Shown: piece after piece, positions 1-64,000 of the stretch
How positions within the stretch are numbered: the stretch's first letter is position 1
How the letters are laid out: every line of letters begins with the position of its first letter
Assembly: GCF_900117415.1 (NCBI RefSeq)
Contig: NZ_FPEI01000004.1
Coordinates: 992,001-1,056,000 of the forward strand
Source of the DNA: Hyphomicrobium sp. CS1BSMeth3
Lineage (GTDB): Bacteria > Pseudomonadota > Alphaproteobacteria > Rhizobiales > Hyphomicrobiaceae
Length of the DNA stretch: 64,000 bases
Direction of reading: 5' to 3'
The notes under the pieces: model-generated
Seen by the model: the letters and a program-made list of their open reading frames with translations, nothing else
Databases searched by the model: none
What the model was told of the DNA's origin: nothing
Position numbers and translations under genes: made by a program

Positions 1-32
1 TCTGATTGCTGCGGCCTGCCGAGGGGAGAGGA

Positions 33-50
33 GGGCCGGCTGTCCGGCCC
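33..50 (-). terminator. Possible terminator of the porin gene
   Basis: A 7-bp perfect GC-rich inverted repeat (GGGCCGG/CCGGCCC, 4-nt loop) lies just past the stop codon of the minus-strand porin gene. It is followed in the direction of transcription by a C/T-rich stretch rather than a clean T run, so it is only a weak candidate. Confidence 0.35.
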
Positions 51-57
51 CCTAAAC

Positions 58-840
58 TCAAAACTTGTAGTTCAATCCAAGTCGCGCGATCTGGGTTGTC
101 AGGTCGACCGAATGCGCGAAGGGAATTGGCTGGCCACCGCCATCCCACGGCGTATCGGGATAGGTCGTGGTGCGAAACGAGCCCAGATCCGCGTACAGAT
201 ACTCGGCTTTGATCGTCCAATTGCGATCCAAAGCGAATTCGGCTCCCGCGCCTACCGTCCAGCCTATCCGATGACTCGTTTCAGACGCATCATCGTTTGT
301 CGGCAAAGATGCAAGCACCGTCGTTTGATTGAACGACACCTTCGAGTATGCGAGGCCGCCCGTGACGTAGAGCAGTCCGCCGCCCGCGGCGTACCCGAGC
401 CGCGCGCGCAGCGTTGCGAGATTGTTCGCTTTGACGGTGGTCTCGGTGGTAAAATTGGAAGCGGCGCTCGGCAGCATTTGCGTGCTGGATGCCTGCCCTT
501 TGAAGCCAAGCCGTCCGATATCTATCTCAGCGCCAAGCAGAAGGTTGCCGAATTGGACGCTGTATCCGGCTTGTCCCCCAATACTTAGCTCTCGATGCCT
601 CCACCTTATGCTGCCAGCGGCGTTTATTGCCTCTGCGTCCGCAGGATAAAAATATGGAGGATTGCCGTCACCGATGGGCGTTCGAAGAGATTTGCGAACG
701 TCGCTCCAAGCGGCTCCTAGATTGGGACCAACATAGAAGCCCGACCAATCGCGCTCGGCGGCCGATGCTTGAATTGATGTTGCGCCCCACACGCCCGCAG
801 CGAGTGTCGCCGCGAACAGCACTGCTGCCGCTTTCGTCAT
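58..840 (-). CDS. Outer-membrane beta-barrel protein (Omp25/RopB-like porin family)
   Basis: The 260-residue protein starts with a signal peptide (hydrophobic residues about 4-24, likely cleavage after ASA near residue 28). It continues with the motif WSGFYVGPNLGAAW, typical of the first strand of Omp25/OmpW-like eight-stranded barrels. The body alternates strands (QAGYSVQF, LRARLGYA, YVTGGLAYS, WTVGAGAEFAL, WTIKAEYLYADLG), and the last residues LGLNYKF end in the C-terminal Phe that BAM-dependent barrels need. It should sit in the outer membrane as a structural or small-pore protein; the substrate is unknown. A G-rich stretch (gggggggacg) precedes the ATG. It is a single-gene unit ending near the window edge. 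Confidence 0.88.
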   Translation of the reverse strand: MTKAAAVLFAATLAAGVWGATSIQASAAERDWSGFYVGPNLGAAWSDVRKSLRTPIGDGNPPYFYPADAEAINAAGSIRWRHRELSIGGQAGYSVQFGNLLLGAEIDIGRLGFKGQASSTQMLPSAASNFTTETTVKANNLATLRARLGYAAGGGLLYVTGGLAYSKVSFNQTTVLASLPTNDDASETSHRIGWTVGAGAEFALDRNWTIKAEYLYADLGSFRTTTYPDTPWDGGGQPIPFAHSVDLTTQIARLGLNYKF

Positions 841-999
841 CGTCCCCCCGTATCACAACAGGGAAAGGACCCACTCTCCCCGAAGAACCCGCGGGGGCAT
901 GGGTTAAACGCCTGATTCGCTCCACGCGGAATTCGATGGGAGCAGCGCGAGTGAATGCACGTTACTTGAAAGGCACACTACGAAGCTGGCGCGGGTGCG

Positions 1000-1530
1000 T
1001 CAGTTGCCAAGCCCCTTCAGCCCCTCGGCGAAGCCCTTGAGCGAGACCGGGATGCCGATGCCGGCCTCCTCGGTCTGGTAGATGATGAAGACCGCCGACT
1101 GCCCCTTCGACAGCCGCTCGATCAGCGTCGCGTCGGCGACGACCTGCGCATAGCAGGCGAAGTTGTGACAGCGTAGGAACGGCGCGCTGCCCACATCCTG
1201 ACCATCGACCTTGAGGCCCAGCCCCGGCGGCAGCAGCACGCCGAGCGGCGAGAAGACGCGCAGCACCTGCTGGCCATTCGAGAAGCGCTGGAAATACACG
1301 GTGAGGCCGACGTTGTTGCGGTCCTCGGCGGCAACGCTCTGCACGAGCGCGCACGTCTCGTTCTTGGCCCCCGGCGGCGGCGGGCGGCACACGATCTGCC
1401 AGTCACCGTGCTGCGCCTTGACGGTGCCATCCTGCCCCGGCCCGAGTTGTGCCTGCGCCGCAAATGCGCCGGCAAGCAGCATCAGTGCAGCGGCCACGAG
1501 CCGACAGCTCAGTTCACGCCATTCCTTCAC
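1000..1530 (-). CDS. Invasion-associated locus B (IalB) family protein
   Basis: The 176-residue secreted protein has an N-terminal signal peptide (charged KEWREL start, hydrophobic core LVAAALMLLAGAFA, cleavage near AQAQ) and the IalB-type domain: HGDWQIVCRPP, ETCALVQSV, VFSPLGVLLPPGLGLKVD, FLRCHNFACYAQV. Four Cys residues fit the paired disulfides of the family. IalB proteins are periplasmic or surface proteins named for Bartonella erythrocyte invasion but widespread in free-living Hyphomicrobiales, where their role is not settled. The GTG start at 1530 has an upstream agagggg; no ATG fits before the signal peptide. It is divergent from frmA with a 219-bp shared upstream region. Confidence 0.85.
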   Translation of the reverse strand: MKEWRELSCRLVAAALMLLAGAFAAQAQLGPGQDGTVKAQHGDWQIVCRPPPPGAKNETCALVQSVAAEDRNNVGLTVYFQRFSNGQQVLRVFSPLGVLLPPGLGLKVDGQDVGSAPFLRCHNFACYAQVVADATLIERLSKGQSAVFIIYQTEEAGIGIPVSLKGFAEGLKGLGN

Positions 1531-1749
1531 GCGATGGGTCCCCTCTACGTTCGGCGCTGCTCTGAGCGGTGAATCCGGCCGAAGTGCGACCAGCCCCAGG
1601 GCCGTGCGCCAGATGCCGGGGCCTTTCGATCCCTCGCGAAGGCTGTAATACTTGAAATGAATCATCCCCGCTGAACGGCCGGCAGCATAAGCACGCGTGG
1701 CCGGTCCGTACAACCGCACGCCAACAGGACTGGTGAAGGATCGCAAGCC

Positions 1750-2877
1750 ATGAAAACACGCGCCGCCGTCGCTTTCGAGAAGGGCAAGCCCCTCGAGATC
1801 GTCGAGGTCGACCTCGAAGGCCCCAAGGCGGGCGAAGTGCTCGTCGAGGTGAAAGCCACCGGCATCTGCCACACCGACGAGTTCACCCTGTCCGGCGCCG
1901 ATCCCGAGGGTCTCTTCCCGGCAATCCTCGGCCATGAAGGCGCGGGCGTGGTGGTCGATGTCGGCCCCGGCGTCACGAGCGTCGCCAAGGGTGACCACGT
2001 TATTCCGCTCTACACACCCGAGTGCCGTTCCTGCCCGTCGTGCCTCTCGCGCAAGACGAACCTCTGCACCGCGATCCGCTCGACACAGGGCCAGGGCCTC
2101 ATGCCCGACGGCACGAGCCGCTTCTCGCTCGATGGCAAGCCGATCCACCACTACATGGGCTGCTCGACCTTCTCGAACTTCACGGTGCTCCCGGAGATCG
2201 CCGTCGCGAAAGTGCGCAAGGACGCACCCTTCGACAAGATCTGCTACATCGGCTGCGGCGTGACGACCGGCGTCGGCGCCGTCATCAACACGGCCAAGGT
2301 CGAGCCCGGCGCGACGGCCGTTGTCTTCGGCCTCGGCGGCATCGGCCTCAATGTCATCCAAGGGCTGCGGCTCGTCGGGGCCGACATGATCATCGGCGTC
2401 GATCTCAACAATTCGAAGAAGGAGTGGGGCGAGCGCTTTGGCATGACCCACTTCGTGAACCCGAAGGAAGTGGGCGGCGATCTCGTCGCGCACCTCGTGA
2501 ACATGACAAAGCGCGGAGCCGACCAGATCGGCGGCGCCGACTACACCTTCGATTGCACGGGCAATGTCGAGGTCATGCGCACGGCCCTCGAATGCTCGCA
2601 CCGCGGCTGGGGCCAGTCGATCATCATCGGCGTTGCCGGCGCCGGCCAGGAGATCAAGACGCGCCCCTTCCAGCTCGTCACCGGGCGCGTATGGAAGGGC
2701 ACGGCCTTCGGCGGCGCGCGCGGGCGCACGGACGTGCCGCGCATCGTCGACTGGTACATGGACGGCAAGATCCAGATCGATCCCATGATCACGCACACGC
2801 TGCCGCTCGCCGACATCAACAAGGGTTTCGACCTCATGCACGCCGGCGAGAGCATCCGCAGCGTGGTGGTATTCTAA
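1750..2877 (+). CDS. frmA: S-(hydroxymethyl)glutathione dehydrogenase / class III alcohol dehydrogenase
   Basis: This cytosolic NAD-dependent zinc enzyme oxidises S-hydroxymethylglutathione, the spontaneous formaldehyde-glutathione adduct, to S-formylglutathione. It also acts as S-nitrosoglutathione reductase. The 375 residues match the family length. Catalytic zinc ligands are C40, H62 with E63, and C169; the structural zinc site is C92, C95, C98 and C106; the Rossmann motif GLGGIG is at about 194-199. An aaggat Shine-Dalgarno lies 8 nt before the ATG. No S-formylglutathione hydrolase (frmB) or frmR regulator lies beside it, so the rest of the detoxification pathway must be elsewhere. A strong hairpin follows, so the gene is probably monocistronic. 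Confidence 0.97.
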
Positions 2878-2892
2878 TCTGCAGGCTGCCCA

Positions 2893-2940
2893 TTGGCCCG
2901 GCCCTCGGCTGACCCAGCCGGGCCGGGCCAAGTTCGTCTT
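2893..2940 (+). terminator. Rho-independent terminator of frmA
   Basis: Two perfect 12-nt arms (TTGGCCCGGCCC at 2893-2904 and its complement at 2920-2931) with a 15-nt loop start 15 bp after the frmA stop and are followed by gttcgtctt. Confidence 0.75.
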
Positions 2941-3076
2941 GACGGGCGAACGCCGCGGTGTCATGTGCAGAAAAATACGCTGCAATAGATGCTTGCGCAT
3001 AAGACCGAGGACAAAAACTCGGCGACCGAGGTGCCGACAAGTGCACCGGACGAGGGAACGCACATGGTAATTTCGC

Positions 3077-3535
3077 ATGCGGATTAGGAACCGCCAGGAC
3101 TTCGCGACCGGGCTGTTCTTCATCGCCATCGGCCTCGGCGCCTACTGGATAGCTGCCGACTACCCCATGGGGACGGCCATGCGTCCGGACACGGGCGTGC
3201 TGCCGAAGGCGCTGGCGTGGCTGCTCGCCGGCACCGGGATCATCCTCGCGGGAAAATCCCTCGTTGCTGACGGCCCGCACCTCACCGAATGGGCGTGGCG
3301 TCCTGCCCTGATGATCACGCTCGCGACGATTGCGTTCGCCTTGCTCGTCGACCGCGTTGGCCTTGCGGTCACGATGCTCGTGTCGATGACGCTCGCCGCC
3401 TTCGGAACCCCCGAGACGCGCTGGCGCGAGTATGCGCTGTTCGCGATCTTCATGGTTGTGCTCGGCGTTGTCGTCTTCATCCTCGGGCTCGGCATGCCGA
3501 TCCGCATCCTGCCGCAGGGGCTCTCATGGCGCTAG
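3077..3535 (+). CDS. tctB: Tripartite tricarboxylate transporter, small membrane subunit (TctB)
   Basis: The 152-residue integral membrane protein has four predicted hydrophobic segments (about 11-27, 46-64, 76-100 and 115-145), the size and layout of TctB, the small membrane partner of TctA. The motif DYPMGTAMRPDTGVLPK after helix 1 is typical of the family. Its last 10 bases overlap the tctA start, so the two are translationally coupled. The ATG at 3077 lacks a clear Shine-Dalgarno. A seven-codon frame (ATG at 3064, preceded by gagggaacg, stop at 3085-3087) overlaps this start and might feed ribosomes to it; this is inference. First gene of the tctBAC operon. Confidence 0.85.
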   Translation: MRIRNRQDFATGLFFIAIGLGAYWIAADYPMGTAMRPDTGVLPKALAWLLAGTGIILAGKSLVADGPHLTEWAWRPALMITLATIAFALLVDRVGLAVTMLVSMTLAAFGTPETRWREYALFAIFMVVLGVVVFILGLGMPIRILPQGLSWR

Positions 3536-5034
3536 ACGGCCTGCTGGCAAATCTGGCGCTCGGGCTGTCCGTCGCTGCCACGATGCAAAACCTGATGTGG
3601 TGCCTCATGGGCGCCGTCATCGGCACGGCCGTCGGCGTACTGCCGGGCGTCGGTCCGGTCGCCACCATGGCGCTGCTGCTGCCGGTGACGTACGTCCTGC
3701 CGGCCGACGGCGCGCTCATCATGCTCGCGGGCATCTACTACGGCGCGCAGTACGGCGGCTCGACGACCGCGATCCTCGTCAACCTGCCGGGTGAGTCGAG
3801 CTCCGTCGTGACGACGCTCGACGGCTACCAGATGGCCCGCCAGGGCCGCGCCGGACCGGCGCTTGCCATCGCGGCCATCGGCTCGTTCTTCGCCGGCTGC
3901 GTCGCGACCATCCTCATTGCCGCAGCAGCACCACCCCTCACGCGGCTGGCGCAGCAGTTCGCTCCCGCGGATTATTTCTCGCTGATGGTGCTCGGCCTCG
4001 TATTCTCCATCGTGCTCGCGCGGGGATCGATCATCAAAGCCTTCGGCATGGTCTTCCTCGGCATGCTGCTCGGGCTCGTCGGCACGGATGTGAACACGGG
4101 CAATCTGCGCTTCACCTTCGGCATCAGCGATCTCTTCGACGGGCTCGGCTTCGTGCCGCTCGCCATGGGGATCTTCGGCATTGCCGAGATCATCGCGAAC
4201 CTGACGAACCCGGAGCGACGCGATCTGGTCAGCTCGAAGGTCAGCAATCTCTGGCCCTCGCGCGAGGACTTCCGAAGGAGCCGCGGTCCCATCCTGCGCG
4301 GCACGATCCTCGGCAGCGTCCTCGGGCTCCTGCCCGGTGGCGGCGCCGTGCTCGGCTCCTTCTCGGCCTACACGCTGGAAAAGAAAGTCTCGAAGACACC
4401 GGAAAAATTCGGCACGGGCATGATCGAGGGCGTCGCCGGCCCCGAGAGCGCCAACAACGCCGCCGCGCAGACCTCGTTCATTCCCATGCTCACGCTCGGC
4501 ATCCCATCGAATGCGGTCATGGCCATGATGATCGGCGGCATGATGATCCACGGCATCATTCCCGGGCCGCAGGTCATGGAGCAGCGGCCGGGCCTCTTCT
4601 GGGGAATGATCGTCAGCATGTGGTTCGGCAACCTCATGCTCATCATCCTCAACCTGCCGATGATCGGACTCTGGGTGCGCCTGCTGCTCGTGCCTTACCG
4701 CCTGCTCGCGATCGCCGTGCTCTTCTTCTGCTGCATCGGCGTCTACAGCCTCAATAACTCCGCGAACGAGGTGCTGTTCATCGCGGGCTTCGGCCTGCTC
4801 GGCTATCTTCTCATCAAGCTCGACTGCGAGCCGGCGCCGCTGCTGCTCGGCTTCATCCTCGGCCCCATGATGGAAGTCTATATGCGCCGCGCCATGCTGC
4901 TCTCGCGCGGCGATCCGTGGGTGTTCTTCCAGCGGCCGCTCTCGTTCGCATTCCTGGTCCTGGCTGGAATTCTTCTCCTGCTCGTCGTCTTGCCGGCCAT
5001 CCGCAAAGGCCGCGAAACGGCATTTCAGGAGTAA
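3526..5034 (+). CDS. tctA: Tripartite tricarboxylate transporter, large permease subunit (TctA)
   Basis: The 502-residue protein with about 11-12 hydrophobic segments is the translocation subunit of a TTT-family secondary importer that works with TctB and a periplasmic receptor. Family motifs are visible: GVLPGVGPVATMALLLP near residue 40, YYGAQYGGSTTAILVNLPGE near 75, and a repeated GLLPGGGAVLGSF near 270, reflecting the two homologous halves. The ATG at 3526 lies inside the end of tctB (ATGGCGCTAG overlap); upstream codons in this frame belong to tctB in another frame. The substrate is a carboxylate of unknown identity. Confidence 0.95.
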   Translation: MALDGLLANLALGLSVAATMQNLMWCLMGAVIGTAVGVLPGVGPVATMALLLPVTYVLPADGALIMLAGIYYGAQYGGSTTAILVNLPGESSSVVTTLDGYQMARQGRAGPALAIAAIGSFFAGCVATILIAAAAPPLTRLAQQFAPADYFSLMVLGLVFSIVLARGSIIKAFGMVFLGMLLGLVGTDVNTGNLRFTFGISDLFDGLGFVPLAMGIFGIAEIIANLTNPERRDLVSSKVSNLWPSREDFRRSRGPILRGTILGSVLGLLPGGGAVLGSFSAYTLEKKVSKTPEKFGTGMIEGVAGPESANNAAAQTSFIPMLTLGIPSNAVMAMMIGGMMIHGIIPGPQVMEQRPGLFWGMIVSMWFGNLMLIILNLPMIGLWVRLLLVPYRLLAIAVLFFCCIGVYSLNNSANEVLFIAGFGLLGYLLIKLDCEPAPLLLGFILGPMMEVYMRRAMLLSRGDPWVFFQRPLSFAFLVLAGILLLLVVLPAIRKGRETAFQE

Positions 5035-5090
5035 TGCTGCCCCTCGAAAATGAGCTGATCAAAGTTTCAGAACGACTAGGAGGAAGCACT

Positions 5091-6062
5091 ATGCGACGTC
5101 GTGAATTTCTGACCATGGCCGGCGCCGCGGCGGTCACCAGCTTTTCCATTCCGCGCGCAACGGCGCAGGTGGCGAACTGGCCGGAGCGCCCGGTCCGCTG
5201 CATCATTCCTTACGCGCCGGGCGGCGGCAGCGACCTGATCGGCCGCCCCTGGGCCGAGGCGCTGAGCCAGACATTCGGCCAGCAGTTCGTAGTCGAGAAC
5301 CGCGGCGGTGCCGGCGGCATGATCGGCACGGAAGCGGTCGCCAAGGCGCCGCCCGATGGCTACACGCTTCTGGCCACGCCGGGCGCGACGCTCACCGTTC
5401 TGCCGCATCTGCGCAAAGCCCCCTACGATGCGACCAAGTTCGTGCCGTGCGGCCGCACCGGCGACTTCGTCACGGGCTTCTCGATCAACGCGCAGGTCGG
5501 ACCGAAGACGTTCGCGGAGATGCTCGACTACGCCAAGAAGAACCCCGGCAAGCTCTCGTACGGCTCGGCGGGCCTCGCGACCGCGACCCATCTCCGCCTC
5601 GAGATGCTGAAGTTCAAGGCCGGCATCGACATCCTGCACGTGCCCTACCGCGGCAGCGCCGACGCGCTCAATGACCTGCTGCCGAACAACGTGCAGATGA
5701 TGAACGAGATCAACAACATTCCGCACGTGAAGGCCGGCAAGCTGCATCTGCTCAACATCAACGACACGCAGCGCCATTGGGACTTCCCGGACATCCCGAC
5801 GCTCACGGAGCTCGGCTATCCGGATTCGGACGTGCCGATCTGGTACTCGATCCAGGGCCCGCCAGGCATGCCGCAGGAAATCGCCGAGAAGCTCAACGCC
5901 GCAATGGTGAAGCTCGCCCAGACGGACGACATGAAGAGCAAGCTGCGCGCCGTCAGCGCCTCGCTGCCCGTCCAGTCCACCAAGCAGGTTGCGGAATTCT
6001 TCGCGGCCGACTCCCAGCGCAATGCCGACCTGATCAAGGCTGCGAAGGTCAAGCTGGAATAG
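5091..6062 (+). CDS. tctC: Bug/TctC-family periplasmic solute-binding receptor
   Basis: The 323-residue receptor starts with a twin-arginine-like signal (MRRREFLTMAGAAAVTSF) and then shows the classic Bug layout: WPERPVRCIIPYAPGGGSD at the first ligand-binding loop, VVENRGGAGG, the A-PPDGYTLL motif, YGSAG, and VPYRGSADALNDLL. It delivers a ligand to TctAB; Bug receptors bind carboxylates, amides and aromatic acids, so the ligand cannot be read from sequence. The start at 5091 is set by an ideal Shine-Dalgarno (aggagg, 9 nt upstream). A 56-bp gap separates it from tctA and a strong hairpin follows. Confidence 0.95.
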   Translation: MRRREFLTMAGAAAVTSFSIPRATAQVANWPERPVRCIIPYAPGGGSDLIGRPWAEALSQTFGQQFVVENRGGAGGMIGTEAVAKAPPDGYTLLATPGATLTVLPHLRKAPYDATKFVPCGRTGDFVTGFSINAQVGPKTFAEMLDYAKKNPGKLSYGSAGLATATHLRLEMLKFKAGIDILHVPYRGSADALNDLLPNNVQMMNEINNIPHVKAGKLHLLNINDTQRHWDFPDIPTLTELGYPDSDVPIWYSIQGPPGMPQEIAEKLNAAMVKLAQTDDMKSKLRAVSASLPVQSTKQVAEFFAADSQRNADLIKAAKVKLE

Positions 6063-6092
6063 CCCTCTTCCCAGAAGTATCAGGACAAACAG

Positions 6093-6128
6093 TTCGGCCA
6101 GCGATACGCTCGCTGGCCGAATTCATTT
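6093..6128 (+). terminator. Terminator after tctBAC
   Basis: A perfect 11-bp stem (TTCGGCCAGCG/CGCTGGCCGAA, 7-nt loop) is followed by ttcattt. It ends only about 10 bp before the amidase start codon, so downstream expression needs read-through, or a promoter overlapping this site. Confidence 0.8.
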
Positions 6129-6137
6129 GAGCCGCAC

Positions 6138-7655
6138 ATGAGGCCCCGCACCGTCATGCCCAAGCACTCGGATCTCCTTTCGCTCTCCTCCGTCGAAATG
6201 CGCCGCCGCATCGGCTCGAAGGAAATCTCGCCCGTCGAGCTCCTCGAGGCGTGCATCGAGCGCATCGCCGAGATCAATCCGGCCGTGAATGCGGTCACGG
6301 CCACCTGCTATGCGCGGGCGCGGCGCGAGGCAAAGGCTGCGGAGAAGGCCGTTCGCGACGGCGAGGCGCTCGGCGCACTGCACGGCCTGCCGGTCGGCGT
6401 GAAGGACCTCGAGAACACCGGCGGGCTGCTCACGACCTACGGCTCGCCGCTCTACAAGGACAACATCCCTGAGAACGACACCGTGATGGTCGCGCGCATT
6501 CGTGCAGCCGGCGGTGTCGTGGTTGCCAAGACGAACGTGCCCGAGTTCGGCGCGGGCGCGAACAGCCGCAATCCCGTGTGGGGCGCGACGGGCAATCCCT
6601 TCGATCCGACGAAGAACGCCGGCGGCTCGTCGGGCGGCTCGGCAGTCGCACTCGCGACCGACATGCTGCCTGTGTGCACGGGCTCGGACACGGGTGGCTC
6701 ACTGCGCATTCCGGGCGCGGTCAATGGCGTCGTCGGCTTCAGGCCCTCGCCGGGCGTCGTGCCGCACACCATGCGCCCCATGGGGTGGTCGGCGATCTCG
6801 GTGCTCGGCCCCATGGGCCGCACGGTCGCCGACACCTGCCAGCTCATGGCCGCGCAGGCCGGCCAGCACGCCATTGATCCGCTGAGCTACGATGTCGATA
6901 TCGCCGGCCTCGCAGCACCAAAGCCAGTCGATCTCGGCGGACTCAAGGTGGCTTTCACCGAGGACTTCGGCACGAGCCCGGTCGACAAGCCCATTCGCAA
7001 GGTGTTCCGCGACCGCGTGAAGGCCATGCGCCATCTCTTCCGGCGCTGTGATGCCATCGAGCCGGATCTCGGCAAGGCCGACGAGTGCTTCGACGTCGTC
7101 CGCGCGATTGCCTTCGTCGGGCGCTATCGCGATGCTTACGAGAAGGATCCCTCGACGCTCGGCCCGAACATCCGCGCGAACTACGAGCTCGGCGCGAAGA
7201 TGAGCATGGCCGACGTCGCCTGGGCCCATCTCGAGCAGACGCGCATCTACCGGAAGTTCCAGACGCTGTTCGATGAGTACGATCTCATTCTCGCGCCGAC
7301 CGTGCCGGTCTCGCCCTTCCCGTGGACGCAGCTCTATCTCGCCGAGATGAATGGCAAGCCGCTGCGCAACTACTACCACTGGCTCTCGCTGACATACGTC
7401 GTCACGCTCGCGACCAATCCAGCGATCTCAATTCCCTGCGGCGTCGATCACGCGGGTTTCCCCTTCGGCCTCCAGGTCGTCGGCAAGGCGCGCGCGGATG
7501 CCTTCGTGCTCTCGGCAGCGCACGCCATGGAGCAGGCATTCAACGCGAGCGATGAGCTGAAGCGCCCGCTGCCGGACCTGGACAAGCTGATGAAGCCGAC
7601 GCCGGCTCTCAAGTCGATCGTGACGGCGCCGCCGAAGCGCACGGACATGAAGTAA
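6138..7655 (+). CDS. Amidase signature family hydrolase (amidase / indoleacetamide hydrolase-like)
   Basis: The 505-residue cytosolic amidohydrolase carries the Ser-cisSer-Lys triad of the amidase signature family: Lys in LPVGVKDLEN (about residue 85), the cis-Ser in AGGSSGGSAVA (about 160), and the nucleophile in GSDTGGSLRIPG (about 183). It would hydrolyse a carboxamide to carboxylate and ammonia. It follows the tctBAC importer and a terminator, so the transported compound may be an amide or the product may re-enter carboxylate metabolism; this is inference. The start could also be the ATG at 6156. It is distinct in sequence from the second amidase at 30486-31922. Confidence 0.93.
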   Translation: MRPRTVMPKHSDLLSLSSVEMRRRIGSKEISPVELLEACIERIAEINPAVNAVTATCYARARREAKAAEKAVRDGEALGALHGLPVGVKDLENTGGLLTTYGSPLYKDNIPENDTVMVARIRAAGGVVVAKTNVPEFGAGANSRNPVWGATGNPFDPTKNAGGSSGGSAVALATDMLPVCTGSDTGGSLRIPGAVNGVVGFRPSPGVVPHTMRPMGWSAISVLGPMGRTVADTCQLMAAQAGQHAIDPLSYDVDIAGLAAPKPVDLGGLKVAFTEDFGTSPVDKPIRKVFRDRVKAMRHLFRRCDAIEPDLGKADECFDVVRAIAFVGRYRDAYEKDPSTLGPNIRANYELGAKMSMADVAWAHLEQTRIYRKFQTLFDEYDLILAPTVPVSPFPWTQLYLAEMNGKPLRNYYHWLSLTYVVTLATNPAISIPCGVDHAGFPFGLQVVGKARADAFVLSAAHAMEQAFNASDELKRPLPDLDKLMKPTPALKSIVTAPPKRTDMK

Positions 7656-7673
7656 CAGCGAGGGCGCACGCCC

Positions 7674-7958
7674 ATGATCCTCTACACGCTCGCCATCGCA
7701 TTCCTAATCGGGCTCGTGCGCTGGCGCGTGTGGACCGTGCCCCTGCTTACGGTCGCGGCCGTGGTCGTGAATATCGGAGTGGTGGCGAACTGGAATTTCG
7801 AAGTCTGGCGGCCCTTCAACAATCCAATCTTCATCGATCTCGTGCTGAAGCTCCTGCTGGTGAACTTCGTCGCGTCAGTGATCGGCTATGGCGTGGGGCG
7901 CCTCATCGCCTTCATCATGGGCTATCTCGCGCGGAACTTCCGAACGCCGATCGAGTAG
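7674..7958 (+). CDS. Small conserved-type membrane protein, function unknown
   Basis: The 94-residue protein has three hydrophobic stretches (about 2-13, 18-38 and 56-85), a WRVWTVP loop and a short charged C-terminus (YLARNFRTPIE). It starts 18 bp after the amidase stop, on the same strand, with gagggcgcacgcccATG as a plausible ribosome site, so it is probably co-transcribed with the amidase. I do not recognise a family. It converges on pcp, with only 3 bp between the two stop codons. Confidence 0.7.
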   Translation: MILYTLAIAFLIGLVRWRVWTVPLLTVAAVVVNIGVVANWNFEVWRPFNNPIFIDLVLKLLLVNFVASVIGYGVGRLIAFIMGYLARNFRTPIE

Positions 7959-7961
7959 AGC

Positions 7962-8621
7962 CTATCGCCGCACCACCGGCCGGCCCAGTGTCGCGCCGAT
8001 GATCTCGAGCCCACCGTCGATCGCATCGCGCCATGTGAGCGGGCAGCGCGGATGGACGCCAAATGCCGGCCGCCGCTCCTCGACGAGCAGCGACGACGGC
8101 AGATGCACGAAACCGATGCGATGCTCGCGCGCGGATCGTCGCGCCATGTCGAGCGCCGTATAGAGCGTCGCGTTGCAGAGATAAGCCCCGGCATCGCGCG
8201 AGATGAAGGCCGGCAGCCCGCGACGGCGCAACCGCGCGACGATGGCGCTGACCGGCACCGTGCTCGCCAGGTACTCGTGCCCCTCGGCCCTCAGCACCGG
8301 CGACGCCGGAAAGACGCCGGCCGCATCGGGCAGGAAGCCGAGACGATTGCGCCCGCGCGCCTCGATCTCGAAACCTCGCGCGCGCGACGACACACCGAAA
8401 TGCAATGCCACGGTCGGCGTCAGACCCTCATAGAGCCCGTAGAGGTGCTCGATACCAGCGGCCCACTCGGTCGGCAGCGTGCGCGTCTCGAAGACGATCC
8501 CCGGGAAGGCCGCGCGCGCTGCCTCGGCCAAGCGCGGGACGAGCAGCGATGTCGCATTGGCCGGCACGCTCGGAAAGGGCCCGAAGCCAGTGAGCAGCAC
8601 GGTCGTGCGACCATTGAGCAT
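7962..8621 (-). CDS. pcp: Pyroglutamyl-peptidase I (peptidase family C15)
   Basis: A 219-residue cytosolic cysteine peptidase that removes N-terminal pyroglutamate from peptides. The N-terminal substrate-pocket motif TGFGPFPSVPANATS, the nucleophile Cys in SRDAGAYLCNATLY (about residue 147), and the catalytic His in IGFVHLPS (about 172) are in the family order. The acidic member lies in the region HFGVSSRARGFEIEARG. It is the last gene of a minus-strand operon, 5 bp after meaB; no functional link between the two is obvious. Confidence 0.9.
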   Translation of the reverse strand: MLNGRTTVLLTGFGPFPSVPANATSLLVPRLAEAARAAFPGIVFETRTLPTEWAAGIEHLYGLYEGLTPTVALHFGVSSRARGFEIEARGRNRLGFLPDAAGVFPASPVLRAEGHEYLASTVPVSAIVARLRRRGLPAFISRDAGAYLCNATLYTALDMARRSAREHRIGFVHLPSSLLVEERRPAFGVHPRCPLTWRDAIDGGLEIIGATLGRPVVRR

Positions 8622-8626
8622 GGCCG

Positions 8627-9712
8627 TCAGGTCTCCGACGATTTGCCAGCGCGATCCTCGCTGAGCAGCGTCATCACGCTCTCGACAGCCATGGCCGGCG
8701 TCAGGCGCCCGAGCCGCACCTCCGCTTCGAGCTGCCCCATGCGCTCCACGATGTGCGCGCGGCTGCGCACCTCGTCCATGAGGCGGTCGGCGAGCATGTC
8801 GTGCATCCAGGTCACGGCCTGCGTCTGACGGCGCGCGAGGAAGGCGCCGGTGCCGGTCATGATGCGCCGGTGCTCCTCGATCTTCTGCCAGAGCACGTCG
8901 AGGCCCTTGTTCTCCTGTGCCGACATGGTGAGCACGGGCGGGCTCCAGCTCGGCGAGACGGGCGTCAGCAGATTGAGCGCGCCCTGGTATTCGGCCGCCG
9001 AGCGCGAGGCCCGCGCGACATTGTCCCCATCGGCCTTGTTGATGACGATCATGTCGGCGATCTCGATGATGCCCTTCTTGATGCCCTGGAGATCGTCGCC
9101 GCCGCCGGCGAGCAGCAGCACGAGGAAGAAATCGACCATCTCGGCAACGGCCGTCTCGGACTGGCCGACGCCCACCGTCTCGACGATCACGACATCATAG
9201 CCCGCGGCCTCGACCACCAGCATGGTCTCGCGCGTGCGCCGCGCCACGCCACCGAGCGTGCCCGATGTGGGCGAGGGGCGGATGAAGGCATTCTCGCTCG
9301 ACGAGAGGCGCTGCATGCGCGTCTTGTCGCCGAGAATGGAGCCGCCCGTGCGCCGGGAGGTCGGATCGACCGCCAGCACCGCCACGCGGTGTCCGGCATC
9401 GATCAGGTTCATACCGAGCTGATCGATCGTCGTCGACTTGCCGACGCCCGGCACGCCGGTAATGCCGATGCGGTGCGCCTTGCCGGTATTGGGGCCAGCC
9501 TCCGGCAGCAGGATCTGCAGCAATGCCTGCGCGCGCGTACGATGTGCGGGCTTGGTGCTTTCGATCAGCGTAATGGCGCGCGCGAGCGCTGCGCGGTTAC
9601 GGGCGCGAATGCGCTCTGCGAGCGCCTCGAGCGAGAGTGCGTCGAAGCTCTGCCGGCCGAGCGCCGCGGCAGATCCCCCGGCCGGCTCGCCGTTGGCACC
9701 ATCACCCACCAT
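8627..9712 (-). CDS. meaB: Methylmalonyl-CoA mutase-associated GTPase MeaB (ArgK/YgfD family)
   Basis: The 361-residue G3E-family GTPase protects and reloads adenosylcobalamin-dependent methylmalonyl-CoA mutase. Motifs visible: Walker A GVPGVGKST near residue 90, AVDPTSRRTGGSILGDKTRM (switch region), the VIVETVGVGQSE segment with the G3-type acidic residue, and NKADGD (G4, NKxD). The length is normal for the family. The mutase genes themselves are absent from the window. Its ATG abuts the stop codon of the 65-residue membrane-protein gene upstream (TGAATG, no gap), which indicates translational coupling. Confidence 0.95.
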   Translation of the reverse strand: MVGDGANGEPAGGSAAALGRQSFDALSLEALAERIRARNRAALARAITLIESTKPAHRTRAQALLQILLPEAGPNTGKAHRIGITGVPGVGKSTTIDQLGMNLIDAGHRVAVLAVDPTSRRTGGSILGDKTRMQRLSSSENAFIRPSPTSGTLGGVARRTRETMLVVEAAGYDVVIVETVGVGQSETAVAEMVDFFLVLLLAGGGDDLQGIKKGIIEIADMIVINKADGDNVARASRSAAEYQGALNLLTPVSPSWSPPVLTMSAQENKGLDVLWQKIEEHRRIMTGTGAFLARRQTQAVTWMHDMLADRLMDEVRSRAHIVERMGQLEAEVRLGRLTPAMAVESVMTLLSEDRAGKSSET

Positions 9713-9910
9713 TCAGAAGCACCACAGGCGTTGCCCGAGCGTCGACAAATCGACGAGCAGCGCTTCGCCCCTGACGGCGACGAGATAGAGCGCGCCCATC
9801 ATGAGCAGGGCGAGCGCCAAGGTCAGCCCGAGGCGCACCGCGCGCGGCATCCGCTCGGGCACTTCGGCCGCCGTCTGCGGCGCAACTTGCGGTTCACTGA
9901 TCGAGGTCAT
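9713..9910 (-). CDS. 65-residue single-pass membrane protein, function unknown
   Basis: The start at 9910 is fixed by a strong Shine-Dalgarno (gaggagg, about 8 nt upstream). The protein has a polar, acidic N-terminus (MTSISEPQVAPQTAAEVPER), one transmembrane helix (about residues 27-47, VRLGLTLALALLMMGALYLVA) and a short tail ending RLWCF. It sits 11 bp after the MFS gene and directly abuts meaB, so it is inside the operon. It could be an accessory subunit of the MFS carrier, but nothing in the sequence proves this. I do not recognise a family. Confidence 0.75.
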   Translation of the reverse strand: MTSISEPQVAPQTAAEVPERMPRAVRLGLTLALALLMMGALYLVAVRGEALLVDLSTLGQRLWCF

Positions 9911-9921
9911 GCGTGGCCTCC

Positions 9922-11154
9922 TCAGGTCGCGGGCTGTTCCCTGAGCCGTGCGACGGGACGCTCGCGGATCGGCCAGTGAATGAGCGCCGCAAACATCGCG
10001 AGCGCGATCGAAATCCACCACATGCTATCGTAGGATTTGGTGGAGTCATAGAGGGTTCCGGCAAGCCACAAACCCGCGAACGAGCCGAGCTGGTGCGACA
10101 GGAAGACGAAGCCGAAGAGCATCGACATCCATTGCGTGCCGAAGAAGATCCCGACCAGCGTCGAGGTCAGCGGCACGGTCGAGAGCCAGAAGAGCCCGAG
10201 CAGCGCCGAGATGGCGATGATCAGCCACGGCGTCAGCGGCAGGAAGAGCAGCCCCAGGAACGCGAACGAGCGCATGAAGTAGATGAAGCTCAGCCCGACG
10301 CGGCGCTCGACAAAGCGGGCCGACTGGCCGGCGGCGTACGTGCCGATGATATTGGCGACGCCGACCGCCATCAGCGCCCACACGCCAACCCACGACGGCA
10401 TTCCGAGATCGGAAACGAATGCCGGCAGGTGAACGCCGTAGAAGGCAAGGTGGAAGCCGCAGACGAAGAAGCCTGATGTCAGCAGCCAGAAGCTCGGATG
10501 CCGGAAGGCTTCCTGGAAAGCCTCGACCAGCGTCTGGGATTTGGCGGCACCAACAGCGGACGGCGTCGGCTTGCCCGCCAGCGGCCAGGCCAGCGGAAGG
10601 ATCAGCAGGCAGGTGGCCGAGATGACCATCAGGCTGGCTTTCCAGCCGATCGTTTCGATCAGCACATGGGCATAGGGAAATGCGATGAGTGTGCCGATGC
10701 CGCTCGCCATACCGAGCGACGCGATCGCGGCTGTGCGCCTTTCGGCCGGCGCTGCGCGGCCAACAGCACCGACAAGAGCGGGAACGCCCGTTCCCGCGAC
10801 GCCGGCGCCCGCGAGAAGGCCCGCAATATAGAGGTCGAGCGGGTTCTGCGCAGTGGCCATGAGATAGAACGAACTGACGGTCGCGAGCCCGGAGACGATG
10901 AGGACGCGCCCGGCGCCGTATCTGTCGGCGACGGCGCCCGCCACGATCGTCAGCACGCCCCAAGTGAGGTTGGCGATTGCCATGGCATTGGAGAACGGCT
11001 CGCGCCCGATGCCGAGTTCTGTGGTCAGCGGCTTGAGATAAAGCCCCATGACCTGCCTGAGCCCCATGGCCAGGCCGACAATCGTACCGGCGGCAAGAAT
11101 AACCAGCCACAGCGGGCGCGCGGGCCGCGCTGCGGCAATTGCTTGAGCTGACAT
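9922..11154 (-). CDS. Major facilitator superfamily transporter (oxalate/formate antiporter-like OFA group)
   Basis: The 410-residue protein has 12 hydrophobic segments. The loop 2-3 motif appears as GAVADRYGAGRVLIVSG, and the N-terminal segment GLAMGLRQVMGLYLKPLTTELGIGREPFSNAMA resembles carriers of the monocarboxylate/OFA type. It is an inner-membrane uniporter, symporter or antiporter of a small organic anion; the substrate is not readable. I chose the ATG at 11154; a TTG four codons upstream (11166) is the alternative. First gene of the operon with the 65-residue protein, meaB and pcp. Confidence 0.85.
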   Translation of the reverse strand: MSAQAIAAARPARPLWLVILAAGTIVGLAMGLRQVMGLYLKPLTTELGIGREPFSNAMAIANLTWGVLTIVAGAVADRYGAGRVLIVSGLATVSSFYLMATAQNPLDLYIAGLLAGAGVAGTGVPALVGAVGRAAPAERRTAAIASLGMASGIGTLIAFPYAHVLIETIGWKASLMVISATCLLILPLAWPLAGKPTPSAVGAAKSQTLVEAFQEAFRHPSFWLLTSGFFVCGFHLAFYGVHLPAFVSDLGMPSWVGVWALMAVGVANIIGTYAAGQSARFVERRVGLSFIYFMRSFAFLGLLFLPLTPWLIIAISALLGLFWLSTVPLTSTLVGIFFGTQWMSMLFGFVFLSHQLGSFAGLWLAGTLYDSTKSYDSMWWISIALAMFAALIHWPIRERPVARLREQPAT

Positions 11155-11495
11155 TCTTCGGTCCAACCAGATGCTCGCCGGCTGACGCTGAAGAAAAGCG
11201 CGGGCCGCGAGGCAGGAAGCTGCAGCACTGTTTCGAGTGTCTTATGCCCTGCGCCGGGGCTCCATGTCGAGTTGCGGCGGAGACCCGCAAGGCTGCATTG
11301 CCGGCCGCACATTTCCTTGAGCCGCGGCAGTAGACCACCAGCGCGCGGGCGATCATCGACAATATAAGGCTAAGATGATCCGTTTACCGAGTTAATCGGA
11401 GAGCTTTGTCAGGTAACTCCCATCGAGATTAAGCTTTTCTTAGAGCCGCGAACCGGGACCGGCTGCCCAGCGGGCGTCGCTCAGGAGAGAGCCAC
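11155..11495. other. 341-bp divergent intergenic region
   Basis: No gene is visible. The stretch 11360-11450 is clearly more AT-rich than its surroundings (for example aatataaggctaagatgatc and agattaagcttttcttag) and probably holds the promoters of the MFS operon (minus) and of the small secreted protein (plus). I cannot assign exact -35/-10 boxes with confidence. Confidence 0.5.
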
Positions 11496-11849
11496 ATGTC
11501 GAAGACCGCACTTCTCACTGCCGCGACGGCGGCCTTGCTCGGTGCCCTGTCGTTTGCCGCAGCTCCGAGCGCCGAGGCAGGTGGCTACAAATACGGATAC
11601 CGCTCCAGCGGCGTCATCGTTTTCGTCGGCACACCGCCCTACGTCTATGACGGCTATCGCCCGTACCGCGGCCCCTACTACTTCCGCCGCGAAGGCATCT
11701 ACCAGCAGCCGGAAGGCATTTTCCGCCCCGCCGGCATCGTCTACAGGCCCTATTACGCCGCGCCGAGCCCCGTCTACTGCCGCGGTTGGGGTTTCAAGTA
11801 CGACCGCCGCTGGGTAAAGCCCAAGAAGTGGCGCTGCATGGCCTGGTAG
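11496..11849 (+). CDS. Small secreted Tyr/Pro/Gly-rich protein with C-terminal KWRCMAW motif (paralogue 1)
   Basis: The 117-residue protein has a signal peptide (TALLTAATAALLGALSFAAAP, cleavage near AEAGG). The mature chain is rich in Tyr, Arg, Pro and Gly (YKYGYRSSG, YVYDGYRPYRGPYYFRREG, IVYRPYYAAP) and ends CRGWGFKYDRRWVKPKKWRCMAW. Two Cys near the C-terminus may form a disulfide. The end matches that of the next gene. The Shine-Dalgarno caggagag is 8 nt before the ATG. It is probably a periplasmic or surface protein of unknown function. Confidence 0.75.
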   Translation: MSKTALLTAATAALLGALSFAAAPSAEAGGYKYGYRSSGVIVFVGTPPYVYDGYRPYRGPYYFRREGIYQQPEGIFRPAGIVYRPYYAAPSPVYCRGWGFKYDRRWVKPKKWRCMAW

Positions 11850-12067
11850 GCCCCTCAGGCCGCCGTCGCCGCATCACTGACAGTTCCAGCGCCCTCGATC
11901 CTCACCGGTCGGGGGCGCCGCCGTTTGGCGGCCCAATCCTCACAATGCCGACTAAATTGCTGGCGCCCGCTCAATCGAACAGTGAACTTTGTTCTGTACA
12001 CCGATCCTGGAGACCAACCGAAGTCGCCGCCCGGGCGTCCACGCTCGGGTCCAGGAGAGAAAAACAC

Positions 12068-12358
12068 ATGTCCAATGTCGCCGTTTTCGCCGCAACCGCC
12101 GCCACGGCAATCGTAGCCCTGTCACTTGCCAGCGCCACGGGCGCGGAGGCGCGCAAGCACCGCCATCACCATCATCACCGCGGCGTGTCCGTCGTCATTG
12201 GCGCGCCGCTGGTCTACGGCGGCTACTACTACGGCAGCAGGCACTACGGATACGCCCCGTCGTCCTACTATCGCGGCGGCTTCGGCCCCGACTGCCTGCG
12301 CTGGCAAAGGTATCACTCCCGCAGCGGGAAGGTGAAATGGCGTTGCGTCGCCTGGTAA
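12068..12358 (+). CDS. Small secreted His/Tyr-rich protein with C-terminal KWRCVAW motif (paralogue 2)
   Basis: The 96-residue protein starts at the ATG at 12068 behind ccaggagag, the same ribosome-site sequence as the preceding paralogue. After the signal peptide (VAVFAATAATAIVALSLASA, cleavage near AEA) comes a basic His cluster (KHRHHHHHRG), a Tyr/Gly-rich middle (VYGGYYYGSRHYGYAP) and the end DCLRWQRYHSRSGKVKWRCVAW with two Cys. The shared end and leader indicate a tandem duplication that has diverged in the middle. The His cluster could bind metal; function unknown. Confidence 0.75.
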   Translation: MSNVAVFAATAATAIVALSLASATGAEARKHRHHHHHRGVSVVIGAPLVYGGYYYGSRHYGYAPSSYYRGGFGPDCLRWQRYHSRSGKVKWRCVAW

Positions 12359-12389
12359 GCGTACTCCCCCACGCCAGTTGACGCTCCTC

Positions 12390-12421
12390 GCGCCCCCTTG
12401 ACCCACGGGTCCTGGGGGCGC
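12390..12421. terminator. Bidirectional terminator between convergent genes
   Basis: An 8-bp GC-only stem (GCGCCCCC/GGGGGCGC, 16-nt loop containing ACCCACGGGT) lies between the small secreted-protein gene and the convergent universal stress protein gene. It lacks a T tract on either side. Confidence 0.5.
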
Positions 12422-12449
12422 TCGCGTTGGAGCGCGCGATCGCTGAGCC

Positions 12450-12887
12450 TCAGCGGCAGACGAGCACCGGGATCGTCGTGTGCGTGAGGACTTTCTGGGT
12501 CTCGCTGCCGAGCAGCACGGCCGAGATGCCGCGGCGCCCGTGCGATGCCATCACGATCAGGTTGGCGGCCTTCTGCTTGGCCGTATCGATGATCGCCTGC
12601 CAGGGCTGGTCGTGCTCGACGTGCACGGTCTCCATGTCGACGCCAAGTGCCGTCGCCTTGCTCTTGAGAACCGTGAAGTGCTCGGCAACCCGCGCCGCGA
12701 TCTCGGCGCGGATCTCCTCGGTCGGCAGCGCCACGACGACGCCCTCGTAGACCATCGGCGCCGGCATGCTGGTCACCCGCACGACGATGACCTTCGCGCC
12801 CACGGCCTTGGCCATGGCGAGACCTTGATCGACCGCCTTTTCGGCGAGTTCGCTGCCGTCAGTCGCAATCAGAATGCGGTCGTACAT
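12450..12887 (-). CDS. Universal stress protein, single UspA domain
   Basis: The 145-residue cytosolic protein begins MYDRILIATDGSELAEKAVDQGLAMAK and ends with the nucleotide-binding signature VMASHGRRGISAVLLGSETQKVLTHTTIPVLVCR, a G-2x-G-9x-G(S/T)-type ATP-binding pattern (HGRRG then GSET). It is therefore probably an ATP-binding Usp. A repeat element (A1) and a two-domain Usp gene follow upstream on the same strand, so the two may form one stress-response unit, though the repeat separates them. Confidence 0.92.
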   Translation of the reverse strand: MYDRILIATDGSELAEKAVDQGLAMAKAVGAKVIVVRVTSMPAPMVYEGVVVALPTEEIRAEIAARVAEHFTVLKSKATALGVDMETVHVEHDQPWQAIIDTAKQKAANLIVMASHGRRGISAVLLGSETQKVLTHTTIPVLVCR

Positions 12888-12933
12888 CAGTGCCTCTCCT
12901 TGTTCGATGCAGAATTCTCGATTGGCGGCAGGC

Positions 12934-13063
12934 CTAGTGTGATGATCGAGAAATTCGCCACTTGTCGCGGCACGCTATCGAGCGAATTTCTCGATCTGAA
13001 CCACACTAGCAAGACTACAATTCCAGTGTCCCTTTTGATCCCGAAGCTCGCTCGGGACACTAG
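12934..13063. repeat. Element A1: two-hairpin interspersed repeat, second hairpin truncated
   Basis: Hairpin 1 (12934-13009) has an 8-bp outer stem CTAGTGTG/CACACTAG, an internal loop, and a 14-bp inner stem ATCGAGAAATTCGC/GCGAATTTCTCGAT enclosing a loop with TCGCGGCA. After the spacer comes a shortened hairpin 2 whose arm and loop are deleted (AGTGTCCC to GGGACACTAG). The terminal CTAG supplies the TAG stop codon of the two-domain Usp gene on the minus strand. Confidence 0.85.
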
Positions 13064-13893
13064 TGCGACATCAGCGTGGGCACGGTCATGTGCCGCAGGA
13101 TATGGCGCGTGACGCCGCCGAACACCATCTCGCGCAGCCGCGAATAGCCGTAGGCACCCATGACCAGCAGGTCGGAGCCGTTGTCGGCGAGACGCGAGAG
13201 AATATCGTCGGCGACGCCGATCTCCTCGGCAACGGACTTCTGCACCGTAACCTTGACGCCGTGGCGCGACAGCGCCGCCGCGATCTGGGTGCCGGGCAAT
13301 TCGCCCGGCTCGGGCTCGGCCCCACCGCCGACGACACAGAGCAGCGTGACCACCTCGGCGCCCTTCAGCAGGGGCAGGGCATCGAACACGGCGCGCGCGC
13401 CCTCCCGCTTCCCGGACCAGGCGACCGTAACGCGCTTGCCGATCTCGCCATAGGTGCCGGCATAGGGCACGAGCAGCACGGGCCGCCCGCCCTCCATCAT
13501 GAGGCGCTCGGGAAAATCGAAGAGGCCTGAAAGCTCCCAGTCGGGATCGGTCTGGCTCGCGACAATGAGGTCCGAGGCGCGGGCGTGCTCGAGAACGGCG
13601 GACGGCAAATCGCCATCCTCGATCCTGAGCTCACGCCATTCGCTTACGAACGGCCGGTTGGCCACCGCAGTCTCGAACATTTCCTTGAGGTCCCTGACCC
13701 GCTGGCCTTCGGCTGCGATGATCGCCTCCACGTCGGCAGGCGCCATCATCGGTGCTGCAAACGAAAAGGTCGGGGTTGCATCGATGCCGATCAGGTGCGT
13801 GTTGAAACGCTCGGCAAGACGTCCGGCGACGCTCAGCAGCACCTTGGCGCGACCCGGATTGGAGATCTGCGTCGTAATGGTTTTCCAGGCCAT
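13060..13893 (-). CDS. Universal stress protein, tandem UspA domains
   Basis: The 277-residue protein has two Usp-like halves. The N-terminal half (MAWKTITTQISNPGRAKVLLSVAGRLAERF to GGRPVLLVP) lacks a clear G-2x-G-9x-G motif. The C-terminal half ends with LLVMGAYGYSRLREMVFGGVTRHILRHMTVPTLMSH, where GAYGYSR and GGVTR give a recognisable ATP-site pattern. The start at 13893 is chosen because the upstream extension is not Usp-like and gagaggtcggcccATG gives a ribosome site. Its stop codon lies in the end of repeat A1. Confidence 0.9.
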   Translation of the reverse strand: MAWKTITTQISNPGRAKVLLSVAGRLAERFNTHLIGIDATPTFSFAAPMMAPADVEAIIAAEGQRVRDLKEMFETAVANRPFVSEWRELRIEDGDLPSAVLEHARASDLIVASQTDPDWELSGLFDFPERLMMEGGRPVLLVPYAGTYGEIGKRVTVAWSGKREGARAVFDALPLLKGAEVVTLLCVVGGGAEPEPGELPGTQIAAALSRHGVKVTVQKSVAEEIGVADDILSRLADNGSDLLVMGAYGYSRLREMVFGGVTRHILRHMTVPTLMSH

Positions 13894-14076
13894 GGGCCGA
13901 CCTCTCCGCTTTTGTCGCAATTGCGCGTGACATGAACATTGAACGGCGCGCGTCCGGCCGCCTTGACACGCATCAAGGCAGTCCGACGCCAGTACGTATG
14001 TATGGAACATAGGAGCGCGCCGGCCAGTTCCAAGCCGGCGGCGCGCCTGCCAATGCACACGCCGAGGGGGCCCCGA

Positions 14077-14406
14077 ATGCTTCGTCAAGCGAGAGCCGAC
14101 GTCCTGGCGGCCATCGTGCTTTCACGCCCGCTCGGCATTTGCGCCATTGCCGTCGCCCTTCTTGTGCTCGGCACGACGATCGCGCGCACGACGGAGTCGT
14201 GGGAGGTCCTGCTGCGGCACCAGCTTCAGGAGCAGCAGCGCTGCGCCCTCGACAAGGTCCTCATGGTGCGCGAGGTGCCGGTCGGCAATATCGTCGGCCT
14301 TGAAGGCCGCATCCGCTGTGCGGATACGCGCGAGTTCGATTTCAAGCGCGAGCGCGAGAACGAGCGTTTCACGATCCGCCTCTGCGAGCCCGTCAACGTG
14401 TGCTGA
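14077..14406 (+). CDS. Membrane-anchored protein with periplasmic Cys-containing domain, function unknown
   Basis: The 109-residue protein begins at the ATG at 14077 behind gaggggg. It has one N-terminal transmembrane segment (about residues 17-34, PLGICAIAVALLVLGTTI), then a charged domain (SWEVLLRHQLQEQQRCALDK, VGLEGRIRCADTREFDFKRERENERF) ending IRLCEPVNVC. Four Cys in the exported part could form two disulfides. It converges on dcd with 16 bp between stops. I do not recognise a family; expression as a single gene is likely. Confidence 0.65.
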   Translation: MLRQARADVLAAIVLSRPLGICAIAVALLVLGTTIARTTESWEVLLRHQLQEQQRCALDKVLMVREVPVGNIVGLEGRIRCADTREFDFKRERENERFTIRLCEPVNVC

Positions 14407-14422
14407 GCGCACACGAAAGCGA

Positions 14423-15544
14423 TCAAACCCGGAAGTGCTTCGAGAGCTTCAGGCCCTGCGCCTGATAGTGCGAGCCGAGATCCGTGCCGTACAGCACGCT
14501 CGGCACCGCCGTCATGCGCTCGTAGATGAGCCGGCCGATGATCTGCCCATCCTCGAGAATGAAGGGCACTTTGTGGCTGCGCACCTCGAGCACGACGCGC
14601 GCGCCCGCGCCGCCGGCCGGCGCGTGACCAAAGCCCGGATCCATGAAACCCGCATAGTGCACGCGGAACTCGCCGACGAGCGGATTGAAAGGCATCATCT
14701 CGGCCGCATGTGTCGGCGGCACGTGCACGGCTTCCTTGGAAGCGAGAATGTAGAACTGGTCAGGATCGAGGATCAGGCGCTGGCTGTCGCCGACGACGAT
14801 CGGCTCCCAGTAGTCGGCGAGCGGACAGGAGCCCGGTGCGTCGACATCGACGAGGCCCGTGTGGCGCCGCGCACGATAGCCGATGAGACCCTTGCTCTCG
14901 CCGACGAGATCGACCGAGAGCGCGATGCCGCCGCGAACATCGGCCGCCGCACCGCCGCGCACGAGCGTGACCTTCTTGTGCAGGGCTTCGAGCGCATCGT
15001 CCGTCTCGACGGGATCGCCCGCGCGAAAGCGGATCTGGCTGAGCATGGAGCCGCGGCGCACGACAATCGGGAAAGTCTGCGGGCAGATCTCGGCATAGAG
15101 CTGGCCGGCATAGCCCGCAGGGATCGTGTCGAAGGACGAGACGCCATCCGCGATCACGCGCGTGAAGACATCGAGCCGGCCCGTCGAGCTTTTCGGATTG
15201 GCGGCGGCGGCGATGTCCGCCGGCAGTGCGAGGCGCTCCTGCAGCGGCACGACATAGACGCAGCCCGTTTCGAGGACGGCGCCGGAACTGAGGTCGATCT
15301 TGTGGAGCGACAGCTCCTTGAGGCGATCCATGACGTTCGTGCGGCCGCCCGGGCCACCAGGCAGAAAGCTCGCCCTGACGCGATAGGCGACGTCGCCGAG
15401 ACGGAGATCGAGGCTCGCCGGCTGGATCTGGGTCGGCGCGAAGGCGCGCTCCGCATGGATCGCCCCCGACACGACCAGGGCGCGGATGTCCTGAATAGGC
15501 AGAATTCCTGCCCGCTGACTGGGCTTCGCGCGCGCTTTCGGCAT
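14423..15544 (-). CDS. dcd: dCTP deaminase, long alphaproteobacterial type
   Basis: The 373-residue enzyme deaminates dCTP to dUTP for thymidylate synthesis. It is the long form found in alphaproteobacteria, about twice the length of the E. coli enzyme and consisting of two dUTPase-like folds. Motifs include PASLDLRLGDVAYRVRASFL near the start, NPKSSTGRLDVFTRVI (the S-x-x-GR substrate site, about residue 115), GYAGQLYAEICP, and in the second half VHYAGFMDPGFGHAP and EVRSHKVPFILEDGQIIGRLIYERM. The ATG at 15544 has gagggag upstream. Repeat A2 starts 14 bp upstream of this start, so it forms the 5' leader or promoter region. Confidence 0.93.
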   Translation of the reverse strand: MPKARAKPSQRAGILPIQDIRALVVSGAIHAERAFAPTQIQPASLDLRLGDVAYRVRASFLPGGPGGRTNVMDRLKELSLHKIDLSSGAVLETGCVYVVPLQERLALPADIAAAANPKSSTGRLDVFTRVIADGVSSFDTIPAGYAGQLYAEICPQTFPIVVRRGSMLSQIRFRAGDPVETDDALEALHKKVTLVRGGAAADVRGGIALSVDLVGESKGLIGYRARRHTGLVDVDAPGSCPLADYWEPIVVGDSQRLILDPDQFYILASKEAVHVPPTHAAEMMPFNPLVGEFRVHYAGFMDPGFGHAPAGGAGARVVLEVRSHKVPFILEDGQIIGRLIYERMTAVPSVLYGTDLGSHYQAQGLKLSKHFRV

Positions 15545-15557
15545 AGGAGCTCCCTCA

Positions 15558-15725
15558 CTAGTGTGGTGGTTCCGAAGTCCGCCATCCCCTTCGCGGCAGG
15601 TGTCGGAGGCGGACTTCGGAAGCTGAACCACACTAGAAGCATAGACTTGCTAGTGTCCTTTCGATCGCGAAGTTCGTTCGAGAGCCCGCCACAGATGGTG
15701 ACGAACTTCGCGATCGGGACACTCG
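15558..15725. repeat. Element A2: two-hairpin interspersed repeat, most divergent stems
   Basis: Hairpin 1 (15558-15636) keeps CTAGTGTG/CACACTAG but has a different 14-bp inner stem, TTCCGAAGTCCGCC/GGCGGACTTCGGAA, fully paired. Its loop still contains TCGCGGCA. After a 13-nt spacer, hairpin 2 (15650-15725) has outer CTAGTGTCC/GGGACACT and inner stem ATCGCGAAGTTCGT/ACGAACTTCGCGAT. The element lies between divergent dcd and metZ. Confidence 0.88.
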
Positions 15726-15796
15726 TGCCGCTCGCGCATAGCCCATCCACCCATTGACGCCAAGCCCGAGGATGCGATAATCCGCGTCTCAGACGT

Positions 15797-15846
15797 CGTG
15801 GTGATTTGGCCGGCCGGCTTGCAGCCACGTAAAACAACTCGCTAAA
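15797..15846 (+). promoter_or_regulatory. SAM-II riboswitch aptamer upstream of metZ
   Basis: The sequence matches the SAM-II (metA motif) consensus. P1 is CGTGG (15797-15801) with CCACG (15825-15829); it is followed by TGATTTGG, a GGCCGGCCGGC run, the invariant CTTGCAGCCACGT, and CTCGCTAAAA at the 3' end. The pseudoknot strand is GATTT (15803-15807) against AACTC (15836-15840), leaving one T-C mismatch where I recall AAGTC in the usual consensus. It should bind S-adenosylmethionine and lower metZ expression when SAM is plentiful. Confidence 0.93.
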
Positions 15847-15858
15847 AGGGCCGTGCGG

Positions 15859-15920
15859 AACCGGTTTCCTGGTCGCGCCCGGCACATGCGGGTGACCACG
15901 AGGCCGGTTTTAGTTTTCTT
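15859..15920 (+). terminator. Conditional terminator between SAM-II aptamer and metZ
   Basis: A long hairpin (AACCGG at 15859-15864 with CCGGTT at 15904-15909, TGGTC with GACCA inside, and a GC inner stem) is followed by ttagttttctt. It lies between the aptamer and the metZ ribosome site (caggaga), so control by transcription termination is likely. Confidence 0.75.
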
Positions 15921-15959
15921 GGGGGCGCCCCGCGTGTCCCGCCGACAGGAGACCCGCAG

Positions 15960-17171
15960 ATGGCAGACCCCGTCCCCCCGTCCATCCCCGCCGAGTGGAG
16001 CCCCGAGACCGTCCTCGTCCATGGCGGCACGATGCGCTCCCCCTTCGGCGAGACCTCCGAAACGCTCTACCTGACACAGAGCTACATCTACGGGACGGCC
16101 GAGCAGGCCGAGGCCCGTTTCAAGGATGAGGAGCCGGGCTTCATCTACTCGCGCTTCTCGAACCCGACCGTGGCCATGCTGGAAGAGCGCATCCGCCTGC
16201 TCGAAGGCGCGGAAGCGGCGCGCGCGACGGCGACGGGCATGGCGGCGGTGACCTCCGCGCTGCTGAGCTATCTCAGTGCCGGCGATCACGTCGTCGCGGC
16301 AAAGGCGCTCTTCGGCTCCTGTCGCTATGTCGTCGAGGAGCTTTGTCCGCGCTTCGGCATTTCCTGCACGCTCGTCGACGGCACGGACCTCGCCGCATGG
16401 AAGAAGGCCATCACGCCGAAGACCAAAGCCGTCTTCTTCGAGACGCCGGCCAATCCGACGCTCGATCTGGTCGACATCCGCGCCGTCTCGGATCTCGCGC
16501 ACGCCGTCGGCGCGCTCGTCTTCGTCGACAACGTCTTCGCGACGCCCCTCATGCAGAAGCCGCTCGCACTCGGCGCCGACGTCGTCGTCTACTCCGCGAC
16601 CAAGCACATTGACGGCCAGGGCCGCTGCCTCGGCGGGCTCATTCTCTGCTCGGCGCAGTTCCTCAAGGACTATCTCCAGGTCTTCCTGCGCCAGACAGGG
16701 CCATCCATGAGCCCGTTCAATGCCTGGGTACTCCTGAAAAGCCTCGAGACGCTGCCCGTGCGCGTGCGCGCGCAGTGCACCGCCGCCGCCGAGATCGCGG
16801 CTACGCTCGAGACGAAACCCGGCATCACGCGCGTCCTCTACTGCGGCAGCAAGAACCATCCGCAGGCGGAGCTCGCCCGCAAGCAGATGAGCGGCGGCGG
16901 CCAGGTCGTGACCTTCGAGGTCGCGGGCGGCAAGGCGGCGGCATTCCGCTTCCTGAATGCGCTGAAGATCATGAAGATCTCGAACAATCTGGGGGACGCA
17001 AAAAGCATCGTCACGCATCCGGCGACCACGACGCACCAGCGTCTCAAGCCCGAAGCCCGTGCCGAGCTCGGCATCAGCGACGGCATGATCCGCCTCTCCG
17101 TGGGCCTCGAAGCGCCGGTCGATCTCCTCGCGGACCTCGATCGCGGTCTGGCAGCCATGCGCGCGGGGTGA
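15960..17171 (+). CDS. metZ: O-succinylhomoserine sulfhydrylase
   Basis: The 403-residue PLP enzyme of the Cys/Met-metabolism family makes homocysteine from O-succinylhomoserine and sulfide in direct-sulfurylation methionine synthesis. Visible signatures: VHGGTMRSPFGETSETLYLTQSYIY, YSRFSNPTV, the PLP lysine in VVYSATKHIDGQGRCLGG (about residue 213), and the C-terminal SNNLGDAKSIVTHPATTTHQR with GLEAPVDLLADL. Length and motifs are closest to MetZ rather than MetB. caggagacccgcagATG gives the start. Expression should be repressed by SAM through the upstream SAM-II element. Confidence 0.96.
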   Translation: MADPVPPSIPAEWSPETVLVHGGTMRSPFGETSETLYLTQSYIYGTAEQAEARFKDEEPGFIYSRFSNPTVAMLEERIRLLEGAEAARATATGMAAVTSALLSYLSAGDHVVAAKALFGSCRYVVEELCPRFGISCTLVDGTDLAAWKKAITPKTKAVFFETPANPTLDLVDIRAVSDLAHAVGALVFVDNVFATPLMQKPLALGADVVVYSATKHIDGQGRCLGGLILCSAQFLKDYLQVFLRQTGPSMSPFNAWVLLKSLETLPVRVRAQCTAAAEIAATLETKPGITRVLYCGSKNHPQAELARKQMSGGGQVVTFEVAGGKAAAFRFLNALKIMKISNNLGDAKSIVTHPATTTHQRLKPEARAELGISDGMIRLSVGLEAPVDLLADLDRGLAAMRAG

Positions 17172-17257
17172 CGAAAGGCCTGATCGGTGGACAATGGCGG
17201 TCCGGTCTGCTCGAATATGACCGGACAAAGCCCGCCACTGAATCCAGGGAAATGATC

Positions 17258-18097
17258 ATGAATGCGATCGATCCGCCGGCCACGGCGCAGGCGCGCGCGC
17301 TTGCCGCGCGCTACGGCACGGAGCCCAAGCCGGGCCAGCTTCCCTGGAACGATGTCATCGCGAGCCTGATGGGCCATCGCTCCGTGCGCGGCTATCAGAC
17401 GACCCCGCCACCGCCCGGCACGCTCGAGATCCTGATCGCTGCCGCGCAGTCGGCTGCGACGAGCTCGAACCTGCAGACGTGGTCGGTGATGGAGGTCACG
17501 GATCCCGAGAAGCTGAAGGTGCTGGCCGAGGTCGCCAACGGGCAGAAGCACATCATCGAGTGCCCGATCTTCCTCGTGTTCATCGCCGATCTCTCGCGCA
17601 ACGAGCGCCTCGGCAAGGCCGAGGGCGCGACGCTCGAGGTCCTCCCCTATCTCGATGCTTTCCTCGTCGCTTCGATCGACGCGGCCATGGCGGCCCAGAA
17701 CGCCGTTATCGCGGCGGAGTCGCTCGGCCTCTCGACGGTCTACATCGGCGCGCTGCGCAACAACGTCACGCGGGTCGCGGAGCTGCTTGAGCTGCCCTCG
17801 GGCGCCGGCCCCGTGTTCGGCCTCTGCATCGGCTACGCGAAGCCCGAGTCGGCCGGCGAGGTGAAGCCGCGCCTGCCGCAGGAAGTCGTGCTGCACCATG
17901 ACCGCTACTCGACGGCGGGCGAGACTGAAGCACGCGCCACCTACGACAAGCGGCTCGAAGCCTTCTCGCGCCGCCACGAGATGGCGGCCTACACGTGGAC
18001 ACAGCGCGTCATCAATCGCATGGCCAAGCTCAATGCGCTCACCGGCCGCGATCGGATGAAGGACGCCTTCAAGGCTCTCGGTTTCCCGCTGCGCTAA
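17258..18097 (+). CDS. Nitroreductase-family FMN oxidoreductase (NADPH-dependent, NfsA-like)
   Basis: The 279-residue flavoprotein carries the nitroreductase fold: HRSVRGYQTTPPPPGTLEILIAAAQSAATSSNLQTWSVMEV near residue 35 (FMN phosphate and ring contacts R-x-x-R, SSN), PYLDAFLVASIDAAMAAQNAVIAAESLGLSTVYIGALRNN near 150, and VFGLCIGYAKPESAGEVKPRLPQEVVLHHDRY near 210. It probably reduces nitro compounds or quinones with NAD(P)H. The ATG at 17258 has aggga 7 nt upstream; an ATG two codons earlier (17252) is too close to that site. It follows metZ by 86 bp. Confidence 0.9.
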   Translation: MNAIDPPATAQARALAARYGTEPKPGQLPWNDVIASLMGHRSVRGYQTTPPPPGTLEILIAAAQSAATSSNLQTWSVMEVTDPEKLKVLAEVANGQKHIIECPIFLVFIADLSRNERLGKAEGATLEVLPYLDAFLVASIDAAMAAQNAVIAAESLGLSTVYIGALRNNVTRVAELLELPSGAGPVFGLCIGYAKPESAGEVKPRLPQEVVLHHDRYSTAGETEARATYDKRLEAFSRRHEMAAYTWTQRVINRMAKLNALTGRDRMKDAFKALGFPLR

Positions 18098-18130
18098 GAG
18101 CGCTCGCGGGACATAGCGGGGGCTCGCCCC

Positions 18131-19654
18131 ATGACCACCACGACCGGGCATGATGTCCCGGCAATCGAGTTGACGGTCGCCCGGCGTCAGCTCGTGCTGT
18201 TCGTGGTGGTGCTGAGCTCGGCGGTCTACAACGCCGCGACCTTCACCGCGACGGCGATCCTGCCGCAAATGCAGGGCGCCATGGCCGCGACCCAGGACGA
18301 GATCTCCTGGGTGGTCACCTTCAACATCCTCGCGACGGCCGTCGTCACCCCCATGACGGGGTGGCTCGTCGCTTCGTTCGGCCGCCGCAATGTCATGTTC
18401 TGGAGCCTTGCGGGCTTCACCCTGGCCTCGCTGCTCTGCGGGCTGGCACGCGGGCTCGATGATCTCGTGCTCTGGCGCGTGCTTCAGGGCGCGGCCGGCG
18501 CACCGATGCTGCCGCTCGGCCAGACGCTCATTCTCGACGTCTTCCCCAGGCACCAGCATCCGAAAGCGATCGCCATCTTCGGCATGGCGAACACGGCGGG
18601 GCCGATCATCGGGCCGATGCTTGCCGGCGTCCTATCCGACTATTACGGCTGGCGGTGGGGCTTCTACATGATCGTGCCGGTGGCGCTCCTCGCAACCATC
18701 GGCGCGCGCCTGATCCTGCCCCAGGACGACTCGCGCCGGCCGACCTCGCTCGACTGGACGGGCTTTCTCTCGCTCTCCATCGCCATCGCGGCCATGCAGA
18801 TCATCCTCGCGCGCGGCCAGCGCCTCGATTGGTTCGAGTCGACCGAGATCATCGTCGCAACCTTCATCGGCGTCGTCGCCTTCTACCTCTTCGTCGTCCA
18901 CAGCCTCACGGCGCGGAAGCCTTTCCTCGACCTGCGCATCCTGCTCGACCGCAACTTCGCGATCGGGCTGCTGCTCGTCGGCATGTTCGGCATGGTGAAC
19001 TTCACGCCGATGGTCCTGCTGCCGCCGCTGCTCCAGGCTCACCTCGGCTACACGGACCGTCTCATCGGCCTGATGGTCGGCTGGCGCGGCGTCGGCGTCG
19101 CAGCCGGCTTCTTCCTCGTCATGATGATGGGACGCCTCGACCCGCGCGTGACCATGATCATCGGCTTCGGCGTCCAGATCCTTTCGGGCCTGTGGCTCAT
19201 GGCGATCACGCTCGACGCCGACTTCGCGACCTTTGCCCTCAACGCATTCCTCCAGGGCACGGCGGTGGGCCTAATCTGGGCCCCGATCGCGACGACGGCA
19301 TTCTGGACGCTGCCCGCGGCCTCGCGCGCCGAGGCGACCTCGGTCTTTCATCTCACGCGCAACATCGCCTCGAGCTTTTTCATCTCGATCTGTGTTGCCG
19401 AGGTCGTTCGAGCCACGGGCGCCAACTACAGCCGCCTCGTCGAGAACGTCACACCCTACAGCAAGCAGCTCCTGCTCGGACCGGCCATGAGCGGATGGAA
19501 CGTCGAGACACTCTCGGGCCTCGCCTCGCTCTCCAAGGAGATCAACCGACAGGCGGCGCTGATCGCCTACACGAACGTTTTCTACATCTACACGTTGATC
19601 TCGCTCACCGCGATCCCGCTCGCCCTGCTGGTGAGGCGGGCCCAGAGCCGGTGA
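18131..19654 (+). CDS. DHA2-family MFS multidrug exporter (EmrB/QacA-like)
   Basis: The 507-residue protein has 14 predicted transmembrane segments, the DHA2 number. Motif A is GWLVASFGRRNVMFWSLAGF (about residue 76), the motif C-like segment is FGMANTAGPIIGPMLAGVLSD, and the start AVYNAATFTATAILPQMQG has the usual DHA2 D1-like layout. It would export drugs or lipophilic compounds by proton antiport. No EmrA-like membrane-fusion partner or TetR/MarR regulator is next to it. It starts 33 bp after the nitroreductase and may share its transcript. Repeat A3 follows 46 bp after the stop. Confidence 0.93.
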   Translation: MTTTTGHDVPAIELTVARRQLVLFVVVLSSAVYNAATFTATAILPQMQGAMAATQDEISWVVTFNILATAVVTPMTGWLVASFGRRNVMFWSLAGFTLASLLCGLARGLDDLVLWRVLQGAAGAPMLPLGQTLILDVFPRHQHPKAIAIFGMANTAGPIIGPMLAGVLSDYYGWRWGFYMIVPVALLATIGARLILPQDDSRRPTSLDWTGFLSLSIAIAAMQIILARGQRLDWFESTEIIVATFIGVVAFYLFVVHSLTARKPFLDLRILLDRNFAIGLLLVGMFGMVNFTPMVLLPPLLQAHLGYTDRLIGLMVGWRGVGVAAGFFLVMMMGRLDPRVTMIIGFGVQILSGLWLMAITLDADFATFALNAFLQGTAVGLIWAPIATTAFWTLPAASRAEATSVFHLTRNIASSFFISICVAEVVRATGANYSRLVENVTPYSKQLLLGPAMSGWNVETLSGLASLSKEINRQAALIAYTNVFYIYTLISLTAIPLALLVRRAQSR

Positions 19655-19700
19655 CAGAGGACGATGGGATGGTGAGGCATGTTGGCGGTGGACGCGGGAC

Positions 19701-19867
19701 CTAGTGTCCCGATTCCGAAGTTCGCTTTACCTCGAAGCCGGTGTCGAGAGCGAACTTCGGAATCAAAAGGGACACTAGAATCATGGCTTTGCTAGTGTGA
19801 TTCAGATCGAGAGGTTCGCTCAATACCGTGCCGCGACATCTGGCGAACTTCTCGACCATCACACTAG
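19701..19867. repeat. Element A3: two-hairpin interspersed repeat, inverted orientation
   Basis: The order is reversed relative to A1, A2, A4 and A5. Hairpin 2 comes first (19701-19778, outer CTAGTGTCCC/GGGACACTAG, 15-bp inner stem with core TTCCGAAGTTCGCT), then a 13-nt spacer, then hairpin 1 (19792-19867, outer CTAGTGTG/CACACTAG, inner TCGAGAGGTTCGC/GCGAACTTCTCGA with one G-T pair). All four hairpin ends are intact CTAG. Confidence 0.88.
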
Positions 19868-19921
19868 CGCGTTTAAGATCGCGCCCGGTGGGATCTGACG
19901 CGGCTCGAAAACAGAGAAAGC

Positions 19922-20743
19922 ATGGGCCCATTCGATAGACTGCTCGATCGGTTCGGCCACTGGCTCGCAGGGCGCCTCGAAAGCGAGACGCCGGGCGAAG
20001 AGCCGTTCATTCCTACGGACCGGGAGGCGCTCCGGCGCACGCTGCGAACGGGTGACGTCCTTCTCGTCGCGGGCGGCAGCACGCTCTCGACGGCCATCAA
20101 GTACCTGACGCAATCGACATGGTCGCACGCCGCGCTCTACGTCGGCGACGTGCTCGACCAAACGGCGGGGAATGGCGAGCCGCACGTGCTGATCGAGGTC
20201 ACCGCAACGGAAGGTTGCGCCTCGGCACCGCTCTCGAAGTACGAGCGCTTTCATACGCGCATTTGCCGGCCGATCGGCCTCACGGAGGCCGATCGCGAGG
20301 CGCTCGTCACGTTCATGATCTCGCGGCTCGGCGCCAAGTACGACATGCGCAACATCTTCGATCTTGCGCGCTATCTGCTGCCAACACCGCCGGTGCCGGC
20401 GCGCTTCCGCCGTCGCATGATCGCGCTCGGGTCCGGCGAACCAACGCGCACGATCTGCTCGACGCTCATTGCGGAGGCCTTCGGCCGCATCGCGTATCCC
20501 ATCCTGCCGCGCGTCGAGCTCCTGATGGATGAAAAAGGTGGCATCACCCGTTTTCGCCAGCGCGAGATCCTGCACATCCGCCACTACAGCCTCTATGCCC
20601 CCGCCGATTTCGACCTCTCGCCCTATTTCGACATCGTGAAGCCCACGATCTCTGAAGGCTTCAACTACAAGGGCCTGAGATGGGCCAGCGACGACCAGGG
20701 CCCCGCCAAGATGACCGAGACCAGCCGCAGCCGCAGCGCCTAG
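19922..20743 (+). CDS. Permuted papain-fold (NlpC/P60-like, YiiX/YebB-type) cysteine hydrolase
   Basis: The 273-residue protein carries the motif order of circularly permuted NlpC/P60 enzymes. The His comes first, in GDVLLVAGGSTLSTAIKYLTQSTWSHAALYVG (about residue 69), with the acidic IEVTATEGCASAPLSKYE next, and the Cys later in RTICSTLIAEAFGRIAYP (about residue 180). Such enzymes act on peptides, amides or lipids; the substrate here is unknown. There is no signal peptide, so it is probably cytosolic or membrane-associated. agagaaag precedes the ATG. It lies 41 bp before the serine hydrolase gene. Confidence 0.82.
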   Translation: MGPFDRLLDRFGHWLAGRLESETPGEEPFIPTDREALRRTLRTGDVLLVAGGSTLSTAIKYLTQSTWSHAALYVGDVLDQTAGNGEPHVLIEVTATEGCASAPLSKYERFHTRICRPIGLTEADREALVTFMISRLGAKYDMRNIFDLARYLLPTPPVPARFRRRMIALGSGEPTRTICSTLIAEAFGRIAYPILPRVELLMDEKGGITRFRQREILHIRHYSLYAPADFDLSPYFDIVKPTISEGFNYKGLRWASDDQGPAKMTETSRSRSA

Positions 20744-20784
20744 ACTGTCCCCGATCCTGCGCACCGACCGAAGGATGCCTGCCG

Positions 20785-22017
20785 ATGACCACCACGCCCC
20801 CAAATGCCGCCGACAGCGATCCCATCAAGCTCGGCTGGATGACCGGCTTTCCGCCGCCGCCCGAGAAGGCCATCACCTTCGCCGATAGCCGCTTCCGCAG
20901 CTTCCCGGAGCTCCGCTGGGCGTGGAGCAACATCCGCCAGCTCGTGCCGACCGTGAATGTCTGGCGCGGTTCAGGCCCGGCATCCGTCCTCCCGCGTGAC
21001 GAGCAGGATCTCGGCAAGGTCAAGGCGACGACCATGGATGGCCGCCCGATCACCTTCGATCAGGCGCTCGCGGAGACCTACGCGGACGGCATCGTCGTGC
21101 TCCACCGCGGCCGCCTCGTCTTCGAGCGCTACCTCGGCGCGCTGAAGCCGCACAAGCAGCACCTAGCCATGTCGGTGACGAAATCATTCACCGGCACGCT
21201 CGCGGGGATGCTGGTCGCGGAAGGCAAGATCGATCCGGCAGCGCCGGTGACGAAGTACGTGCCGGAGCTCGCCAAGAGCGCCTTCGGCGATGCGACCGTG
21301 AACCAGGTCATGGATATGACCACAGGCCTCAAGTACACGGAGGTCTACACGGACCCGAACTCCGACATCTGGCCCATGCGCCGCGCCAACGGCATGGCGC
21401 CGCCCGAGCCCGGCAAGCCGCCGACCTCACTGCTCGAGTATCTCACGACCCAGCAGAAGCAGGGCGAGCACGGCCAGGTCTTCGCCTACAAGACCATCAA
21501 CACGGATGTGCTGGCGTGGATCCTCCGCCGCACGTCCGGCCAGTCGCTCTCCGAGCTGCTGTCGGAACGCATCTGGCAGCCCATGGGCGCCGAGGAAGAC
21601 GCGCATTACACCGTCGACCGCCTCGGCATCGAGAGCGGCGGCGGCGGCCTCAACACGACGACGCGCGACCTTGCCCGCTTCGGCGAGATCATGCGCAACC
21701 GCGGCCAGTTCAACGGCCGCCAGATCGTGCCGGCGAGCGTCGTCGACGACATCGCCAAGGGCGCCGACCCGGAGAAGTTCGCGCCCGCCGGCTACCCGAC
21801 GCTGCCCGGCTGGTCCTATCGCAACCAGTGGTGGGTGAGCCATGACCCGCATGGCGTGTACATGGCGCGCGGCATCCACGGCCAGTCGATCTACGTCGAT
21901 CCCAAGGCCGAGGTCGTCATTGCCCGCTATGCCTCGCATCACGCGGCGGGCAACGTGAACAACGATCCTGTCACATTGCCGGCTTTCGCGGCCGTCGCGC
22001 GGGCGCTGATGGCCTAA
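20785..22017 (+). CDS. Beta-lactamase-fold serine hydrolase (class C / NylB-like)
   Basis: The 410-residue protein shows the SxxK nucleophile motif in HLAMSVTKSFTGTLAGML (about residue 133) and a later Y-x-x-x-N stretch (FAYKTINTDVLAWIL, about residue 237) corresponding to the class C Tyr motif region. A C-terminal ARGIHGQSIYVDPKAEVVIARYASH gives the H-G-Q/K-x-G-like strand. The overall layout resembles 6-aminohexanoate-dimer hydrolase and esterases of family VIII. There is no obvious signal peptide. aagga 9 nt upstream fixes the ATG at 20785. Substrate unknown; resistance to beta-lactams should not be assumed. Confidence 0.88.
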   Translation: MTTTPPNAADSDPIKLGWMTGFPPPPEKAITFADSRFRSFPELRWAWSNIRQLVPTVNVWRGSGPASVLPRDEQDLGKVKATTMDGRPITFDQALAETYADGIVVLHRGRLVFERYLGALKPHKQHLAMSVTKSFTGTLAGMLVAEGKIDPAAPVTKYVPELAKSAFGDATVNQVMDMTTGLKYTEVYTDPNSDIWPMRRANGMAPPEPGKPPTSLLEYLTTQQKQGEHGQVFAYKTINTDVLAWILRRTSGQSLSELLSERIWQPMGAEEDAHYTVDRLGIESGGGGLNTTTRDLARFGEIMRNRGQFNGRQIVPASVVDDIAKGADPEKFAPAGYPTLPGWSYRNQWWVSHDPHGVYMARGIHGQSIYVDPKAEVVIARYASHHAAGNVNNDPVTLPAFAAVARALMA

Positions 22018-22153
22018 ATTCGGGGGCCGGGCTGACACGCCTGTGGCCATCCGACCACGGTATGGCTCCCTGCGAGCAATGCCGGGCTGTTCCACGGGCG
22101 ACTTCATCGACTATGCTGGCGCCGCTTGATCGGAGGTGGGGATTCAGGGGGTT

Positions 22154-23377
22154 GTGACTTTGCGTAGGTCGGTACTGGGTCGCGTCATAGCCCTCGGCTT
22201 GATCGCCATAGCGGCGGCTGCGTGCGCGGGCCCGGAGCGCCATGCCGTGCCGTCCGCCCTCGTGTCGGATGCGAAGGTGCCGATCACCGGCGCCACGCGC
22301 TTCTGGGGCGATGAGGTTCCGAAGGACATCTACGCCTTCGTCCAGAACCACATGCCGAACGTGCGGCGCCTGGCCGCCAGCGCCACGATGAAGAACGGCC
22401 GTCCGCACGTCGAGTACCTCGCGCTCTCCGGCGGGGCGGAGGATGGCGCGTTCGGCGCCGGCCTGCTCACTGGCTGGTCGACGCGCGGCGACCGCCCCCG
22501 CTTCGAAGTCGTGACCGGCGTGAGTGCCGGCGCGCTCATCGCTCCCTACGCCTATCTCGGCCCGCGCTACGACAATCAGCTCGCCGAGGTCTGGCGCAAC
22601 TTCGACTCGGGCTCCGTCGCGACCCCGCAGGTGCTGGCCGGCCTGTTCGGTGCCGATGCGCTTGCCGACTCCACGCCGCTTCGCGAATTGATCAAGAAAC
22701 ACGTCAACAGGCGGATGCTGGCGGAGATCGCGCAGGAATACCGCAATGGCCGCCTGCTCCTGATCGGCACGACCAATCTCGATGCTCAGCGCCAGGTGAT
22801 CTGGAACATGGGCGAGATCGCGGTTGCGGCCGCGCGCGATCCCGAAGCAGCTCAGCTCTTCCGCGACGTGCTGCTCGCCTCGGCGTCGCTCCCCGGCATC
22901 TTCCCGCCCGTGCACGTCAAGGTGCGCGTCGGCGACAAGGTCTTCGAGGAGATGCATGTCGATGGCGGCCCCACGCGCCAAGTGTTCCTGGCGCCGGCGC
23001 AGTTCTCTCTGAAGACGTTCGATCGTCTCTATCAGACGCCGCCACACCGCACTGTCTACGTCATCCGCAACGGCAAGATCGGCCCCGAGTACGAGGCGGT
23101 GCGCTCGAACGTGCTGGCGATCAGCGCGCGCTCGCTGTTCACGCTCACCAAGCATCAGGGCATGGGCGACATCAACCAGATCTACGCCATGACCGAGCGC
23201 GATGACGCCGCTTTCCGCCTCACGTCGATCCCTCAGAGTTTCAACGTCAAGGCCACCAAGGCTTTCGACCCGAACTACATGCAGGCGCTGTTCGAGGTCG
23301 GCCGCCAGCTCGGCCAGAGCGGCAATGCCTGGGCCCCCACGCCGCCCGAAGCCGTGCGGATCGCGGCACAGCGATAG
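22154..23377 (+). CDS. Patatin-like phospholipase lipoprotein
   Basis: About 407 residues. A lipoprotein signal (RRSVLGRVIALGLIAIAAAACAG, lipobox Cys in AAAC) precedes a patatin domain. Visible elements are the oxyanion Gly-rich loop in YLALSGGAEDGAFGAGLLTGW, the nucleophile elbow GVSAG (GxSxG), and the dyad Asp in MHVDGGPTRQ. It is a lipid acyl hydrolase anchored in the envelope. The start is uncertain: GTG at 22136, GTG at 22154 and TTG at 22160 all give the same signal peptide; none has an ideal ribosome site. It converges on the LuxR gene. Confidence 0.88.
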   Translation: MTLRRSVLGRVIALGLIAIAAAACAGPERHAVPSALVSDAKVPITGATRFWGDEVPKDIYAFVQNHMPNVRRLAASATMKNGRPHVEYLALSGGAEDGAFGAGLLTGWSTRGDRPRFEVVTGVSAGALIAPYAYLGPRYDNQLAEVWRNFDSGSVATPQVLAGLFGADALADSTPLRELIKKHVNRRMLAEIAQEYRNGRLLLIGTTNLDAQRQVIWNMGEIAVAAARDPEAAQLFRDVLLASASLPGIFPPVHVKVRVGDKVFEEMHVDGGPTRQVFLAPAQFSLKTFDRLYQTPPHRTVYVIRNGKIGPEYEAVRSNVLAISARSLFTLTKHQGMGDINQIYAMTERDDAAFRLTSIPQSFNVKATKAFDPNYMQALFEVGRQLGQSGNAWAPTPPEAVRIAAQR

Positions 23378-23407
23378 CCCCGGGCCTCGGCACGGTAGGT
23401 CTGCCTT

Positions 23408-24553
23408 TCAGCCGTCGCCTTTGCCACTTCCAGGTGAAAACAGGCCGATCGTCGCCATGAGCCGGACGAGCTCCGTCTGACGGCCGGTGCCCGTCTTTGC
23501 AAATACGCGGCGCAAATGCGTCTTTATCGTATTCGCGGATATCCCGAGCTGGATCGCGGCTTCCGGGATGCTGAGGCCCGATGCGGCCGCAAGGGCGACC
23601 CGCGCCTCCGCGCGCGTCAGTCCATAGGCCTCCATGATCAAGGCCGCGGGAATGCCCGCACGGTTGGCCGGATCGACGATGAACAGCATCACCGCCGCAT
23701 CGGGCATTCGAAGATCCGCAAAGCGTCCGATATCCTTCCCGCGCACGGAGGATACGAGGATCGTCAATGGCGTCTCATCACTCGGGCGGGGCACGGAGAT
23801 CGAGGCCGAAGGGACGCCGTGCAGCGCGGCGCGAACGAGCGCGGCGAGGCGCTGCGCGTGGAGAGGCGAACGCACCGTGACGCTCGTGCGCCGCAGTTCA
23901 AGTGGCCCGTCGTGTGCGCTCAACGCACGCGCCGCCACATTGGCGTAGAGAACGCACGCGCGCTGGTCGAGAAGAACGACACCCGCAGTGAGCCGGTCGA
24001 GGATGCGGAACTGGCCCTCCTGCAAAGCTCGATAGCCATCAATGCGGAACGCTAATCCGAGCGATCGACGCATATGGGGAATGAGCTGCTGGAGCCAGTC
24101 CTGGTGACTTGCGTCGAGCGGCCCCTGGCCGGCGCTTCGGCACAGATTGAAGGCGACGCAGAAATCCCCACGTGCAGCGAGCGCGATCATCGTGTTGTGC
24201 GCGACATCCTGCGGGCGCAGCACCTCGTCGAAGAACGATGTATGGCGAAGGGAGGCAAGCGGGACGACCTCATCGGACAGAACGATCCGCCCCACGACCT
24301 GCCTCTGCATGGCACTGTTCCAGGGGTTTTGGATGTGCCGCGTCTTGTAGGCCTGATTGCATTCCTCGCTGAGGCGCCCGTTGTAGTCGAAGAAGACCGT
24401 CTCTGCGCCGTACGACTGGCCAAACAGGATGCCGCCTTGGCCTCCCGTCAGATCGGCGATGTGCGTCAGCACGGACCGCCACGTATCCGGCTCGGTCGCG
24501 GTGTCGTAGATGGCGTCGAGAAGACTTTCAGGATGCTCGATCACGCGCGCCAA
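23408..24553 (-). CDS. LuxR-family transcriptional regulator (solo)
   Basis: The 381-residue protein has a C-terminal LuxR/GerE HTH (about 315-370: GLTRAEARVALAAASGLSIPEAAIQLGISANTIKTHLRRVF). The N-terminal region (about 1-190, ESLLDAIYDTATEPDTWRSVL, FDYNGRLSEECNQAYKTRHIQNPW) resembles the sensory half of solo LuxR regulators of alphaproteobacteria, and a PAS-like middle (LDRLTAGVVLLDQRACVLYANVAARAL, about 195-225) precedes the HTH. No autoinducer-synthase gene is nearby and the ligand is unknown. TTG at 24553 has cgaggg 7 nt upstream and is preferred to the GTG at 24544. Targets may include the convergent patatin or the upstream TPR gene; this is inference. Confidence 0.87.
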   Translation of the reverse strand: MARVIEHPESLLDAIYDTATEPDTWRSVLTHIADLTGGQGGILFGQSYGAETVFFDYNGRLSEECNQAYKTRHIQNPWNSAMQRQVVGRIVLSDEVVPLASLRHTSFFDEVLRPQDVAHNTMIALAARGDFCVAFNLCRSAGQGPLDASHQDWLQQLIPHMRRSLGLAFRIDGYRALQEGQFRILDRLTAGVVLLDQRACVLYANVAARALSAHDGPLELRRTSVTVRSPLHAQRLAALVRAALHGVPSASISVPRPSDETPLTILVSSVRGKDIGRFADLRMPDAAVMLFIVDPANRAGIPAALIMEAYGLTRAEARVALAAASGLSIPEAAIQLGISANTIKTHLRRVFAKTGTGRQTELVRLMATIGLFSPGSGKGDG

Positions 24554-24745
24554 TGCACAGCCCTCGTGTTCGCAACCAGGCTCCGGGAACCAAAGTAATC
24601 ATCAGCCTGTCAGCGTTGCATGACAAGATGCGGCGAACGATCGAGGATTTGAGAGACCGGCATAGTTTTAGCCAGCGAGCGCAGGCGCACACGGTTGCCG
24701 AAGTGCGTCGAACTCTTGAACGGCGTCTTTTTTCGTCCCCTCCAG

Positions 24746-25498
24746 TCATCGACGCGTGGTCGAACGATCCGAAAGGAAGTCCAGATTCCTGCGGGCTGCT
24801 ACGTGGTGCGGGTCGATGGCCAGCGCACGTCGGAAGTCCGCCGCCGCGCGATCCCGACGGTTCTCCTGCAGGTAAACCTCTCCGCGATTGTTCAAGGCGC
24901 CCGCATACTCCGGCAAAAGGTCGATCGCGGCGCCGAAATCGGCAATCGCGCGTGCAAGCTCCTGCTTCCGCCGCCATGCGACGCCGCGATTGTTGTAGGC
25001 ATAGGCATTCGTGGGATCGAGCCTCAAGGCGACAGAGAAGCCGGAGATCGCCTCGTCGTAGCGCTCGGCTTTGAGGAGTGCGAGGGCGCGATTGTTCACC
25101 GCGTCGGCGCGATGCGGATCGAGCTTCAGCACCTCGTCGAAGTCGGCGACGGCAGAAGCAAGCTTGCCGAGCTCCAGGTGCAGCGAACCGCGGTTGTAGC
25201 GGGCATTCACGTAGTTCGGGGCAAGGGCGAGCGCCCGGCTGTAGTCGTCGATCGCCCCGTTCATCTGCCCTCGCAGCGTGCGTGCGTTGGCCCGGTTATT
25301 GTAGGCTTGCACGAGCTGCTCATCACTCGCCCACGTCGAATCGATGATGAGCGAGCATCCTGCAACGGCCTCGTCAGGATCAGCGGCATTCGCGCAGTCC
25401 TCGATCGGGTTGGCGAAGGAAGCTCCAGCCAGGAGGACGCTTGCGGCAAGCACGGAACAGGCAAGCAAGCGGCAACGCAATTGCGCAGAACGTGGCAT
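24746..25498 (-). CDS. Secreted tetratricopeptide-repeat protein
   Basis: The 250-residue protein has a signal peptide (CRLLACSVLAASVLLAGASFA, cleavage near SFANP), a short Cys pair (DCANAADPDEAVAGC) and about five TPR units from residue 60 to 235. Each unit carries the W/L-G-Y-A-F-A-P pattern, for example AYNNRANARTLRGQMNGAIDDYSRALALAP and AVNNRALALLKAERYDEAISGFSVALRLDP. It is a periplasmic scaffold for protein contacts. The start at 25498 is chosen for tcagga upstream and the signal peptide position. It lies upstream of the LuxR gene on the same strand with a 192-bp gap. Confidence 0.9.
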   Translation of the reverse strand: MPRSAQLRCRLLACSVLAASVLLAGASFANPIEDCANAADPDEAVAGCSLIIDSTWASDEQLVQAYNNRANARTLRGQMNGAIDDYSRALALAPNYVNARYNRGSLHLELGKLASAVADFDEVLKLDPHRADAVNNRALALLKAERYDEAISGFSVALRLDPTNAYAYNNRGVAWRRKQELARAIADFGAAIDLLPEYAGALNNRGEVYLQENRRDRAAADFRRALAIDPHHVAARRNLDFLSDRSTTRR

Positions 25499-25726
25499 GG
25501 TCCTGACCCGCTGTCGCTGTCCGCAGCCGCGCCTTCGATTGCATGGATCGATACCGGCCGCGAAGCCTCGGCCGACACCACGCGGGCGCCGCGACAGCGA
25601 AGCAGGATTGGCCGCGCGCCGCGTCACCCCATCGGGTGATACGATCTTAGCGCGCGGCTCGATTTTGGTCGCCAGGGGCGGTGACTGTGGCGCAGCGGTG
25701 CCGCGCCACCCAGGTCATCGCACCAT

Positions 25727-27160
25727 TTATTGGCTGCCCAGGCCCAGGAAGCTTTGAACCCGCGTAATGGCCGGCGGGTTCCACTTCCCGACCAGCGCTT
25801 CAGCCTTCGGCGCATAAAGCCGCATCGTCAGGTTGAACGGCCCGCCCGGCGCCGGAAGCCAATTCGACTCGCGGTCCGCTCCTGGGCTGTCCTTCTGGAT
25901 GAAGAGATCGAGCGATCCATCGCCATTGTACTTCAGCGGCATCCAGCTGCTGATGGCGAACCTGTTGAGCGAGTTCGCAACCTGGAAGCCCTCGGGATCA
26001 TAGAGCGTGAGCGACCAGAATGCGCTAGCCGGCGGCGTCTCGCCCTTCTCGAAGTGCAGTGTGTACTTGCTCGCGCCATCTAGCGGCTTGCCGGATTCAT
26101 CGCCGAGATTGAGGGGATAGATCGCATCTTCCGGCAAATTTGCGCCAAGACCGAGCTGAGAGACGATGGCGCGCTTCAAGTAGTAATTTCCGTAGACGCC
26201 CATGGTGTCGGTGTTCATCGACCAGCCATTTACAGCGCGGGCAAGCGTCGCCACCTTCCACGCCATCAATCGCTGCGCTTCCTCGGGAACCGTCGCGAGG
26301 GCATCGCGGACAGCAGGCGCGGCCTTGTCCAGATCGAAGCTCTTGCCCGGCTCGATGCCGATCTTCTTCATTTGCGCGACGATCGGCTCATCGGTGAGAT
26401 GGGGCGGATTGGCCTTCATCAGCTCGGCCCCATACGCAAAGAGCTGTCCTGCGGTCATGCGGTCGACTTGCTCTTTCGGCGGCGTCTTCATGTCGAGCGT
26501 CGTATCGATCGCGGCCTTAACCGGTACCGGGCTCTTACCCCACTGGGATAGCGGCGTGACCTTGTAGCCGGCCTGGATCTTGTGAACGGCTTCGTAGTCG
26601 GGCGGCCCATCGGTCTTCGTCCGTCCGATGATCCACACGTGCGGCGTCGGCGCATCGACGCGCGTCATTTCCGCAGGCACGGTTCCGTTCCAGCCGCGAG
26701 GCACGACGAGATAGTTCGCGGCCTGCGTTCCCGTGGTCCGCCAGCCGGGTGAGGCGAACACGTCGGTCCACATGTCGAGCATGGGCAGAAGGTAATATCG
26801 GCCGTTCGTATCCGGCGCCGAGACGACCATCGGCTCTTTGGTGAGATCGAGCCACGCGCTCGAATACAAGGTATCGAAGTTCGGGCGCACGACGGTCTTG
26901 AAGTCGGCAGACGGGTATGAGGGGATGTTGACGAACGTGTTTGCGGGCCCCTTCCCGATCTCCTTGCCGGCCTCCATGTTGATGGATTGCCTGCGCGTGA
27001 TGTCCATCGTCACAAGAGGATAGAGATAAACATAGGCATTCACGCCAATGCTCCGCATGTCTTGCTCGGAAGCAGGTTCAGCTTGAGCAAGGAGCGGTGG
27101 TGCTGCAATTGCACCCGACAATGACAGGCCGAGCAACACGGTTAGAGCGCTGCGTTTCAT
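25727..27160 (-). CDS. Secreted DUF1254/DUF1214 domain protein
   Basis: The 477-residue protein has a signal peptide (MKRSALTVLLGLSLSGAIAAPPLLAQAEP). An N-terminal DUF1254 region follows (NAYVYLYPLVTMDITRRQ, VVRPNFDTLYSSAWLDLTKEPMVVSAPDTNGRYYLLPMLDMWTDVFASPG), and the C-terminal part is DUF1214-like (ASAFWSLTLYDPEGFQVANSLNRFAISS, DGSLDLFIQKDSPG, WLPAPGGPFNLTMRLYAP). Family members are exported proteins of unknown biochemical function common in proteobacteria. The ATG at 27160 has aaaggga 8 nt upstream, and a TATTAT box lies 19 nt further on. Confidence 0.92.
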   Translation of the reverse strand: MKRSALTVLLGLSLSGAIAAPPLLAQAEPASEQDMRSIGVNAYVYLYPLVTMDITRRQSINMEAGKEIGKGPANTFVNIPSYPSADFKTVVRPNFDTLYSSAWLDLTKEPMVVSAPDTNGRYYLLPMLDMWTDVFASPGWRTTGTQAANYLVVPRGWNGTVPAEMTRVDAPTPHVWIIGRTKTDGPPDYEAVHKIQAGYKVTPLSQWGKSPVPVKAAIDTTLDMKTPPKEQVDRMTAGQLFAYGAELMKANPPHLTDEPIVAQMKKIGIEPGKSFDLDKAAPAVRDALATVPEEAQRLMAWKVATLARAVNGWSMNTDTMGVYGNYYLKRAIVSQLGLGANLPEDAIYPLNLGDESGKPLDGASKYTLHFEKGETPPASAFWSLTLYDPEGFQVANSLNRFAISSWMPLKYNGDGSLDLFIQKDSPGADRESNWLPAPGGPFNLTMRLYAPKAEALVGKWNPPAITRVQSFLGLGSQ

Positions 27161-27472
27161 GTGCGGTGTCCCTTTCAAATAATACCGCCGACACAGCGTT
27201 CTCGCCGGATGATCACCTCACCCGGATTGACGTGCGTCCACGAAGCCGATGAAGCTTTGGCCGATCGCCCTCAATTCATCAGACGAAAATCAACCGACCG
27301 GTGAGACATGGCTTGCGATCATTCTCGGCAACGGCGCGGACAATGTCGGCTAGGGAGAACCCTGATGCTCCGGCGGCCAAGTGTGGTGTCGCGCATGAGC
27401 TCGCGCCTTCCCCCGAAGCGTTAATGATCGCAGAGGCGGGCCCCGGCCCGGTCGCCGCGGTGCTGTTCGGCC
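27161..27472 (-). other. 312-bp intergenic region with promoter-like box for the DUF1254 gene
   Basis: No gene is convincing here. A TATTAT hexamer on the minus strand (27179-27184) lies just upstream of the DUF1254 ribosome site, giving a very short leader if it is the -10 box; no good -35 is visible 17 bp away. The rest is GC-rich without clear structure. Confidence 0.4.
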
Positions 27473-27769
27473 TCACGTACGCGCGCTGTAGTCCGCTAGC
27501 TTGCAGCTCGTTGCCGGCCCGCATCCGCACGCTGCCGCCGCCCGCCGCCTGGCAGCCCGCCGACGCACCAGTACAAAGAGGCCGATGCCTCCAAGAGCCG
27601 CGAGGCCCAATCCGATCTGGCCGAAAAGAGCCAGCCCTGCGCCACCCGCCGCACCGAAGGCCAGGAGCGCGGATCCCACGATCGGCGCGCAACATACCGC
27701 GCAGGCGCCAAGCGCGACGCCGCCGACAGCCGCAAGCCCATTAACCGTAGACTTCTGTTTCGTGATCAT
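27473..27769 (-). CDS. Small mercury-transport-like (MerF/MerT-type) membrane protein
   Basis: The 98-residue protein has two transmembrane segments (about 10-32 and 40-66) with a vicinal Cys pair inside the first (GACAVCCAPIVG). It has a basic stretch VRRRAARRRAAA and a C-terminal Cys-rich end CGCGPATSCK. Vicinal Cys in helix 1 plus extra Cys outside is the arrangement in MerT/MerF-type Hg(II) importers, though overall similarity is low and another soft metal is possible. ggagg 9 nt upstream sets the ATG. It is divergent from a MerR gene across a MerR-type operator; no merA or merP is present. Confidence 0.7.
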   Translation of the reverse strand: MITKQKSTVNGLAAVGGVALGACAVCCAPIVGSALLAFGAAGGAGLALFGQIGLGLAALGGIGLFVLVRRRAARRRAAAACGCGPATSCKLADYSART

Positions 27770-27806
27770 GGCAGGCGGCCTCCATCGCTCGAGTTGACAC
27801 GGCTGG

Positions 27807-27837
27807 AGCCTACGCCTTCAAGTAACTTGAAGGGCAA
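27807..27837 (-). promoter_or_regulatory. MerR-type operator/promoter for the small metal-transport gene
   Basis: A perfect 19-nt palindrome CCTTCAAGTAACTTGAAGG (27815-27833) lies in a minus-strand promoter with -35 TTGCCC (27837-27832) and -10 TAGGCT (27812-27807). The spacer is 19 bp, the overlong spacing that MerR-family activators correct by DNA distortion. Confidence 0.8.
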
Positions 27838-27852
27838 TAGGAGAGTTCGGTG

Positions 27853-28275
27853 ATGTCCTCTCGATCCGGCGCGCTGAGCATTGGAGCGCTCGCAAAAGCA
27901 GCGAGCGTGTCGACGCCGACCATCCGGTACTATGAAGAAATCGGGCTACTGCCCAAAGCCGGACGCAGCGCGAGCGGGCAGCGTCTGTATGAGAAGACGG
28001 ATGTCGAGCGCCTTACTTTCATCCGCCGCTGCCGGGAATTCGGATTTTCCATCGATCAGGTGCGATTGCTCTCGAGCTTGTCGATCAGCACCGTCTCCGA
28101 TTGCGCCGAGGTGCGCGACATTGCACGCGTTCATCTTGTCGAAGTGCGAAAGCGGCTCGAGGAGTTGCACGGGCTCGAACGCAGTCTCAACGGTTTCGTG
28201 GAGCAATGTGACGCGATCTGCGCCGGCGGGCCAGCTTGCGATTGCGTGGTCTTCAAAAAAATTGCCGAGCCGTAG
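27853..28275 (+). CDS. merR: MerR-family metal-responsive regulator (MerR-like Cys triad)
   Basis: The 140-residue protein has the N-terminal winged HTH (LSIGALAKAASVSTPTIRYYEEIGLLP), the second-helix segment SGQRLYEKTDVERLTFIRRCREFGFSIDQVRLL, and a dimerisation coiled coil (about 85-115). Cysteines C84, C119 and C129 (or C131) reproduce the spacing of the Hg(II)-binding Cys of Tn501 MerR (82, 117, 126), within the contexts DCAEVRDIA, VEQCDAICAGG and ACDCVVFKKI; C123 is extra. ATG at 27853 has aggagag 7 nt upstream. Mercury is the likeliest effector, but an extra Cys could change specificity. Confidence 0.88.
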   Translation: MSSRSGALSIGALAKAASVSTPTIRYYEEIGLLPKAGRSASGQRLYEKTDVERLTFIRRCREFGFSIDQVRLLSSLSISTVSDCAEVRDIARVHLVEVRKRLEELHGLERSLNGFVEQCDAICAGGPACDCVVFKKIAEP

Positions 28276-28357
28276 ATCGAGATCCACGACCGTCGAAGCA
28301 CGGCGAAGCAGGATTTGCCCAAGTCCGCGTTCCCGGAAGGGAGACGCTGCTCACCGC

Positions 28358-29464
28358 TCAAGCCCCCGGCATTCCATGCGCGATGATCTTGCGCATGACG
28401 CTCGGCAAGGCGACGTCGTCGAGGTCGCGGCGGTGCACCCAGCGGCAGCGCTCGGGCTCGGCCCATAGATCGACGACGGCCTCGTCGCGCACGAGCGCAC
28501 GATAGACCGTCAGTTCGAGGCGGAAGTGCGTGAACACGTGCACCACGCTGCCAACCACGGGCCACCAGTCGCCGCGCAGAGGCGTGCGGCGAAGCGCCTC
28601 CTTCGCCACGGGCCGCATCTCGGTCCATTCCGTCGAGGGCACTTCGAGCATGCTCGCGAGCAGGCCCGTCGGCGGACGCTGGCGAAGCAGAATACGGCCG
28701 CCTTCGCTGATCGCCAGGAAAGCCGTGCCGAAACGCTCCGGCCGCGGCTTCTTCACGGCGCGCGCGGGCAGGCTCGCCTCGATGGCCATGGCGTGCGCGG
28801 CGCAGTGGCGCTCGATCGGACAGACGAGACACGAGGGGCGGCGCGGCGTGCAGATGCTCGCGCCGAGGTCCATCATGGCCTGCGCATAGTCGCCGGCGCG
28901 CTTTTTCGGCGTGAGCGTAGCCGCGAGGCGCTTGAGCTCGGCCTTGGCGCCCGGCACCGGCTCGGCAACCGCAAAGAGCCGCGCGATCACGCGCTCGATA
29001 TTGCCGTCGACCGGCGTCGCGCGGCGGCCAAAGGCAATGGCCGCAATCGCCGCCGCCGTATAAGGACCGATGCCCGGCAACTCGCCGAGGGCCGCCTCCG
29101 TATCCGGGAACTGCCCGCCGTACTGCTCGACGACGGCGCGGGCGCAGGCGTGCAGATTACGGGCGCGGCTGTAGTAGCCGAGGCCGGCCCACGCTGCGAG
29201 CACGTCATCGAGATCAGCCGCCGCCAGCGCGGCCACGTCCGGCCAGCGCACGAGGAATTTGAGGTAGTAGGGCGTGACCGTCTTGACCGTGGTCTGCTGG
29301 AGCATGATCTCGCTCAGCCAGACGCGATAGGGATCCGCCACCTCGCCCGGCGCCATCCGCCATGGCAGGTCCCGGCGCTCGCGCTCGTACCAGTCGAGCA
29401 GCGACGCGACCGTGCCCGGACCGGGTGCCGGCCAGATGTGTTGCAGTCTTGCCGCAGCGGTCAT
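28358..29464 (-). CDS. mutY: A/G-specific adenine DNA glycosylase
   Basis: The 368-residue base-excision repair enzyme removes adenine opposite 8-oxoguanine. It contains the catalytic-Glu segment near SEIMLQQTTVKTVTPYY, the helix-hairpin-helix ELPGIGPYTAAAIAAIAFG, the catalytic Asp in TPVDGNIERVIARL, the 4Fe-4S cluster Cys pattern C-x6-C-x2-C-x5-C in CTPRRPSCLVCPIERHC, and a C-terminal NUDIX-like recognition domain (GRILLRQRPPTGLLASMLEVPSTEW). It is divergent from the DciA-like gene, the usual alphaproteobacterial arrangement. Confidence 0.96.
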   Translation of the reverse strand: MTAAARLQHIWPAPGPGTVASLLDWYERERRDLPWRMAPGEVADPYRVWLSEIMLQQTTVKTVTPYYLKFLVRWPDVAALAAADLDDVLAAWAGLGYYSRARNLHACARAVVEQYGGQFPDTEAALGELPGIGPYTAAAIAAIAFGRRATPVDGNIERVIARLFAVAEPVPGAKAELKRLAATLTPKKRAGDYAQAMMDLGASICTPRRPSCLVCPIERHCAAHAMAIEASLPARAVKKPRPERFGTAFLAISEGGRILLRQRPPTGLLASMLEVPSTEWTEMRPVAKEALRRTPLRGDWWPVVGSVVHVFTHFRLELTVYRALVRDEAVVDLWAEPERCRWVHRRDLDDVALPSVMRKIIAHGMPGA

Positions 29465-29568
29465 GCGATCGCCCCGCCCCCGCGCCCCGAATCATTAACC
29501 CGATGTTAAGCACGACTCGCACGAATGGGAACTGAGCGGGGGCGCTCTCAGCGAGCAGAGTTCCGTAA

Positions 29569-30108
29569 ATGTCGCAAATGTCACGCTATTCCGCATCCGG
29601 CAAGGGCACTTTCGGTGCCAAGGCAGTCGGCAGCATGGTGCCGAGCCTGACCCGTAAGGCCTTCGAACGCTTCGGTTTTTCGACCGCGGCCCTGCTCACG
29701 GACTGGGCCGGGATCGTCGGCAAGGACCTCGCACGCTATACATCGCCGGATCGCCTGAAATGGCCCCGCGGCGGCCACGGGTCGGACGGCGAGACGTCCG
29801 GGCCCGAGCGGCAGGGCGCCACCCTCGTCCTCCGCGTCGACCTCGGACGTGGCATCGACGTCCAGTACCGCGCCCGCCAGATCATCGAGCGCATCAACGC
29901 CCACTTCGGCTACCGCGCCATCGCCGAGCTCCGCATCATCCAGGCGCCCGTCGAGGGGGCGCTTCCGCCGATGCCGGAAGCACGGCCCGCGCGCCGAGCC
30001 TTCGACCGCGCCTCGACCGCGCCGCTGGTGGCTGCCGTCGCCGACGACGGTCTCCGCGCGGCGCTCGAGAAGATGCAGGCCGGGCTCACCAGCCGCGGGC
30101 ACCGGTAA
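29569..30108 (+). CDS. dciA: DUF721 / DciA-family protein, replicative helicase loader-like
   Basis: The 179-residue protein has the DUF721 core: SLTRKAFERFGFSTAALLTDWAGIVGKDLARYTSPDRLKWPRG, then ATLVLRVDLGRGIDVQYRARQIIERINAHFGYRAIAELRIIQAP (the KH-like DciA fold). A low-complexity C-terminal region follows with a terminal helix AAVADDGLRAALEKMQAGL. DciA proteins load the DnaB helicase in most bacteria lacking DnaC. In many relatives it is followed by a DsbA-like gene and smc; here repeats and an amidase follow instead, so the cluster is broken. Confidence 0.85.
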   Translation: MSQMSRYSASGKGTFGAKAVGSMVPSLTRKAFERFGFSTAALLTDWAGIVGKDLARYTSPDRLKWPRGGHGSDGETSGPERQGATLVLRVDLGRGIDVQYRARQIIERINAHFGYRAIAELRIIQAPVEGALPPMPEARPARRAFDRASTAPLVAAVADDGLRAALEKMQAGLTSRGHR

Positions 30109-30257
30109 GTCGCGCTTACTTGTTTGCCGCGGGCTGCTGGGAAGAGGTGCTGACGCCTCGTTCCGCGGTGCCATGCCCGCGGCGGCTCCCCGCTGGAAGG
30201 CCCCCCCCGAACCCCCGCCTTTTTTGGCTCGGAGTGCGCGGCTGGCGCGCCGCCGTC

Positions 30258-30372
30258 CCCTCTCCCCGCTTGCGGGGAGAGGGTTAGGGTGAGGGGCGGC
30301 GGCAAACGCCGAGGTTGAACAAGCTCCCGCCCCTCATCCTAACCTTCTCCCCGTGAAGAACGGGGAGAAGGG
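30258..30372. repeat. Element B1: paired GC-rich palindromic repeat
   Basis: Two head-to-head units: CCCTCTCCCCGC/GCGGGGAGAGGG hairpin (30258-30283), then TTAGGGTGAGGGGCGG, a short middle, and the inverted CCGCCCCTCATCCTAACC followed by a CTTCTCCCCGT/ACGGGGAGAAG hairpin. The same layout recurs at 49370-49490 and 62876-62973. Confidence 0.8.
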
Positions 30373-30403
30373 ACATCGCAGCGTTTGCCGCGAGCGATCT
30401 ACT

Positions 30404-30480
30404 CAAAAAGACGGGTAGGTCCGGGAGGGTGTCCCTCCCGGTAGAGCGCGAGACTAGTCTCGCTCGCGCCGCAGGCGCGA
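30404..30480. repeat. Element C1: G-rich palindromic repeat
   Basis: It begins CAAAAAGACGGG, has a CCGGGAGGGtgtCCCTCCCGG hairpin, then GCGAGACTAGTCTCGC and GCGCCGCAGGCGCG palindromes. The order and the start match the inverted element C2 at 50226-50380. A related fragment, with CCCCCCGAACCCCCGCCTTTTTT, lies at about 30205-30228. It ends 6 bp before the stop codon of the amidase gene and may help terminate it. Confidence 0.65.
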
Positions 30481-30485
30481 CCCGC

Positions 30486-31922
30486 TCACTCCAACCCCGC
30501 GACCTTCGGCCTGTACTCATCCCACGGCATGGCGCGCTCGTAGATCGCGGCCGCGCGCAACAGCGCCGCATCGGCCCCGCGCCGCGCGACGAGCTGGATC
30601 GCGATCGGCAGGCCATCCGAGTGCAGCCCCGCCGGCAGCGTCGCCGCGGGATTGCCGGTGAGATTGAAGGGATGGGTATACGGATACCAGGCCTTGCGGA
30701 TGCTATCGACGATCTTCCCTTCAATCTCGATGGGATCGAAGAGCCGCTCCTGGATGGGCAGCGCGGTGCGCGAGAGCGTCGGCATGAGAATGAGATCGTA
30801 GCGGTCGAACCAGCCCTGGACCTTCCGATAGATGGCCGTACGCTGAAGTGCGGCGCGCGCGAGCATCTCGGCGGTGTGCTGGCCGCCGCCCGCCATTTGG
30901 CGCACGAGCGTCGGGCTCATCTTATCGCGCCACTTCGGGAGCTGATCGGCAAAGCGCGCATTCCAGAGCGCGGTCGAGACGACGAGCCACATGGGCTCGG
31001 TCGGCTCCATGTCATCGCCCATGGGCTCGACGATCGCGCCGAGATCGCCGAGCGCGTCGGCCACCTGCTCGCAGCGCGCGAGGATCTCGCTGTCGACGAC
31101 CGTATTGCCGACATAGGGGCGCCAGCCGATGCGCAGGCCATCGAGCGTCCCCTCGCCGCGCGCAGCCTCGACGAGACCTTCCGTCGAGGCGCCGAAGGAA
31201 TGGATATCGCTCGGATCGGCGCCGCCCATGGCTTCGAGCATCAGCGCCGTATCCATAACATTGCGCGTCGTCGGCGTGATGTAGGACATGTTGCCGAACG
31301 TATCGGGCGCCATGTCGTGCGGCACGAGACCGAGCGACTGCTTGAAGCCGACGACGCCGCAGCAGGCTGCCGGAATGCGCGTCGAGCCGCCGGCATCGGT
31401 GGCAATGGCGAGCGGGCCGACGCCGACGGCCATGGCCGCAGCCGCGCCGCCCGAGGAGCCGCCACACGTGCGGCTAGCATCATAGGGATTGCACGTCCGG
31501 CCGAAGAGCGGCGCCTCGGTAAAGGGCATGTGCCCGAATTCCGGCGTCGTCGTCTTGCCCATGAGGATCGCACCGGCTGCCTTCAGTCGCGCGACCGACA
31601 CCGCATCTGCAGCAGGAATATTTTCCGCGTACATATGCGAGGCGAAGGTCGTGCGCACGCCCTTGGTGTTCACGAGATCCTTCACGTGCAGCGGCACCCC
31701 GTGAAGCGGCCCCACCGCATCGCCGCGCGCGACGGCCTCGTCCGCGGCCTTGGCATCGCGCAGCGCCTCTTCGGCACAGATCGTGATGAAGCAGTTGAGC
31801 GCCGCCTGGGCCTTCTCGGCGCGCTGAAGGGTCGCCCGCATGACCTCGACAGCCGAGGCTTTGCGGTCGCGGATCAGGGCGGCGATCTCGGCAGCTCCGA
31901 GCCAGGCGAAGTCGTTCGACAT
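30486..31922 (-). CDS. Amidase signature family hydrolase (second copy)
   Basis: The 478-residue amidase has its catalytic Lys in LHVKDLVNTKGVRT (about residue 77), the cis-Ser in CGGSSGGAAAAMA (about 152) and the Ser nucleophile in ATDAGGSTRIPAACCGVVGFKQS (about 176). It would cleave a carboxamide; the substrate is unknown. Similarity to the amidase at 6138-7655 is limited to the signature core, so the two are distant paralogues. It is divergent from a TAXI-type receptor gene, a context that hints at import of an amide followed by hydrolysis; this is inference. Confidence 0.93.
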   Translation of the reverse strand: MSNDFAWLGAAEIAALIRDRKASAVEVMRATLQRAEKAQAALNCFITICAEEALRDAKAADEAVARGDAVGPLHGVPLHVKDLVNTKGVRTTFASHMYAENIPAADAVSVARLKAAGAILMGKTTTPEFGHMPFTEAPLFGRTCNPYDASRTCGGSSGGAAAAMAVGVGPLAIATDAGGSTRIPAACCGVVGFKQSLGLVPHDMAPDTFGNMSYITPTTRNVMDTALMLEAMGGADPSDIHSFGASTEGLVEAARGEGTLDGLRIGWRPYVGNTVVDSEILARCEQVADALGDLGAIVEPMGDDMEPTEPMWLVVSTALWNARFADQLPKWRDKMSPTLVRQMAGGGQHTAEMLARAALQRTAIYRKVQGWFDRYDLILMPTLSRTALPIQERLFDPIEIEGKIVDSIRKAWYPYTHPFNLTGNPAATLPAGLHSDGLPIAIQLVARRGADAALLRAAAIYERAMPWDEYRPKVAGLE

Positions 31923-32122
31923 CAGGACAAGTGCTCCTCACTTCATGGGACTGTCGTCCGGCGCGGCTAGTGGGGCAGCATGGATCAACCTCAGCCCCGA
32001 ATGGCCGTCTCCCGGCGAACTCTACGTCGAATGAAGGTCACTGACACCGCACATGCGGCCATAGGCCGTCAGCAAATATGGTTGACCTCGATCCGAGACA
32101 ACATCAAGCTTTTGCGGGGACC

Positions 32123-33334
32123 ATGCGAGGTGGCAAGGATCGCCCAAGCGGGATCCGGGAGGATCTGAGCCTGCTCGACCGTAGGAACATGCTCGTCGTA
32201 CTCGGCGCGATGGTCGCGCTGGCCATCGGCATTCTGCATCCGGGATACGCGGGCGATGCGAAACTGCCGAAAGAGATCTCGTGGAGCACCTACGAGAGCG
32301 GCTCGTCGGCCTACGCGCAGTCGATCGGCATCGGCGCCCTGCTCAAGAAGAAGTACGGCACCGAGCTCGGCATCGTTCCGGCCAGCGGCGAAATCGGTCG
32401 CCAGACGCCGCTGAAGACAGGCCAGTCGCAGCTTTGCGCGTGTGGCATCGGCGCCTACTTCGCCCAGGAAGGCGTGCTGATGTTCGCCACGAAGGCCTGG
32501 GGGCCGCAGCGCGTCTTCAACCTCTTCAACAACATCGGGACGAACGGCCAGCAGCTCGCGGTCAGTGAGACCTCGGGCATCAGGAAGCCCGAGGACCTCA
32601 AGGGCAAGCGGGTCACGTTCGTGCGCGGCTCGCCGACGCTCAATCAGAACACCGAGGCCATGCTGGCGTTCGCCGGCTTGACGTGGAATGACGTGCAGAA
32701 GATCGAGGTTTCAGGCTGGGGCAAATCCATCCAGGCCGTGATCAACGGTGAAGCCGATGCCGCGTGGGGCAACACCGCCGCCAGCTACTACGTCAAGCTC
32801 ATCAACTCGCCGCAGGGTCTTTTCCTGCCGCCGCTGCCGCATTCCGACGAGGCCGGGTGGAAGCGCGCGCTCGAACGTGCGCCCTGGTGGTCGAAGTCGA
32901 TGATCAAGACCGTCGCCCCCGGCTACAGGCACGCGGTCCCCTACGAGGGCAACAACTATCCCTATCCGATCATAGTCGCGGCGGCGGACACGCCGAACGA
33001 TCTGGCCTACGGGCTCACCAGGGCCGTCATGGAGAACTATGCGGACCTCAAGGACGACGCGCCCGGCATGGATGGCTACCGCCTCGCGGTGCAGAACTTG
33101 AAATGGGTGCTGCCATATCACCCCGGCGCGATCCGCTACTTCAAGGAGAAGGGCCTCTGGAAGGCCGAGCACGACGTGCACAACGCCGAGCTCGTGAAGC
33201 GCCAGAACGTGCTCGCCGAAGCATGGAATGAAATGCAGGCCAAATCCGTGCCCGACGATAAGTTCGCGGAGGAATGGCTCAAGCTGCGTGCAGCAGCACT
33301 GACGAAGGCTAATTTGCCCGTCATATTCCAGTAA
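32123..33334 (+). CDS. TAXI-family (TRAP-associated) periplasmic solute-binding protein
   Basis: About 403 residues with an N-terminal hydrophobic signal segment (MLVVLGAMVALAIGILHPGYAGDA, preceded by the basic DRRN). The mature part has the TAXI pattern ISWSTYESGSSAYAQSIGIGALLKKKYGTELGIVPASGEIGRQTPLKTGQSQLCACG, then VSETSGIRKPEDLKGKRVTFVRGSPTLNQNTEAMLAFAGL and GEADAAWGNTAA. TAXI receptors normally feed a fused TRAP 4TM-12TM permease, but none is adjacent; an ABC importer follows 256 bp downstream. The start is uncertain (32123, 32078 or 32189). Confidence 0.85.
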   Translation: MRGGKDRPSGIREDLSLLDRRNMLVVLGAMVALAIGILHPGYAGDAKLPKEISWSTYESGSSAYAQSIGIGALLKKKYGTELGIVPASGEIGRQTPLKTGQSQLCACGIGAYFAQEGVLMFATKAWGPQRVFNLFNNIGTNGQQLAVSETSGIRKPEDLKGKRVTFVRGSPTLNQNTEAMLAFAGLTWNDVQKIEVSGWGKSIQAVINGEADAAWGNTAASYYVKLINSPQGLFLPPLPHSDEAGWKRALERAPWWSKSMIKTVAPGYRHAVPYEGNNYPYPIIVAAADTPNDLAYGLTRAVMENYADLKDDAPGMDGYRLAVQNLKWVLPYHPGAIRYFKEKGLWKAEHDVHNAELVKRQNVLAEAWNEMQAKSVPDDKFAEEWLKLRAAALTKANLPVIFQ

Positions 33335-33590
33335 TCTCATCTACAAAGCGCACGCAAAAATCCACGCCCGGCACCGGCCATGCGATCGCGGGCTTATGGT
33401 GCATTTCGCCGCGATCGCGCGCCCGCGACTTGTCCGCGCATTGGCCCTTGCCAGATGCCCCTTTTTGCGTGCAAGGAGTAAAAAGCCTTACTGGCTACCC
33501 GGCCCGGATCGCGACTCGGGTCGTGTCCGTCCAAGAACAATAAGAAACAGTCCGCCGGGTCCAATCCGCCGTTCTCGGGAGGAACGACTT

Positions 33591-34412
33591 TTGAGTGAGA
33601 TGAATAGGGCCGCGCAAGCGGCCCGCATGGATTCGCCTAGCAGCACCGACGTCATTGCCGTCGATCGGCTGTCTCTTACGTACGGCGGGGGTGCCAGTGG
33701 CGTCCTTGCGCTTTCAGACATCAGCTTCTCCATTGCCGATGGCGAGTTCATCTCGATCGTCGGCCCCTCGGGCTGCGGAAAGTCCACCCTGCTCAAGATC
33801 CTCGCCGGGCTTCTGCCGCCGAGCGAAGGACAAGCCAAGCTCAACGGCACGCCCATCCGCGGCGCGCGGCGCGACATCGGCGTCGTGTTCCAGACCCCTG
33901 TCCTCTTCCCGTGGCGCACGGTGCTCGGGAATGTCCTGCTGCCGGCCGACGTGCAGGGCCTCGACAAGGAGAAGATGCGCAAGCGGGCCATGGACCTCGT
34001 CCGGCTCGTCGGCCTCGAAGGCTTCGAGAACCGCTATCCGCGCGAGCTCTCCGGCGGCATGCAGCAGCGCGTCGGCATCATTCGCGCGCTCATCCACGAT
34101 CCGGCGATCCTGCTCATGGACGAGCCGTTCGGCGCGCTCGACGCCATGACGCGCGAGACGATGAACGTCGAGCTCCAGCGCATCTGGATGGAAAGCGGCA
34201 AGACGGTTCTTTTCATCACCCACTCGACATCGGAAGCGGTCTATCTCGCCGACCGCGTGATCGTCATGACCGCGCGTCCGGGCAAGATCGGCGACGTCTT
34301 CAAGGTCGACCTGCCGCGGCCGCGGCCTCTCGACATCATGAATACGGAGGCCTTCGGTGCCTACGTGAAGCGCATCCGCGTCGCGCTCAATGCCGATGGA
34401 GGATTGGACTGA
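33591..34412 (+). CDS. ABC transporter ATPase (nitrate/sulfonate/taurine type, SsuB/TauB-like)
   Basis: The 273-residue ATPase has Walker A GPSGCGKST (about residue 65), Q-loop VVFQTPVLFPW, signature LSGGMQQR, Walker B ILLMDEPFGALDA and H-loop FITHSTSEA. This is the pattern of the NitT/TauT subfamily (Q-loop ending LFPW, EPFGALD). The TTG start at 33591 is supported by gggagga 8 nt upstream; the ATG at 33600 is the alternative. Its stop overlaps the permease ATG by one base. It energises import by the next two genes. Confidence 0.93.
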   Translation: MSEMNRAAQAARMDSPSSTDVIAVDRLSLTYGGGASGVLALSDISFSIADGEFISIVGPSGCGKSTLLKILAGLLPPSEGQAKLNGTPIRGARRDIGVVFQTPVLFPWRTVLGNVLLPADVQGLDKEKMRKRAMDLVRLVGLEGFENRYPRELSGGMQQRVGIIRALIHDPAILLMDEPFGALDAMTRETMNVELQRIWMESGKTVLFITHSTSEAVYLADRVIVMTARPGKIGDVFKVDLPRPRPLDIMNTEAFGAYVKRIRVALNADGGLD

Positions 34413-35215
34413 TGGGTGGCGCAAAGAATTTCATGCTGAGGCTGCTGCTGATCGCGGCCGTCCTGGCGGTGTGGGAAGTGCTCGTCAAGATCACCGGCGT
34501 GCCCGAGTACATCCTGCCGGCGCCGTCGCGGATCTTCTATGCGATGTACAATGGCATCAAGAGCAACGTCTATCCGCAGCACTTCTTCGTGACGCTGACG
34601 GAGACGCTGCTCGGCTTCCTCGTCGGCACCATCCTCGCCTTCATGCTCGGCACGGTGGTCGCGCTCAGCCGCCGGGTCGAGTACTTCCTCTATCCCTTCA
34701 TCGTGATGTTCCAGGCCATGCCGAAAGTGGCGCTCGCGCCGCTGATTATCGTCTGGTTCGGCCTCGGCCTCACCTCGAAGGTCATCAACGCGGCGCTCGT
34801 CGCGTTCTTCCCGCTGATGGTGAATACGATCGTCGGCCTGCGCTCGGCGGAGGAGGACCGCATCAATCTCATGCGCTCGCTCGCCGCCTCGCGCACGCAG
34901 ATCTTCTTCATGCTGCAGCTACCCAATGCGCTGCCCTACATCTTCGCCGGCCTCGAGATCGCGATGATCTTCGCGCTCATCGGTGCGATCGTCGCCGAGT
35001 TCGTCGGCGCAGAGCGAGGGCTCGGGATGCTGATCCAGAGCATGAACTTCAATATGGACGTGGCCGGCCAGTTCTCGATCCTGCTGATCTTGTCGCTGCT
35101 CGGTCTCGTTCTGAATGGGATTGTAAACTTGGCCCGCCGCCACCTTCTTTTCTGGGAGACGGCGAATACGGGCGAGGAAACAGCTAACACGTCCAAAAAA
35201 GGAGGTTCGGTATGA
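34412..35215 (+). CDS. ABC transporter permease (SsuC/TauC-like)
   Basis: The 267-residue membrane protein has six predicted transmembrane segments and the EAA loop AASRTQIFFMLQLPNALPYIFAGLEIAMIFALIGAIVAEFVGAERGLGMLI that couples to the ATPase. It has the NitT/TauT-type start LPAPSRIFYAMYN. gatggagg lies upstream of the ATG. It overlaps the ATPase gene by 1 bp and the receptor gene by 4 bp (ATGA), so all three are translationally coupled. Confidence 0.93.
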   Translation: MGGAKNFMLRLLLIAAVLAVWEVLVKITGVPEYILPAPSRIFYAMYNGIKSNVYPQHFFVTLTETLLGFLVGTILAFMLGTVVALSRRVEYFLYPFIVMFQAMPKVALAPLIIVWFGLGLTSKVINAALVAFFPLMVNTIVGLRSAEEDRINLMRSLAASRTQIFFMLQLPNALPYIFAGLEIAMIFALIGAIVAEFVGAERGLGMLIQSMNFNMDVAGQFSILLILSLLGLVLNGIVNLARRHLLFWETANTGEETANTSKKGGSV

Positions 35216-36282
35216 GGAAATTGCTTGGAGTGAGCTTGGGGCTTGCCGTTGTCGGCAGCCTCCTTGCGGTCACGGCGGCCGAGGCGCAGACGACTGTGCG
35301 CGTCGGCTGGTGCGCGCGCACCATCAGCTCGGCGGCGGCACCGTTCGCAATCGCCACGAAGCTCGGCTGGTACGAGAAGATGGGCGTGAAGGTCGAGCTC
35401 GTGCCGCTGCCGGGCTCGGGCGACTGCGCCAAGTTCGTCGCGACGGGCGAGACCATGCTCGCGCTGCCGTCCGTCGAGCCCGTCACCGTCATGCGCGCCC
35501 AGGGCGCCAAGATCAAGACGTACTACACGGCCTATCTCGGCAACATCTATGGCCTTGCCGTCCCCGCCGACAGCAAGATCCAGTCCATGAAGGACCTCAA
35601 GGGCAAGAAGATCGGCGTGATCGGCATGGCGTCTGCCAGCGCCATCATCGTCCGCGCCCTTGCCAAAGAAGAGGGCATGGATCCCGACAAGGACATCTCG
35701 GTCGTTGTCGCGGGTGAAGCCGGCCAGACGGCCGCCCTCGTCCGCAATGGCTCGGTCGACGCGCTCTCGCAGTTCGACACGCAGTACGCGCTCGTCGAGA
35801 ACGCGGGCGTGAAGCTGCGCCGCCTGAAGCATCCCTCGATCGACAAGTTCCCGTCGAACGGCTTCATCGCGATGGAAGACACGCTGGTGAAGAACCGGAA
35901 GGAGGCCGTCGCGATCGCCCAGGGCTATGCCATGGGCACGCTGTTCGCGCTGAACAATCCCGAGGCCGCCATCCGTCTGCTGTGGGAGATGTGGCCGCAG
36001 ACGAAGTCGACCAGCAAGGACGAGGCGACGGCGCTCGCACAAGACATCTCGACGCTCAACGCCCGCGCGGTGTCGTGGCGCCTCGAGTCGGTCGGTGCGA
36101 AGAAGTGGGGTGAAAACCTCGTCGAGAACTATCAGGCCTACTTCGACTGGCTGCTGGCGAACGGCACGATCAAGGAGAAGGCCTCGGCGAAGGACGTCCT
36201 CGACAATTCGCTGCTCGACGACATCAACAAGTTCGATCAGGCAGCGGTCATCAAGGCCGCCAAGGAGTGGAAGCCGAAGTAA
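35212..36282 (+). CDS. ABC transporter substrate-binding protein (NMT1/SsuA-like)
   Basis: The 356-residue periplasmic receptor has a signal peptide (LLGVSLGLAVVGSLLAVTAAEAQ). The NMT1/ThiY-SsuA fold follows: VRVGWCARTISSAAAPFAIATKLGWYEKMGVKVELVPLPGSGDCAKFVATGETMLALPSVEP, then SMKDLKGKKIGVIGMASASAIIVRALAKEEGMDPDKDISVVVAGEAGQTAALVRNGSVDALSQF. Related receptors bind sulfonates, nitrate, pyrimidines or aromatic acids; the ligand is not predictable here. It is the last gene of the operon, ended by a strong terminator. Confidence 0.93.
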   Translation: MRKLLGVSLGLAVVGSLLAVTAAEAQTTVRVGWCARTISSAAAPFAIATKLGWYEKMGVKVELVPLPGSGDCAKFVATGETMLALPSVEPVTVMRAQGAKIKTYYTAYLGNIYGLAVPADSKIQSMKDLKGKKIGVIGMASASAIIVRALAKEEGMDPDKDISVVVAGEAGQTAALVRNGSVDALSQFDTQYALVENAGVKLRRLKHPSIDKFPSNGFIAMEDTLVKNRKEAVAIAQGYAMGTLFALNNPEAAIRLLWEMWPQTKSTSKDEATALAQDISTLNARAVSWRLESVGAKKWGENLVENYQAYFDWLLANGTIKEKASAKDVLDNSLLDDINKFDQAAVIKAAKEWKPK

Positions 36283-36312
36283 TCGGCTTCCGTCCTGCTC
36301 GGTTCATGCTCG

Positions 36313-36350
36313 TGGCTGGAAGCCGAAAGGCTTCCGGCCACATTTCATTT
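36313..36350. terminator. Bidirectional terminator
   Basis: A 12-bp stem (TGGCTGGAAGCC with GGCTTCCGGCCA, one T-G pair) closed by a GAAA tetraloop at 36313-36340 is followed by catttcattt. It separates the ABC operon from the convergent cupin gene. Confidence 0.85.
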
Positions 36351-36698
36351 GAACTCGACGATGATGACGTGGGTCGGCGTATCCCCGATGTTCGCGCCGA
36401 TGTGCGTCTGCGCGTCGGAGTAGAGCACGTCACCTGCCTTGAACTCGCGGCTCAGCACTTTGCCGTCCGGCAATGTGATGGTCCGCTTGAAGGGCCCGAG
36501 CGCATAGAGCACGAAGGCCGGATGGTGGTGCTGGTTCGTCTTCTCACCCGGCATGTCGCGGTACTCGAGAACGCGGACGCGCTCGTTCTCGAATTTCAGC
36601 TTGTATTTGTCGCCGTCCGTCTTGATCGGATCCTGCGCCAGCGCCGGTATACTCGCGAAGGCAATCAGGCACAGAGCAACCACACGACACCAGACCAT
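36345..36698 (-). CDS. Small secreted cupin-domain protein
   Basis: The 117-residue protein has a signal peptide (MVWCRVVALCLIAFASIPALAQDP) and a single cupin barrel. Cupin motif 1 is close to MPGEKTNQHHHPAFVLYALGPFKRTI (HH-x-H cluster for a metal) and motif 2 is FKAGDVLYSDAQTHIGANIGDTPTH. It could bind a metal and act as a small-molecule binding or isomerase protein; no substrate is predictable. The ATG at 36698 is favoured by ggagg 5 nt upstream; ATG at 36710 is possible. It lies downstream of the Usp gene on the same strand, with a 59-bp gap. Confidence 0.82.
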   Translation of the reverse strand: MVWCRVVALCLIAFASIPALAQDPIKTDGDKYKLKFENERVRVLEYRDMPGEKTNQHHHPAFVLYALGPFKRTITLPDGKVLSREFKAGDVLYSDAQTHIGANIGDTPTHVIIVEFK

Positions 36699-36757
36699 CA
36701 CAGCCTCCATCGCTTCAGGGTACAATCCGAATTCTATTGATCGCCGCGACGATCGGC

Positions 36758-37567
36758 TCAGTGTGCCATGAGGACCGGGATCTGGGCGTGGGCGAGCAGA
36801 TGGCTCGTCGCGCCGCCGAAGATCATGTGACGCAAGCGGCTCTGCGTATAGGCGCCCTTGATGATGAGATCCGCACCGAGCTTCGTCGCCTCTTCCATCA
36901 GCGCATCGCCGGGCTTCCGCCCCTCGAGGCCGAGGGTCAGCTCGCGCGCATGAATGCCGTGCCCGGCCAGCCAGTCACAGCACTGCTCGCCCGATGGCCC
37001 GGGCACCGTGATGCCCTCCATGGTGAGCACGACGACGGACTTGGCGAGCTTCAGGAGCGGCAGCGCATCGGCGTTCGTGCGGGCCTGCTCCGTCGAGCGG
37101 TTCCAGGAGATGACGATCGTATCGCCGAAGGACTTCGGCGGCCTCGGCGGCGCAATCAGCACGGGGCGGCCGCTCTCGAAGAGCACGCCCTCGAGCGTCG
37201 TCATGCGCGGGCCGGTCGCTTCATTCGTCGGACGGCCGAGGACGGTGATGTCATAGACGCGCGAGAGGGAGCCGAGACCGGCATCGTCGACCGAGGCGCC
37301 TGCCTTCCAGCGCCGCCGCGGCGTCTGGCGGCCGGCGAAGTAGTTGTCGAAGCCCTCGCGCGCCTTGGCCACGTAGCCACCGTCGTTCCAGTCGGCAGGT
37401 GGAAACGTGACAGCGACGATCGGATCCGGCGCGACGATCTCGACATGAACCGGGCGGAGCGCAATGCCCTCGATGAGGCTCTCGAACTTCGATGCAAGCT
37501 GATCGGCGGTCGCCAGCACGGACGGCATGCTGTCGCTTTGGTCACACGGCACGAGGATGGTTTTCAT
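36758..37567 (-). CDS. Universal stress protein, tandem UspA domains (third Usp gene of the window)
   Basis: The 269-residue protein begins MKTILVPCDQSDSMPSVLATADQLASKFE. It has a first Usp-like half ending near TLEGVLFESGRPVLIAPP and a second half (TIVISWNRSTEQARTNADALPLLKLA) ending LIIKGAYTQSRLRHMIFGGATSHLLAHAQIPVLMAH. The end parallels that of the Usp at 13060-13893 (GAYGYSRLREMVFGG), so these two are paralogues. The classical ATP motif is only partial. Probably stress- or growth-phase-regulated, by family knowledge. Confidence 0.9.
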   Translation of the reverse strand: MKTILVPCDQSDSMPSVLATADQLASKFESLIEGIALRPVHVEIVAPDPIVAVTFPPADWNDGGYVAKAREGFDNYFAGRQTPRRRWKAGASVDDAGLGSLSRVYDITVLGRPTNEATGPRMTTLEGVLFESGRPVLIAPPRPPKSFGDTIVISWNRSTEQARTNADALPLLKLAKSVVVLTMEGITVPGPSGEQCCDWLAGHGIHARELTLGLEGRKPGDALMEEATKLGADLIIKGAYTQSRLRHMIFGGATSHLLAHAQIPVLMAH

Positions 37568-37760
37568 AGCCCCTCCTATTTCTGGCCAGGCCCCATGGCA
37601 AACGCACGCCGCCTCGAGGCCGCGCCTTCAGCCCACCGGGTACGCTCCCCCGCCAGCACGACGGACGAATCAGTGCCCGTTCATCGGGCTTATGACCCGA
37701 GACTAACACGATATTCAGAAATGTGGGCAGAGGGAGATTGCGACCTCGCATGGAGGTTAA

Positions 37761-37787
37761 GGCGGCCACCAAATTGAGATGGCCGCC
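37761..37787 (-). terminator. Putative terminator of lysK
   Basis: An 8-bp perfect stem GGCGGCCA/TGGCCGCC with an 11-nt AT-rich loop lies 13 bp past the lysK stop. In the minus direction it is followed by ttaacc only, so it is a moderate candidate. Confidence 0.55.
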
Positions 37788-37799
37788 CAGCCGTGAACC

Positions 37800-39458
37800 T
37801 CAGGCCGCGCGCAGGCGGCCGGCGAGACCATCCTCGATGAGACGCCGGGTTTCCGGGACGCCGTAAAGCGCGATGAAAGAACCGAAACGCGGCCCCTGCG
37901 ACTGGCCGAGCAACACTTCGTAGATGGCGCGGAACCAGTCGCGCAGCGTGTCCTTGTCGTAGCCGTTCGCCTTGCCCGCTTCGTAGACAATATTCTGCAA
38001 AGTTTCGGCATCGGCCTCTGCGGGCGCCTCGGCGAGCGCCTGATCGAGCGCCTGAAGCGCCGCGGCCTCGGTTGCAGTCGGCGCGCGAAACTTCTTTTCC
38101 GGCTTTACGAAGTCCTCGTAGTAGCGCACCGCATAGCCAACGAGCTTGTCGAGCAGCGGATAGCGCTCGGGGCTCGCGCCCGGCACATGGCGCTTGATGA
38201 AGCCCCAGAGCACGCCCGCGTCATGCGCGTTCGACGCCGAGACGAGGTTCAGGAGCAGCGCAAACGAGATCGGCAGCTCGGCCGCGGGCGGATGGCCCGT
38301 GTGGATGTGCCATACGGGATTGTCGAGCCGCTGCTTCGGCGGCTCCGAATGGTACTTGCCGAGAAACGTCAGGTACTCGTCGACCGCACGCGGGATCACA
38401 TCGAAGTACAGGCGCTTCGCCGTCTTCGGCTTCTGGTACATGAAGAGTGAGAGGCTCTCCGGGCTCGCGTACGTGAGCCACTCCTCAATGGAGAGACCAT
38501 TGCCCTTGGTCTTGGAGATCTTCTGGCCCTTGTCGTCGAGGAAAAGCTCGTAGTTGAAGCCCTCGGGCGGCGTGCTGCCGAGCGCGCGGCAGATCTTCGA
38601 GGACAGCGTGACCGAGTCGATCAGGTCCTTGCCGGCCATTTCGTAATCGACGCCGAGCGCGACCCAACGTAGCGCCCAGTCGGCCTTCCACTGGCACTTG
38701 ACGGCACCGCCCGTGACCTTCGTCTCGACCTTCTCGCCCGTATCGGGATCGATGTAGACGACCGTGCCGGCCTTCGCGTTGCGCTCGATCATCGGCACCT
38801 GGAGCACGCGGCCCGTGCGCGGCGAGATCGGCAGGAAGGGCGAGTAGGTCGCGCGGCGCTCCGGCCCGAGCGTCGGCAGGATGATGTCCATGACCTGGTC
38901 ATAGACCTCGAGCATCCGCAGCAGCGTCGCATCCATGGCGCCCGACTTGTAGGTCGTCGTCGCGGACATGAACTCGTACTCGAAGCCGAACTGGTCGAGG
39001 AAGGCGCGCAGCCGCGCGTTATTATGGTGCGCAAAGCTCTCGTGCGTGCCGAAGGGATCGGGCACGCTCGTCAGCGGCTTCTCCAGATTGGCCGTGAGCA
39101 GATCGCCGTTCGGCACATTGCCGGGGACCTTGCGCAGGCCGTCCATGTCATCGGAGAAGCAGACGAGCCGCGTCTTGACGCGCCCCTCGGTCAGCACCTC
39201 GAAGGCGTGGCGGACCATGCTCGTGCGCGCGACCTCGCCGAACGTGCCGATATGCGGCAGGCCCGAGGGACCATAGCCGGTCTCGAACAGGACGGGCGTC
39301 TCCGTATCCCGCTTGAGCCGGTCGAGCCGGGCGATCAGCCTCCGGGCCTCCTCGAAAGGCCAGGCGCGGCAGGCGTGCGCGACCGCGATCTCGTCGGGGT
39401 TGATCCCCAGATGGGTATTCGGAATGGTCATGACGGCGTGCGGCGGCGCAGCAGGCAC
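37800..39458 (-). CDS. lysK: Lysyl-tRNA synthetase, class I (archaeal type)
   Basis: The 552-residue enzyme charges tRNA-Lys. It is a class I synthetase with the HIGH-type motif [10 protein letters not shown] (about 67-75) and the KMSKS-type motif [11 protein letters not shown] (about 311-321), unlike the common class II LysS. It has [18 protein letters not shown] and [33 protein letters not shown] in the CP/active-site region and a helical C-terminal tRNA-binding half. Class I LysRS is standard in alphaproteobacteria and some other bacteria. The GTG at 39458 has a gggagaggg site; the ATG at 39431 (MTIPNTH) is the alternative start. Confidence 0.95.
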
Positions 39459-39634
39459 CGCCCTCTCCCTGGGGCCTCGGACAGGTGGCGAACCCTATGG
39501 ACGTGAGGGCGTGGCGTCAACGCTTCGCGCGGATCTCGTCGGAATGTCCATGGGTGTTCCTCATGGGCCCCCGACGGCCTAAGCTCGGCCCAAACAGGTG
39601 CAGCAGGCACCGTCTCGACCTCGGGAGGACTTCC

Positions 39635-41254
39635 ATGCGCGACTACCAGACCGTTCATCGGGAAATGTCGGTGGCTTCGGCCGAGAAGGACCTTCTCCAG
39701 GGCCGGCTCGATGCGGGCCTCAATGCGGCAATCGAGTGCTGCGACCGGTGGGCGTCAGGTGGCCACGTCGCGCTCGAATGGATCGGCCGCGAAATGCAGC
39801 GCGAGACGGTCACCTTCGAGACGCTGAAGGCGGACTCGGAGCGGTTCGCCAGCCTGCTGAAAAAACGCGGCATCGGCAAAGGCGACATCGTTGCCGGCCT
39901 GCTGCCCCGCATTCCCGAGCTGCTGACGGTCGTGCTCGGCACCTGGCGCGCGGGCGCCGTCTATCAGCCGCTGTTCACCGCCTTCGGCCCCAAGGCCATC
40001 GAAACGCGCATTGTCGGCGACAGCGGCAGCGGCGCGAAGCTCGTCATCACCGACCGTGCGAACCGCTCGAAGCTCGATGACGTGCAGGGCTGCCCGCCGA
40101 TCATCGAGGTCGACAGAACCGGCGCCACGCCCGGCACGCTCCCGCGCATTCTGGCCGACGAGCCGACCGGCACGGCGCCGCTCATGCTCCAGGGCGATGA
40201 TCCGTTCGTGCTGCTCTACACGTCCGGCACGACGGGCAAACCCAAGGCCGTACTCTATCCGCTCGCCATGCTGCTGCCGGTCGGCATCTACATGCGCGAT
40301 GCGATCGATCTTCGCGCAGAGGACAATTACTGGAATATCGCCGATCCAGGCTGGGCCTATGGAATGCTTTACGCCCTGATCGGCCCGCTCCTGCTCGGCC
40401 ACACGACGACCTTCTACGAGGGCGGCTTCACGGTCGAAGCGACCATGCGGATCGTGCGCGATCTGCGGATCACGAATTTCGCGGGCGCACCGACGGCCTA
40501 TCGGCTGCTCATGGCCGCCGGACCCGAGGCGGCGAAAGTCGCGGCCGGCACGCTGCGCGTTGCCTCGAGCGCGGGCGAGCCGCTGAACCCCGAAGTGGCG
40601 CGATGGGCGAAGAGCGCGCTCAACGTGCCGCTGAAGGATCACTACGGGCAGACCGAGACGGCCATGCTCGTCAACAACCACCACGCCATCCAGCACGCCG
40701 AGAAAGAGAGCTCGGCCGGCTATGCCATGCCGGGCTTCCATCTTGAAGTGCTCGGCGAAGACCTGAAGCCCGCAGCCACAAGCACGCCCGGCATTCTCGC
40801 CGTGGACATGAGCCGTTCGCCGCTCAATACCTTCAGGGGCTACTGGCGCGCCGAGACGCCGGCCATCCAGGGCAACTGGTATCTCACCGGCGACACCATG
40901 ATGCGCGATGCCGACGGCCACTTCTTCTTCGTCGGCCGCAGCGACGACATCATCACGTCCGCCGGCTACCGCATCGGCCCCTTCGATGTCGAAAGCGCGC
41001 TCATCGAGCATCCCGCCGTCGCCGAGGTCGGCGTGATCGGCAAGCCCGACCCGGAGCGCACCGAGATCGTGAAGGCCTTCATCGTGCTCAAGGCCGGGCA
41101 CAGCGGCTCACCGGAGCTGACCGCGGAATTGCAGGAGCACGTGCGCCGCCGCCTCGCGACCCACGCCTTCCCGCGCGAAATCGCTTATCTCGCCGAGCTT
41201 CCGAAGACCCCGAGCGGCAAGATCCAGCGGTTCATCCTGCGGCAGATGAGCTAG
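39635..41254 (+). CDS. AMP-dependent acyl-CoA synthetase (acetyl-CoA synthetase-like)
   Basis: The 539-residue ANL-superfamily ligase activates a carboxylic acid to acyl-AMP and then the CoA thioester. Motifs: A3 LLYTSGTTGKPKAVLYP (about residue 200), A5 LKDHYGQTETAMLVNN, A7/A8 NWYLTGDTMMRDADGHFFFVGRSDDIITSAGYRIGPFDVESALIEHPAVAEVGVIGKPD, and the A10 Lys in PKTPSGKIQRFILRQ. WNIADPGWAYGMLYALIGPLLLGHTT is like acetyl/propionyl- and medium-chain ligases; the chain length is unknown. gggagga sets the ATG at 39635. It is divergent from lysK. Confidence 0.93.
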   Translation: MRDYQTVHREMSVASAEKDLLQGRLDAGLNAAIECCDRWASGGHVALEWIGREMQRETVTFETLKADSERFASLLKKRGIGKGDIVAGLLPRIPELLTVVLGTWRAGAVYQPLFTAFGPKAIETRIVGDSGSGAKLVITDRANRSKLDDVQGCPPIIEVDRTGATPGTLPRILADEPTGTAPLMLQGDDPFVLLYTSGTTGKPKAVLYPLAMLLPVGIYMRDAIDLRAEDNYWNIADPGWAYGMLYALIGPLLLGHTTTFYEGGFTVEATMRIVRDLRITNFAGAPTAYRLLMAAGPEAAKVAAGTLRVASSAGEPLNPEVARWAKSALNVPLKDHYGQTETAMLVNNHHAIQHAEKESSAGYAMPGFHLEVLGEDLKPAATSTPGILAVDMSRSPLNTFRGYWRAETPAIQGNWYLTGDTMMRDADGHFFFVGRSDDIITSAGYRIGPFDVESALIEHPAVAEVGVIGKPDPERTEIVKAFIVLKAGHSGSPELTAELQEHVRRRLATHAFPREIAYLAELPKTPSGKIQRFILRQMS

Positions 41255-41302
41255 TGGCCGAGCAGCGACGGTGATGCGTGCGGAACCCACCTGGGGCATA
41301 TT

Positions 41303-41330
41303 GGTGAAATAAGCGGAACTTCATTTCACC
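41303..41330. promoter_or_regulatory. Inverted repeat before the flavin reductase gene
   Basis: A perfect 8-bp inverted repeat GGTGAAAT/ATTTCACC with a 12-nt centre lies 49 bp after the acyl-CoA synthetase stop and 16 bp before the next start. It could be an operator, or a hairpin in the leader or transcript end; no T tract follows. Confidence 0.45.
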
Positions 41331-41345
41331 CTGGAGGGGCGCTTC

Positions 41346-41978
41346 ATGGAATTCGATTTCGAGCGCATGAGTCCAACGGATTGCTTCACCTTCCTCACCA
41401 GCACCGTCGTACCGCGCCCCATCGCCCTGATCACGACCACATCGCCGACGGGTGCCTGCAATGCGGCGCCCTATACCTTCTTCAGCATCGCGGGTATCGA
41501 TCCGCCCGTCGTGACCGTCACCGTTCTGCCGACGCCTGATGGCCAGATGAAAGATACCGGGCGCAACATTCTCGCCACCGGCGAGTTCGTGGTGAACCTC
41601 GTCTCGGAAGACCTGGCCGAGGCGATGAACATTACCTGCATCGACGCCCCCCAGGATGTGGATGAGCTCGTGCTCGCAGGCCTCGAAGCCGGGCCCTCGA
41701 TCAAGGTGCGGCCGCCTCGAATTGTGGCGAGCCCCGTATCGCTCGAATGCCGGATCCACAGTTCGGTGCCGCTGAGCCCCAACCAGGTGCTCATCGTCGG
41801 CCGCATTGTCCAGGCGCACGTCGCGGACAGGTTTGTGATCAGTCCGCGTGAGCCCCTGCTCGATACGCCCGCCTTTCGGCTGATCGGCGGGATGCACGGG
41901 GCCCGGTGGTACACGCGGACGAACGACCTCTTCGAGATGGAGCGCCCCACCTGGGCCAATTGGAAGGTACAACGCTGA
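41346..41978 (+). CDS. Flavin reductase-like protein (FMN-binding split barrel)
   Basis: The 210-residue protein has the flavin-reductase-domain layout: FLTSTVVPRPIALITTTSPTGACNAAPYTFFSIAGIDPPVVTVTVLPTPDGQMKDTGRNILATGEFVVNLVSEDLAEAMN. This includes the P-R-P-I-A-L and N-x-A-P-(Y/F)-(S/T)-F FMN contacts, a diagnostic for the flavoredoxin-type split barrel. It may supply reduced flavin to an oxygenase or act as an independent FMN protein. A ggagggg site precedes the ATG. It may be co-transcribed with the upstream CoA ligase (91-bp gap). Confidence 0.9.
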   Translation: MEFDFERMSPTDCFTFLTSTVVPRPIALITTTSPTGACNAAPYTFFSIAGIDPPVVTVTVLPTPDGQMKDTGRNILATGEFVVNLVSEDLAEAMNITCIDAPQDVDELVLAGLEAGPSIKVRPPRIVASPVSLECRIHSSVPLSPNQVLIVGRIVQAHVADRFVISPREPLLDTPAFRLIGGMHGARWYTRTNDLFEMERPTWANWKVQR

Positions 41979-42227
41979 GTGGCAAACGCTGCCCTCCCAT
42001 GACTTTTCGGCAACCACGCCGCTGACGGCGCGTTCATCAACCAAGGCATAGGCCCCTTCCCGCCCTGGCCTTGCGCGGGCCTGGGGCTTCGCGGTATGGC
42101 TGCGGCCCATATTGCCGCGCGTCGGAGGCGCGTTTCCGGGCATTTTCCCGCCTCCGTTGCACAGCATCCTCGACGGCGCCGCAAGGCCGCCGACCGTTTC
42201 CAACACCATCCACGCGGGAGCAGAGCC

Positions 42228-43238
42228 ATGGCCGTAAAAGTCGCTATCAACGGGTTCGGACGGATCGGGCGCAATATCCTGCGCGCCATCGTCGAGAGCG
42301 GTCGCAAGGACATCCAGGTCGTCGCCATCAACGACCTCGGCCCGGTCGAGACCAACGCCCACCTCATGCGCTTCGACAGCGTGCACGGCCGCTTCCCCGG
42401 CGAGGTGAAAGTTTCGGGCGACACGATCGACGTCGGCACCGGCCCGATCAAGGTCACGGCCGTGCGCAATCCGGCTGAGCTCCCGCACAAGGATCTCGGC
42501 GTTGAGATCGCGCTCGAGTGCACGGGCATCTTCACGTCGAAGGAAAAGGCCTCGGCGCATCTCACGGCCGGCGCCAAGCGCGTCATCGTTTCGGCGCCCG
42601 CCGACAACGCCGATCTCACGGTCGTCTACGGCGTGAACCACGACAAGCTGACGAAGGATCATCTCGTCATCTCGAATGCCTCGTGCACGACGAACTGCCT
42701 GGCGCCCGTCGCCAAGGTGCTGAACGACGCCGTCGGCATCGAGAAGGGCTTCATGACGACCATCCACGCCTACACGGGCGACCAGCCGACGCTCGACACC
42801 ATGCACAAGGATCTCTATCGCGCACGCGCTGCCGCGCTCTCGATGATCCCGACCTCGACGGGTGCTGCCAAGGCCGTCGGCCTCGTGCTGCCTGAGCTCA
42901 ATGGCAAGCTCGATGGCGTCTCGATCCGCGTGCCGACGCCGAACGTGTCGGTCGTCGATCTCAAGTTCGTGGCGAAGCGCGCGACGACAGTGAAGGAGAT
43001 CAACGAGGCCGTGCAGGCCGCCGCCGCGAAGGGCCCGCTCAAGGGTATTCTCGGCGTCACGAGCCAGCCGAACGTCTCGATCGACTTCAATCACGATCCG
43101 CATTCCTCGACCTTCGCCCTCGATCAGACGAAGGTCATGGACGGCAATCTCGTGCGCATCCTCACCTGGTACGACAACGAGTGGGGCTTCTCGAACCGCA
43201 TGAGCGACACCGCGGTCGCCCTGGCGAAGCTGATCTAG
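42228..43238 (+). CDS. gap: Glyceraldehyde-3-phosphate dehydrogenase, type I
   Basis: The 336-residue glycolytic/gluconeogenic enzyme has the NAD-binding start [19 protein letters not shown], the catalytic Cys in [20 protein letters not shown] (about residue 151), a catalytic His within [14 protein letters not shown] (about 178), and the conserved [41 protein letters not shown]. The ATG at 42228 has cagag; the 249-bp region before it holds no gene. tkt and pgk, its usual partners in alphaproteobacteria, are absent and a strong terminator follows, so it is monocistronic here. Confidence 0.97.
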
Positions 43239-43280
43239 CGATCAATTTCTGCAATAGAATTTCGCTGCGCTTCTGATCGA

Positions 43281-43323
43281 CGTGCGATCGCCTCCCCCGG
43301 CGGTCGCACGTTTTGCTTTTTGC
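43281..43323 (+). terminator. Rho-independent terminator of gap
   Basis: A 12-bp stem CGTGCGATCGCC/GGCGGTCGCACG (one T-G pair, 6-nt loop) at 43281-43310 is directly followed by TTTTGCTTTTT. This is the best intrinsic terminator of the window. Confidence 0.95.
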
Positions 43324-43621
43324 ATCCGTCGACTGAGCGTACGGAAATCCCCGGAAACAAGGCATTTCCTGCATTCTCGGCCGGGCGCGGCCAAGGCATG
43401 GCCGGCGAGACGGCGTCGCGGCTCATGCTGCGCTGCACAACACGCGCTGCCGTTCGCGACCAGCGAAGCCGTCTTGATCGAAGATCAAAATAATGAGACC
43501 TTTCTTCTCGCATCGCAGACCTTCCCGGGTGGGTGGCCGCGACGCGAAACAAGTGATCGCGCGAGAGCGAGCCGGCACACTGAGAACGCTGGCCGCGCGC
43601 AAGCAGGGAGGTACCCTACCT
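43324..43621 (+). other. 298-bp leader/promoter region of the TRAP operon
   Basis: No gene is convincing between the gap terminator and dctP. The less GC-rich segment around 43470-43510 (gatcgaagatcaaaataatgag) includes a GATCnnnGATC-type inverted repeat and is the likeliest promoter region. A gcagggagg site lies 11 nt before the dctP ATG. Confidence 0.4.
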
Positions 43622-44743
43622 ATGTCGATCCGCAATTTTGCGGTGGGCGCTGCGTGCGCGCTCGCTCTCGGTGTCTCGGCCTTCGCGCCGGCCGTGCTCG
43701 CGCAGGACAAGCCGATCAAGATCCGCATCCAGTCGGTGATCCCGACCTCGGCCGACGAAGTCACCATGCTCAAGGACTTCGCCGCCGACGTCGCCGCGCT
43801 GACGAACAACACCGTGACGATGGAAGTCCTGCCGGCGGGCGCGGTCGTCGCCGTCAACGACACGCTCGACGCCGTCGACAAGGGCCTCATCGAAGGCGGC
43901 TTCGCCTGGACGCACTACTGGTCGGGCAAGCATCCGGCCGCGACGCTGTTCGGCTCGCCGGCCGCCGGCTCGGGCGTCGGGCTCGACAATCTCGCCTGGC
44001 TCGCCTGGTTCCAGTACGGCGGCGGCAAGGAGCTCTATGACGAGCTCTGGAAAGAGATGAAGGTCAATGTGAAGGGCTTCATCCTTCAGCCGGTCGGCCC
44101 GGAGGCGCTCGGCTGGTTCAAGAACCCGATCAAGGATATGGCGGACTTCCGGAAGCTGCGCTTCCGAACACCGCCCGGCATTCCCGGCCAGATCTACCGC
44201 GATATCGGCGTCGCCTCGGTCGCCATGGGCGGCGGCGACATCCTGCCGGCCCTCGAGAAGGGCGTGATCGATGCTGCCGAGTGGTGCTGCCCGAAGCCGG
44301 ACATGGTCTTCGGCTTCCAGAAGGTGCTGAAGCACTACTATCTCGAAGGTCTGCACCAGAACGTCGTGAACGCCGACATGTACCTCAACGGTGATGTCTG
44401 GAAGCGCATGTCGCCGCATCAGCAGAAGGCCATGGAGGTCGCTGCCAACGCCGCGCTCATGAAGGCCCACTCCTACCGCATTTCCGAGAACGGCAAGGCG
44501 CTCAAGGAGCTGACCGAGAAGCACGGCGTGCAGATCCATGCAACGCCCGACGCCTACTTCAAGGAGTACGGCGAGGCCGCCAAGAAGGCCTTCGAGAAGC
44601 ACGCCTCCGAAAACCCGTTCTTCAAGAAGGTATGGGACAGCCAGCGGAACTTTGCCGACGTCGCGATCCCGTTCTGGGCCCGCGCGCAGAAGGCCAATGC
44701 CGGCCTCACCGGCGCCTACGCGGCCTCTCTCGAGAAGAAATAG
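43622..44743 (+). CDS. dctP: TRAP transporter substrate-binding protein (DctP family)
   Basis: The 373-residue periplasmic receptor has a signal peptide (FAVGAACALALGVSAFAPAVLAQD). The DctP fold follows: IRIQSVIPTSADEVTMLKDFAADVAALTNNTVTMEVLPAGAVVAVNDTLDAVDKGLIEGGFAWTHYWSGKHPAATLF, then the ligand-carboxylate Arg in FRKLRFRTPPGIPGQIYRDIGVASVAMGGGDILPALEKGVIDAAEWC. It resembles the receptors of the FcbT/TakP-type TRAP group with large aromatic or keto-acid ligands; the ligand is unknown. It starts the dctPQM operon. Confidence 0.95.
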   Translation: MSIRNFAVGAACALALGVSAFAPAVLAQDKPIKIRIQSVIPTSADEVTMLKDFAADVAALTNNTVTMEVLPAGAVVAVNDTLDAVDKGLIEGGFAWTHYWSGKHPAATLFGSPAAGSGVGLDNLAWLAWFQYGGGKELYDELWKEMKVNVKGFILQPVGPEALGWFKNPIKDMADFRKLRFRTPPGIPGQIYRDIGVASVAMGGGDILPALEKGVIDAAEWCCPKPDMVFGFQKVLKHYYLEGLHQNVVNADMYLNGDVWKRMSPHQQKAMEVAANAALMKAHSYRISENGKALKELTEKHGVQIHATPDAYFKEYGEAAKKAFEKHASENPFFKKVWDSQRNFADVAIPFWARAQKANAGLTGAYAASLEKK

Positions 44744-44751
44744 CGCATGAG

Positions 44752-44780
44752 CGGCGGCTGCGGGTACTCCGCAGTCGCCG
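44752..44780 (+). other. Hairpin between dctP and dctQ
   Basis: A 12-bp GC-rich stem (CGGCGGCTGCGG/CCGCAGTCGCCG, one G-T pair, 5-nt loop) lies 9 bp after dctP. It lacks a T tract, so it is more likely an mRNA-stabilising element or attenuator than a full terminator. Confidence 0.65.
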
Positions 44781-44870
44781 GAAACTTTGGCTGCCGGCGC
44801 GTCTCGATTGTGCCGGCTCCTGTGAGCGATGCGCTGCGCGCGATCCGAGGGCGTGCGAGGGGGTGGGCGA

Positions 44871-45479
44871 ATGTCCAAGGGACCAGAGGCGACGCCGGAG
44901 CTTAACGACGAGCTCATTGCGAGCCGTCGGGAAGGCGGTGGGTTGCCTTCCGACATGCCGCGCTGGATGGCCGGCACGATCACGGCAATCGACACGCTGA
45001 ACCTTTGGGCCGGGCGCATTTTCGCCTGGCTCACCGTGCCGCTGATCTTCGCAATGATGTACGAGGTCATTGCGCGCTACGTCTTCACGGCGCCGACCGT
45101 GTGGGCCTACGACATGAGCCGCTTTCTCTATGGCGCCATGTTCGTCCTCGGCGCCGGCTACGCCCTCTCCAAAGGCGTGCACATCCGCTCGGATTTTCTC
45201 TACCGCAACTGGTCGGCCCGCACGCAAGGCACGGTCGATCTCGTGCTCTATATCGTCTTCTTCTTCCCGACGATGATCATCCTGCTCTGGGTCTGCAGTG
45301 ACTGGGCGCTGACCTCGCTCGTGCGCGGAGAGCGCGGCATGGATACGGCCTGGGCGCCGCTTCTGGGCCCGGTTCGCATGTCGCTTCCCATCGGCATCGC
45401 GCTCCTGACCCTGCAGGGCTTCGCAGAAACACTCAGAGCCGCCTACGCGGCCAAACACGGAAAGTGGCCTGGCGCATGA
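44871..45479 (+). CDS. dctQ: TRAP transporter small permease subunit (DctQ)
   Basis: The 202-residue membrane protein has four transmembrane segments and the DctQ motif in helix 2-3: MMYEVIARYVFTAPTVWAYDMSRFLYGAMFVLGAGYALSKGVHIRSDFLY (the E-x-x-x-R-Y and H-I/V-R/D-D pattern). It has a longer cytosolic N-terminus (about 40 residues) than is usual. cgaggggg before the ATG at 44871 decides the start. It overlaps dctM by 4 bp. Confidence 0.9.
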   Translation: MSKGPEATPELNDELIASRREGGGLPSDMPRWMAGTITAIDTLNLWAGRIFAWLTVPLIFAMMYEVIARYVFTAPTVWAYDMSRFLYGAMFVLGAGYALSKGVHIRSDFLYRNWSARTQGTVDLVLYIVFFFPTMIILLWVCSDWALTSLVRGERGMDTAWAPLLGPVRMSLPIGIALLTLQGFAETLRAAYAAKHGKWPGA

Positions 45480-46795
45480 CCCCCGAGCTCATCGGACTGT
45501 TGATGGTCGGGGCGATGCTGTTCGCCATCTTCATCGGCTTCCCGATCTCCTTCACGCTGCTCTTTCTCGGCATCGTCTTCGGGTACTGGGGCTTCGGTCC
45601 GCTGGTGTTCTACCTGCTGACGCTCCAGTTCAACGCGACCATGATGGAGCAGACGCTCGCCGCCGTCCCGCTCTTCATCTTCATGGGCGTGATGATGGAG
45701 CAGGCGAACCTCATGGAGCGCCTGTTCAGCAGCGTCCAGAAGCTGCTCGCGAACGTGCGCGGGTCGCTCTATCTCGCCGTGATGTTCGTTGCGACGATCT
45801 TCGCCGCGGCAACCGGAATCGTCGGCGCCTCCGTCACCATTCTCGGCATCATGGCCGGGCAGCCGATGATCCGATCGGGCTACGATGTGCGCCTCTCGTC
45901 GGGCCTCATCGCGGCCGGCGGCACGCTCGGCATTCTCATCCCGCCGAGCATCATGCTCGTCGTCATGGGGCCGGTGCTCGAAGTGCCGGTGACGACGCTC
46001 TTCGCTGCGGCGATCCTGCCGGGCCTGCTGCTCGCAACGCTGTTCACCTGCTATGCGATGTTCCGCTGCTGGCTCAATCCGGCACTCGGGCCGCCTCTCC
46101 CGGAAGAGCTCCGCGCGAAGAGCATGAGCGAGGTCTGGTCCGATTTCTTCGCGGGCCTCGTGCCGCCTGCTGCCCTCGTCATGGCCGCGCTCGGCAGCAT
46201 CATCTTCGGCCTCGCCACGCCAACGGAGGGCGCGGGCTTCGGCGCCGCCGGCGCGCTGGTGCTCGCGGCCGTCTATGGACGCCTCACGTTCCGGAATTTC
46301 TCCGACGCCCTGATCAAGACGCTCGAGATCTCGGTGCTGATCCTGTTCCTCGTCGCCGCATCGAACTTCTTCGGCGCCGTGTTCGCCCGCCTCGGCACGC
46401 CGACCATGCTGACCGAGGCGCTGCTCCAGCTCGAGCTCAACCGCTACGTCCTCCTCTTCATCATCATGGCGGTGATCTTCGTGCTCGGCTGGCCGCTCGA
46501 GTGGGTGCCGATCGTCCTCATTGTGGTGCCGTTCCTGCTGCCGCTCGTGGACAAGCTCGGCTTCGACAAGACCTGGTTCGGCATCCTGATCGCGGTGAAC
46601 CTGCAGACCGCTTGGCTGTCTCCGCCCGTCGCGCTATCCGCCTACTTCCTGAAAGGCGTGGTGCCGGAATGGTCTCTGAGCGACATTTACAAGGGCATGA
46701 TGCAGTTCATGGGGCTCCAGCTTCTGGCGCTGATCCTGATCATCCTCTTCCCCTCGATTGCGCTCTGGCTTCCCGAGTTCCTTTACGGGCGGTAA
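45476..46795 (+). CDS. dctM: TRAP transporter large permease subunit (DctM)
   Basis: The 439-residue protein has 12 or so transmembrane segments of the DctM type. Family motifs: AAVPLFIFMGVMMEQANLMERLF, ATIFAAATGIVGASVTILGIMAGQPMIRSGYDVRLSSGLIAAGGTLGILIPPSIMLVVMGP, ATPTEGAGFGAAGALVLA, and NLQTAWLSPPVALSAYFLKG. Together with dctP and dctQ it imports an organic acid with sodium. The ATG at 45476 overlaps the dctQ stop (ATGA). Repeat A4 starts 27 bp after its stop codon. Confidence 0.95.
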   Translation: MTPELIGLLMVGAMLFAIFIGFPISFTLLFLGIVFGYWGFGPLVFYLLTLQFNATMMEQTLAAVPLFIFMGVMMEQANLMERLFSSVQKLLANVRGSLYLAVMFVATIFAAATGIVGASVTILGIMAGQPMIRSGYDVRLSSGLIAAGGTLGILIPPSIMLVVMGPVLEVPVTTLFAAAILPGLLLATLFTCYAMFRCWLNPALGPPLPEELRAKSMSEVWSDFFAGLVPPAALVMAALGSIIFGLATPTEGAGFGAAGALVLAAVYGRLTFRNFSDALIKTLEISVLILFLVAASNFFGAVFARLGTPTMLTEALLQLELNRYVLLFIIMAVIFVLGWPLEWVPIVLIVVPFLLPLVDKLGFDKTWFGILIAVNLQTAWLSPPVALSAYFLKGVVPEWSLSDIYKGMMQFMGLQLLALILIILFPSIALWLPEFLYGR

Positions 46796-46821
46796 ACGGC
46801 CGCCCCTAGCCCCGCGCCGCG

Positions 46822-46987
46822 TCGCGTGATGATCGGGAAATTCGCCTCATCTCGCGGCCCGGTACCGAGCGAATTTCTCGATCTGAAGCACGCGAGCAGG
46901 TTTGTGCTTCTAGTGTCCCTATTGTTTCCGAAGTTCGCTCAGAACGCCGGCATCGGGGTGGGGCGAACTTCGGAATCGGGACACTAG
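46822..46987. repeat. Element A4: two-hairpin interspersed repeat with compensated outer stem
   Basis: Hairpin 1 (46822-46896) has outer TCGCGTG/CACGCGA in place of TAGTGTG/CACACTA, two changes that are compensated on the opposite arm. Its inner stem is ATCGGGAAATTCGC/GCGAATTTCTCGAT (one G-T) and its loop TCGCGGC. A 13-nt spacer leads to hairpin 2 (46910-46987), outer CTAGTGTCCC/GGGACACTAG and inner TTCCGAAGTTCGC/GCGAACTTCGGAA. Beyond it, to 47138, the leader of the mutase gene holds a small CTGTGGTgaaACCACAG hairpin (47086-47102). Confidence 0.88.
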
Positions 46988-47138
46988 CGCCTTGACTTCC
47001 GGGGGCGAAAGGCGCCATCGATCCGTCCGAAATCGGACCTATAACCCCAAACGCGATTACTGGGTCGGAATGCCGTCGCCCGGCTCTGTGGTGAAACCAC
47101 AGGCCGGGGTGCGCGTTCCTGACGAGGAAAACGATCAT

Positions 47139-48641
47139 ATGATGCTGCCGAAGCCCCGCCCCGACCTGAAACCCAATACGCCCGAGTTCGAAACCCTGCC
47201 CCTCGTGAAGCCGACCGGCTTTCGCGAGTATGACGCGCGCTGGCTCTTTCCCAATGAGATCAACCTCATGGGTCTCAATGCCATCGGGCTCGGGCTTGCG
47301 GCGCTCTTCCGCCGGCGCGGCGTGCCGCTGCGCATCGTGACGGGCCACGATTATCGCTCCTACTCCGCCTCAGTGAAGCAGGCGCTGATCACCGGCCTCC
47401 TCGCGGGCGGCACCGAGGTGCACGACATCGGCCTCGCGCTCTCGCCTATGGCCTACTTCGCGCAGTTCGATCTCGATGTGCCGGGCGTCGCCATGGTCAC
47501 GGCGAGCCACAACGACAATGGCTGGACCGGCATCAAGATGGGCCTCGCCCGGCCGCTCACGTTCGGCCCCGACGACATGAGCGAGCTGAAGGAGATCGTG
47601 CTCTCCGGCAACTATGACGCCCCCGGCGGCGGCCGCTATATCTTCGTGCCCGACATGGCCGAGCGCTACATGAAGGCGCTGGCGAACCGGCCGAAGCTGA
47701 AGCGCAAGCTGAAGGTCGTGTGCGCGTGCGGCAACGGCACGGCCGGCGCCTTTGCCCCGAAAGTGCTGGAGGCCCTCGGCTGCGAGGTCGTCCCGCTCGA
47801 CTGCAATCTCGACCACAGCTTCCCGCGCTACAACCCCAATCCCGAAGACCTCGAGATGCTGCACGCCATGAGCGCGGCCGTGCTCGAGCATAAGGCCGAT
47901 GTCGGCCTCGGCTTCGACGGTGACGGCGATCGCTGCGGCGTCGTCGACAACGAGGGCCACGAGATCTTCGCCGACAAGGTCGGCGTCATGCTTGCGCGTG
48001 ACCTCTCGGCCCTGCATCCGAACGCGGTCTTCGTCGCTGACGTCAAGTCGACCGGCCTCTTCCTGACCGATCCCGTGCTCAAGAAGAACGGCGCCAAGGC
48101 CCTCTACTGGAAGACCGGCCACTCCTACATGAAGCGCTACACGCACGAGCAGAAGGCGCTCGTCGGCTTCGAGAAGTCGGGCCACTTCTTCTTCCAGCCG
48201 CCGCTCGGGCGCGGCTATGACGACGGTCTCGTCGCGGCGCTGGCCGTTTGTGACATGCTCGACCGGAGTCCGAGCAAGACCATGGCCGATCTCCAGCGCG
48301 ACCTGCCGCAGACCTGGCAGTCGCCGACCATGTCGCCCCACTGCGCCGACGAGAAAAAATACGGCATCGTCGAGAAGATGGTGAAAACCTACCAGGATGC
48401 GGCCGCCAAGGGCGAGAAGATCGCCGGCCAGGCGATCCGCGACCTCATCACCGTCAACGGCGTGCGCGTGGTGCTGGAGGACGGCACCTGGGGTCTCGTC
48501 AGGGCTTCGTCCAACAAGCCCGAGCTGGTCGTGGTCGTCGAGAGCCCGACCTCCGAGGCGGCCCAGCGCGCCATTTTCGCCGACATCGACGGGCGGCTGC
48601 GCGCCTTCCCCGAAGTCGGCGAATATAATCAGAAAATCTGA
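47139..48641 (+). CDS. manB: Phosphomannomutase / phosphoglucomutase (alpha-D-phosphohexomutase)
   Basis: The 500-residue enzyme interconverts hexose 1- and 6-phosphates for exopolysaccharide, LPS or glycogen supply. It shows the active-site phosphoserine in GVAMVTASHNDNGWTGIKMG (about residue 125), the metal loop VGLGFDGDGDRCGVVD (about 258), the sugar loop VGFEKSGHFFF (about 345) and the phosphate-binding loop near GLVRASSNKPELVVVVE. The ATG at 47139 (or 47142) follows gacgagga; earlier codons are not conserved-looking. Whether it prefers mannose or glucose phosphates is not determined. Confidence 0.92.
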   Translation: MMLPKPRPDLKPNTPEFETLPLVKPTGFREYDARWLFPNEINLMGLNAIGLGLAALFRRRGVPLRIVTGHDYRSYSASVKQALITGLLAGGTEVHDIGLALSPMAYFAQFDLDVPGVAMVTASHNDNGWTGIKMGLARPLTFGPDDMSELKEIVLSGNYDAPGGGRYIFVPDMAERYMKALANRPKLKRKLKVVCACGNGTAGAFAPKVLEALGCEVVPLDCNLDHSFPRYNPNPEDLEMLHAMSAAVLEHKADVGLGFDGDGDRCGVVDNEGHEIFADKVGVMLARDLSALHPNAVFVADVKSTGLFLTDPVLKKNGAKALYWKTGHSYMKRYTHEQKALVGFEKSGHFFFQPPLGRGYDDGLVAALAVCDMLDRSPSKTMADLQRDLPQTWQSPTMSPHCADEKKYGIVEKMVKTYQDAAAKGEKIAGQAIRDLITVNGVRVVLEDGTWGLVRASSNKPELVVVVESPTSEAAQRAIFADIDGRLRAFPEVGEYNQKI

Positions 48642-48772
48642 GCCCCGGCGGGCCGCCGCGGCCCGCCCCTTCGGCAAGTCACAACTTCGTGCGGTGCGGC
48701 ATCCGGCCTGCAGGGCTGCATGGCGGCTGGCGGTCTTTGACTGTGATCGCCGATGGTGTAGCAAAAGAAGCC

Positions 48773-49363
48773 ATGGAACGCACCGCCACGCGCCCGACGA
48801 CGCTGACGACGCTGCCGAACGTCCTGACCTACGGGCGGATTGTTGCCGTACCGCTGATGGCAGCGTGTTTCCTCCTGCTCGAAGGCGACAATGCCCATTG
48901 GGCCGCCCTCTCGATCTTCACGCTTGCCTGCCTGACCGACTGGCTCGACGGCTATCTCGCGCGCATTCTCGCGCAGCAGTCGACCCTCGGGCGGATGCTC
49001 GACCCGATCGCCGACAAGCTGCTGGTCGGCACCGCGCTCCTGCTGCTCGTCAATGACGGGACCATCGACTACATCACCATCTGGGCGGCCATCATTATTC
49101 TCTGCCGCGAGATCCTCGTCTCGGGCCTGCGCGAGTACCTGGCCGAGCTGAACGTCAAGGTGCACGTCACGCGCCTCGCCAAGTGGAAGACCACCGTGCA
49201 GATGCTGGCCCTCGGCGTGCTTCTGGCTGGCCCGGCAGGCGAAAAGCTCATTTCGGGCGTGACGCTGACCGGCACCATGCTTTTGTGGGCAGCGGCCCTG
49301 TTGACGCTCTGGACCGGCTACGACTACCTCAAGGCCGCAGTGCGCCACGCCATAGACAATTGA
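48773..49363 (+). CDS. pgsA: CDP-diacylglycerol--glycerol-3-phosphate 3-phosphatidyltransferase
   Basis: The 196-residue membrane enzyme makes phosphatidylglycerolphosphate. It shows TTLPNVLTYGRIVAVPLMAACFLL and the CDP-alcohol phosphotransferase motif D-G-x2-A-R-x8-G-x3-D-x3-D in LTDWLDGYLARILAQQSTLGRMLDPIADKLLVG (about residues 61-93). It has about four to five transmembrane segments and ISGVTLTGTMLLWAAALLTLWTGYDYLK at the end. It lies upstream of moaD with repeat B2 between. Confidence 0.95.
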   Translation: MERTATRPTTLTTLPNVLTYGRIVAVPLMAACFLLLEGDNAHWAALSIFTLACLTDWLDGYLARILAQQSTLGRMLDPIADKLLVGTALLLLVNDGTIDYITIWAAIIILCREILVSGLREYLAELNVKVHVTRLAKWKTTVQMLALGVLLAGPAGEKLISGVTLTGTMLLWAAALLTLWTGYDYLKAAVRHAIDN

Positions 49364-49369
49364 AGTTTT

Positions 49370-49490
49370 CCTTCTCCCCGTTCTTACGGGGAGAAGGTTA
49401 GGATGAGGGGCGGCGGCATACGCAAGCGCTTGCGCAAACTCCCGCCCCTCACCCCGGCCCTCTCCCCATTGAAGGAATGGGGAGAGGGGG
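49370..49490. repeat. Element B2: paired GC-rich palindromic repeat
   Basis: Same design as B1: CCTTCTCCCCGT/ACGGGGAGAAGG hairpin, TTAGGATGAGGGGCGG, a middle with AAGCGCTT, the inverted CCCGCCCCTCACCCCGG, and CCCTCTCCCCATT/AATGGGGAGAGGG. It starts 7 bp after pgsA and its G-rich end continues into the moaD Shine-Dalgarno. Confidence 0.8.
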
Positions 49491-49500
49491 AAGGAAGTCC

Positions 49501-49758
49501 ATGACCGTAACACTTCGCTATTTCGCCTGGCTGCGCGAACGGGTCGGCCGCTCCGAGGAGGTGCTGGACGTCCCGCGCGGGGTCACGACCGTCGCCGATC
49601 TCATCGGATGGCTGCAAACGCGCGGTCCCGAGTATGCCTCGGCCTTCGAGCGCGCCGAGGTCATCCGCGCCGCCATCGACCACGCCCACGTCCGCCAGGA
49701 AGCCCCCATTGCCGGCGCGCGCGAGATCGGCTTCTTCCCGCCCGTCACGGGAGGATGA
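49501..49758 (+). CDS. moaD: Molybdopterin synthase sulfur-carrier subunit
   Basis: The 85-residue ubiquitin-like protein has the beta-grasp start MTVTLRYFAWLRERVGRSEEVLDVPRGVTTVADLIGWL, the conserved NxxE-equivalent region AAIDHAHVRQEAPIAGAREIGFFPPVTGG, and the C-terminal Gly-Gly that carries the thiocarboxylate donated to cPMP by MoaE. aaggaag before the ATG is at the end of repeat B2. It is followed 4 bp later by moaE, its enzyme partner. Confidence 0.93.
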   Translation: MTVTLRYFAWLRERVGRSEEVLDVPRGVTTVADLIGWLQTRGPEYASAFERAEVIRAAIDHAHVRQEAPIAGAREIGFFPPVTGG

Positions 49759-49762
49759 GCTA

Positions 49763-50221
49763 ATGAGCGTCTCCGTCCAGGCCGAGGATTTCGATATCAC
49801 TCGCGAGGTCGCGGCCCTCACGAGCGGCCGCACGGACATCGGCGCGATCGTCACGTTCACGGGCACCGTACGCGGGAAGAATGAGGGCGCGGAACTCTCC
49901 TCCATGACGCTCGAGCACTATCCCGGCATGACCGAGGCGGAGCTTGCCCGCGTCGAGGCCGAGGCGCACGCCCGCTGGCCGCTGCAGGGAACGCGCATCG
50001 TCCATCGCATCGGTACGCTCGCACCCGGCGAGAACATCGTGCTGGTCGTCACGGCATCAGCGCACAGGCACGCCGCATTCGAGGCCGCCGCCTACCTCAT
50101 GGACTACCTCAAATCCCGCGCCCCCTTCTGGAAGAAGGAAACGGACGCGAGCGGCGCCGGCCGCTGGGTCGATGCGCGCGAGAGCGATGACGCCGCGCTT
50201 GAGCGGTGGAAGGCGCGCTAG
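49763..50221 (+). CDS. moaE: Molybdopterin synthase catalytic subunit
   Basis: The 152-residue enzyme converts cPMP to molybdopterin with MoaD as sulfur donor. Motifs: DIGAIVTFTGTVRGKNEGAELSSMTLEHYPGMTEAELARVEAEAHARWPLQGTRIVHRIGTLAPGENIVLVVTASAHRHAAFEAAAYLMDYLKSRAPFWKKE (catalytic Lys and the R/H-containing loop, with HRIG at the dimer interface). gggagga from the end of moaD serves as the ribosome site. Confidence 0.95.
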   Translation: MSVSVQAEDFDITREVAALTSGRTDIGAIVTFTGTVRGKNEGAELSSMTLEHYPGMTEAELARVEAEAHARWPLQGTRIVHRIGTLAPGENIVLVVTASAHRHAAFEAAAYLMDYLKSRAPFWKKETDASGAGRWVDARESDDAALERWKAR

Positions 50222-50225
50222 AGTC

Positions 50226-50380
50226 CAAAAAAGAGGGGGTCCGGGGGATACTTCCCCCGGCGGGGGTGCGGGGCGCGAGCCCCGCTCGCGAAGCGATCAC
50301 TATTCGCGCCTGCGACGCGAAAGGGGCTGCCGCCCCTTCAACCCCGCCCGGGGGACACCCCCGGAGCCCCCGTCTTTTTG
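50226..50380. repeat. Element C2: G-rich palindromic repeat (inverted copy of C1 type)
   Basis: AAAAAAGAGGGGGTCCGGGGG at the left and CGGAGCCCCCGTCTTTTTG at the right frame GGGGCGCGAGCCCC, TCGCGAAGCGA, CGCGCCTGCGACGCG and AAGGGGCTGCCGCCCCTT palindromes. The right end, read backwards, matches C1 at 30404. It separates convergent moaE and ftsI and probably acts as a terminator for both. Confidence 0.65.
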
Positions 50381-50385
50381 AGACT

Positions 50386-52089
50386 TCAATTCGCGCCCGC
50401 GACACGATCCGGCAGCAGGTCCAGCATCGGACCGATGCGCGCAATGAGGCGTGCGGTCATCGGCGCCGCATTGAGACCCGCCGTGATCTTGCCCTTGGTC
50501 TCCGCGGTCCCTTGCGGCTCGAAGAGTGACAGCAGCAGCACATAGCGCGGCGCCGATGCCGGCAGCACGGCGAAGAACGACGAGATGACCGTCTTTTCCT
50601 TGTAGCCGCCTTTCCCAGGCTGCTCGGCCGTGCCCGTCTTGCCGCCGATCTCGTAGCCCTCCAGCTCCGCGCGACGCCCCGTGCCGTGCTGGTTGATCAC
50701 GGCCTGGCGCAAGGCCTCGCGGATGGCGGCGCTGGTGGCTGGCGAGACGACGCGCGCCTCACCCGACGGCACGGCCTCCTGCCGGATCATCGTCGGGCGC
50801 ACCTTGATCCCGCCATTGACGAGCCCGGCGGCTGCAGCCGCGAACTGCAGCGGTGCAACCGCAAGACCGTGGCCATAGGCGATCGTCACACCCTCGAGTG
50901 AGCCCCAGTGCGAAGGGAGCAGCGGCTTCGCCACGGGGCCCGCCTCAGTGCGGATCGTATCGAGCAGGCCGAGGCGATCGAGGAAGGCGCGCTGACGCGC
51001 CACGCCGGCTTCCATGGCGATGAGGCCTGCGCCGACGTTCGACGAGCGAACGAGAATTTCAGCAAGTGTCAGCGGGCGGCCGGGCGGATACTGCTCCGCG
51101 ATCGTGTAGCGGCCGAAGCGCAGGGGCTCGCGCGTGTCGTAAATGCGCGTGAGCGAGGCGCCGAGATCATCGAGCGCCAGGCCGAGCGTGACGGTCTTCG
51201 CGATCGAGCCGAGCTCGAACACGCCGGCCATGACGCGGTCCTTGCGGTCGTCGTCATCGGCGCCGGAGAACTTTTGCGGGTCCTGGTCGGGCAGCGATAC
51301 GGAAGCGATGATCTCGCCGCTTGCCGCATCGAGGATCACGCCGGAGGCTCCCTGCGCCTTGTACTGCTTCATGGCATCGGCGAGCGTATCGGCAACGGCA
51401 TTCTGCACGCCGAGATCGATCGAGAGACGCACCGGCTCACGCTGCGAGCGCCGCGGTGCTGCAGCCGCGTCCGTCTCGCCGATCTCGTCGATATGCCGCT
51501 CAATGCCTGAAATGCCGCGGTTGTCGACGTCGACATGACCGATGATATGCGAGGTCAGGTAGCGCGTCGGGTACACGCGGCGCGGCTCGCGACGGAAACC
51601 GAGACCGGGAATGCCGAGGTCGTGCGCGCGTTGTGCCTCGATGGGCGTCAGGCCGCGCTTGATCCACATGAAACGGCGCGTGCTGTCGGCAAGATGGCGG
51701 CGGAGCTCTGTGGCATCGAGCTCGGGAAAGAGCGCCACGAGCTTCTCCGCCGTCAGGTCGGCATCGCGAACCATGGCCGGATCGGCGAACAGCGATGCTG
51801 CATCGACATCGGTCGCGAGCAGGTTTCCGCGCCGGTCGACGATATCGGGGCGGATATAGGTCTGATGGAGCGGCTCGGCGCGCGCGAGCCGCGTCTCCGT
51901 CTCGCCGCTCGCCGCGAGCCGTACGGTCTGGCCGGCAATGGCAATGAAGACCGCGGCGATCGCAGCATGCATGAGCCACGTGCGCTCGCGCGGCAGCTCG
52001 ATGTGTGCGCCGTGGCCGGAAGCGCGCGGCGCACCGGACCGCGCCGCCAGCGCGGGCCCGACACGTAGCGGTTCAGGCCTCCGTTTCAT
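50386..52089 (-). CDS. ftsI: Peptidoglycan D,D-transpeptidase FtsI (PBP3)
   Basis: The 567-residue septal transpeptidase has an N-terminal membrane anchor (about 40-58, MHAAIAAVFIAIAGQTVRL) and a dimerisation/pedestal domain (RRGNLLATDVDAASLFADP, YPTRYLTSHIIGHVDVDNRGISGIE). The transpeptidase domain has SxxK at 295-298 (SIAK), SSN at 349-351 and KTG at 484-486. It belongs to the division complex and overlaps ftsL by 4 bp. murE would normally follow, but repeat C2 and moaE lie there, so the usual dcw order is interrupted after ftsI. Confidence 0.96.
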   Translation of the reverse strand: MKRRPEPLRVGPALAARSGAPRASGHGAHIELPRERTWLMHAAIAAVFIAIAGQTVRLAASGETETRLARAEPLHQTYIRPDIVDRRGNLLATDVDAASLFADPAMVRDADLTAEKLVALFPELDATELRRHLADSTRRFMWIKRGLTPIEAQRAHDLGIPGLGFRREPRRVYPTRYLTSHIIGHVDVDNRGISGIERHIDEIGETDAAAAPRRSQREPVRLSIDLGVQNAVADTLADAMKQYKAQGASGVILDAASGEIIASVSLPDQDPQKFSGADDDDRKDRVMAGVFELGSIAKTVTLGLALDDLGASLTRIYDTREPLRFGRYTIAEQYPPGRPLTLAEILVRSSNVGAGLIAMEAGVARQRAFLDRLGLLDTIRTEAGPVAKPLLPSHWGSLEGVTIAYGHGLAVAPLQFAAAAAGLVNGGIKVRPTMIRQEAVPSGEARVVSPATSAAIREALRQAVINQHGTGRRAELEGYEIGGKTGTAEQPGKGGYKEKTVISSFFAVLPASAPRYVLLLSLFEPQGTAETKGKITAGLNAAPMTARLIARIGPMLDLLPDRVAGAN

Positions 52090-52364
52090 TTGTGCCGCTC
52101 ACCTGCTGCAGTCAGCGGCTCGTACTGGCGCGGCTCGATGGGGCCGAGGCCGATCTTGCGGGCCATCTCCTCGATGCGCTCGGGGCGCGCGAGATAGGCG
52201 CGCTCGGCGCGGAGCACGGCAATGTCGAGGCGTGTCTTTTCGATCGTCCGCGCCTGGGCGGCGACATGCTGCTCCAGACGCCGTGTTTCGTACGTCACGG
52301 CGTAGAGCACGAACGCCGAAGCGACCGCGAGCAGCACAGTGGCGACTGCGGCGAGACGGGGCAT
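52086..52364 (-). CDS. ftsL: Cell-division protein FtsL-like
   Basis: The 92-residue protein has one N-terminal transmembrane helix (about 3-22, LAAVATVLLAVASAFVLYAV), then a coiled-coil-forming stretch (TRRLEQHVAAQARTIEKTRLDIAVLRAERAYLARPERIEEMARKIGL) ending GLGPIEPRQYEPL. Position between rsmH and ftsI, size and the L-R-A-E/P-x-R-I-x-x-x-A pattern identify FtsL, the bitopic partner of FtsB. gaggag upstream sets the ATG at 52364. Repeat A5 fills the gap to rsmH. Confidence 0.88.
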   Translation of the reverse strand: MPRLAAVATVLLAVASAFVLYAVTYETRRLEQHVAAQARTIEKTRLDIAVLRAERAYLARPERIEEMARKIGLGPIEPRQYEPLTAAGERHK

Positions 52365-52381
52365 GGCACCACTCCTCAACG

Positions 52382-52549
52382 CTGGTGTGATGATCGAGAA
52401 ATTCGCCAAGCCTCGCGGCACCCTTCCGCGCGAATTTCTCGATCTGAATCACACCAGCAAAGCTACAATTCTAGTGTCCCTTTTGATTCAGAAGTTCGCT
52501 CGGATCGCCAGCATCAAAGGTGGGGCGAACTTCTGAATCGGGACACTAG
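52382..52549. repeat. Element A5: two-hairpin interspersed repeat inside the dcw operon
   Basis: Hairpin 1 (52382-52457) has outer CTGGTGTG/CACACCAG (an A-G change compensated by T-C on the other arm) and inner ATCGAGAAATTCGC/GCGAATTTCTCGAT, loop with TCGCGGCA. A 13-nt spacer leads to hairpin 2 (52471-52549), outer CTAGTGTCCC/GGGACACTAG and inner ATTCAGAAGTTCGC/GCGAACTTCTGAAT. It lies between rsmH and ftsL; its CTAG end supplies the rsmH stop codon and it reaches to 18 bp before the ftsL start. Confidence 0.9.
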
Positions 52550-53592
52550 CGACGAGTGAGGCCTTCGGGTCGGATGACCCCGAAATGAGCCTCATCCGCA
52601 GGAGACGCCGCCAGGGCCGAAGTCCGCTCGGCTGCTCTGAGACGCGCCGAGCGCGCTCGTGGATTGGCGGCGATTTCCTTCTCAGACGGGGTTAACGGGC
52701 GTTGGTTAACAATTCGGTAACGCGGGGCCGAGGTGGCCTCCGCGGTGGGCGGAAGATGGCGCGAACCCGCAGGATTTCGGCCGCTCGCATCCGTGAGGTA
52801 GCGCTTCACGATGCGGTCCTCGAGCGAATGGAAGGTCACGACGACGAGCCGGCCGCCGGGCTTCAGGCAGCGCTCGGAAGCGGAGAGGGCGTCCATGAGC
52901 TGGCCGAGCTCGTCATTCACGTAGATGCGGAGCGCCTGAAAGACGCGCGTGGCTGGATGCTTGTCGTCACCGCGGGGCCGGCCAAGCGTGCGCTGGACCA
53001 GGTCGGCGAGCTGGCGCGTGGTGGTAATGTCGCTGCTTTCTCGCGCCTTGCCGATTGCGCGCGCGATGGCGCGCGAGCGCCGCTCCTCGCCAAGGTGGAA
53101 GAAGATATCGGCGAGCAGCTCCTCGGAAGCCTCGCGAATCACATCCGCCGCGCTCGGTCCCGACTGCGACATGCGCATATCGAGCGGACCGTCGGCCATG
53201 AAGGAGAAGCCGCGATCGGCCTCGTCGAGTTGCATCGAGGAAACGCCGATATCGAGGACCACGCCGTCGACAGCAGGAAAACCGGCTGCCGTAGCAATGT
53301 GATCGAGATCGCCGAAGCGGCCTTCGCTGAGGATCAAGCGCGGCGCGTACTTCTCGACGAACGCCTGGCCGGCTGCCAGCGCGTTCGGGTCCTGGTCGAT
53401 GGCAATGACGCGCACATCGGCCGCTTCGAGAATGGCCGACGTATAGCCGCCGGCGCCGAATGTGCCATCGACGAAGACCTCGCCGTCCCTGGGCGTCAGG
53501 GTGGCGAGGACTTCATCAAGCAACACGGGAATGTGGCGGGCCGCACCCTCAGTGGCGCGTTCCCCTGGGCGCGCCTGGCGGCCCGCCATCAT
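52546..53592 (-). CDS. rsmH: 16S rRNA (cytosine-1402-N4)-methyltransferase
   Basis: The 348-residue SAM-dependent enzyme methylates C1402 of 16S rRNA. It shows [37 protein letters not shown] (SAM motif I), [45 protein letters not shown] and [17 protein letters not shown]. Its ATG at 53592 overlaps the mraZ stop (ATGATG, either Met may start). The stop codon TAG lies within the terminal CTAG of repeat A5. Confidence 0.96.
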
Positions 53593-54098
53593 TCCCGCGC
53601 CCCCTGCTGGCCGCCGCCGGAGTCACCCCCGGAGCGACGGCCCGCGCCGAAAAGTTTGAGATGCTCGCGCACTTTTTGCTGGGCCTCGGCGCGACGGCGC
53701 TCGAACTGGCCCGGCTCCCAAAGCTGAAATTTTTCACCCAGCCCGACAAAAGCGACCTGGGTCGTGATGCCAGCGTGGGCACGAAGGCTCTCAGGAAGCA
53801 CGATACGTCCGTCCTGGTCGACCGAAAGGACCTGGGAGATACCGTAGAGCGCGACAGAGAGTTCGTCCCGCTCGATCGAATAGTCCGGCAGGCCAGCGAG
53901 AAGCCCGTCGATCGTGCGCGCAAGTCTTTCGCCGCCTGCATCGACCGCAGGACTGTCGAGCGCGGGGTAGCAGTAGACGTGTCCAGCGCCGCCCTGCTGG
54001 AAGCCATCGCGCTCGAGAATGGCGCGAAAAGGCGCAGGGACGGATACGCGCCCCTTGGCGTCGATCTTGTTGATGAATGTCGAGACAAAGCGGTCCAT
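53589..54098 (-). CDS. mraZ: Transcriptional regulator MraZ
   Basis: The 169-residue protein has two SpoVT-AbrB-like DNA-binding halves: [28 protein letters not shown] (with KGRVSVP) and [21 protein letters not shown] (with DGRIVLP). A Gly/Gln-rich C-terminal tail follows. It is the first gene of the mra/dcw operon and binds direct repeats upstream of its own gene. ATG at 54098 is preferred; a TTG 33 bp upstream (54131) extends it without a ribosome site. Confidence 0.93.
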
Positions 54099-54582
54099 TC
54101 CTTCAGCCGGAGCCCCGTCGTTTTTGCTCAACGCGACAACCGCGACTGAAAACCCGCCTCACGCCACGAACTCCCGCAACTGACCGGGCCTGACCTCACG
54201 TCGGGAACGGCTGCCCGTCCCTTTGCGATCGTCTGGATCGAACCGGCCGGAGAGCGGGCGGTCGCACGGTTCAGACCCTCTGCAGAACCGGCGCCACGCC
54301 CCACATCTCCTGCCCGGTGCGGACGGGCACTTATGGGATGTCATGGGAAACTATGGGCGTCAACGGGAAACTAAGGAGACTTTATGGTTTAAACAGGAAT
54401 TTGAACAAGGAACTGGCGTTCACGTTCGCCCTCGGCGCGATTCGCGTTTTCTGATCGCCGTGCAGTGCCGATGGGGGATAGTCGCGGGCGCCCTGTTGCA
54501 TGAACCTTCCGGCGTGCTATCGCCTGGAAGTGATTGGAAGTGGCCCGATTTTCCTCGGGCGCCGCGCTAAGGGAGGGCCTCG
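54099..54582. other. 484-bp divergent region between mraZ and rpe
   Basis: No gene is visible. It contains the MraZ box array (54333-54377). Upstream of it on the minus strand is an AT-rich patch at 54378-54415 (GTTTAAAC palindrome, TTGTTC with a CATAAA 16 bp later) that could be the mra promoter. That would leave a long untranslated leader of more than 200 nt before mraZ. The rpe side has an aagggagg ribosome site. Confidence 0.5.
54333..54377 (+). promoter_or_regulatory. MraZ box array (direct repeats with exact 10-bp period)
   Basis: Four units start at 54333, 54343, 54353 and 54363 (ATGGGATGTC, ATGGGAAACT, ATGGGCGTCA, ACGGGAAACT), with a weaker fifth (AAGGAGACT). They match the TGGGN-N5 direct repeats bound by MraZ. 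On the coding strand of mraZ they read as TCCCA. Confidence 0.8.
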
Positions 54583-55257
54583 ATGCCTCGGGATCTCATC
54601 ATCGCGCCGTCGATCCTCTCGGCCGACTTCGCCCGTCTCGGCGAGGAGGTCTCGACCGTCGACGCCGCCGGCGCCGACTGGATCCACCTCGATGTCATGG
54701 ACGGCCACTTCGTCCCGAACATCACCTTCGGCCCGCCGATCATCAAAGCCATCCGTGGTGCTTCGAAGAAGGTCTTCGACTGCCACCTGATGATCACGCC
54801 GGCAGATCCCTACCTCGCCGCCTTCGCCGAGGCCGGCGCCGACATCATCACGGTCCACGCCGAGGCCGGGCCGCATCTCGACCGTTCGCTCCAGGCGATC
54901 AAGGCGCTCGGCAAGAAGGCAGGCGTCTCGCTCAATCCCTCGACGCCCGAGAGCGTCATTTCCTACGTGCTCGACCGCCTCGACCTCATCCTGCTGATGA
55001 CCGTCAATCCCGGCTTCGGCGGCCAGGCCTTCATTCCTTCCGTCGTCGAGAAGGTGCGCCGCGTGAAGGCGCTGATCGGCGATCGCCCCATCGACATCGA
55101 GATCGACGGCGGCGTTACGCCCGAGACGGCGCCGCTCGTCGTTGCTGCCGGCGCAAATGTGCTGGTTGCGGGCTCGGCCGTGTTCAAGGGCGCCAGCAGG
55201 GATGCGTACGCGAAGAACATCGCGGCCATTCGCGCGGCGGCAGAGAGCGTGCGCTGA
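54583..55257 (+). CDS. rpe: Ribulose-phosphate 3-epimerase
   Basis: The 224-residue TIM-barrel enzyme interconverts ribulose 5-phosphate and xylulose 5-phosphate in the pentose-phosphate pathway. It shows [17 protein letters not shown], the metal-binding [19 protein letters not shown] (His and Asp), VFDCHLMI (His), [22 protein letters not shown], and the catalytic Asp in [31 protein letters not shown] strong aagggagg site fixes the start. No Calvin-cycle genes adjoin. Confidence 0.96.
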
Positions 55258-55395
55258 GTTCGGCGCGCTCGCACGCCCGATCGGCAACTTCTTGTTAGTG
55301 GCGAGTTAACGAGAGCTGACCGCGAGAAATGCCGTCAGCGCTTAAGGAAATCGCAAGAGCCGGGCGTTTTAATCCGGGACAGTTGTTCATTGCCT

Positions 55396-55413
55396 GCCAG
55401 CGTTCGCGCTGGC
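55396..55413 (+). other. UUCG-type hairpin before the Wzz-like gene
   Basis: A 7-bp perfect stem GCCAGCG/CGCTGGC closed by TTCG lies 23 bp before the start codon. In RNA this is an unusually stable tetraloop hairpin and could be a leader element. No T tract follows. Confidence 0.55.
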
Positions 55414-55435
55414 GTGCCTGATCGGTCCTAAGCTC

Positions 55436-57574
55436 ATGCGTAACTCCGCCCGAGTGCCGTCGGAAGATATTGCCGTCATGTCATTGTGGTCAGTGCTCAT
55501 GCGCTCATGGCTGAGGGTGATGATCGTCGCGGGCTTTGCCGGCGCGGCCGTATTTGCCGCGCTTGCACTCGCACCTGCGCGCTATTCCGCCACCACCGAG
55601 ATCCGTCTTCCCGCGCCGACCTCGAAAGAGGCCGTGGCCGCCGCCGTATCGGCGCTCAAATCGCGCGACCTCGCCAGAAAAGTCGCAGCGGATCTCGATC
55701 TCACGCGCGGCGCGGATCTCAACAGTCCCCCGATGACGCACGACATCATCAGTTGGATGGACCGCGTCTCGGGCCGCACGCTGCAGCGTCCGGGAGAAGC
55801 ACGCAGCGAGCATATTCTCACCGCATTCGAGCGAAGCCTGCGCGTGGCGCCGGGCCGCGAGACGGGCACGGTCACGATCACCATGACGGCGCGCGCCCCC
55901 GATCTCGCGACACGCATCGCCGACCATCTCGCGGATCTCTACCTCGCCGCGGACCAGCCGGCCCCCTCGGCAAAGTCCGCGGACGAACGCGCCGCGCTCG
56001 ACCGTGAAGTCGGCCAGCATTCGGCGGACCTCACAACGATCGAGAACGAGATCGCGCGCCTCAAGAGCCTTTCCGACGGCACGGCGGAGACGCAGCGTCG
56101 CGGTGATCTTGCAGAGGCTCTGGCGCAGGCCGAGCGCGAGCGGAGTGACGCCGAAGCCCGCGCCCGGGGCGTTCGCGAGCTGCTCGACAAGGGCAAAGTC
56201 GAAGCCATCGCAGAGCTGCAGACATCACCGACGCTCCACCAGTTGATCGCGGAGCGCGTGCGTGTCGAGGTCCAGAAGAACGGCGCAGAGACGACGCTTC
56301 CGGCAGGTCATCCGCGCGTGCGTGAGTTCCAGGCGCGCCTGAGCGAAATCCGCTGGCACATGTTCCGCGAGGCGACCACCATCGCCGATGCCCTCGATGC
56401 AGAAGTGCAGGCGGCACGAGGGCGAGAGGCAGAGACGCGCACGCGTCTTTCGGGTGCCGACGCACGCGCCGCCACAAGGACTGCGACCAGCGCCGACGCC
56501 GACGTCGCTCGTATCGCGGTGTTGGAGCGGGACGCCGCCGAAAAGCGCGACACGATCGAGAGCCTGAAGGCGCGCCAAGCCACCATAGCGGATGCACCAT
56601 CGCGGAGCCGCGCGCGGCTCACGGCTCCCGAACGCCTCGTTCCGGCGCACGCCGTTGCCATCCCGGCATTTCCGCAGAAGGGCGAGCTCTCGCTGCTGAC
56701 CGCCGTATCAGTGCTCATGGTCGGCTTTGTCATTGTCATCCTGCGCACGCTGCTGGCCGGCCGCCAGCGGTCGGTGGCGGACCTCGGTTTCGCCGACATG
56801 GCGGCAACGGCGCGCGATCGCGCGGACGTGCGGCTCGAAGCCGGAGCCTCTGCGGCGCGCCCCGACGATGAGACCGGCGCCCCGGATGTCCCGGGCCGCC
56901 CCGTTGAGCGGACGCTCGAGGCCATCGAGCCAGGCCAGTTCGTGATCCTTTCGGCCACTGCCGATGCCGCCCGTCATCTCGCCGGAAGGGCCCTCAGCCG
57001 CAAAGGCCACCGGACGCTTCTCGTCAGCGACGGCATTGACGGCGCAAGCGAGGCGCGCGACCTCGTATCCTCGCTCACGACCTCGGGACGCCGGTGCGTG
57101 CTGGTTGACTGGTCGCGCGATGGCCGGGGTATCGCCGCAAGCCTCGGAGCCGCTCAGCAGCCGGGCATGAATGACCTCCTCGACGGCCGGGCGAGCTTCG
57201 ACGACGTGATCGTCCGGCTCCCCGACAGCGACGCGCATTTCATCGCCGCTGGCGCCCCGCCTGCCGATGCCAGCGCGCCGCTCGATGCCGGCTGGGTCAA
57301 TCTCGTGCTCGATGCGCTCGACGAGGCCTACGACCAGATCGTGGTGGTGGCGCAGCTCGAGCAGGCGCGCCCCCTGTTCGAGGCTATCGAGGGACGCTTC
57401 GACGCCGGCATCGTCATGTCCGACCGCCGCAGCCAGGGATCGACCATCAATGCCGGCCCCGGCGTCTTCCTCGGCTTCGAGGTGACGGAGATCTACATCG
57501 TCCAGCTCGATCTCGCCCCACGCCGCGCCGCAGCGCGACGCTTCAAGCGCGCACGGCGGCAGGTGGCGGCCTAA
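55436..57574 (+). CDS. Wzz/GumC-like polysaccharide co-polymerase fused to a degenerate BY-kinase domain
   Basis: The 712-residue protein has a first TM helix (about 28-48), a Wzz periplasmic domain (YSATTEIRLPAPTSKEAVAAAVSALKSRDLARKV), a long coiled coil (about 180-390), and a second TM helix (about 417-437). The cytosolic half aligns by eye with BY-kinases (TLLVSDGIDG, CVLVDWSRDGRG, GMNDLLDGRASFDDVI, ALDEAYDQIVVV). However, the Walker A position reads ILSATADAARHLAGRAL without GxxGxGK(T/S), and no Tyr cluster ends the tail, so it should not hydrolyse ATP. It would regulate polysaccharide chain length or export; no polysaccharide genes adjoin. Confidence 0.8.
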   Translation: MRNSARVPSEDIAVMSLWSVLMRSWLRVMIVAGFAGAAVFAALALAPARYSATTEIRLPAPTSKEAVAAAVSALKSRDLARKVAADLDLTRGADLNSPPMTHDIISWMDRVSGRTLQRPGEARSEHILTAFERSLRVAPGRETGTVTITMTARAPDLATRIADHLADLYLAADQPAPSAKSADERAALDREVGQHSADLTTIENEIARLKSLSDGTAETQRRGDLAEALAQAERERSDAEARARGVRELLDKGKVEAIAELQTSPTLHQLIAERVRVEVQKNGAETTLPAGHPRVREFQARLSEIRWHMFREATTIADALDAEVQAARGREAETRTRLSGADARAATRTATSADADVARIAVLERDAAEKRDTIESLKARQATIADAPSRSRARLTAPERLVPAHAVAIPAFPQKGELSLLTAVSVLMVGFVIVILRTLLAGRQRSVADLGFADMAATARDRADVRLEAGASAARPDDETGAPDVPGRPVERTLEAIEPGQFVILSATADAARHLAGRALSRKGHRTLLVSDGIDGASEARDLVSSLTTSGRRCVLVDWSRDGRGIAASLGAAQQPGMNDLLDGRASFDDVIVRLPDSDAHFIAAGAPPADASAPLDAGWVNLVLDALDEAYDQIVVVAQLEQARPLFEAIEGRFDAGIVMSDRRSQGSTINAGPGVFLGFEVTEIYIVQLDLAPRRAAARRFKRARRQVAA

Positions 57575-57672
57575 AGCGCCGGGCCTTGAGTGCGCCCGAC
57601 GCCCATGCCGATCCCAAGATCGCCGAGCCTCGAACTGAGGTGAACTTCAAGTCCGTTGCTTCAGCGGAACGA

Positions 57673-59931
57673 TCAGTTCCCGAAGATGCCCGAGAAGAAG
57701 TCGTTGGAGCTCGGGCCGCGAGCGCGACGGCCCTGCTGCTGCGGCGGCGGGCCCCAGCCCCATCCACCCCAGCCGCCTCCCCAACCACCGCTGTAGTTCT
57801 CGCGGCGCGGTGCCGGGTTCGCAGCGAGCTCCTTGACCTTGCGGTCGAGCGCCGCGGCAGGATCGCTGCGGGCGACGACCTCGGGACGCTGGCCGTCGAG
57901 AAGCACGGCCTGGATGCGCTGATCGTGGCCATAGACATCCGCGAACCTCGTCACCTTGCCGTGCTCGTCGGCGGTGAGCGTGAAGTAGGTGTTGTGAACG
58001 GGGATGCGCCGGTTGAGATCGACACGGTTGACCTGGGGCGCATTCGGCCTCAGGCGCTCCGAAATGTCGGTCATGCTCCAATTGCGGTCCTGGCCGAAAA
58101 TGAGCTCCGCAAAGCGCACCGGATTGCGCACGCGGATACAGCCGAAGCTGTAGGCACGGACCGGCGTCTCGAAGAGGTTCTTCGTCGGCGTGTCGTGCAT
58201 GTAGACGTCATGCTTGTTCGGGAACATGAACTTGAGCTGCCCAAGCGGGTTGCTCGGCCCCGGATCCTGGATGATCGACAGGCGGCGGATGTCCGTGCGC
58301 TCCCAATCGATCTCGTAGGCACGGACGGTGCGATTGCCGTTGACGATGCGCATGTTGCGCCGCGCGAGGACGGAGTCGTCGCCCGACTGCAGCGCCGGAA
58401 GCAGGTCCTGGACCTTGATCGTACCCGGCACGCCCCAGTCCGGGTGGAAGACGACAAACTGCATCTCGTCGGAGAAGACCGGGGTCTGATTGGTCGGCTT
58501 GCCGACGATGATGCGTTCCTGGAAAACGACGCTGCCGTTCCGGACGACCCGCGTCACGTACTCGGGGAGGTTGTTCCAGATGTACGTGGTGCCGAGCTGC
58601 TCGGGCAGCCAGCGCCAGCGCTCCAGATTGACAAGATACTGCTTGAGTGACGGCTGACGACCCTCGGCCTGCTGCGTCGTCTTGCGGCTGAGGCTCGAAC
58701 GGGCTGCATTCGTCAGGGCGGGGTGGGTCGCGCGCTGGACCGTCTTGCCGGTCCGGCTGTCGCGGTAGGTCGCGCCGAGGAACCGGCGAACGGCAGCAGC
58801 GACGTCCTCGTCGTAGAGATCGGCATCGTCCCGGCTCTGCGCCGGAACCTCGAGCCGCTTGCGGACGAGCTCCACATGCGGATGGCGGTCACCCAGGCGC
58901 ACGACAGGCCCGTTGGGGATCGTGACGTCGCGCGGATCCTCCTCCTGAACCTCCGTCTTCACGCCGCGCGCCTTGAGATAAGCCTGGCGCAGAAGCTCGA
59001 ACTGGCGATGCTGCGGATGCAGCTTCTGCAGAGCAACGGACGGATCGCTGACCGTGGCGAACTGCTCGAGCAGTGCCTTGACGTCGAGCGGGCGCGGCGA
59101 CTGGTCCAGCCACTTGCTGAGCTGCGAGGGATCGACGCGGCCACCACGGGCGTGCCACGCGTACGTCACCAGAGCGCGGGTGAGCTTGAGCTCCGCGGCG
59201 GCGAGCGCCTCGGGGCTCGCACTGCCCTGCGGCAGGCCGGTCAGGTCGAAAGCCTTCGGATCGAGGCCCCAGTCGTCGGCGCGGCCGATCTCGGCAGAAA
59301 GCGCCAGTGCCGCCGTGTTGAGACCGCTATCCGTGGTCCAAACCGGGAGGCCCTTGCGGGCTGCGTAGAAGGCGCTGATGGCCTCGTGCCATTCACGGTC
59401 CTGAGCCTGGCGCGCGCTCCGCTGGCTGCTCTCGAGGGCCGCAATGAGCGCGGCATTGAGCGGCGGCACGGGGGGCTCGGCAGGCGCGGCGACGGCCGGG
59501 GGCGGCGCAGGTGTCGTGCTCGGCGCCGCCGTAGCCGGCGCTTCCGGTGCCGGTGCCGCCGGTGCGGCGGCGGGGCTTGCGGTATCCTGCGACGCGGGGG
59601 CTGCCGGGGGCTCGCTCGCAGCCGGCGCCGCGTCGCTCGCGGGTTTTGCGTCAGGGATCGACGATGTCGTGATGGGGTCGCTCGAGGGTGTGGCAGGCGT
59701 TGCGGTGGCCTGCGTATCTGCGGCCGGCGCTGCTTCGCTCGCCGTCGCGGGAGTTGCCGGCGCGGAGAGATTGGCCTCACCCTCCGAGCGCGTCTTGGAG
59801 CTCAATGCTGCCGGATCGGCTGCGGTCGGCCCCGGTGCGGGCTGCGCCGACTGGGCGGCTTCCTGCGCGATGGCCGGCTGCACGGCGGCGAGTGCGAGAG
59901 TGGAAAGCAGGCATAGAGCAGCACGCCGCAT
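57673..59931 (-). CDS. L,D-transpeptidase (YcbB/LdtD-like) with Pro/Ala-rich N-terminus
   Basis: The 752-residue envelope enzyme has a signal peptide (MRRAALCLLSTLALAAVQPAIAQ) and a low-complexity Ala/Pro/Thr-rich linker (to about 155). A PG-binding-like helical region (VRLGDRHPHVELVRKRL, about 360) is followed by a YkuD domain with HPDWGVPGTIKVQDLLP and VYMHDTPTKNLFETPVRAYSFGCIRV. The catalytic Cys (about 598) is in SFGCIR rather than SHGCVR. It would make 3-3 crosslinks in peptidoglycan. The C-terminus is a Gly/Trp-rich tail (NYSGGWGGGWGGWGWG) followed by a basic end. A possible in-frame start lies 63 bp upstream. Confidence 0.9.
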   Translation of the reverse strand: MRRAALCLLSTLALAAVQPAIAQEAAQSAQPAPGPTAADPAALSSKTRSEGEANLSAPATPATASEAAPAADTQATATPATPSSDPITTSSIPDAKPASDAAPAASEPPAAPASQDTASPAAAPAAPAPEAPATAAPSTTPAPPPAVAAPAEPPVPPLNAALIAALESSQRSARQAQDREWHEAISAFYAARKGLPVWTTDSGLNTAALALSAEIGRADDWGLDPKAFDLTGLPQGSASPEALAAAELKLTRALVTYAWHARGGRVDPSQLSKWLDQSPRPLDVKALLEQFATVSDPSVALQKLHPQHRQFELLRQAYLKARGVKTEVQEEDPRDVTIPNGPVVRLGDRHPHVELVRKRLEVPAQSRDDADLYDEDVAAAVRRFLGATYRDSRTGKTVQRATHPALTNAARSSLSRKTTQQAEGRQPSLKQYLVNLERWRWLPEQLGTTYIWNNLPEYVTRVVRNGSVVFQERIIVGKPTNQTPVFSDEMQFVVFHPDWGVPGTIKVQDLLPALQSGDDSVLARRNMRIVNGNRTVRAYEIDWERTDIRRLSIIQDPGPSNPLGQLKFMFPNKHDVYMHDTPTKNLFETPVRAYSFGCIRVRNPVRFAELIFGQDRNWSMTDISERLRPNAPQVNRVDLNRRIPVHNTYFTLTADEHGKVTRFADVYGHDQRIQAVLLDGQRPEVVARSDPAAALDRKVKELAANPAPRRENYSGGWGGGWGGWGWGPPPQQQGRRARGPSSNDFFSGIFGN

Positions 59932-60334
59932 GGCAAGAGGCCTCTCAAGAGGTTCGGGGAATTCGGGCCGGTAGAGCCGACGGATCATCCCCATCAGCCC
60001 ACATCAAAATGCTGACTGCAGCATGACCGGTTCGCCATCTCATCGCAAGCTAAACCCATCCATTCCAATCGATTGCGCCATATCTTTGGCGATTTTGCCT
60101 CGATTTGCTGATTCGCTTTCGCACCCGATCACCTAGATGTGACGGCCCCGGAAAGTCCGGGCCCTCCGACCCATCGGGGTCGCACTGACGCGGCAACGCT
60201 TTGCACGATGGTGTCGTTGCATATGAACTGCCGTTCGTAGACGGATGGAGCCGTTGCCCGGAGGATGAGGCTCGGCTAGCTTCCGGAAATCAGCCCGCAG
60301 CCCTCTGGCTGCGTTCCGCATTGCGATCGACCTC
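59932..60334. other. 403-bp divergent intergenic region
   Basis: No gene is visible. It holds an AT-rich patch at 60055-60115 likely containing promoters, and a GGCCCCGGA/TCCGGGCC hairpin with one bulged base at 60144-60163. The acyl-CoA ligase start at 60335 has no clear Shine-Dalgarno. Confidence 0.45.
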
Positions 60335-61963
60335 ATGTCCCAGCACCCCTACGACGCCCATCTCGGCAAGACGCCCGCCAACTATCAGCCCCTTACGCCG
60401 CTCACCTTCCTCGAGCGATCCGCGGCGGTGCATCCGAACCACGTGGCCGTCATCCACGGGCACCAGCGCTTTACCTACGCGCAGCTCTACGAACGCTCCC
60501 GCCGGCTCGCCTCTGCACTTGCCTGGCTCGGCATCAGCGAGGGCGACACCGTCTCGGTCATGCTCTCGAACACCCCGCCGATGCTCGAAGCACACTTCGG
60601 CGTGCCCATGACCGGCGCCGTGCTGCACTCGATCAATACCCGGCTCGACGCGGCGATCGTCGCCTTCCAGCTCGATCACGCCGAGGCGAAGGTCCTGATC
60701 TACGACCGCGAGTTCTCGGCGACCATCAAGGAAGCCATCGAGAAGTGCCGCGTGAAGCCGCGCCTCGTCGAGTACGACGACCCCGAGTTTCCGCAGGTCG
60801 GCGAGCGGCTGAGCCCCGTCGAGTACGAGGATTTCATCAAGCGCGGTTTCGCGAGCTTCAAGTGGCGGACGCCCGCGGACGAGTGGAACGCGATCTCGCT
60901 CAACTACACATCCGGCACGACGGGCAATCCCAAGGGCGTGGTCTACCACCATCGCGGCGCCCACCTCATGTGCTACGCCAACATCGTCTCGGCGCAAATG
61001 AGCCGGCACTCCGTCTATCTCTGGACGCTGCCGATGTTCCACTGCAATGGCTGGTGCTTCCCCTGGACGGTCACGGCCGCAGCCGGCACGCACGTCTGCC
61101 TCCGCTGGGTGCGGGCGGGCGCCATCTTCGAGGCCATTGCCGAGCACAACGTGACGCATCTTTGCGGCGCCCCGATCGTCATGTCCTCGCTGCTCAATGC
61201 AACGGCGAACGAGGTCCGCCCGCTGCCGCACCGCGTGCAGTTCATTACCGCCGCCGCGCCGCCGCCCGAGGCCGTGCTCTCGCGCATGGAGCAGGCGGGC
61301 TTCGACGTAACGCACGTCTACGGCCTCACCGAGACCTACGGGCCGGCTTCGGTCAACGAGTGGAAGAGCGAATGGGATGTGCTCGATCCCTCGGCACGCG
61401 CTCAGAAGAAGGCACGCCAGGGTGTGCGATACGCGGCTCTCGACGGGCTCACCGTGATGAACCCCGAGACCATGGAGATCGTGCCTGCCGACGGCGAGAC
61501 GCTCGGCGAGGTCATGTTCCGGGGCAATATCGTCATGAAGGGCTATCTCAAAAACCCGCAAGCGACGGACGAGGCCTTTGCCGGCGGCTGGTTCCACTCG
61601 GGCGATCTCGGCGTGCTCCACGCGGACGGCTACATCCAGCTCAAGGACCGCTCGAAAGACATCATCATCTCGGGCGGCGAGAACATCTCCTCGATCGAGG
61701 TCGAGGACGTGCTCTACAAGCATCCCTCGATCGCGACCTGCGCCGTCGTCGCCAAGCCCGATGAGCGTTGGGGCGAGACGCCCTGCGCTTTCATCGAGCT
61801 GAAGCCGGGCGCGGAGATGCTCGCCTCCGACGTGATCGCCTGGTGCCGCGATCGGCTCGCGCACTACAAGTGCCCGCGCCACGTCGTGTTCACCGAGGTG
61901 CCGAAAACCTCGACCGGCAAGATCCAGAAGTTCCGGCTGCGCGAGATGGCGAAGGAGATCTGA
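60335..61963 (+). CDS. Fatty-acid/acyl-CoA ligase (medium-chain AlkK/DmdB-like)
   Basis: The 542-residue ANL ligase shows A3 SLNYTSGTTGNPKGVVYHHRGAHL (about residue 190), PMFHCNGWCFPWTVTAAAGTHVCLR (A4, the HxNG(W) acyl-site motif of the medium-chain group), A5 VTHVYGLTETYGP, A7 GWFHSGDLGVLHADGYIQLKDRSKDIIISGGENISSIEVEDVLYKHPSI, and the catalytic Lys in PKTSTGKIQKFRLREM. It makes an acyl-CoA from a carboxylate. It is upstream of an SDR gene (86-bp gap), so both may take part in acyl-CoA degradation. Confidence 0.95.
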   Translation: MSQHPYDAHLGKTPANYQPLTPLTFLERSAAVHPNHVAVIHGHQRFTYAQLYERSRRLASALAWLGISEGDTVSVMLSNTPPMLEAHFGVPMTGAVLHSINTRLDAAIVAFQLDHAEAKVLIYDREFSATIKEAIEKCRVKPRLVEYDDPEFPQVGERLSPVEYEDFIKRGFASFKWRTPADEWNAISLNYTSGTTGNPKGVVYHHRGAHLMCYANIVSAQMSRHSVYLWTLPMFHCNGWCFPWTVTAAAGTHVCLRWVRAGAIFEAIAEHNVTHLCGAPIVMSSLLNATANEVRPLPHRVQFITAAAPPPEAVLSRMEQAGFDVTHVYGLTETYGPASVNEWKSEWDVLDPSARAQKKARQGVRYAALDGLTVMNPETMEIVPADGETLGEVMFRGNIVMKGYLKNPQATDEAFAGGWFHSGDLGVLHADGYIQLKDRSKDIIISGGENISSIEVEDVLYKHPSIATCAVVAKPDERWGETPCAFIELKPGAEMLASDVIAWCRDRLAHYKCPRHVVFTEVPKTSTGKIQKFRLREMAKEI

Positions 61964-62049
61964 GCGCTTCGCGCGCGGCCACATCGTCCTACGAACTGAG
62001 CATTGGTCTGCGATCCCAGGAGGATGCGGATCTCAAAGGAGCATTCATC

Positions 62050-62835
62050 ATGCAGCTTGGAAAAGACATTGCCGCCGTCATCACGGGCGGCGCTTCGGGC
62101 CTCGGAGCCGCTACCGCGCGCGCACTCGCGGGCAAAGGCGTCAAGGTCGGCCTTCTCGATGTGAACGAGGCAGGCGGCACGGCGCTCGCCAAGGAGCTCG
62201 GCGGCACGTTCGCAAAGTGCGACGTGACGAGCGAAGCCGATGTGGATGCCGCGCTCGCCGCCGTCCGCAAGGCGCACGGCCAGGAGCGCATTCTCGTCAA
62301 TTGCGCCGGCATCGCCATCGGCCAGCGCACGGCCCGCAAGGGCAAGGAAGGCGCACCGCCCGTGCCGCACGACCTCGCGAGTTTCGCGCGCGTGATCTCG
62401 ATCAACCTGATCGGCTCCTTCCTCATGATGGCAAAGAGCTCGGCCGGGATGCTGACGCTCGACCCCATGGGGCCCGATGGCGAGCGCGGCGTCATGATCA
62501 ACACATCCTCGGTCGCGGCCGAGGACGGCCAGATCGGCCAGGTGGCTTATGCCGCATCGAAGGGCGGCGTGAAGTCCATGGTGCTGCCGGTGGCGCGCGA
62601 TCTCGCTCAGAGCGGCATTCGCGTATGCGCGATCCTGCCGGGCCTCTTTCACACGCCCATGTTCGACGGCCTGCCCGAGGATGCGCGCAAGGCGCTTGCC
62701 GCCTCCGTGCCCTTCCCCTCGCGCCTCGGCAGCGCGACGGAGTACGCGGCACTCGCGACGCACATCTGCGAGAACGTGATGCTCAACGGCGAATGCATCC
62801 GCCTCGACGGCGCCATCCGCCTCGCGCCGCGGTAA
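62050..62835 (+). CDS. Short-chain dehydrogenase (3-hydroxyacyl-CoA dehydrogenase type II-like)
   Basis: The 261-residue SDR has the nucleotide-binding start AVITGGASGLGAATARALAGKGVKVGLLDVNE (GGxxGxG), LVNCAGIA (NAG-like), Ser in MINTSSVAAEDGQIGQVAYAASKGGVKSM (catalytic Ser and YxxxK), and FHTPMFDGLPE. An insertion after the NAG-like motif and VSINLIGSFLM resemble HSD17B10/3-hydroxy-2-methylbutyryl-CoA dehydrogenase-type enzymes. It probably uses NAD. aaaggag precedes the ATG. It follows the acyl-CoA ligase and would take the third step of beta-oxidation-like degradation. Confidence 0.9.
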   Translation: MQLGKDIAAVITGGASGLGAATARALAGKGVKVGLLDVNEAGGTALAKELGGTFAKCDVTSEADVDAALAAVRKAHGQERILVNCAGIAIGQRTARKGKEGAPPVPHDLASFARVISINLIGSFLMMAKSSAGMLTLDPMGPDGERGVMINTSSVAAEDGQIGQVAYAASKGGVKSMVLPVARDLAQSGIRVCAILPGLFHTPMFDGLPEDARKALAASVPFPSRLGSATEYAALATHICENVMLNGECIRLDGAIRLAPR

Positions 62836-62875
62836 GCACTCAGCACGCGAGCGTGGCATCACTTTCCGCAACCAT

Positions 62876-62973
62876 CCCTCCCCCCTTGTGGGGGAGGTTA
62901 GGAGGGGGGGATTGCAGAACAATTGTTGTCGGGATTCCCCCCACCCCTAACCCCTCCCCACAAGGGGGAGGGG
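62876..62973. repeat. Element B3: paired GC-rich palindromic repeat
   Basis: The CCTCCCCC-TTGTG-GGGGGAGG unit with TTAGGAGGGGGG is faced by the inverted CCCCCCACCCCTAACC and CCTCCCCACAAGGGGGAGG, around a middle with ACAATTGT. It lies between convergent SDR and ABC transporter genes, where it may serve as terminator for both. Confidence 0.75.
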
Positions 62974-63010
62974 GATTCCAATTCAATCGAGCCGCACTAA
63001 GATCCCGGCC

Positions 63011-64000
63011 TCAGACGGCCGGGTCGCCCGGCACTTTCGCCGAGGGAAGGACGCTCTCCGGCAGGAGGTGTCCATCCCCGATGCGCTCGCCTTCCTGGGC
63101 GAGCGCTGCGGCCAGCTCCTCGCGCGCCTTCTCGGCCTGGCGCTGGCGGTTCCACAGCGAGGCATAGAGCCCACCGCGCTGCATCAGCTCGCCATGCGTA
63201 CCCTGCTCGACAAGTTGCCCCTTATCGAGGACGAGGATGTTGTCGGCATGCACGATCGTCGAGAGACGATGCGCGATGACGAGCGTCGTGCGGTCCTTCA
63301 CGACCTTGTCGAGCGCGTCCTGGATCTCCTTCTCGGTGTGGCTATCGAGCGCGCTCGTCGCCTCGTCGAGCATGAGGATCGGCGGTGCCTTGAGGATCGT
63401 GCGCGCGATCGCGACGCGCTGCTTCTCGCCGCCGGAGAGCTTCAGGCCGCGCTCGCCCACCATGGTGTCGTAGCCCTCGGGCAGCGTCTTGATGAAGGCA
63501 TCGATCTGGGCAAGTCCCGCGGCGGCCTCGATCTCGGCCTGGCTCGCATCGGGACGGCCGTATTGCAGGTTGTAGCGGATCGTATCGTTGAAAAGCACGG
63601 TGTCTTGCGGCACGACGCCGATCGCCGCGCGCAGGCTCGTCTGCGTCACATCGCGAATGTCCTGCCCGTCGATCGTCACGCGTCCGCCGGCGACATCATA
63701 GAAGCGCAGCAGAATGCGGCTGATCGTGGATTTGCCCGCACCTGACGGCCCGACGATCGCGACCATCTTGCCTGCCGGCACCTCGAAGGAGAGCCCTTCG
63801 AGGATCGGCCGCTCGGGCTCGTAGTGAAAGCGCACGTTCTCGAAGCGGACGGCACCACCGCGAACGGCGAGCTCGCGCGCGCCCGGCTTGTCGGCGACCT
63901 CCGCCGGCTGCTCGAGCACGTCCATCATGATCTCGATGTCCGTGATGCCCTGCTTGATCTCGCGGTAGACCATGCCCATGAAGTTCAGCGGAATGAAGAG
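63011..64000 (-). CDS. ABC exporter of the Atm1/HMT1 type, C-terminal part (gene cut by window edge)
   Basis: Only the C-terminal 329 or so residues are in the window. They include the end of the transmembrane domain (LFIPLNFMGMVYREIKQGITDIEIMMDVLEQPAEV) and a complete nucleotide-binding domain: Walker A GPSGAGKST, Q-loop VPQDTVLFNDTIRYNLQYG, signature LSGGEKQRVAIART, Walker B PPILMLDEATSALD, H-loop LVIAHRLSTIVHADNI. The NFMGMVYREIKQ-x-x-x-D motif is typical of Atm1-type exporters, which move glutathione-linked species related to iron-sulfur or heavy-metal handling. The tail is longer than usual and acidic/Ala-rich. The start lies beyond 64000. Confidence 0.9.
   Translation of the reverse strand, partial: LFIPLNFMGMVYREIKQGITDIEIMMDVLEQPAEVADKPGARELAVRGGAVRFENVRFHYEPERPILEGLSFEVPAGKMVAIVGPSGAGKSTISRILLRFYDVAGGRVTIDGQDIRDVTQTSLRAAIGVVPQDTVLFNDTIRYNLQYGRPDASQAEIEAAAGLAQIDAFIKTLPEGYDTMVGERGLKLSGGEKQRVAIARTILKAPPILMLDEATSALDSHTEKEIQDALDKVVKDRTTLVIAHRLSTIVHADNILVLDKGQLVEQGTHGELMQRGGLYASLWNRQRQAEKAREELAAALAQEGERIGDGHLLPESVLPSAKVPGDPAV

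What the first reader, a model, noticed from the sequence alone, without database searches (positions are those of the whole stretch)
12934..52549. Family A: five copies of a double-hairpin interspersed element with compensatory stem changes
Seen: five intergenic copies (12934-13063, 15558-15725, 19701-19867, 46822-46987, 52382-52549) of a 166-168 bp element (130 bp in the truncated copy). Each is hairpin 1 (outer CTAGTGTG/CACACTAG), a 13-nt spacer (like CAAAGCTACAATT), then hairpin 2 (outer CTAGTGTCCC/GGGACACTAG). Stems vary but stay paired: A4 has TCGCGTG/CACGCGA, A5 has CTGGTGTG/CACACCAG, and A2 has an unrelated 14-bp stem, TTCCGAAGTCCGCC/GGCGGACTTCGGAA. The hairpin 1 loop keeps TCGCGGC(A) in all five. 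Paired changes with a fixed loop suggest selection on structure, as RNA or as cruciform DNA. I do not recognise the family. At one copy per about 13 kb a genome could hold hundreds; this is extrapolation.
Basis: partly seen in the sequence, partly recalled or inferred. Interest (0 to 1): 0.82.

Follow-up and report, generated by a model that had tools for sequence, protein, structure and literature searches.

The report
Mobile double-hairpin DNA repeat of alphaproteobacteria
The five repeats are copies of a short jumping DNA element, found across many alphaproteobacteria, that keeps the shape of two hairpins while its letters change; it looks like mobile DNA rather than a working RNA, and what moves it is unknown.

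Summary
Confirmed: all five copies exist. The genome (G000, 6.02 Mb) holds at least 114 places of the family, 94 full length. Corrections: A3 runs on the minus strand; A2 belongs to a second subfamily; the loop motif, kept in these five, is in 39 of 94 copies; the count is about a hundred, not hundreds.

The family is class-wide: 56 of 103 genomes of the family, 58 of 397 sampled from the order, 16 genomes outside the order. It has two bulged hairpins around a spacer like CAANNNNATGATT and CTAG ends, mostly 163-170 bp. Stem covariation is very strong (289 double-change cells, 79.5 shuffled). G-T and A-C mismatches are equally common (61:60 here, 13:14 across genera): no RNA wobble signature. 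Bulge conversions and loop inversions show one arm templating the other.

Copies are insertions (empty sites), repeatedly at a CTAG stop codon. RAYT transposase was not found here and is not associated elsewhere. Closest known kind: two-hairpin CIR/RIME1/Bru-RS repeats; homology with CIR and Bru-RS was not testable. Mobiliser unknown.

The parts
12934..13063 (+). copy A1, 130 bp: hairpin 1 complete, hairpin 2 cut short by an internal deletion; its right CTAG holds the stop codon (13060-13062, minus strand) of the gene at 13060-14088
   Evidence: empty in G001, G002, G003, G004, whose gene ends at the same codon (read by eye)
15558..15725 (-). copy A2, second subfamily (inner stem TTCCGAAGTCCGCC); canonical strand set by the spacer CAAGTCTATGCTT
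   Evidence: empty in G001 and G003, 54 nt of other sequence in G002
19701..19867 (-). copy A3, full length, reverse orientation
   Evidence: empty in G001, G003, G004
46821..46987 (+). copy A4, full length, outer stem changed on both sides (TCGCGTG/CACGCGA)
   Evidence: empty in G003, no element in G001
52382..52549 (+). copy A5, full length; its right CTAG holds the TAG stop (52546-52548, minus strand) of the gene 52546-53592 (rsmH by my reading)
   Evidence: filled in G001, empty in G002, G003, G004 with CTAG kept there
52382..52457 (+). A5 hairpin 1: 10-bp outer stem, 15-bp inner stem, 3-nt bulge on the 3' arm
52458..52470 (+). A5 spacer (CAAAGCTACAATT); commonest class-wide form CAANNNNATGATT
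52471..52549 (+). A5 hairpin 2: outer stem CTAGTGTCCC/GGGACACTAG, TTTT bulge on the 5' arm, 15-bp inner stem

Best explanation
A non-autonomous mobile DNA element made of two bulged hairpins in inverted order around a conserved spacer. It inserts preferentially at CTAG tetranucleotides, repeatedly the CTAG that holds a gene's TAG stop codon, which leaves the gene whole. Shown: copy number, architecture, insertion at sites empty in relatives, several exact placements at stop codons, class-wide spread, no gene of its own. Inferred: that an enzyme acting in trans recognises the folded hairpins together with CTAG, and that one hairpin arm templates the other during DNA synthesis, so that the two arms change together while stem sequences drift between lineages.
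For: Copies: 94 full, 114 places. Insertion: all 14 own places (full or partial) with both flanks found in the searched parts of relatives are empty in at least one relative; two (A5, C1_55595) are filled in G001. Target: A5's three empty sites keep CTAG; A1's four orthologues stop at the same codon; rsmH ends in TAG at the same place in the relatives. On one opened Roseibium plasmid the annotated SDR gene stops in the element's CTAG, and the gene without the element stops at the same place in Paracoccus (in a CTAG), Sulfitobacter and Azospirillum; in Agrobacterium T29 an annotated gene stops in the right CTAG. By my own gene finder 20 of 71 gene 3' ends lie exactly there, 3 one base off, 2 in the other frames. 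DNA level: G-T 61, A-C 60. Templating: bulge conversions in 5 of 94 copies, 4 inverted loops. A second element of the same build sits in a family A CTAG. Tandem copies share one CTAG.
Against: No mobiliser found: no PF01797 or PF13358 in the genome, no gene beside more than 10 of 125 loci from other genomes. Left and right 4-mers match no more often than shuffled (53 against 49.7), so a 4-bp duplication is not shown. Empty sites of A3 and A4, and the G003 site of A2, lack CTAG. Of four annotated plasmid copies opened, two (Aminobacter, Acidiphilium) are not at a stop codon. A plain open-frame test gives only weak enrichment (43 of 143 against 77 of 376). Relatives are about 80% identical, so exact junctions are uncertain.
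Confidence: 0.66

Rival explanations
1. A structured RNA (small RNA, UTR element or terminator) whose stems are kept by selection on the transcript.
For: Strong stem covariation, stems more conserved than loops; 67 of 94 copies lie between tandem genes.
Against: G-T equals A-C on the canonical strand, 61:60 and 13:14. Only 2 of 93 placed copies lie between convergent genes against 31 of 264 neighbouring gene pairs in the same loci, P 0.002 (the background comes from loci chosen for holding copies). No Rfam family at gathering score. Expression was not testable here.
Confidence: 0.08
2. A REPIN/BIME moved by a RAYT (REP-associated tyrosine transposase).
For: Inverted pair of bulged hairpins with a 4-nt tag, as in REP pairs.
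Against: PF01797 in 0 of 5 genomes of the genus; in the family it is in 7 of 56 element-bearing and 7 of 47 element-free genomes, Fisher P 0.78 (many are drafts). Hairpins 76-79 nt rather than 20-40 bp.
Confidence: 0.05
3. A MITE cut from an IS630/Tc1-type or other DDE transposon, with TA duplicated inside CTAG.
For: The nested family B insertion reads CTA-element-TAG in an original CTAG; tandem copies share CTAG.
Against: DDE_3 (PF13358) in 1 of 5 genus genomes and not in the own one (other DDE families were not searched). A linear-end enzyme does not explain why each half is itself a bulged hairpin.
Confidence: 0.2
4. The element is itself a CIR, the CcrM-site intergenic repeat of Caulobacter and relatives (Chen and Shapiro 2003), in a longer form.
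For: Same general plan: two arms, linker, TA at the termini, GANTC sites; GANTC 2.6 per copy against 0.13 expected; 117-133 bp forms in three genomes of other orders.
Against: CIRs are described as about 110 bp with GANTC at a terminal loop; here GANTC is at the spacer and in stems, and most forms are 163-170 bp. CIR sequences are not held, so homology was not tested.
Confidence: 0.2

Closest known systems
CIR (Caulobacter CcrM-associated intergenic repeats; Chen and Shapiro 2003, not held; seen through passages of PMC2229807)
   Same: Two independent hairpin arms joined by a linker, GANTC sites, intergenic, alphaproteobacteria, TA at the termini, mobility mechanism unknown.
   Different: About 110 bp against 163-170 bp; GANTC at a terminal loop there, at spacer and stem here; homology untested.
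RIME1 of Rhizobium (Osteras 1995, seen only in a reference list; its layout is recalled; a 106-bp two-hairpin repeat met in Aminobacter L345 is taken to be it)
   Same: Two palindromes with a linker, intergenic, many copies.
   Different: Different stems, linker and length; best BLAST match to family members a 9-nt word, E 1.8 (one presumed RIME1 copy).
Bru-RS1/2 of Brucella (Halling and Bricker 1994; seen in passages of PMC2267715 and PMC10800456)
   Same: Repeated palindromic intergenic DNA of alphaproteobacteria.
   Different: 103-106 bp; sequences not compared.
REPINs/BIMEs and the CGTC palindromes of alphaproteobacteria (PMC3733652, passages); Br-REP1 and Br-REP2 of Bradyrhizobium (PMC5082802, passages)
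   Same: Palindromes, some in inverted pairs, with a short terminal tag; CGTC repeats, too, are reported as not linked to transposase genes.
   Different: Units of 20-40 bp; tag GTAG or CGTC rather than CTAG; the printed Br-REP consensus sequences do not resemble this element (by eye).

Membership tests
REPIN/BIME | a RAYT (Y1 transposase) in the genome or associated with the repeats | tested here: not met
   0 of 5 in the genus; no association over 103 genomes; control rang in 5 of 14
REPIN/BIME | 20-40 bp unit with a GTAG-type head | tested here: not met
   units 76-79 nt with CTAG
CIR | two hairpin arms joined by a linker, intergenic | tested here: met
   0 of 94 copies inside a predicted gene
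CIR | GANTC (CcrM) sites | tested here: met
   91 of 94 own copies and 25 of 28 cross-genus representatives have one or more
CIR | about 110 bp, GANTC at a terminal loop | tested here: not met
   163-170 bp; GANTC at spacer and stems; 117-133 bp forms only in three genomes of other orders
CIR | sequence homology with CIR1-4 | not testable with these tools
   paper not held, no CIR sequence at hand
RIME1 | sequence homology | tested here: not met
   against one presumed RIME1 copy
Bru-RS | sequence homology | not tested
   no Bru-RS sequence was fetched
IS630/Tc1-derived MITE | TA target duplicated | tested here: inconclusive
   nested case fits; A2 and A3 empty sites do not show TA at the junction
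IS630/Tc1-derived MITE | matching transposase in the genome | tested here: not met
   no PF13358 in the own genome
Rfam RNA family | covariance-model match at gathering score | tested here: not met
   window; six loci, permissive

The most novel reading that the evidence does not exclude
A class-wide, single-strand-type transposition system without a known transposase: the 4-nt foot of each hairpin acts as a guide that pairs with the CTAG cleavage or target site (outer and inner 4-mers covary, for example outer CTCG with inner CGAG), the two bulges and the spacer are the main sequence-fixed contacts, and an as yet unidentified enzyme carries out the reaction, so that stems drift freely and lineages can retarget.
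Probability: 0.22. Interest if true: 0.85.

Novelty: new variant of a known kind. Interest (0 to 1): 0.62.

Why it matters
It is a very strong covariation signal that appears to arise in DNA, not RNA: a warning for RNA-motif searches and a clean case for a G-T against A-C test. It links scattered reports of two-hairpin intergenic repeats in alphaproteobacteria, suggests a target rule (CTAG, often a stop codon) that lets insertions spare genes, and poses a direct question: which enzyme moves an element found in several orders with no known transposase beside it?

Tried and rejected
RAYT/REPIN origin: rejected. RNA element: disfavoured. IS630 origin: no transposase of that family in the genome, left as a rival. 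Composite transposon with these ends: between four of five close pairs of copies lies one ordinary gene each (thioesterase, SDR, acetyltransferase, nitrile hydratase, by my reading of the translations), and the fifth pair leaves about 115 bp. Recurring neighbour: in 125 loci from other genomes the largest gene cluster touches 10 loci (ABC transporter by my reading), the next 5 (own loci not included). Direct repeats outside the element: none of 4 bp or longer in 94 copies. Phages: no match to A5 in 50,697 records; the exact inner-junction pattern is in 2 viral contigs. Plasmids: none with A5 and none, a few with other forms. A loop-loop kissing idea was looked at by eye and not tested. The ten paper searches showed no description of a 163-170 bp CTAG family in their listings and the passages read; the library holds open papers only, and Chen and Shapiro 2003 and Osteras 1995 were not read.

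Full report
OBSERVATION. The five copies were read directly. A de novo scan for two neighbouring hairpins finds exactly the four full copies in the window and none in three codon-block shuffles. A3 is in reverse orientation. A2 is a member of a second subfamily with relatives at G000:C5:297262 and C5:669631 (94% and 92%). In 2.08 Mb of fetched loci the scan gave 183 double hairpins; 180 match the family profile, one of these (a family B copy) only at 14.6 bits. The loci were mostly chosen for holding copies, so this is no frequency estimate.

COPY NUMBER. In the own genome BLAST lists 40 full-length or nearly full places, with 40 of 134 candidates scored. A pattern for one arm gives 100 forward and 94 reverse matches, 0 for the reversed control. 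The covariance model R1 gives 144 rows, many of them both strands of one copy, with 150 of 3846 candidates scored. nhmmer on the fetched loci gives 114 places, 94 of them full length. The median pairwise identity of the 94 is 83%. In the 89 standard copies stems vary 2-8% per site, loops about 21%, spacer 19%.

STRUCTURE. Each half has a 10-bp outer and a 15-bp inner stem. A 3-nt bulge on the 3' arm of hairpin 1 is present in 91 of 94 copies (in one of them matched by an insertion on the 5' arm), a 3-4 nt bulge on the 5' arm of hairpin 2 in 92 of 94. Hairpin 1 resembles the reverse complement of hairpin 2 (read), so the whole is an inverted pair.

COVARIATION. In 34 own copies 16 of 50 pairs change on both sides (shuffled 2.3). 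In 26 diverse representatives 98.0% of cells pair, 40 of 50 pairs change on both sides (shuffled 25.1), 289 cells do so (shuffled 79.5), and sliding the partner by one column drops pairing to 35-39%. Relatedness inflates such counts; up to five pair types per pair across genera make inheritance alone implausible.

DNA OR RNA. Mismatches were counted on the canonical strand. G-T against A-C: 61 against 60 in 89 standard copies, 63 against 65 in all 94, 13 against 14 across genera. A functional RNA on either strand should show an excess of its own G-U. In the 89 copies two-sided changes number 84 against 8.5 expected if sides were independent, 79 of them Watson-Crick; shared descent inflates this too. 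Five copies show bulge conversions that selection for pairing plus bulge would not favour: the bulge copied to the other arm (C2_1005576) or lost (C1_55595, C2_919708, C2_1849980, C4_273209). A sixth copy without the hairpin-1 bulge, C2_2419925, is a plain deletion. Four copies have a loop closer to the reverse complement of the consensus loop, three of them in the hairpin that lost its bulge. Arm-templated DNA synthesis is the simplest reading; that it drives all the covariation is inference.

MOBILITY. Flanks of own copies were searched in parts of congeners (about 80% identical): 400 kb each of G001 and G003 and small contigs of G002 and G004. Fourteen own places, five of them partial copies, had both flanks. 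All 14 are empty in at least one relative; A5 and C1_55595 are filled in G001.

TARGET. A5: three relatives without the copy keep CTAG at the junction, the TAG stop of the rsmH-like gene, which ends in TAG at the same place in the four relatives aligned. A1: four relatives end the gene at the same codon with TAA or TGA (by eye). On a Roseibium plasmid (one opened of nine that match) the annotated SDR gene ends inside the element's first CTAG. The gene in Paracoccus saliphilus ends GATCTAG at the same place with no element in the bases printed, and those of Sulfitobacter and Azospirillum end there with TGA. In Agrobacterium T29 an annotated gene ends in the right CTAG. Of four annotated plasmid copies opened, these two fit; Aminobacter and Acidiphilium do not. 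In the own genome my simple gene finder puts 20 of 71 gene 3' ends at exactly that overlap, 3 one base off, and 2 in other frames (binomial P 3e-8 for 20 of 22 at one third). A cruder open-frame test is weak (43 of 143 against 77 of 376). Empty sites of A3 and A4 show no CTAG. CTAG is rare (1.04 per kb against 3.24 from base composition, copies included). A nested insertion shows a second element of the same build (family B, similar spacer, different stems) inside a family A CTAG.

DISTRIBUTION. Genus 5 of 5; family 56 of 103 genomes in 20 of 25 genera; order sample 58 of 397, 46 of them outside the family, in 16 other families; class sample 17 of 385 including the own, 16 outside the order, three of those opened being only 117-133 bp with short loops. 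Those searches used strict filters, so they are lower bounds. Named carriers from one exact-pattern scan (84 stretches) include Hyphomicrobium, Methylocystis, Phyllobacterium, Mesorhizobium, Agrobacterium vitis, Devosia, Pseudolabrys, Rhodoplanes and one Caulobacteraceae MAG. An Acidiphilium plasmid copy folds into two CTAG-ended hairpins. Plasmid and viral finds are few for the forms tried.

MOBILISER. No Y1_Tnp in the genus; in the family 14 of 103 genomes have it at E 0.001 (13 over the cut-off), 7 of 56 carriers and 7 of 47 non-carriers. No DDE_3 in the own genome. No neighbour gene in more than 10 of 125 loci of other genomes.

RELATION TO KNOWN KINDS. A review (PMC2229807, passages) describes CIR elements as two arms joined by a linker, about 110 bp, with GANTC sites, TA at the termini, mechanism unknown. 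GANTC is enriched here too (2.6 per copy against 0.13 expected from the window; cross-genus 1.93 against 0.66 shuffled), but at the spacer junction and stems. The rhizobial 106-bp two-hairpin repeat beside the Aminobacter copy (taken to be RIME1) shares no sequence. I file the family as a new variant of the two-hairpin alphaproteobacterial repeats, not as a CIR.

Noticed in passing
window 15788-15866: SAM-II (SAM_alpha) riboswitch, 78.6 bits, before the gene 15960-17171 (sulfhydrylase-like by my reading), 62 nt from copy A2.
   Followed up: no
L046 4476-4642 (G000:C2), L032 2572-2735, L181 1349-1512 (G001): Family B: CTAAAGC...GCTTTAG ends, same two-bulged-hairpin build and similar spacer, different stems (one copy matches the family A profile weakly, 14.6 bits); one copy sits inside a family A CTAG.
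   Followed up: partly
window 30260-30354, 49374-49467: A different repeat around CCCCTCATCCTAACCTTCTCCCC; a further palindrome of similar make-up lies at 62876-62973.
   Followed up: no
C1_422334, C1_507554, C4_273209, C4_306163, C5_612049 and two partial copies (C1_32519, C1_70275): Hairpin 2 has a changed 3' arm (ACGGATAGGG or similar) that no longer pairs well, yet recurs in several copies.
   Followed up: no
L232-L311, Methylocystis MAG JADCCX01: Many contigs end within about 20-70 nt of the element's inner junction: assembly seems to break at nearly identical copies, a sign of a recent burst.
   Followed up: no
L345 about 1349-1455 (Aminobacter plasmid pSR3): A 106-bp two-hairpin repeat with GATTC in a loop; the 465-bp query holding it matches 323 plasmid records, mostly Rhizobium and Sinorhizobium.
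   Followed up: partly
G020, G032 and Mesorhizobium L272: Head-to-tail tandem copies that share exactly one CTAG.
   Followed up: no
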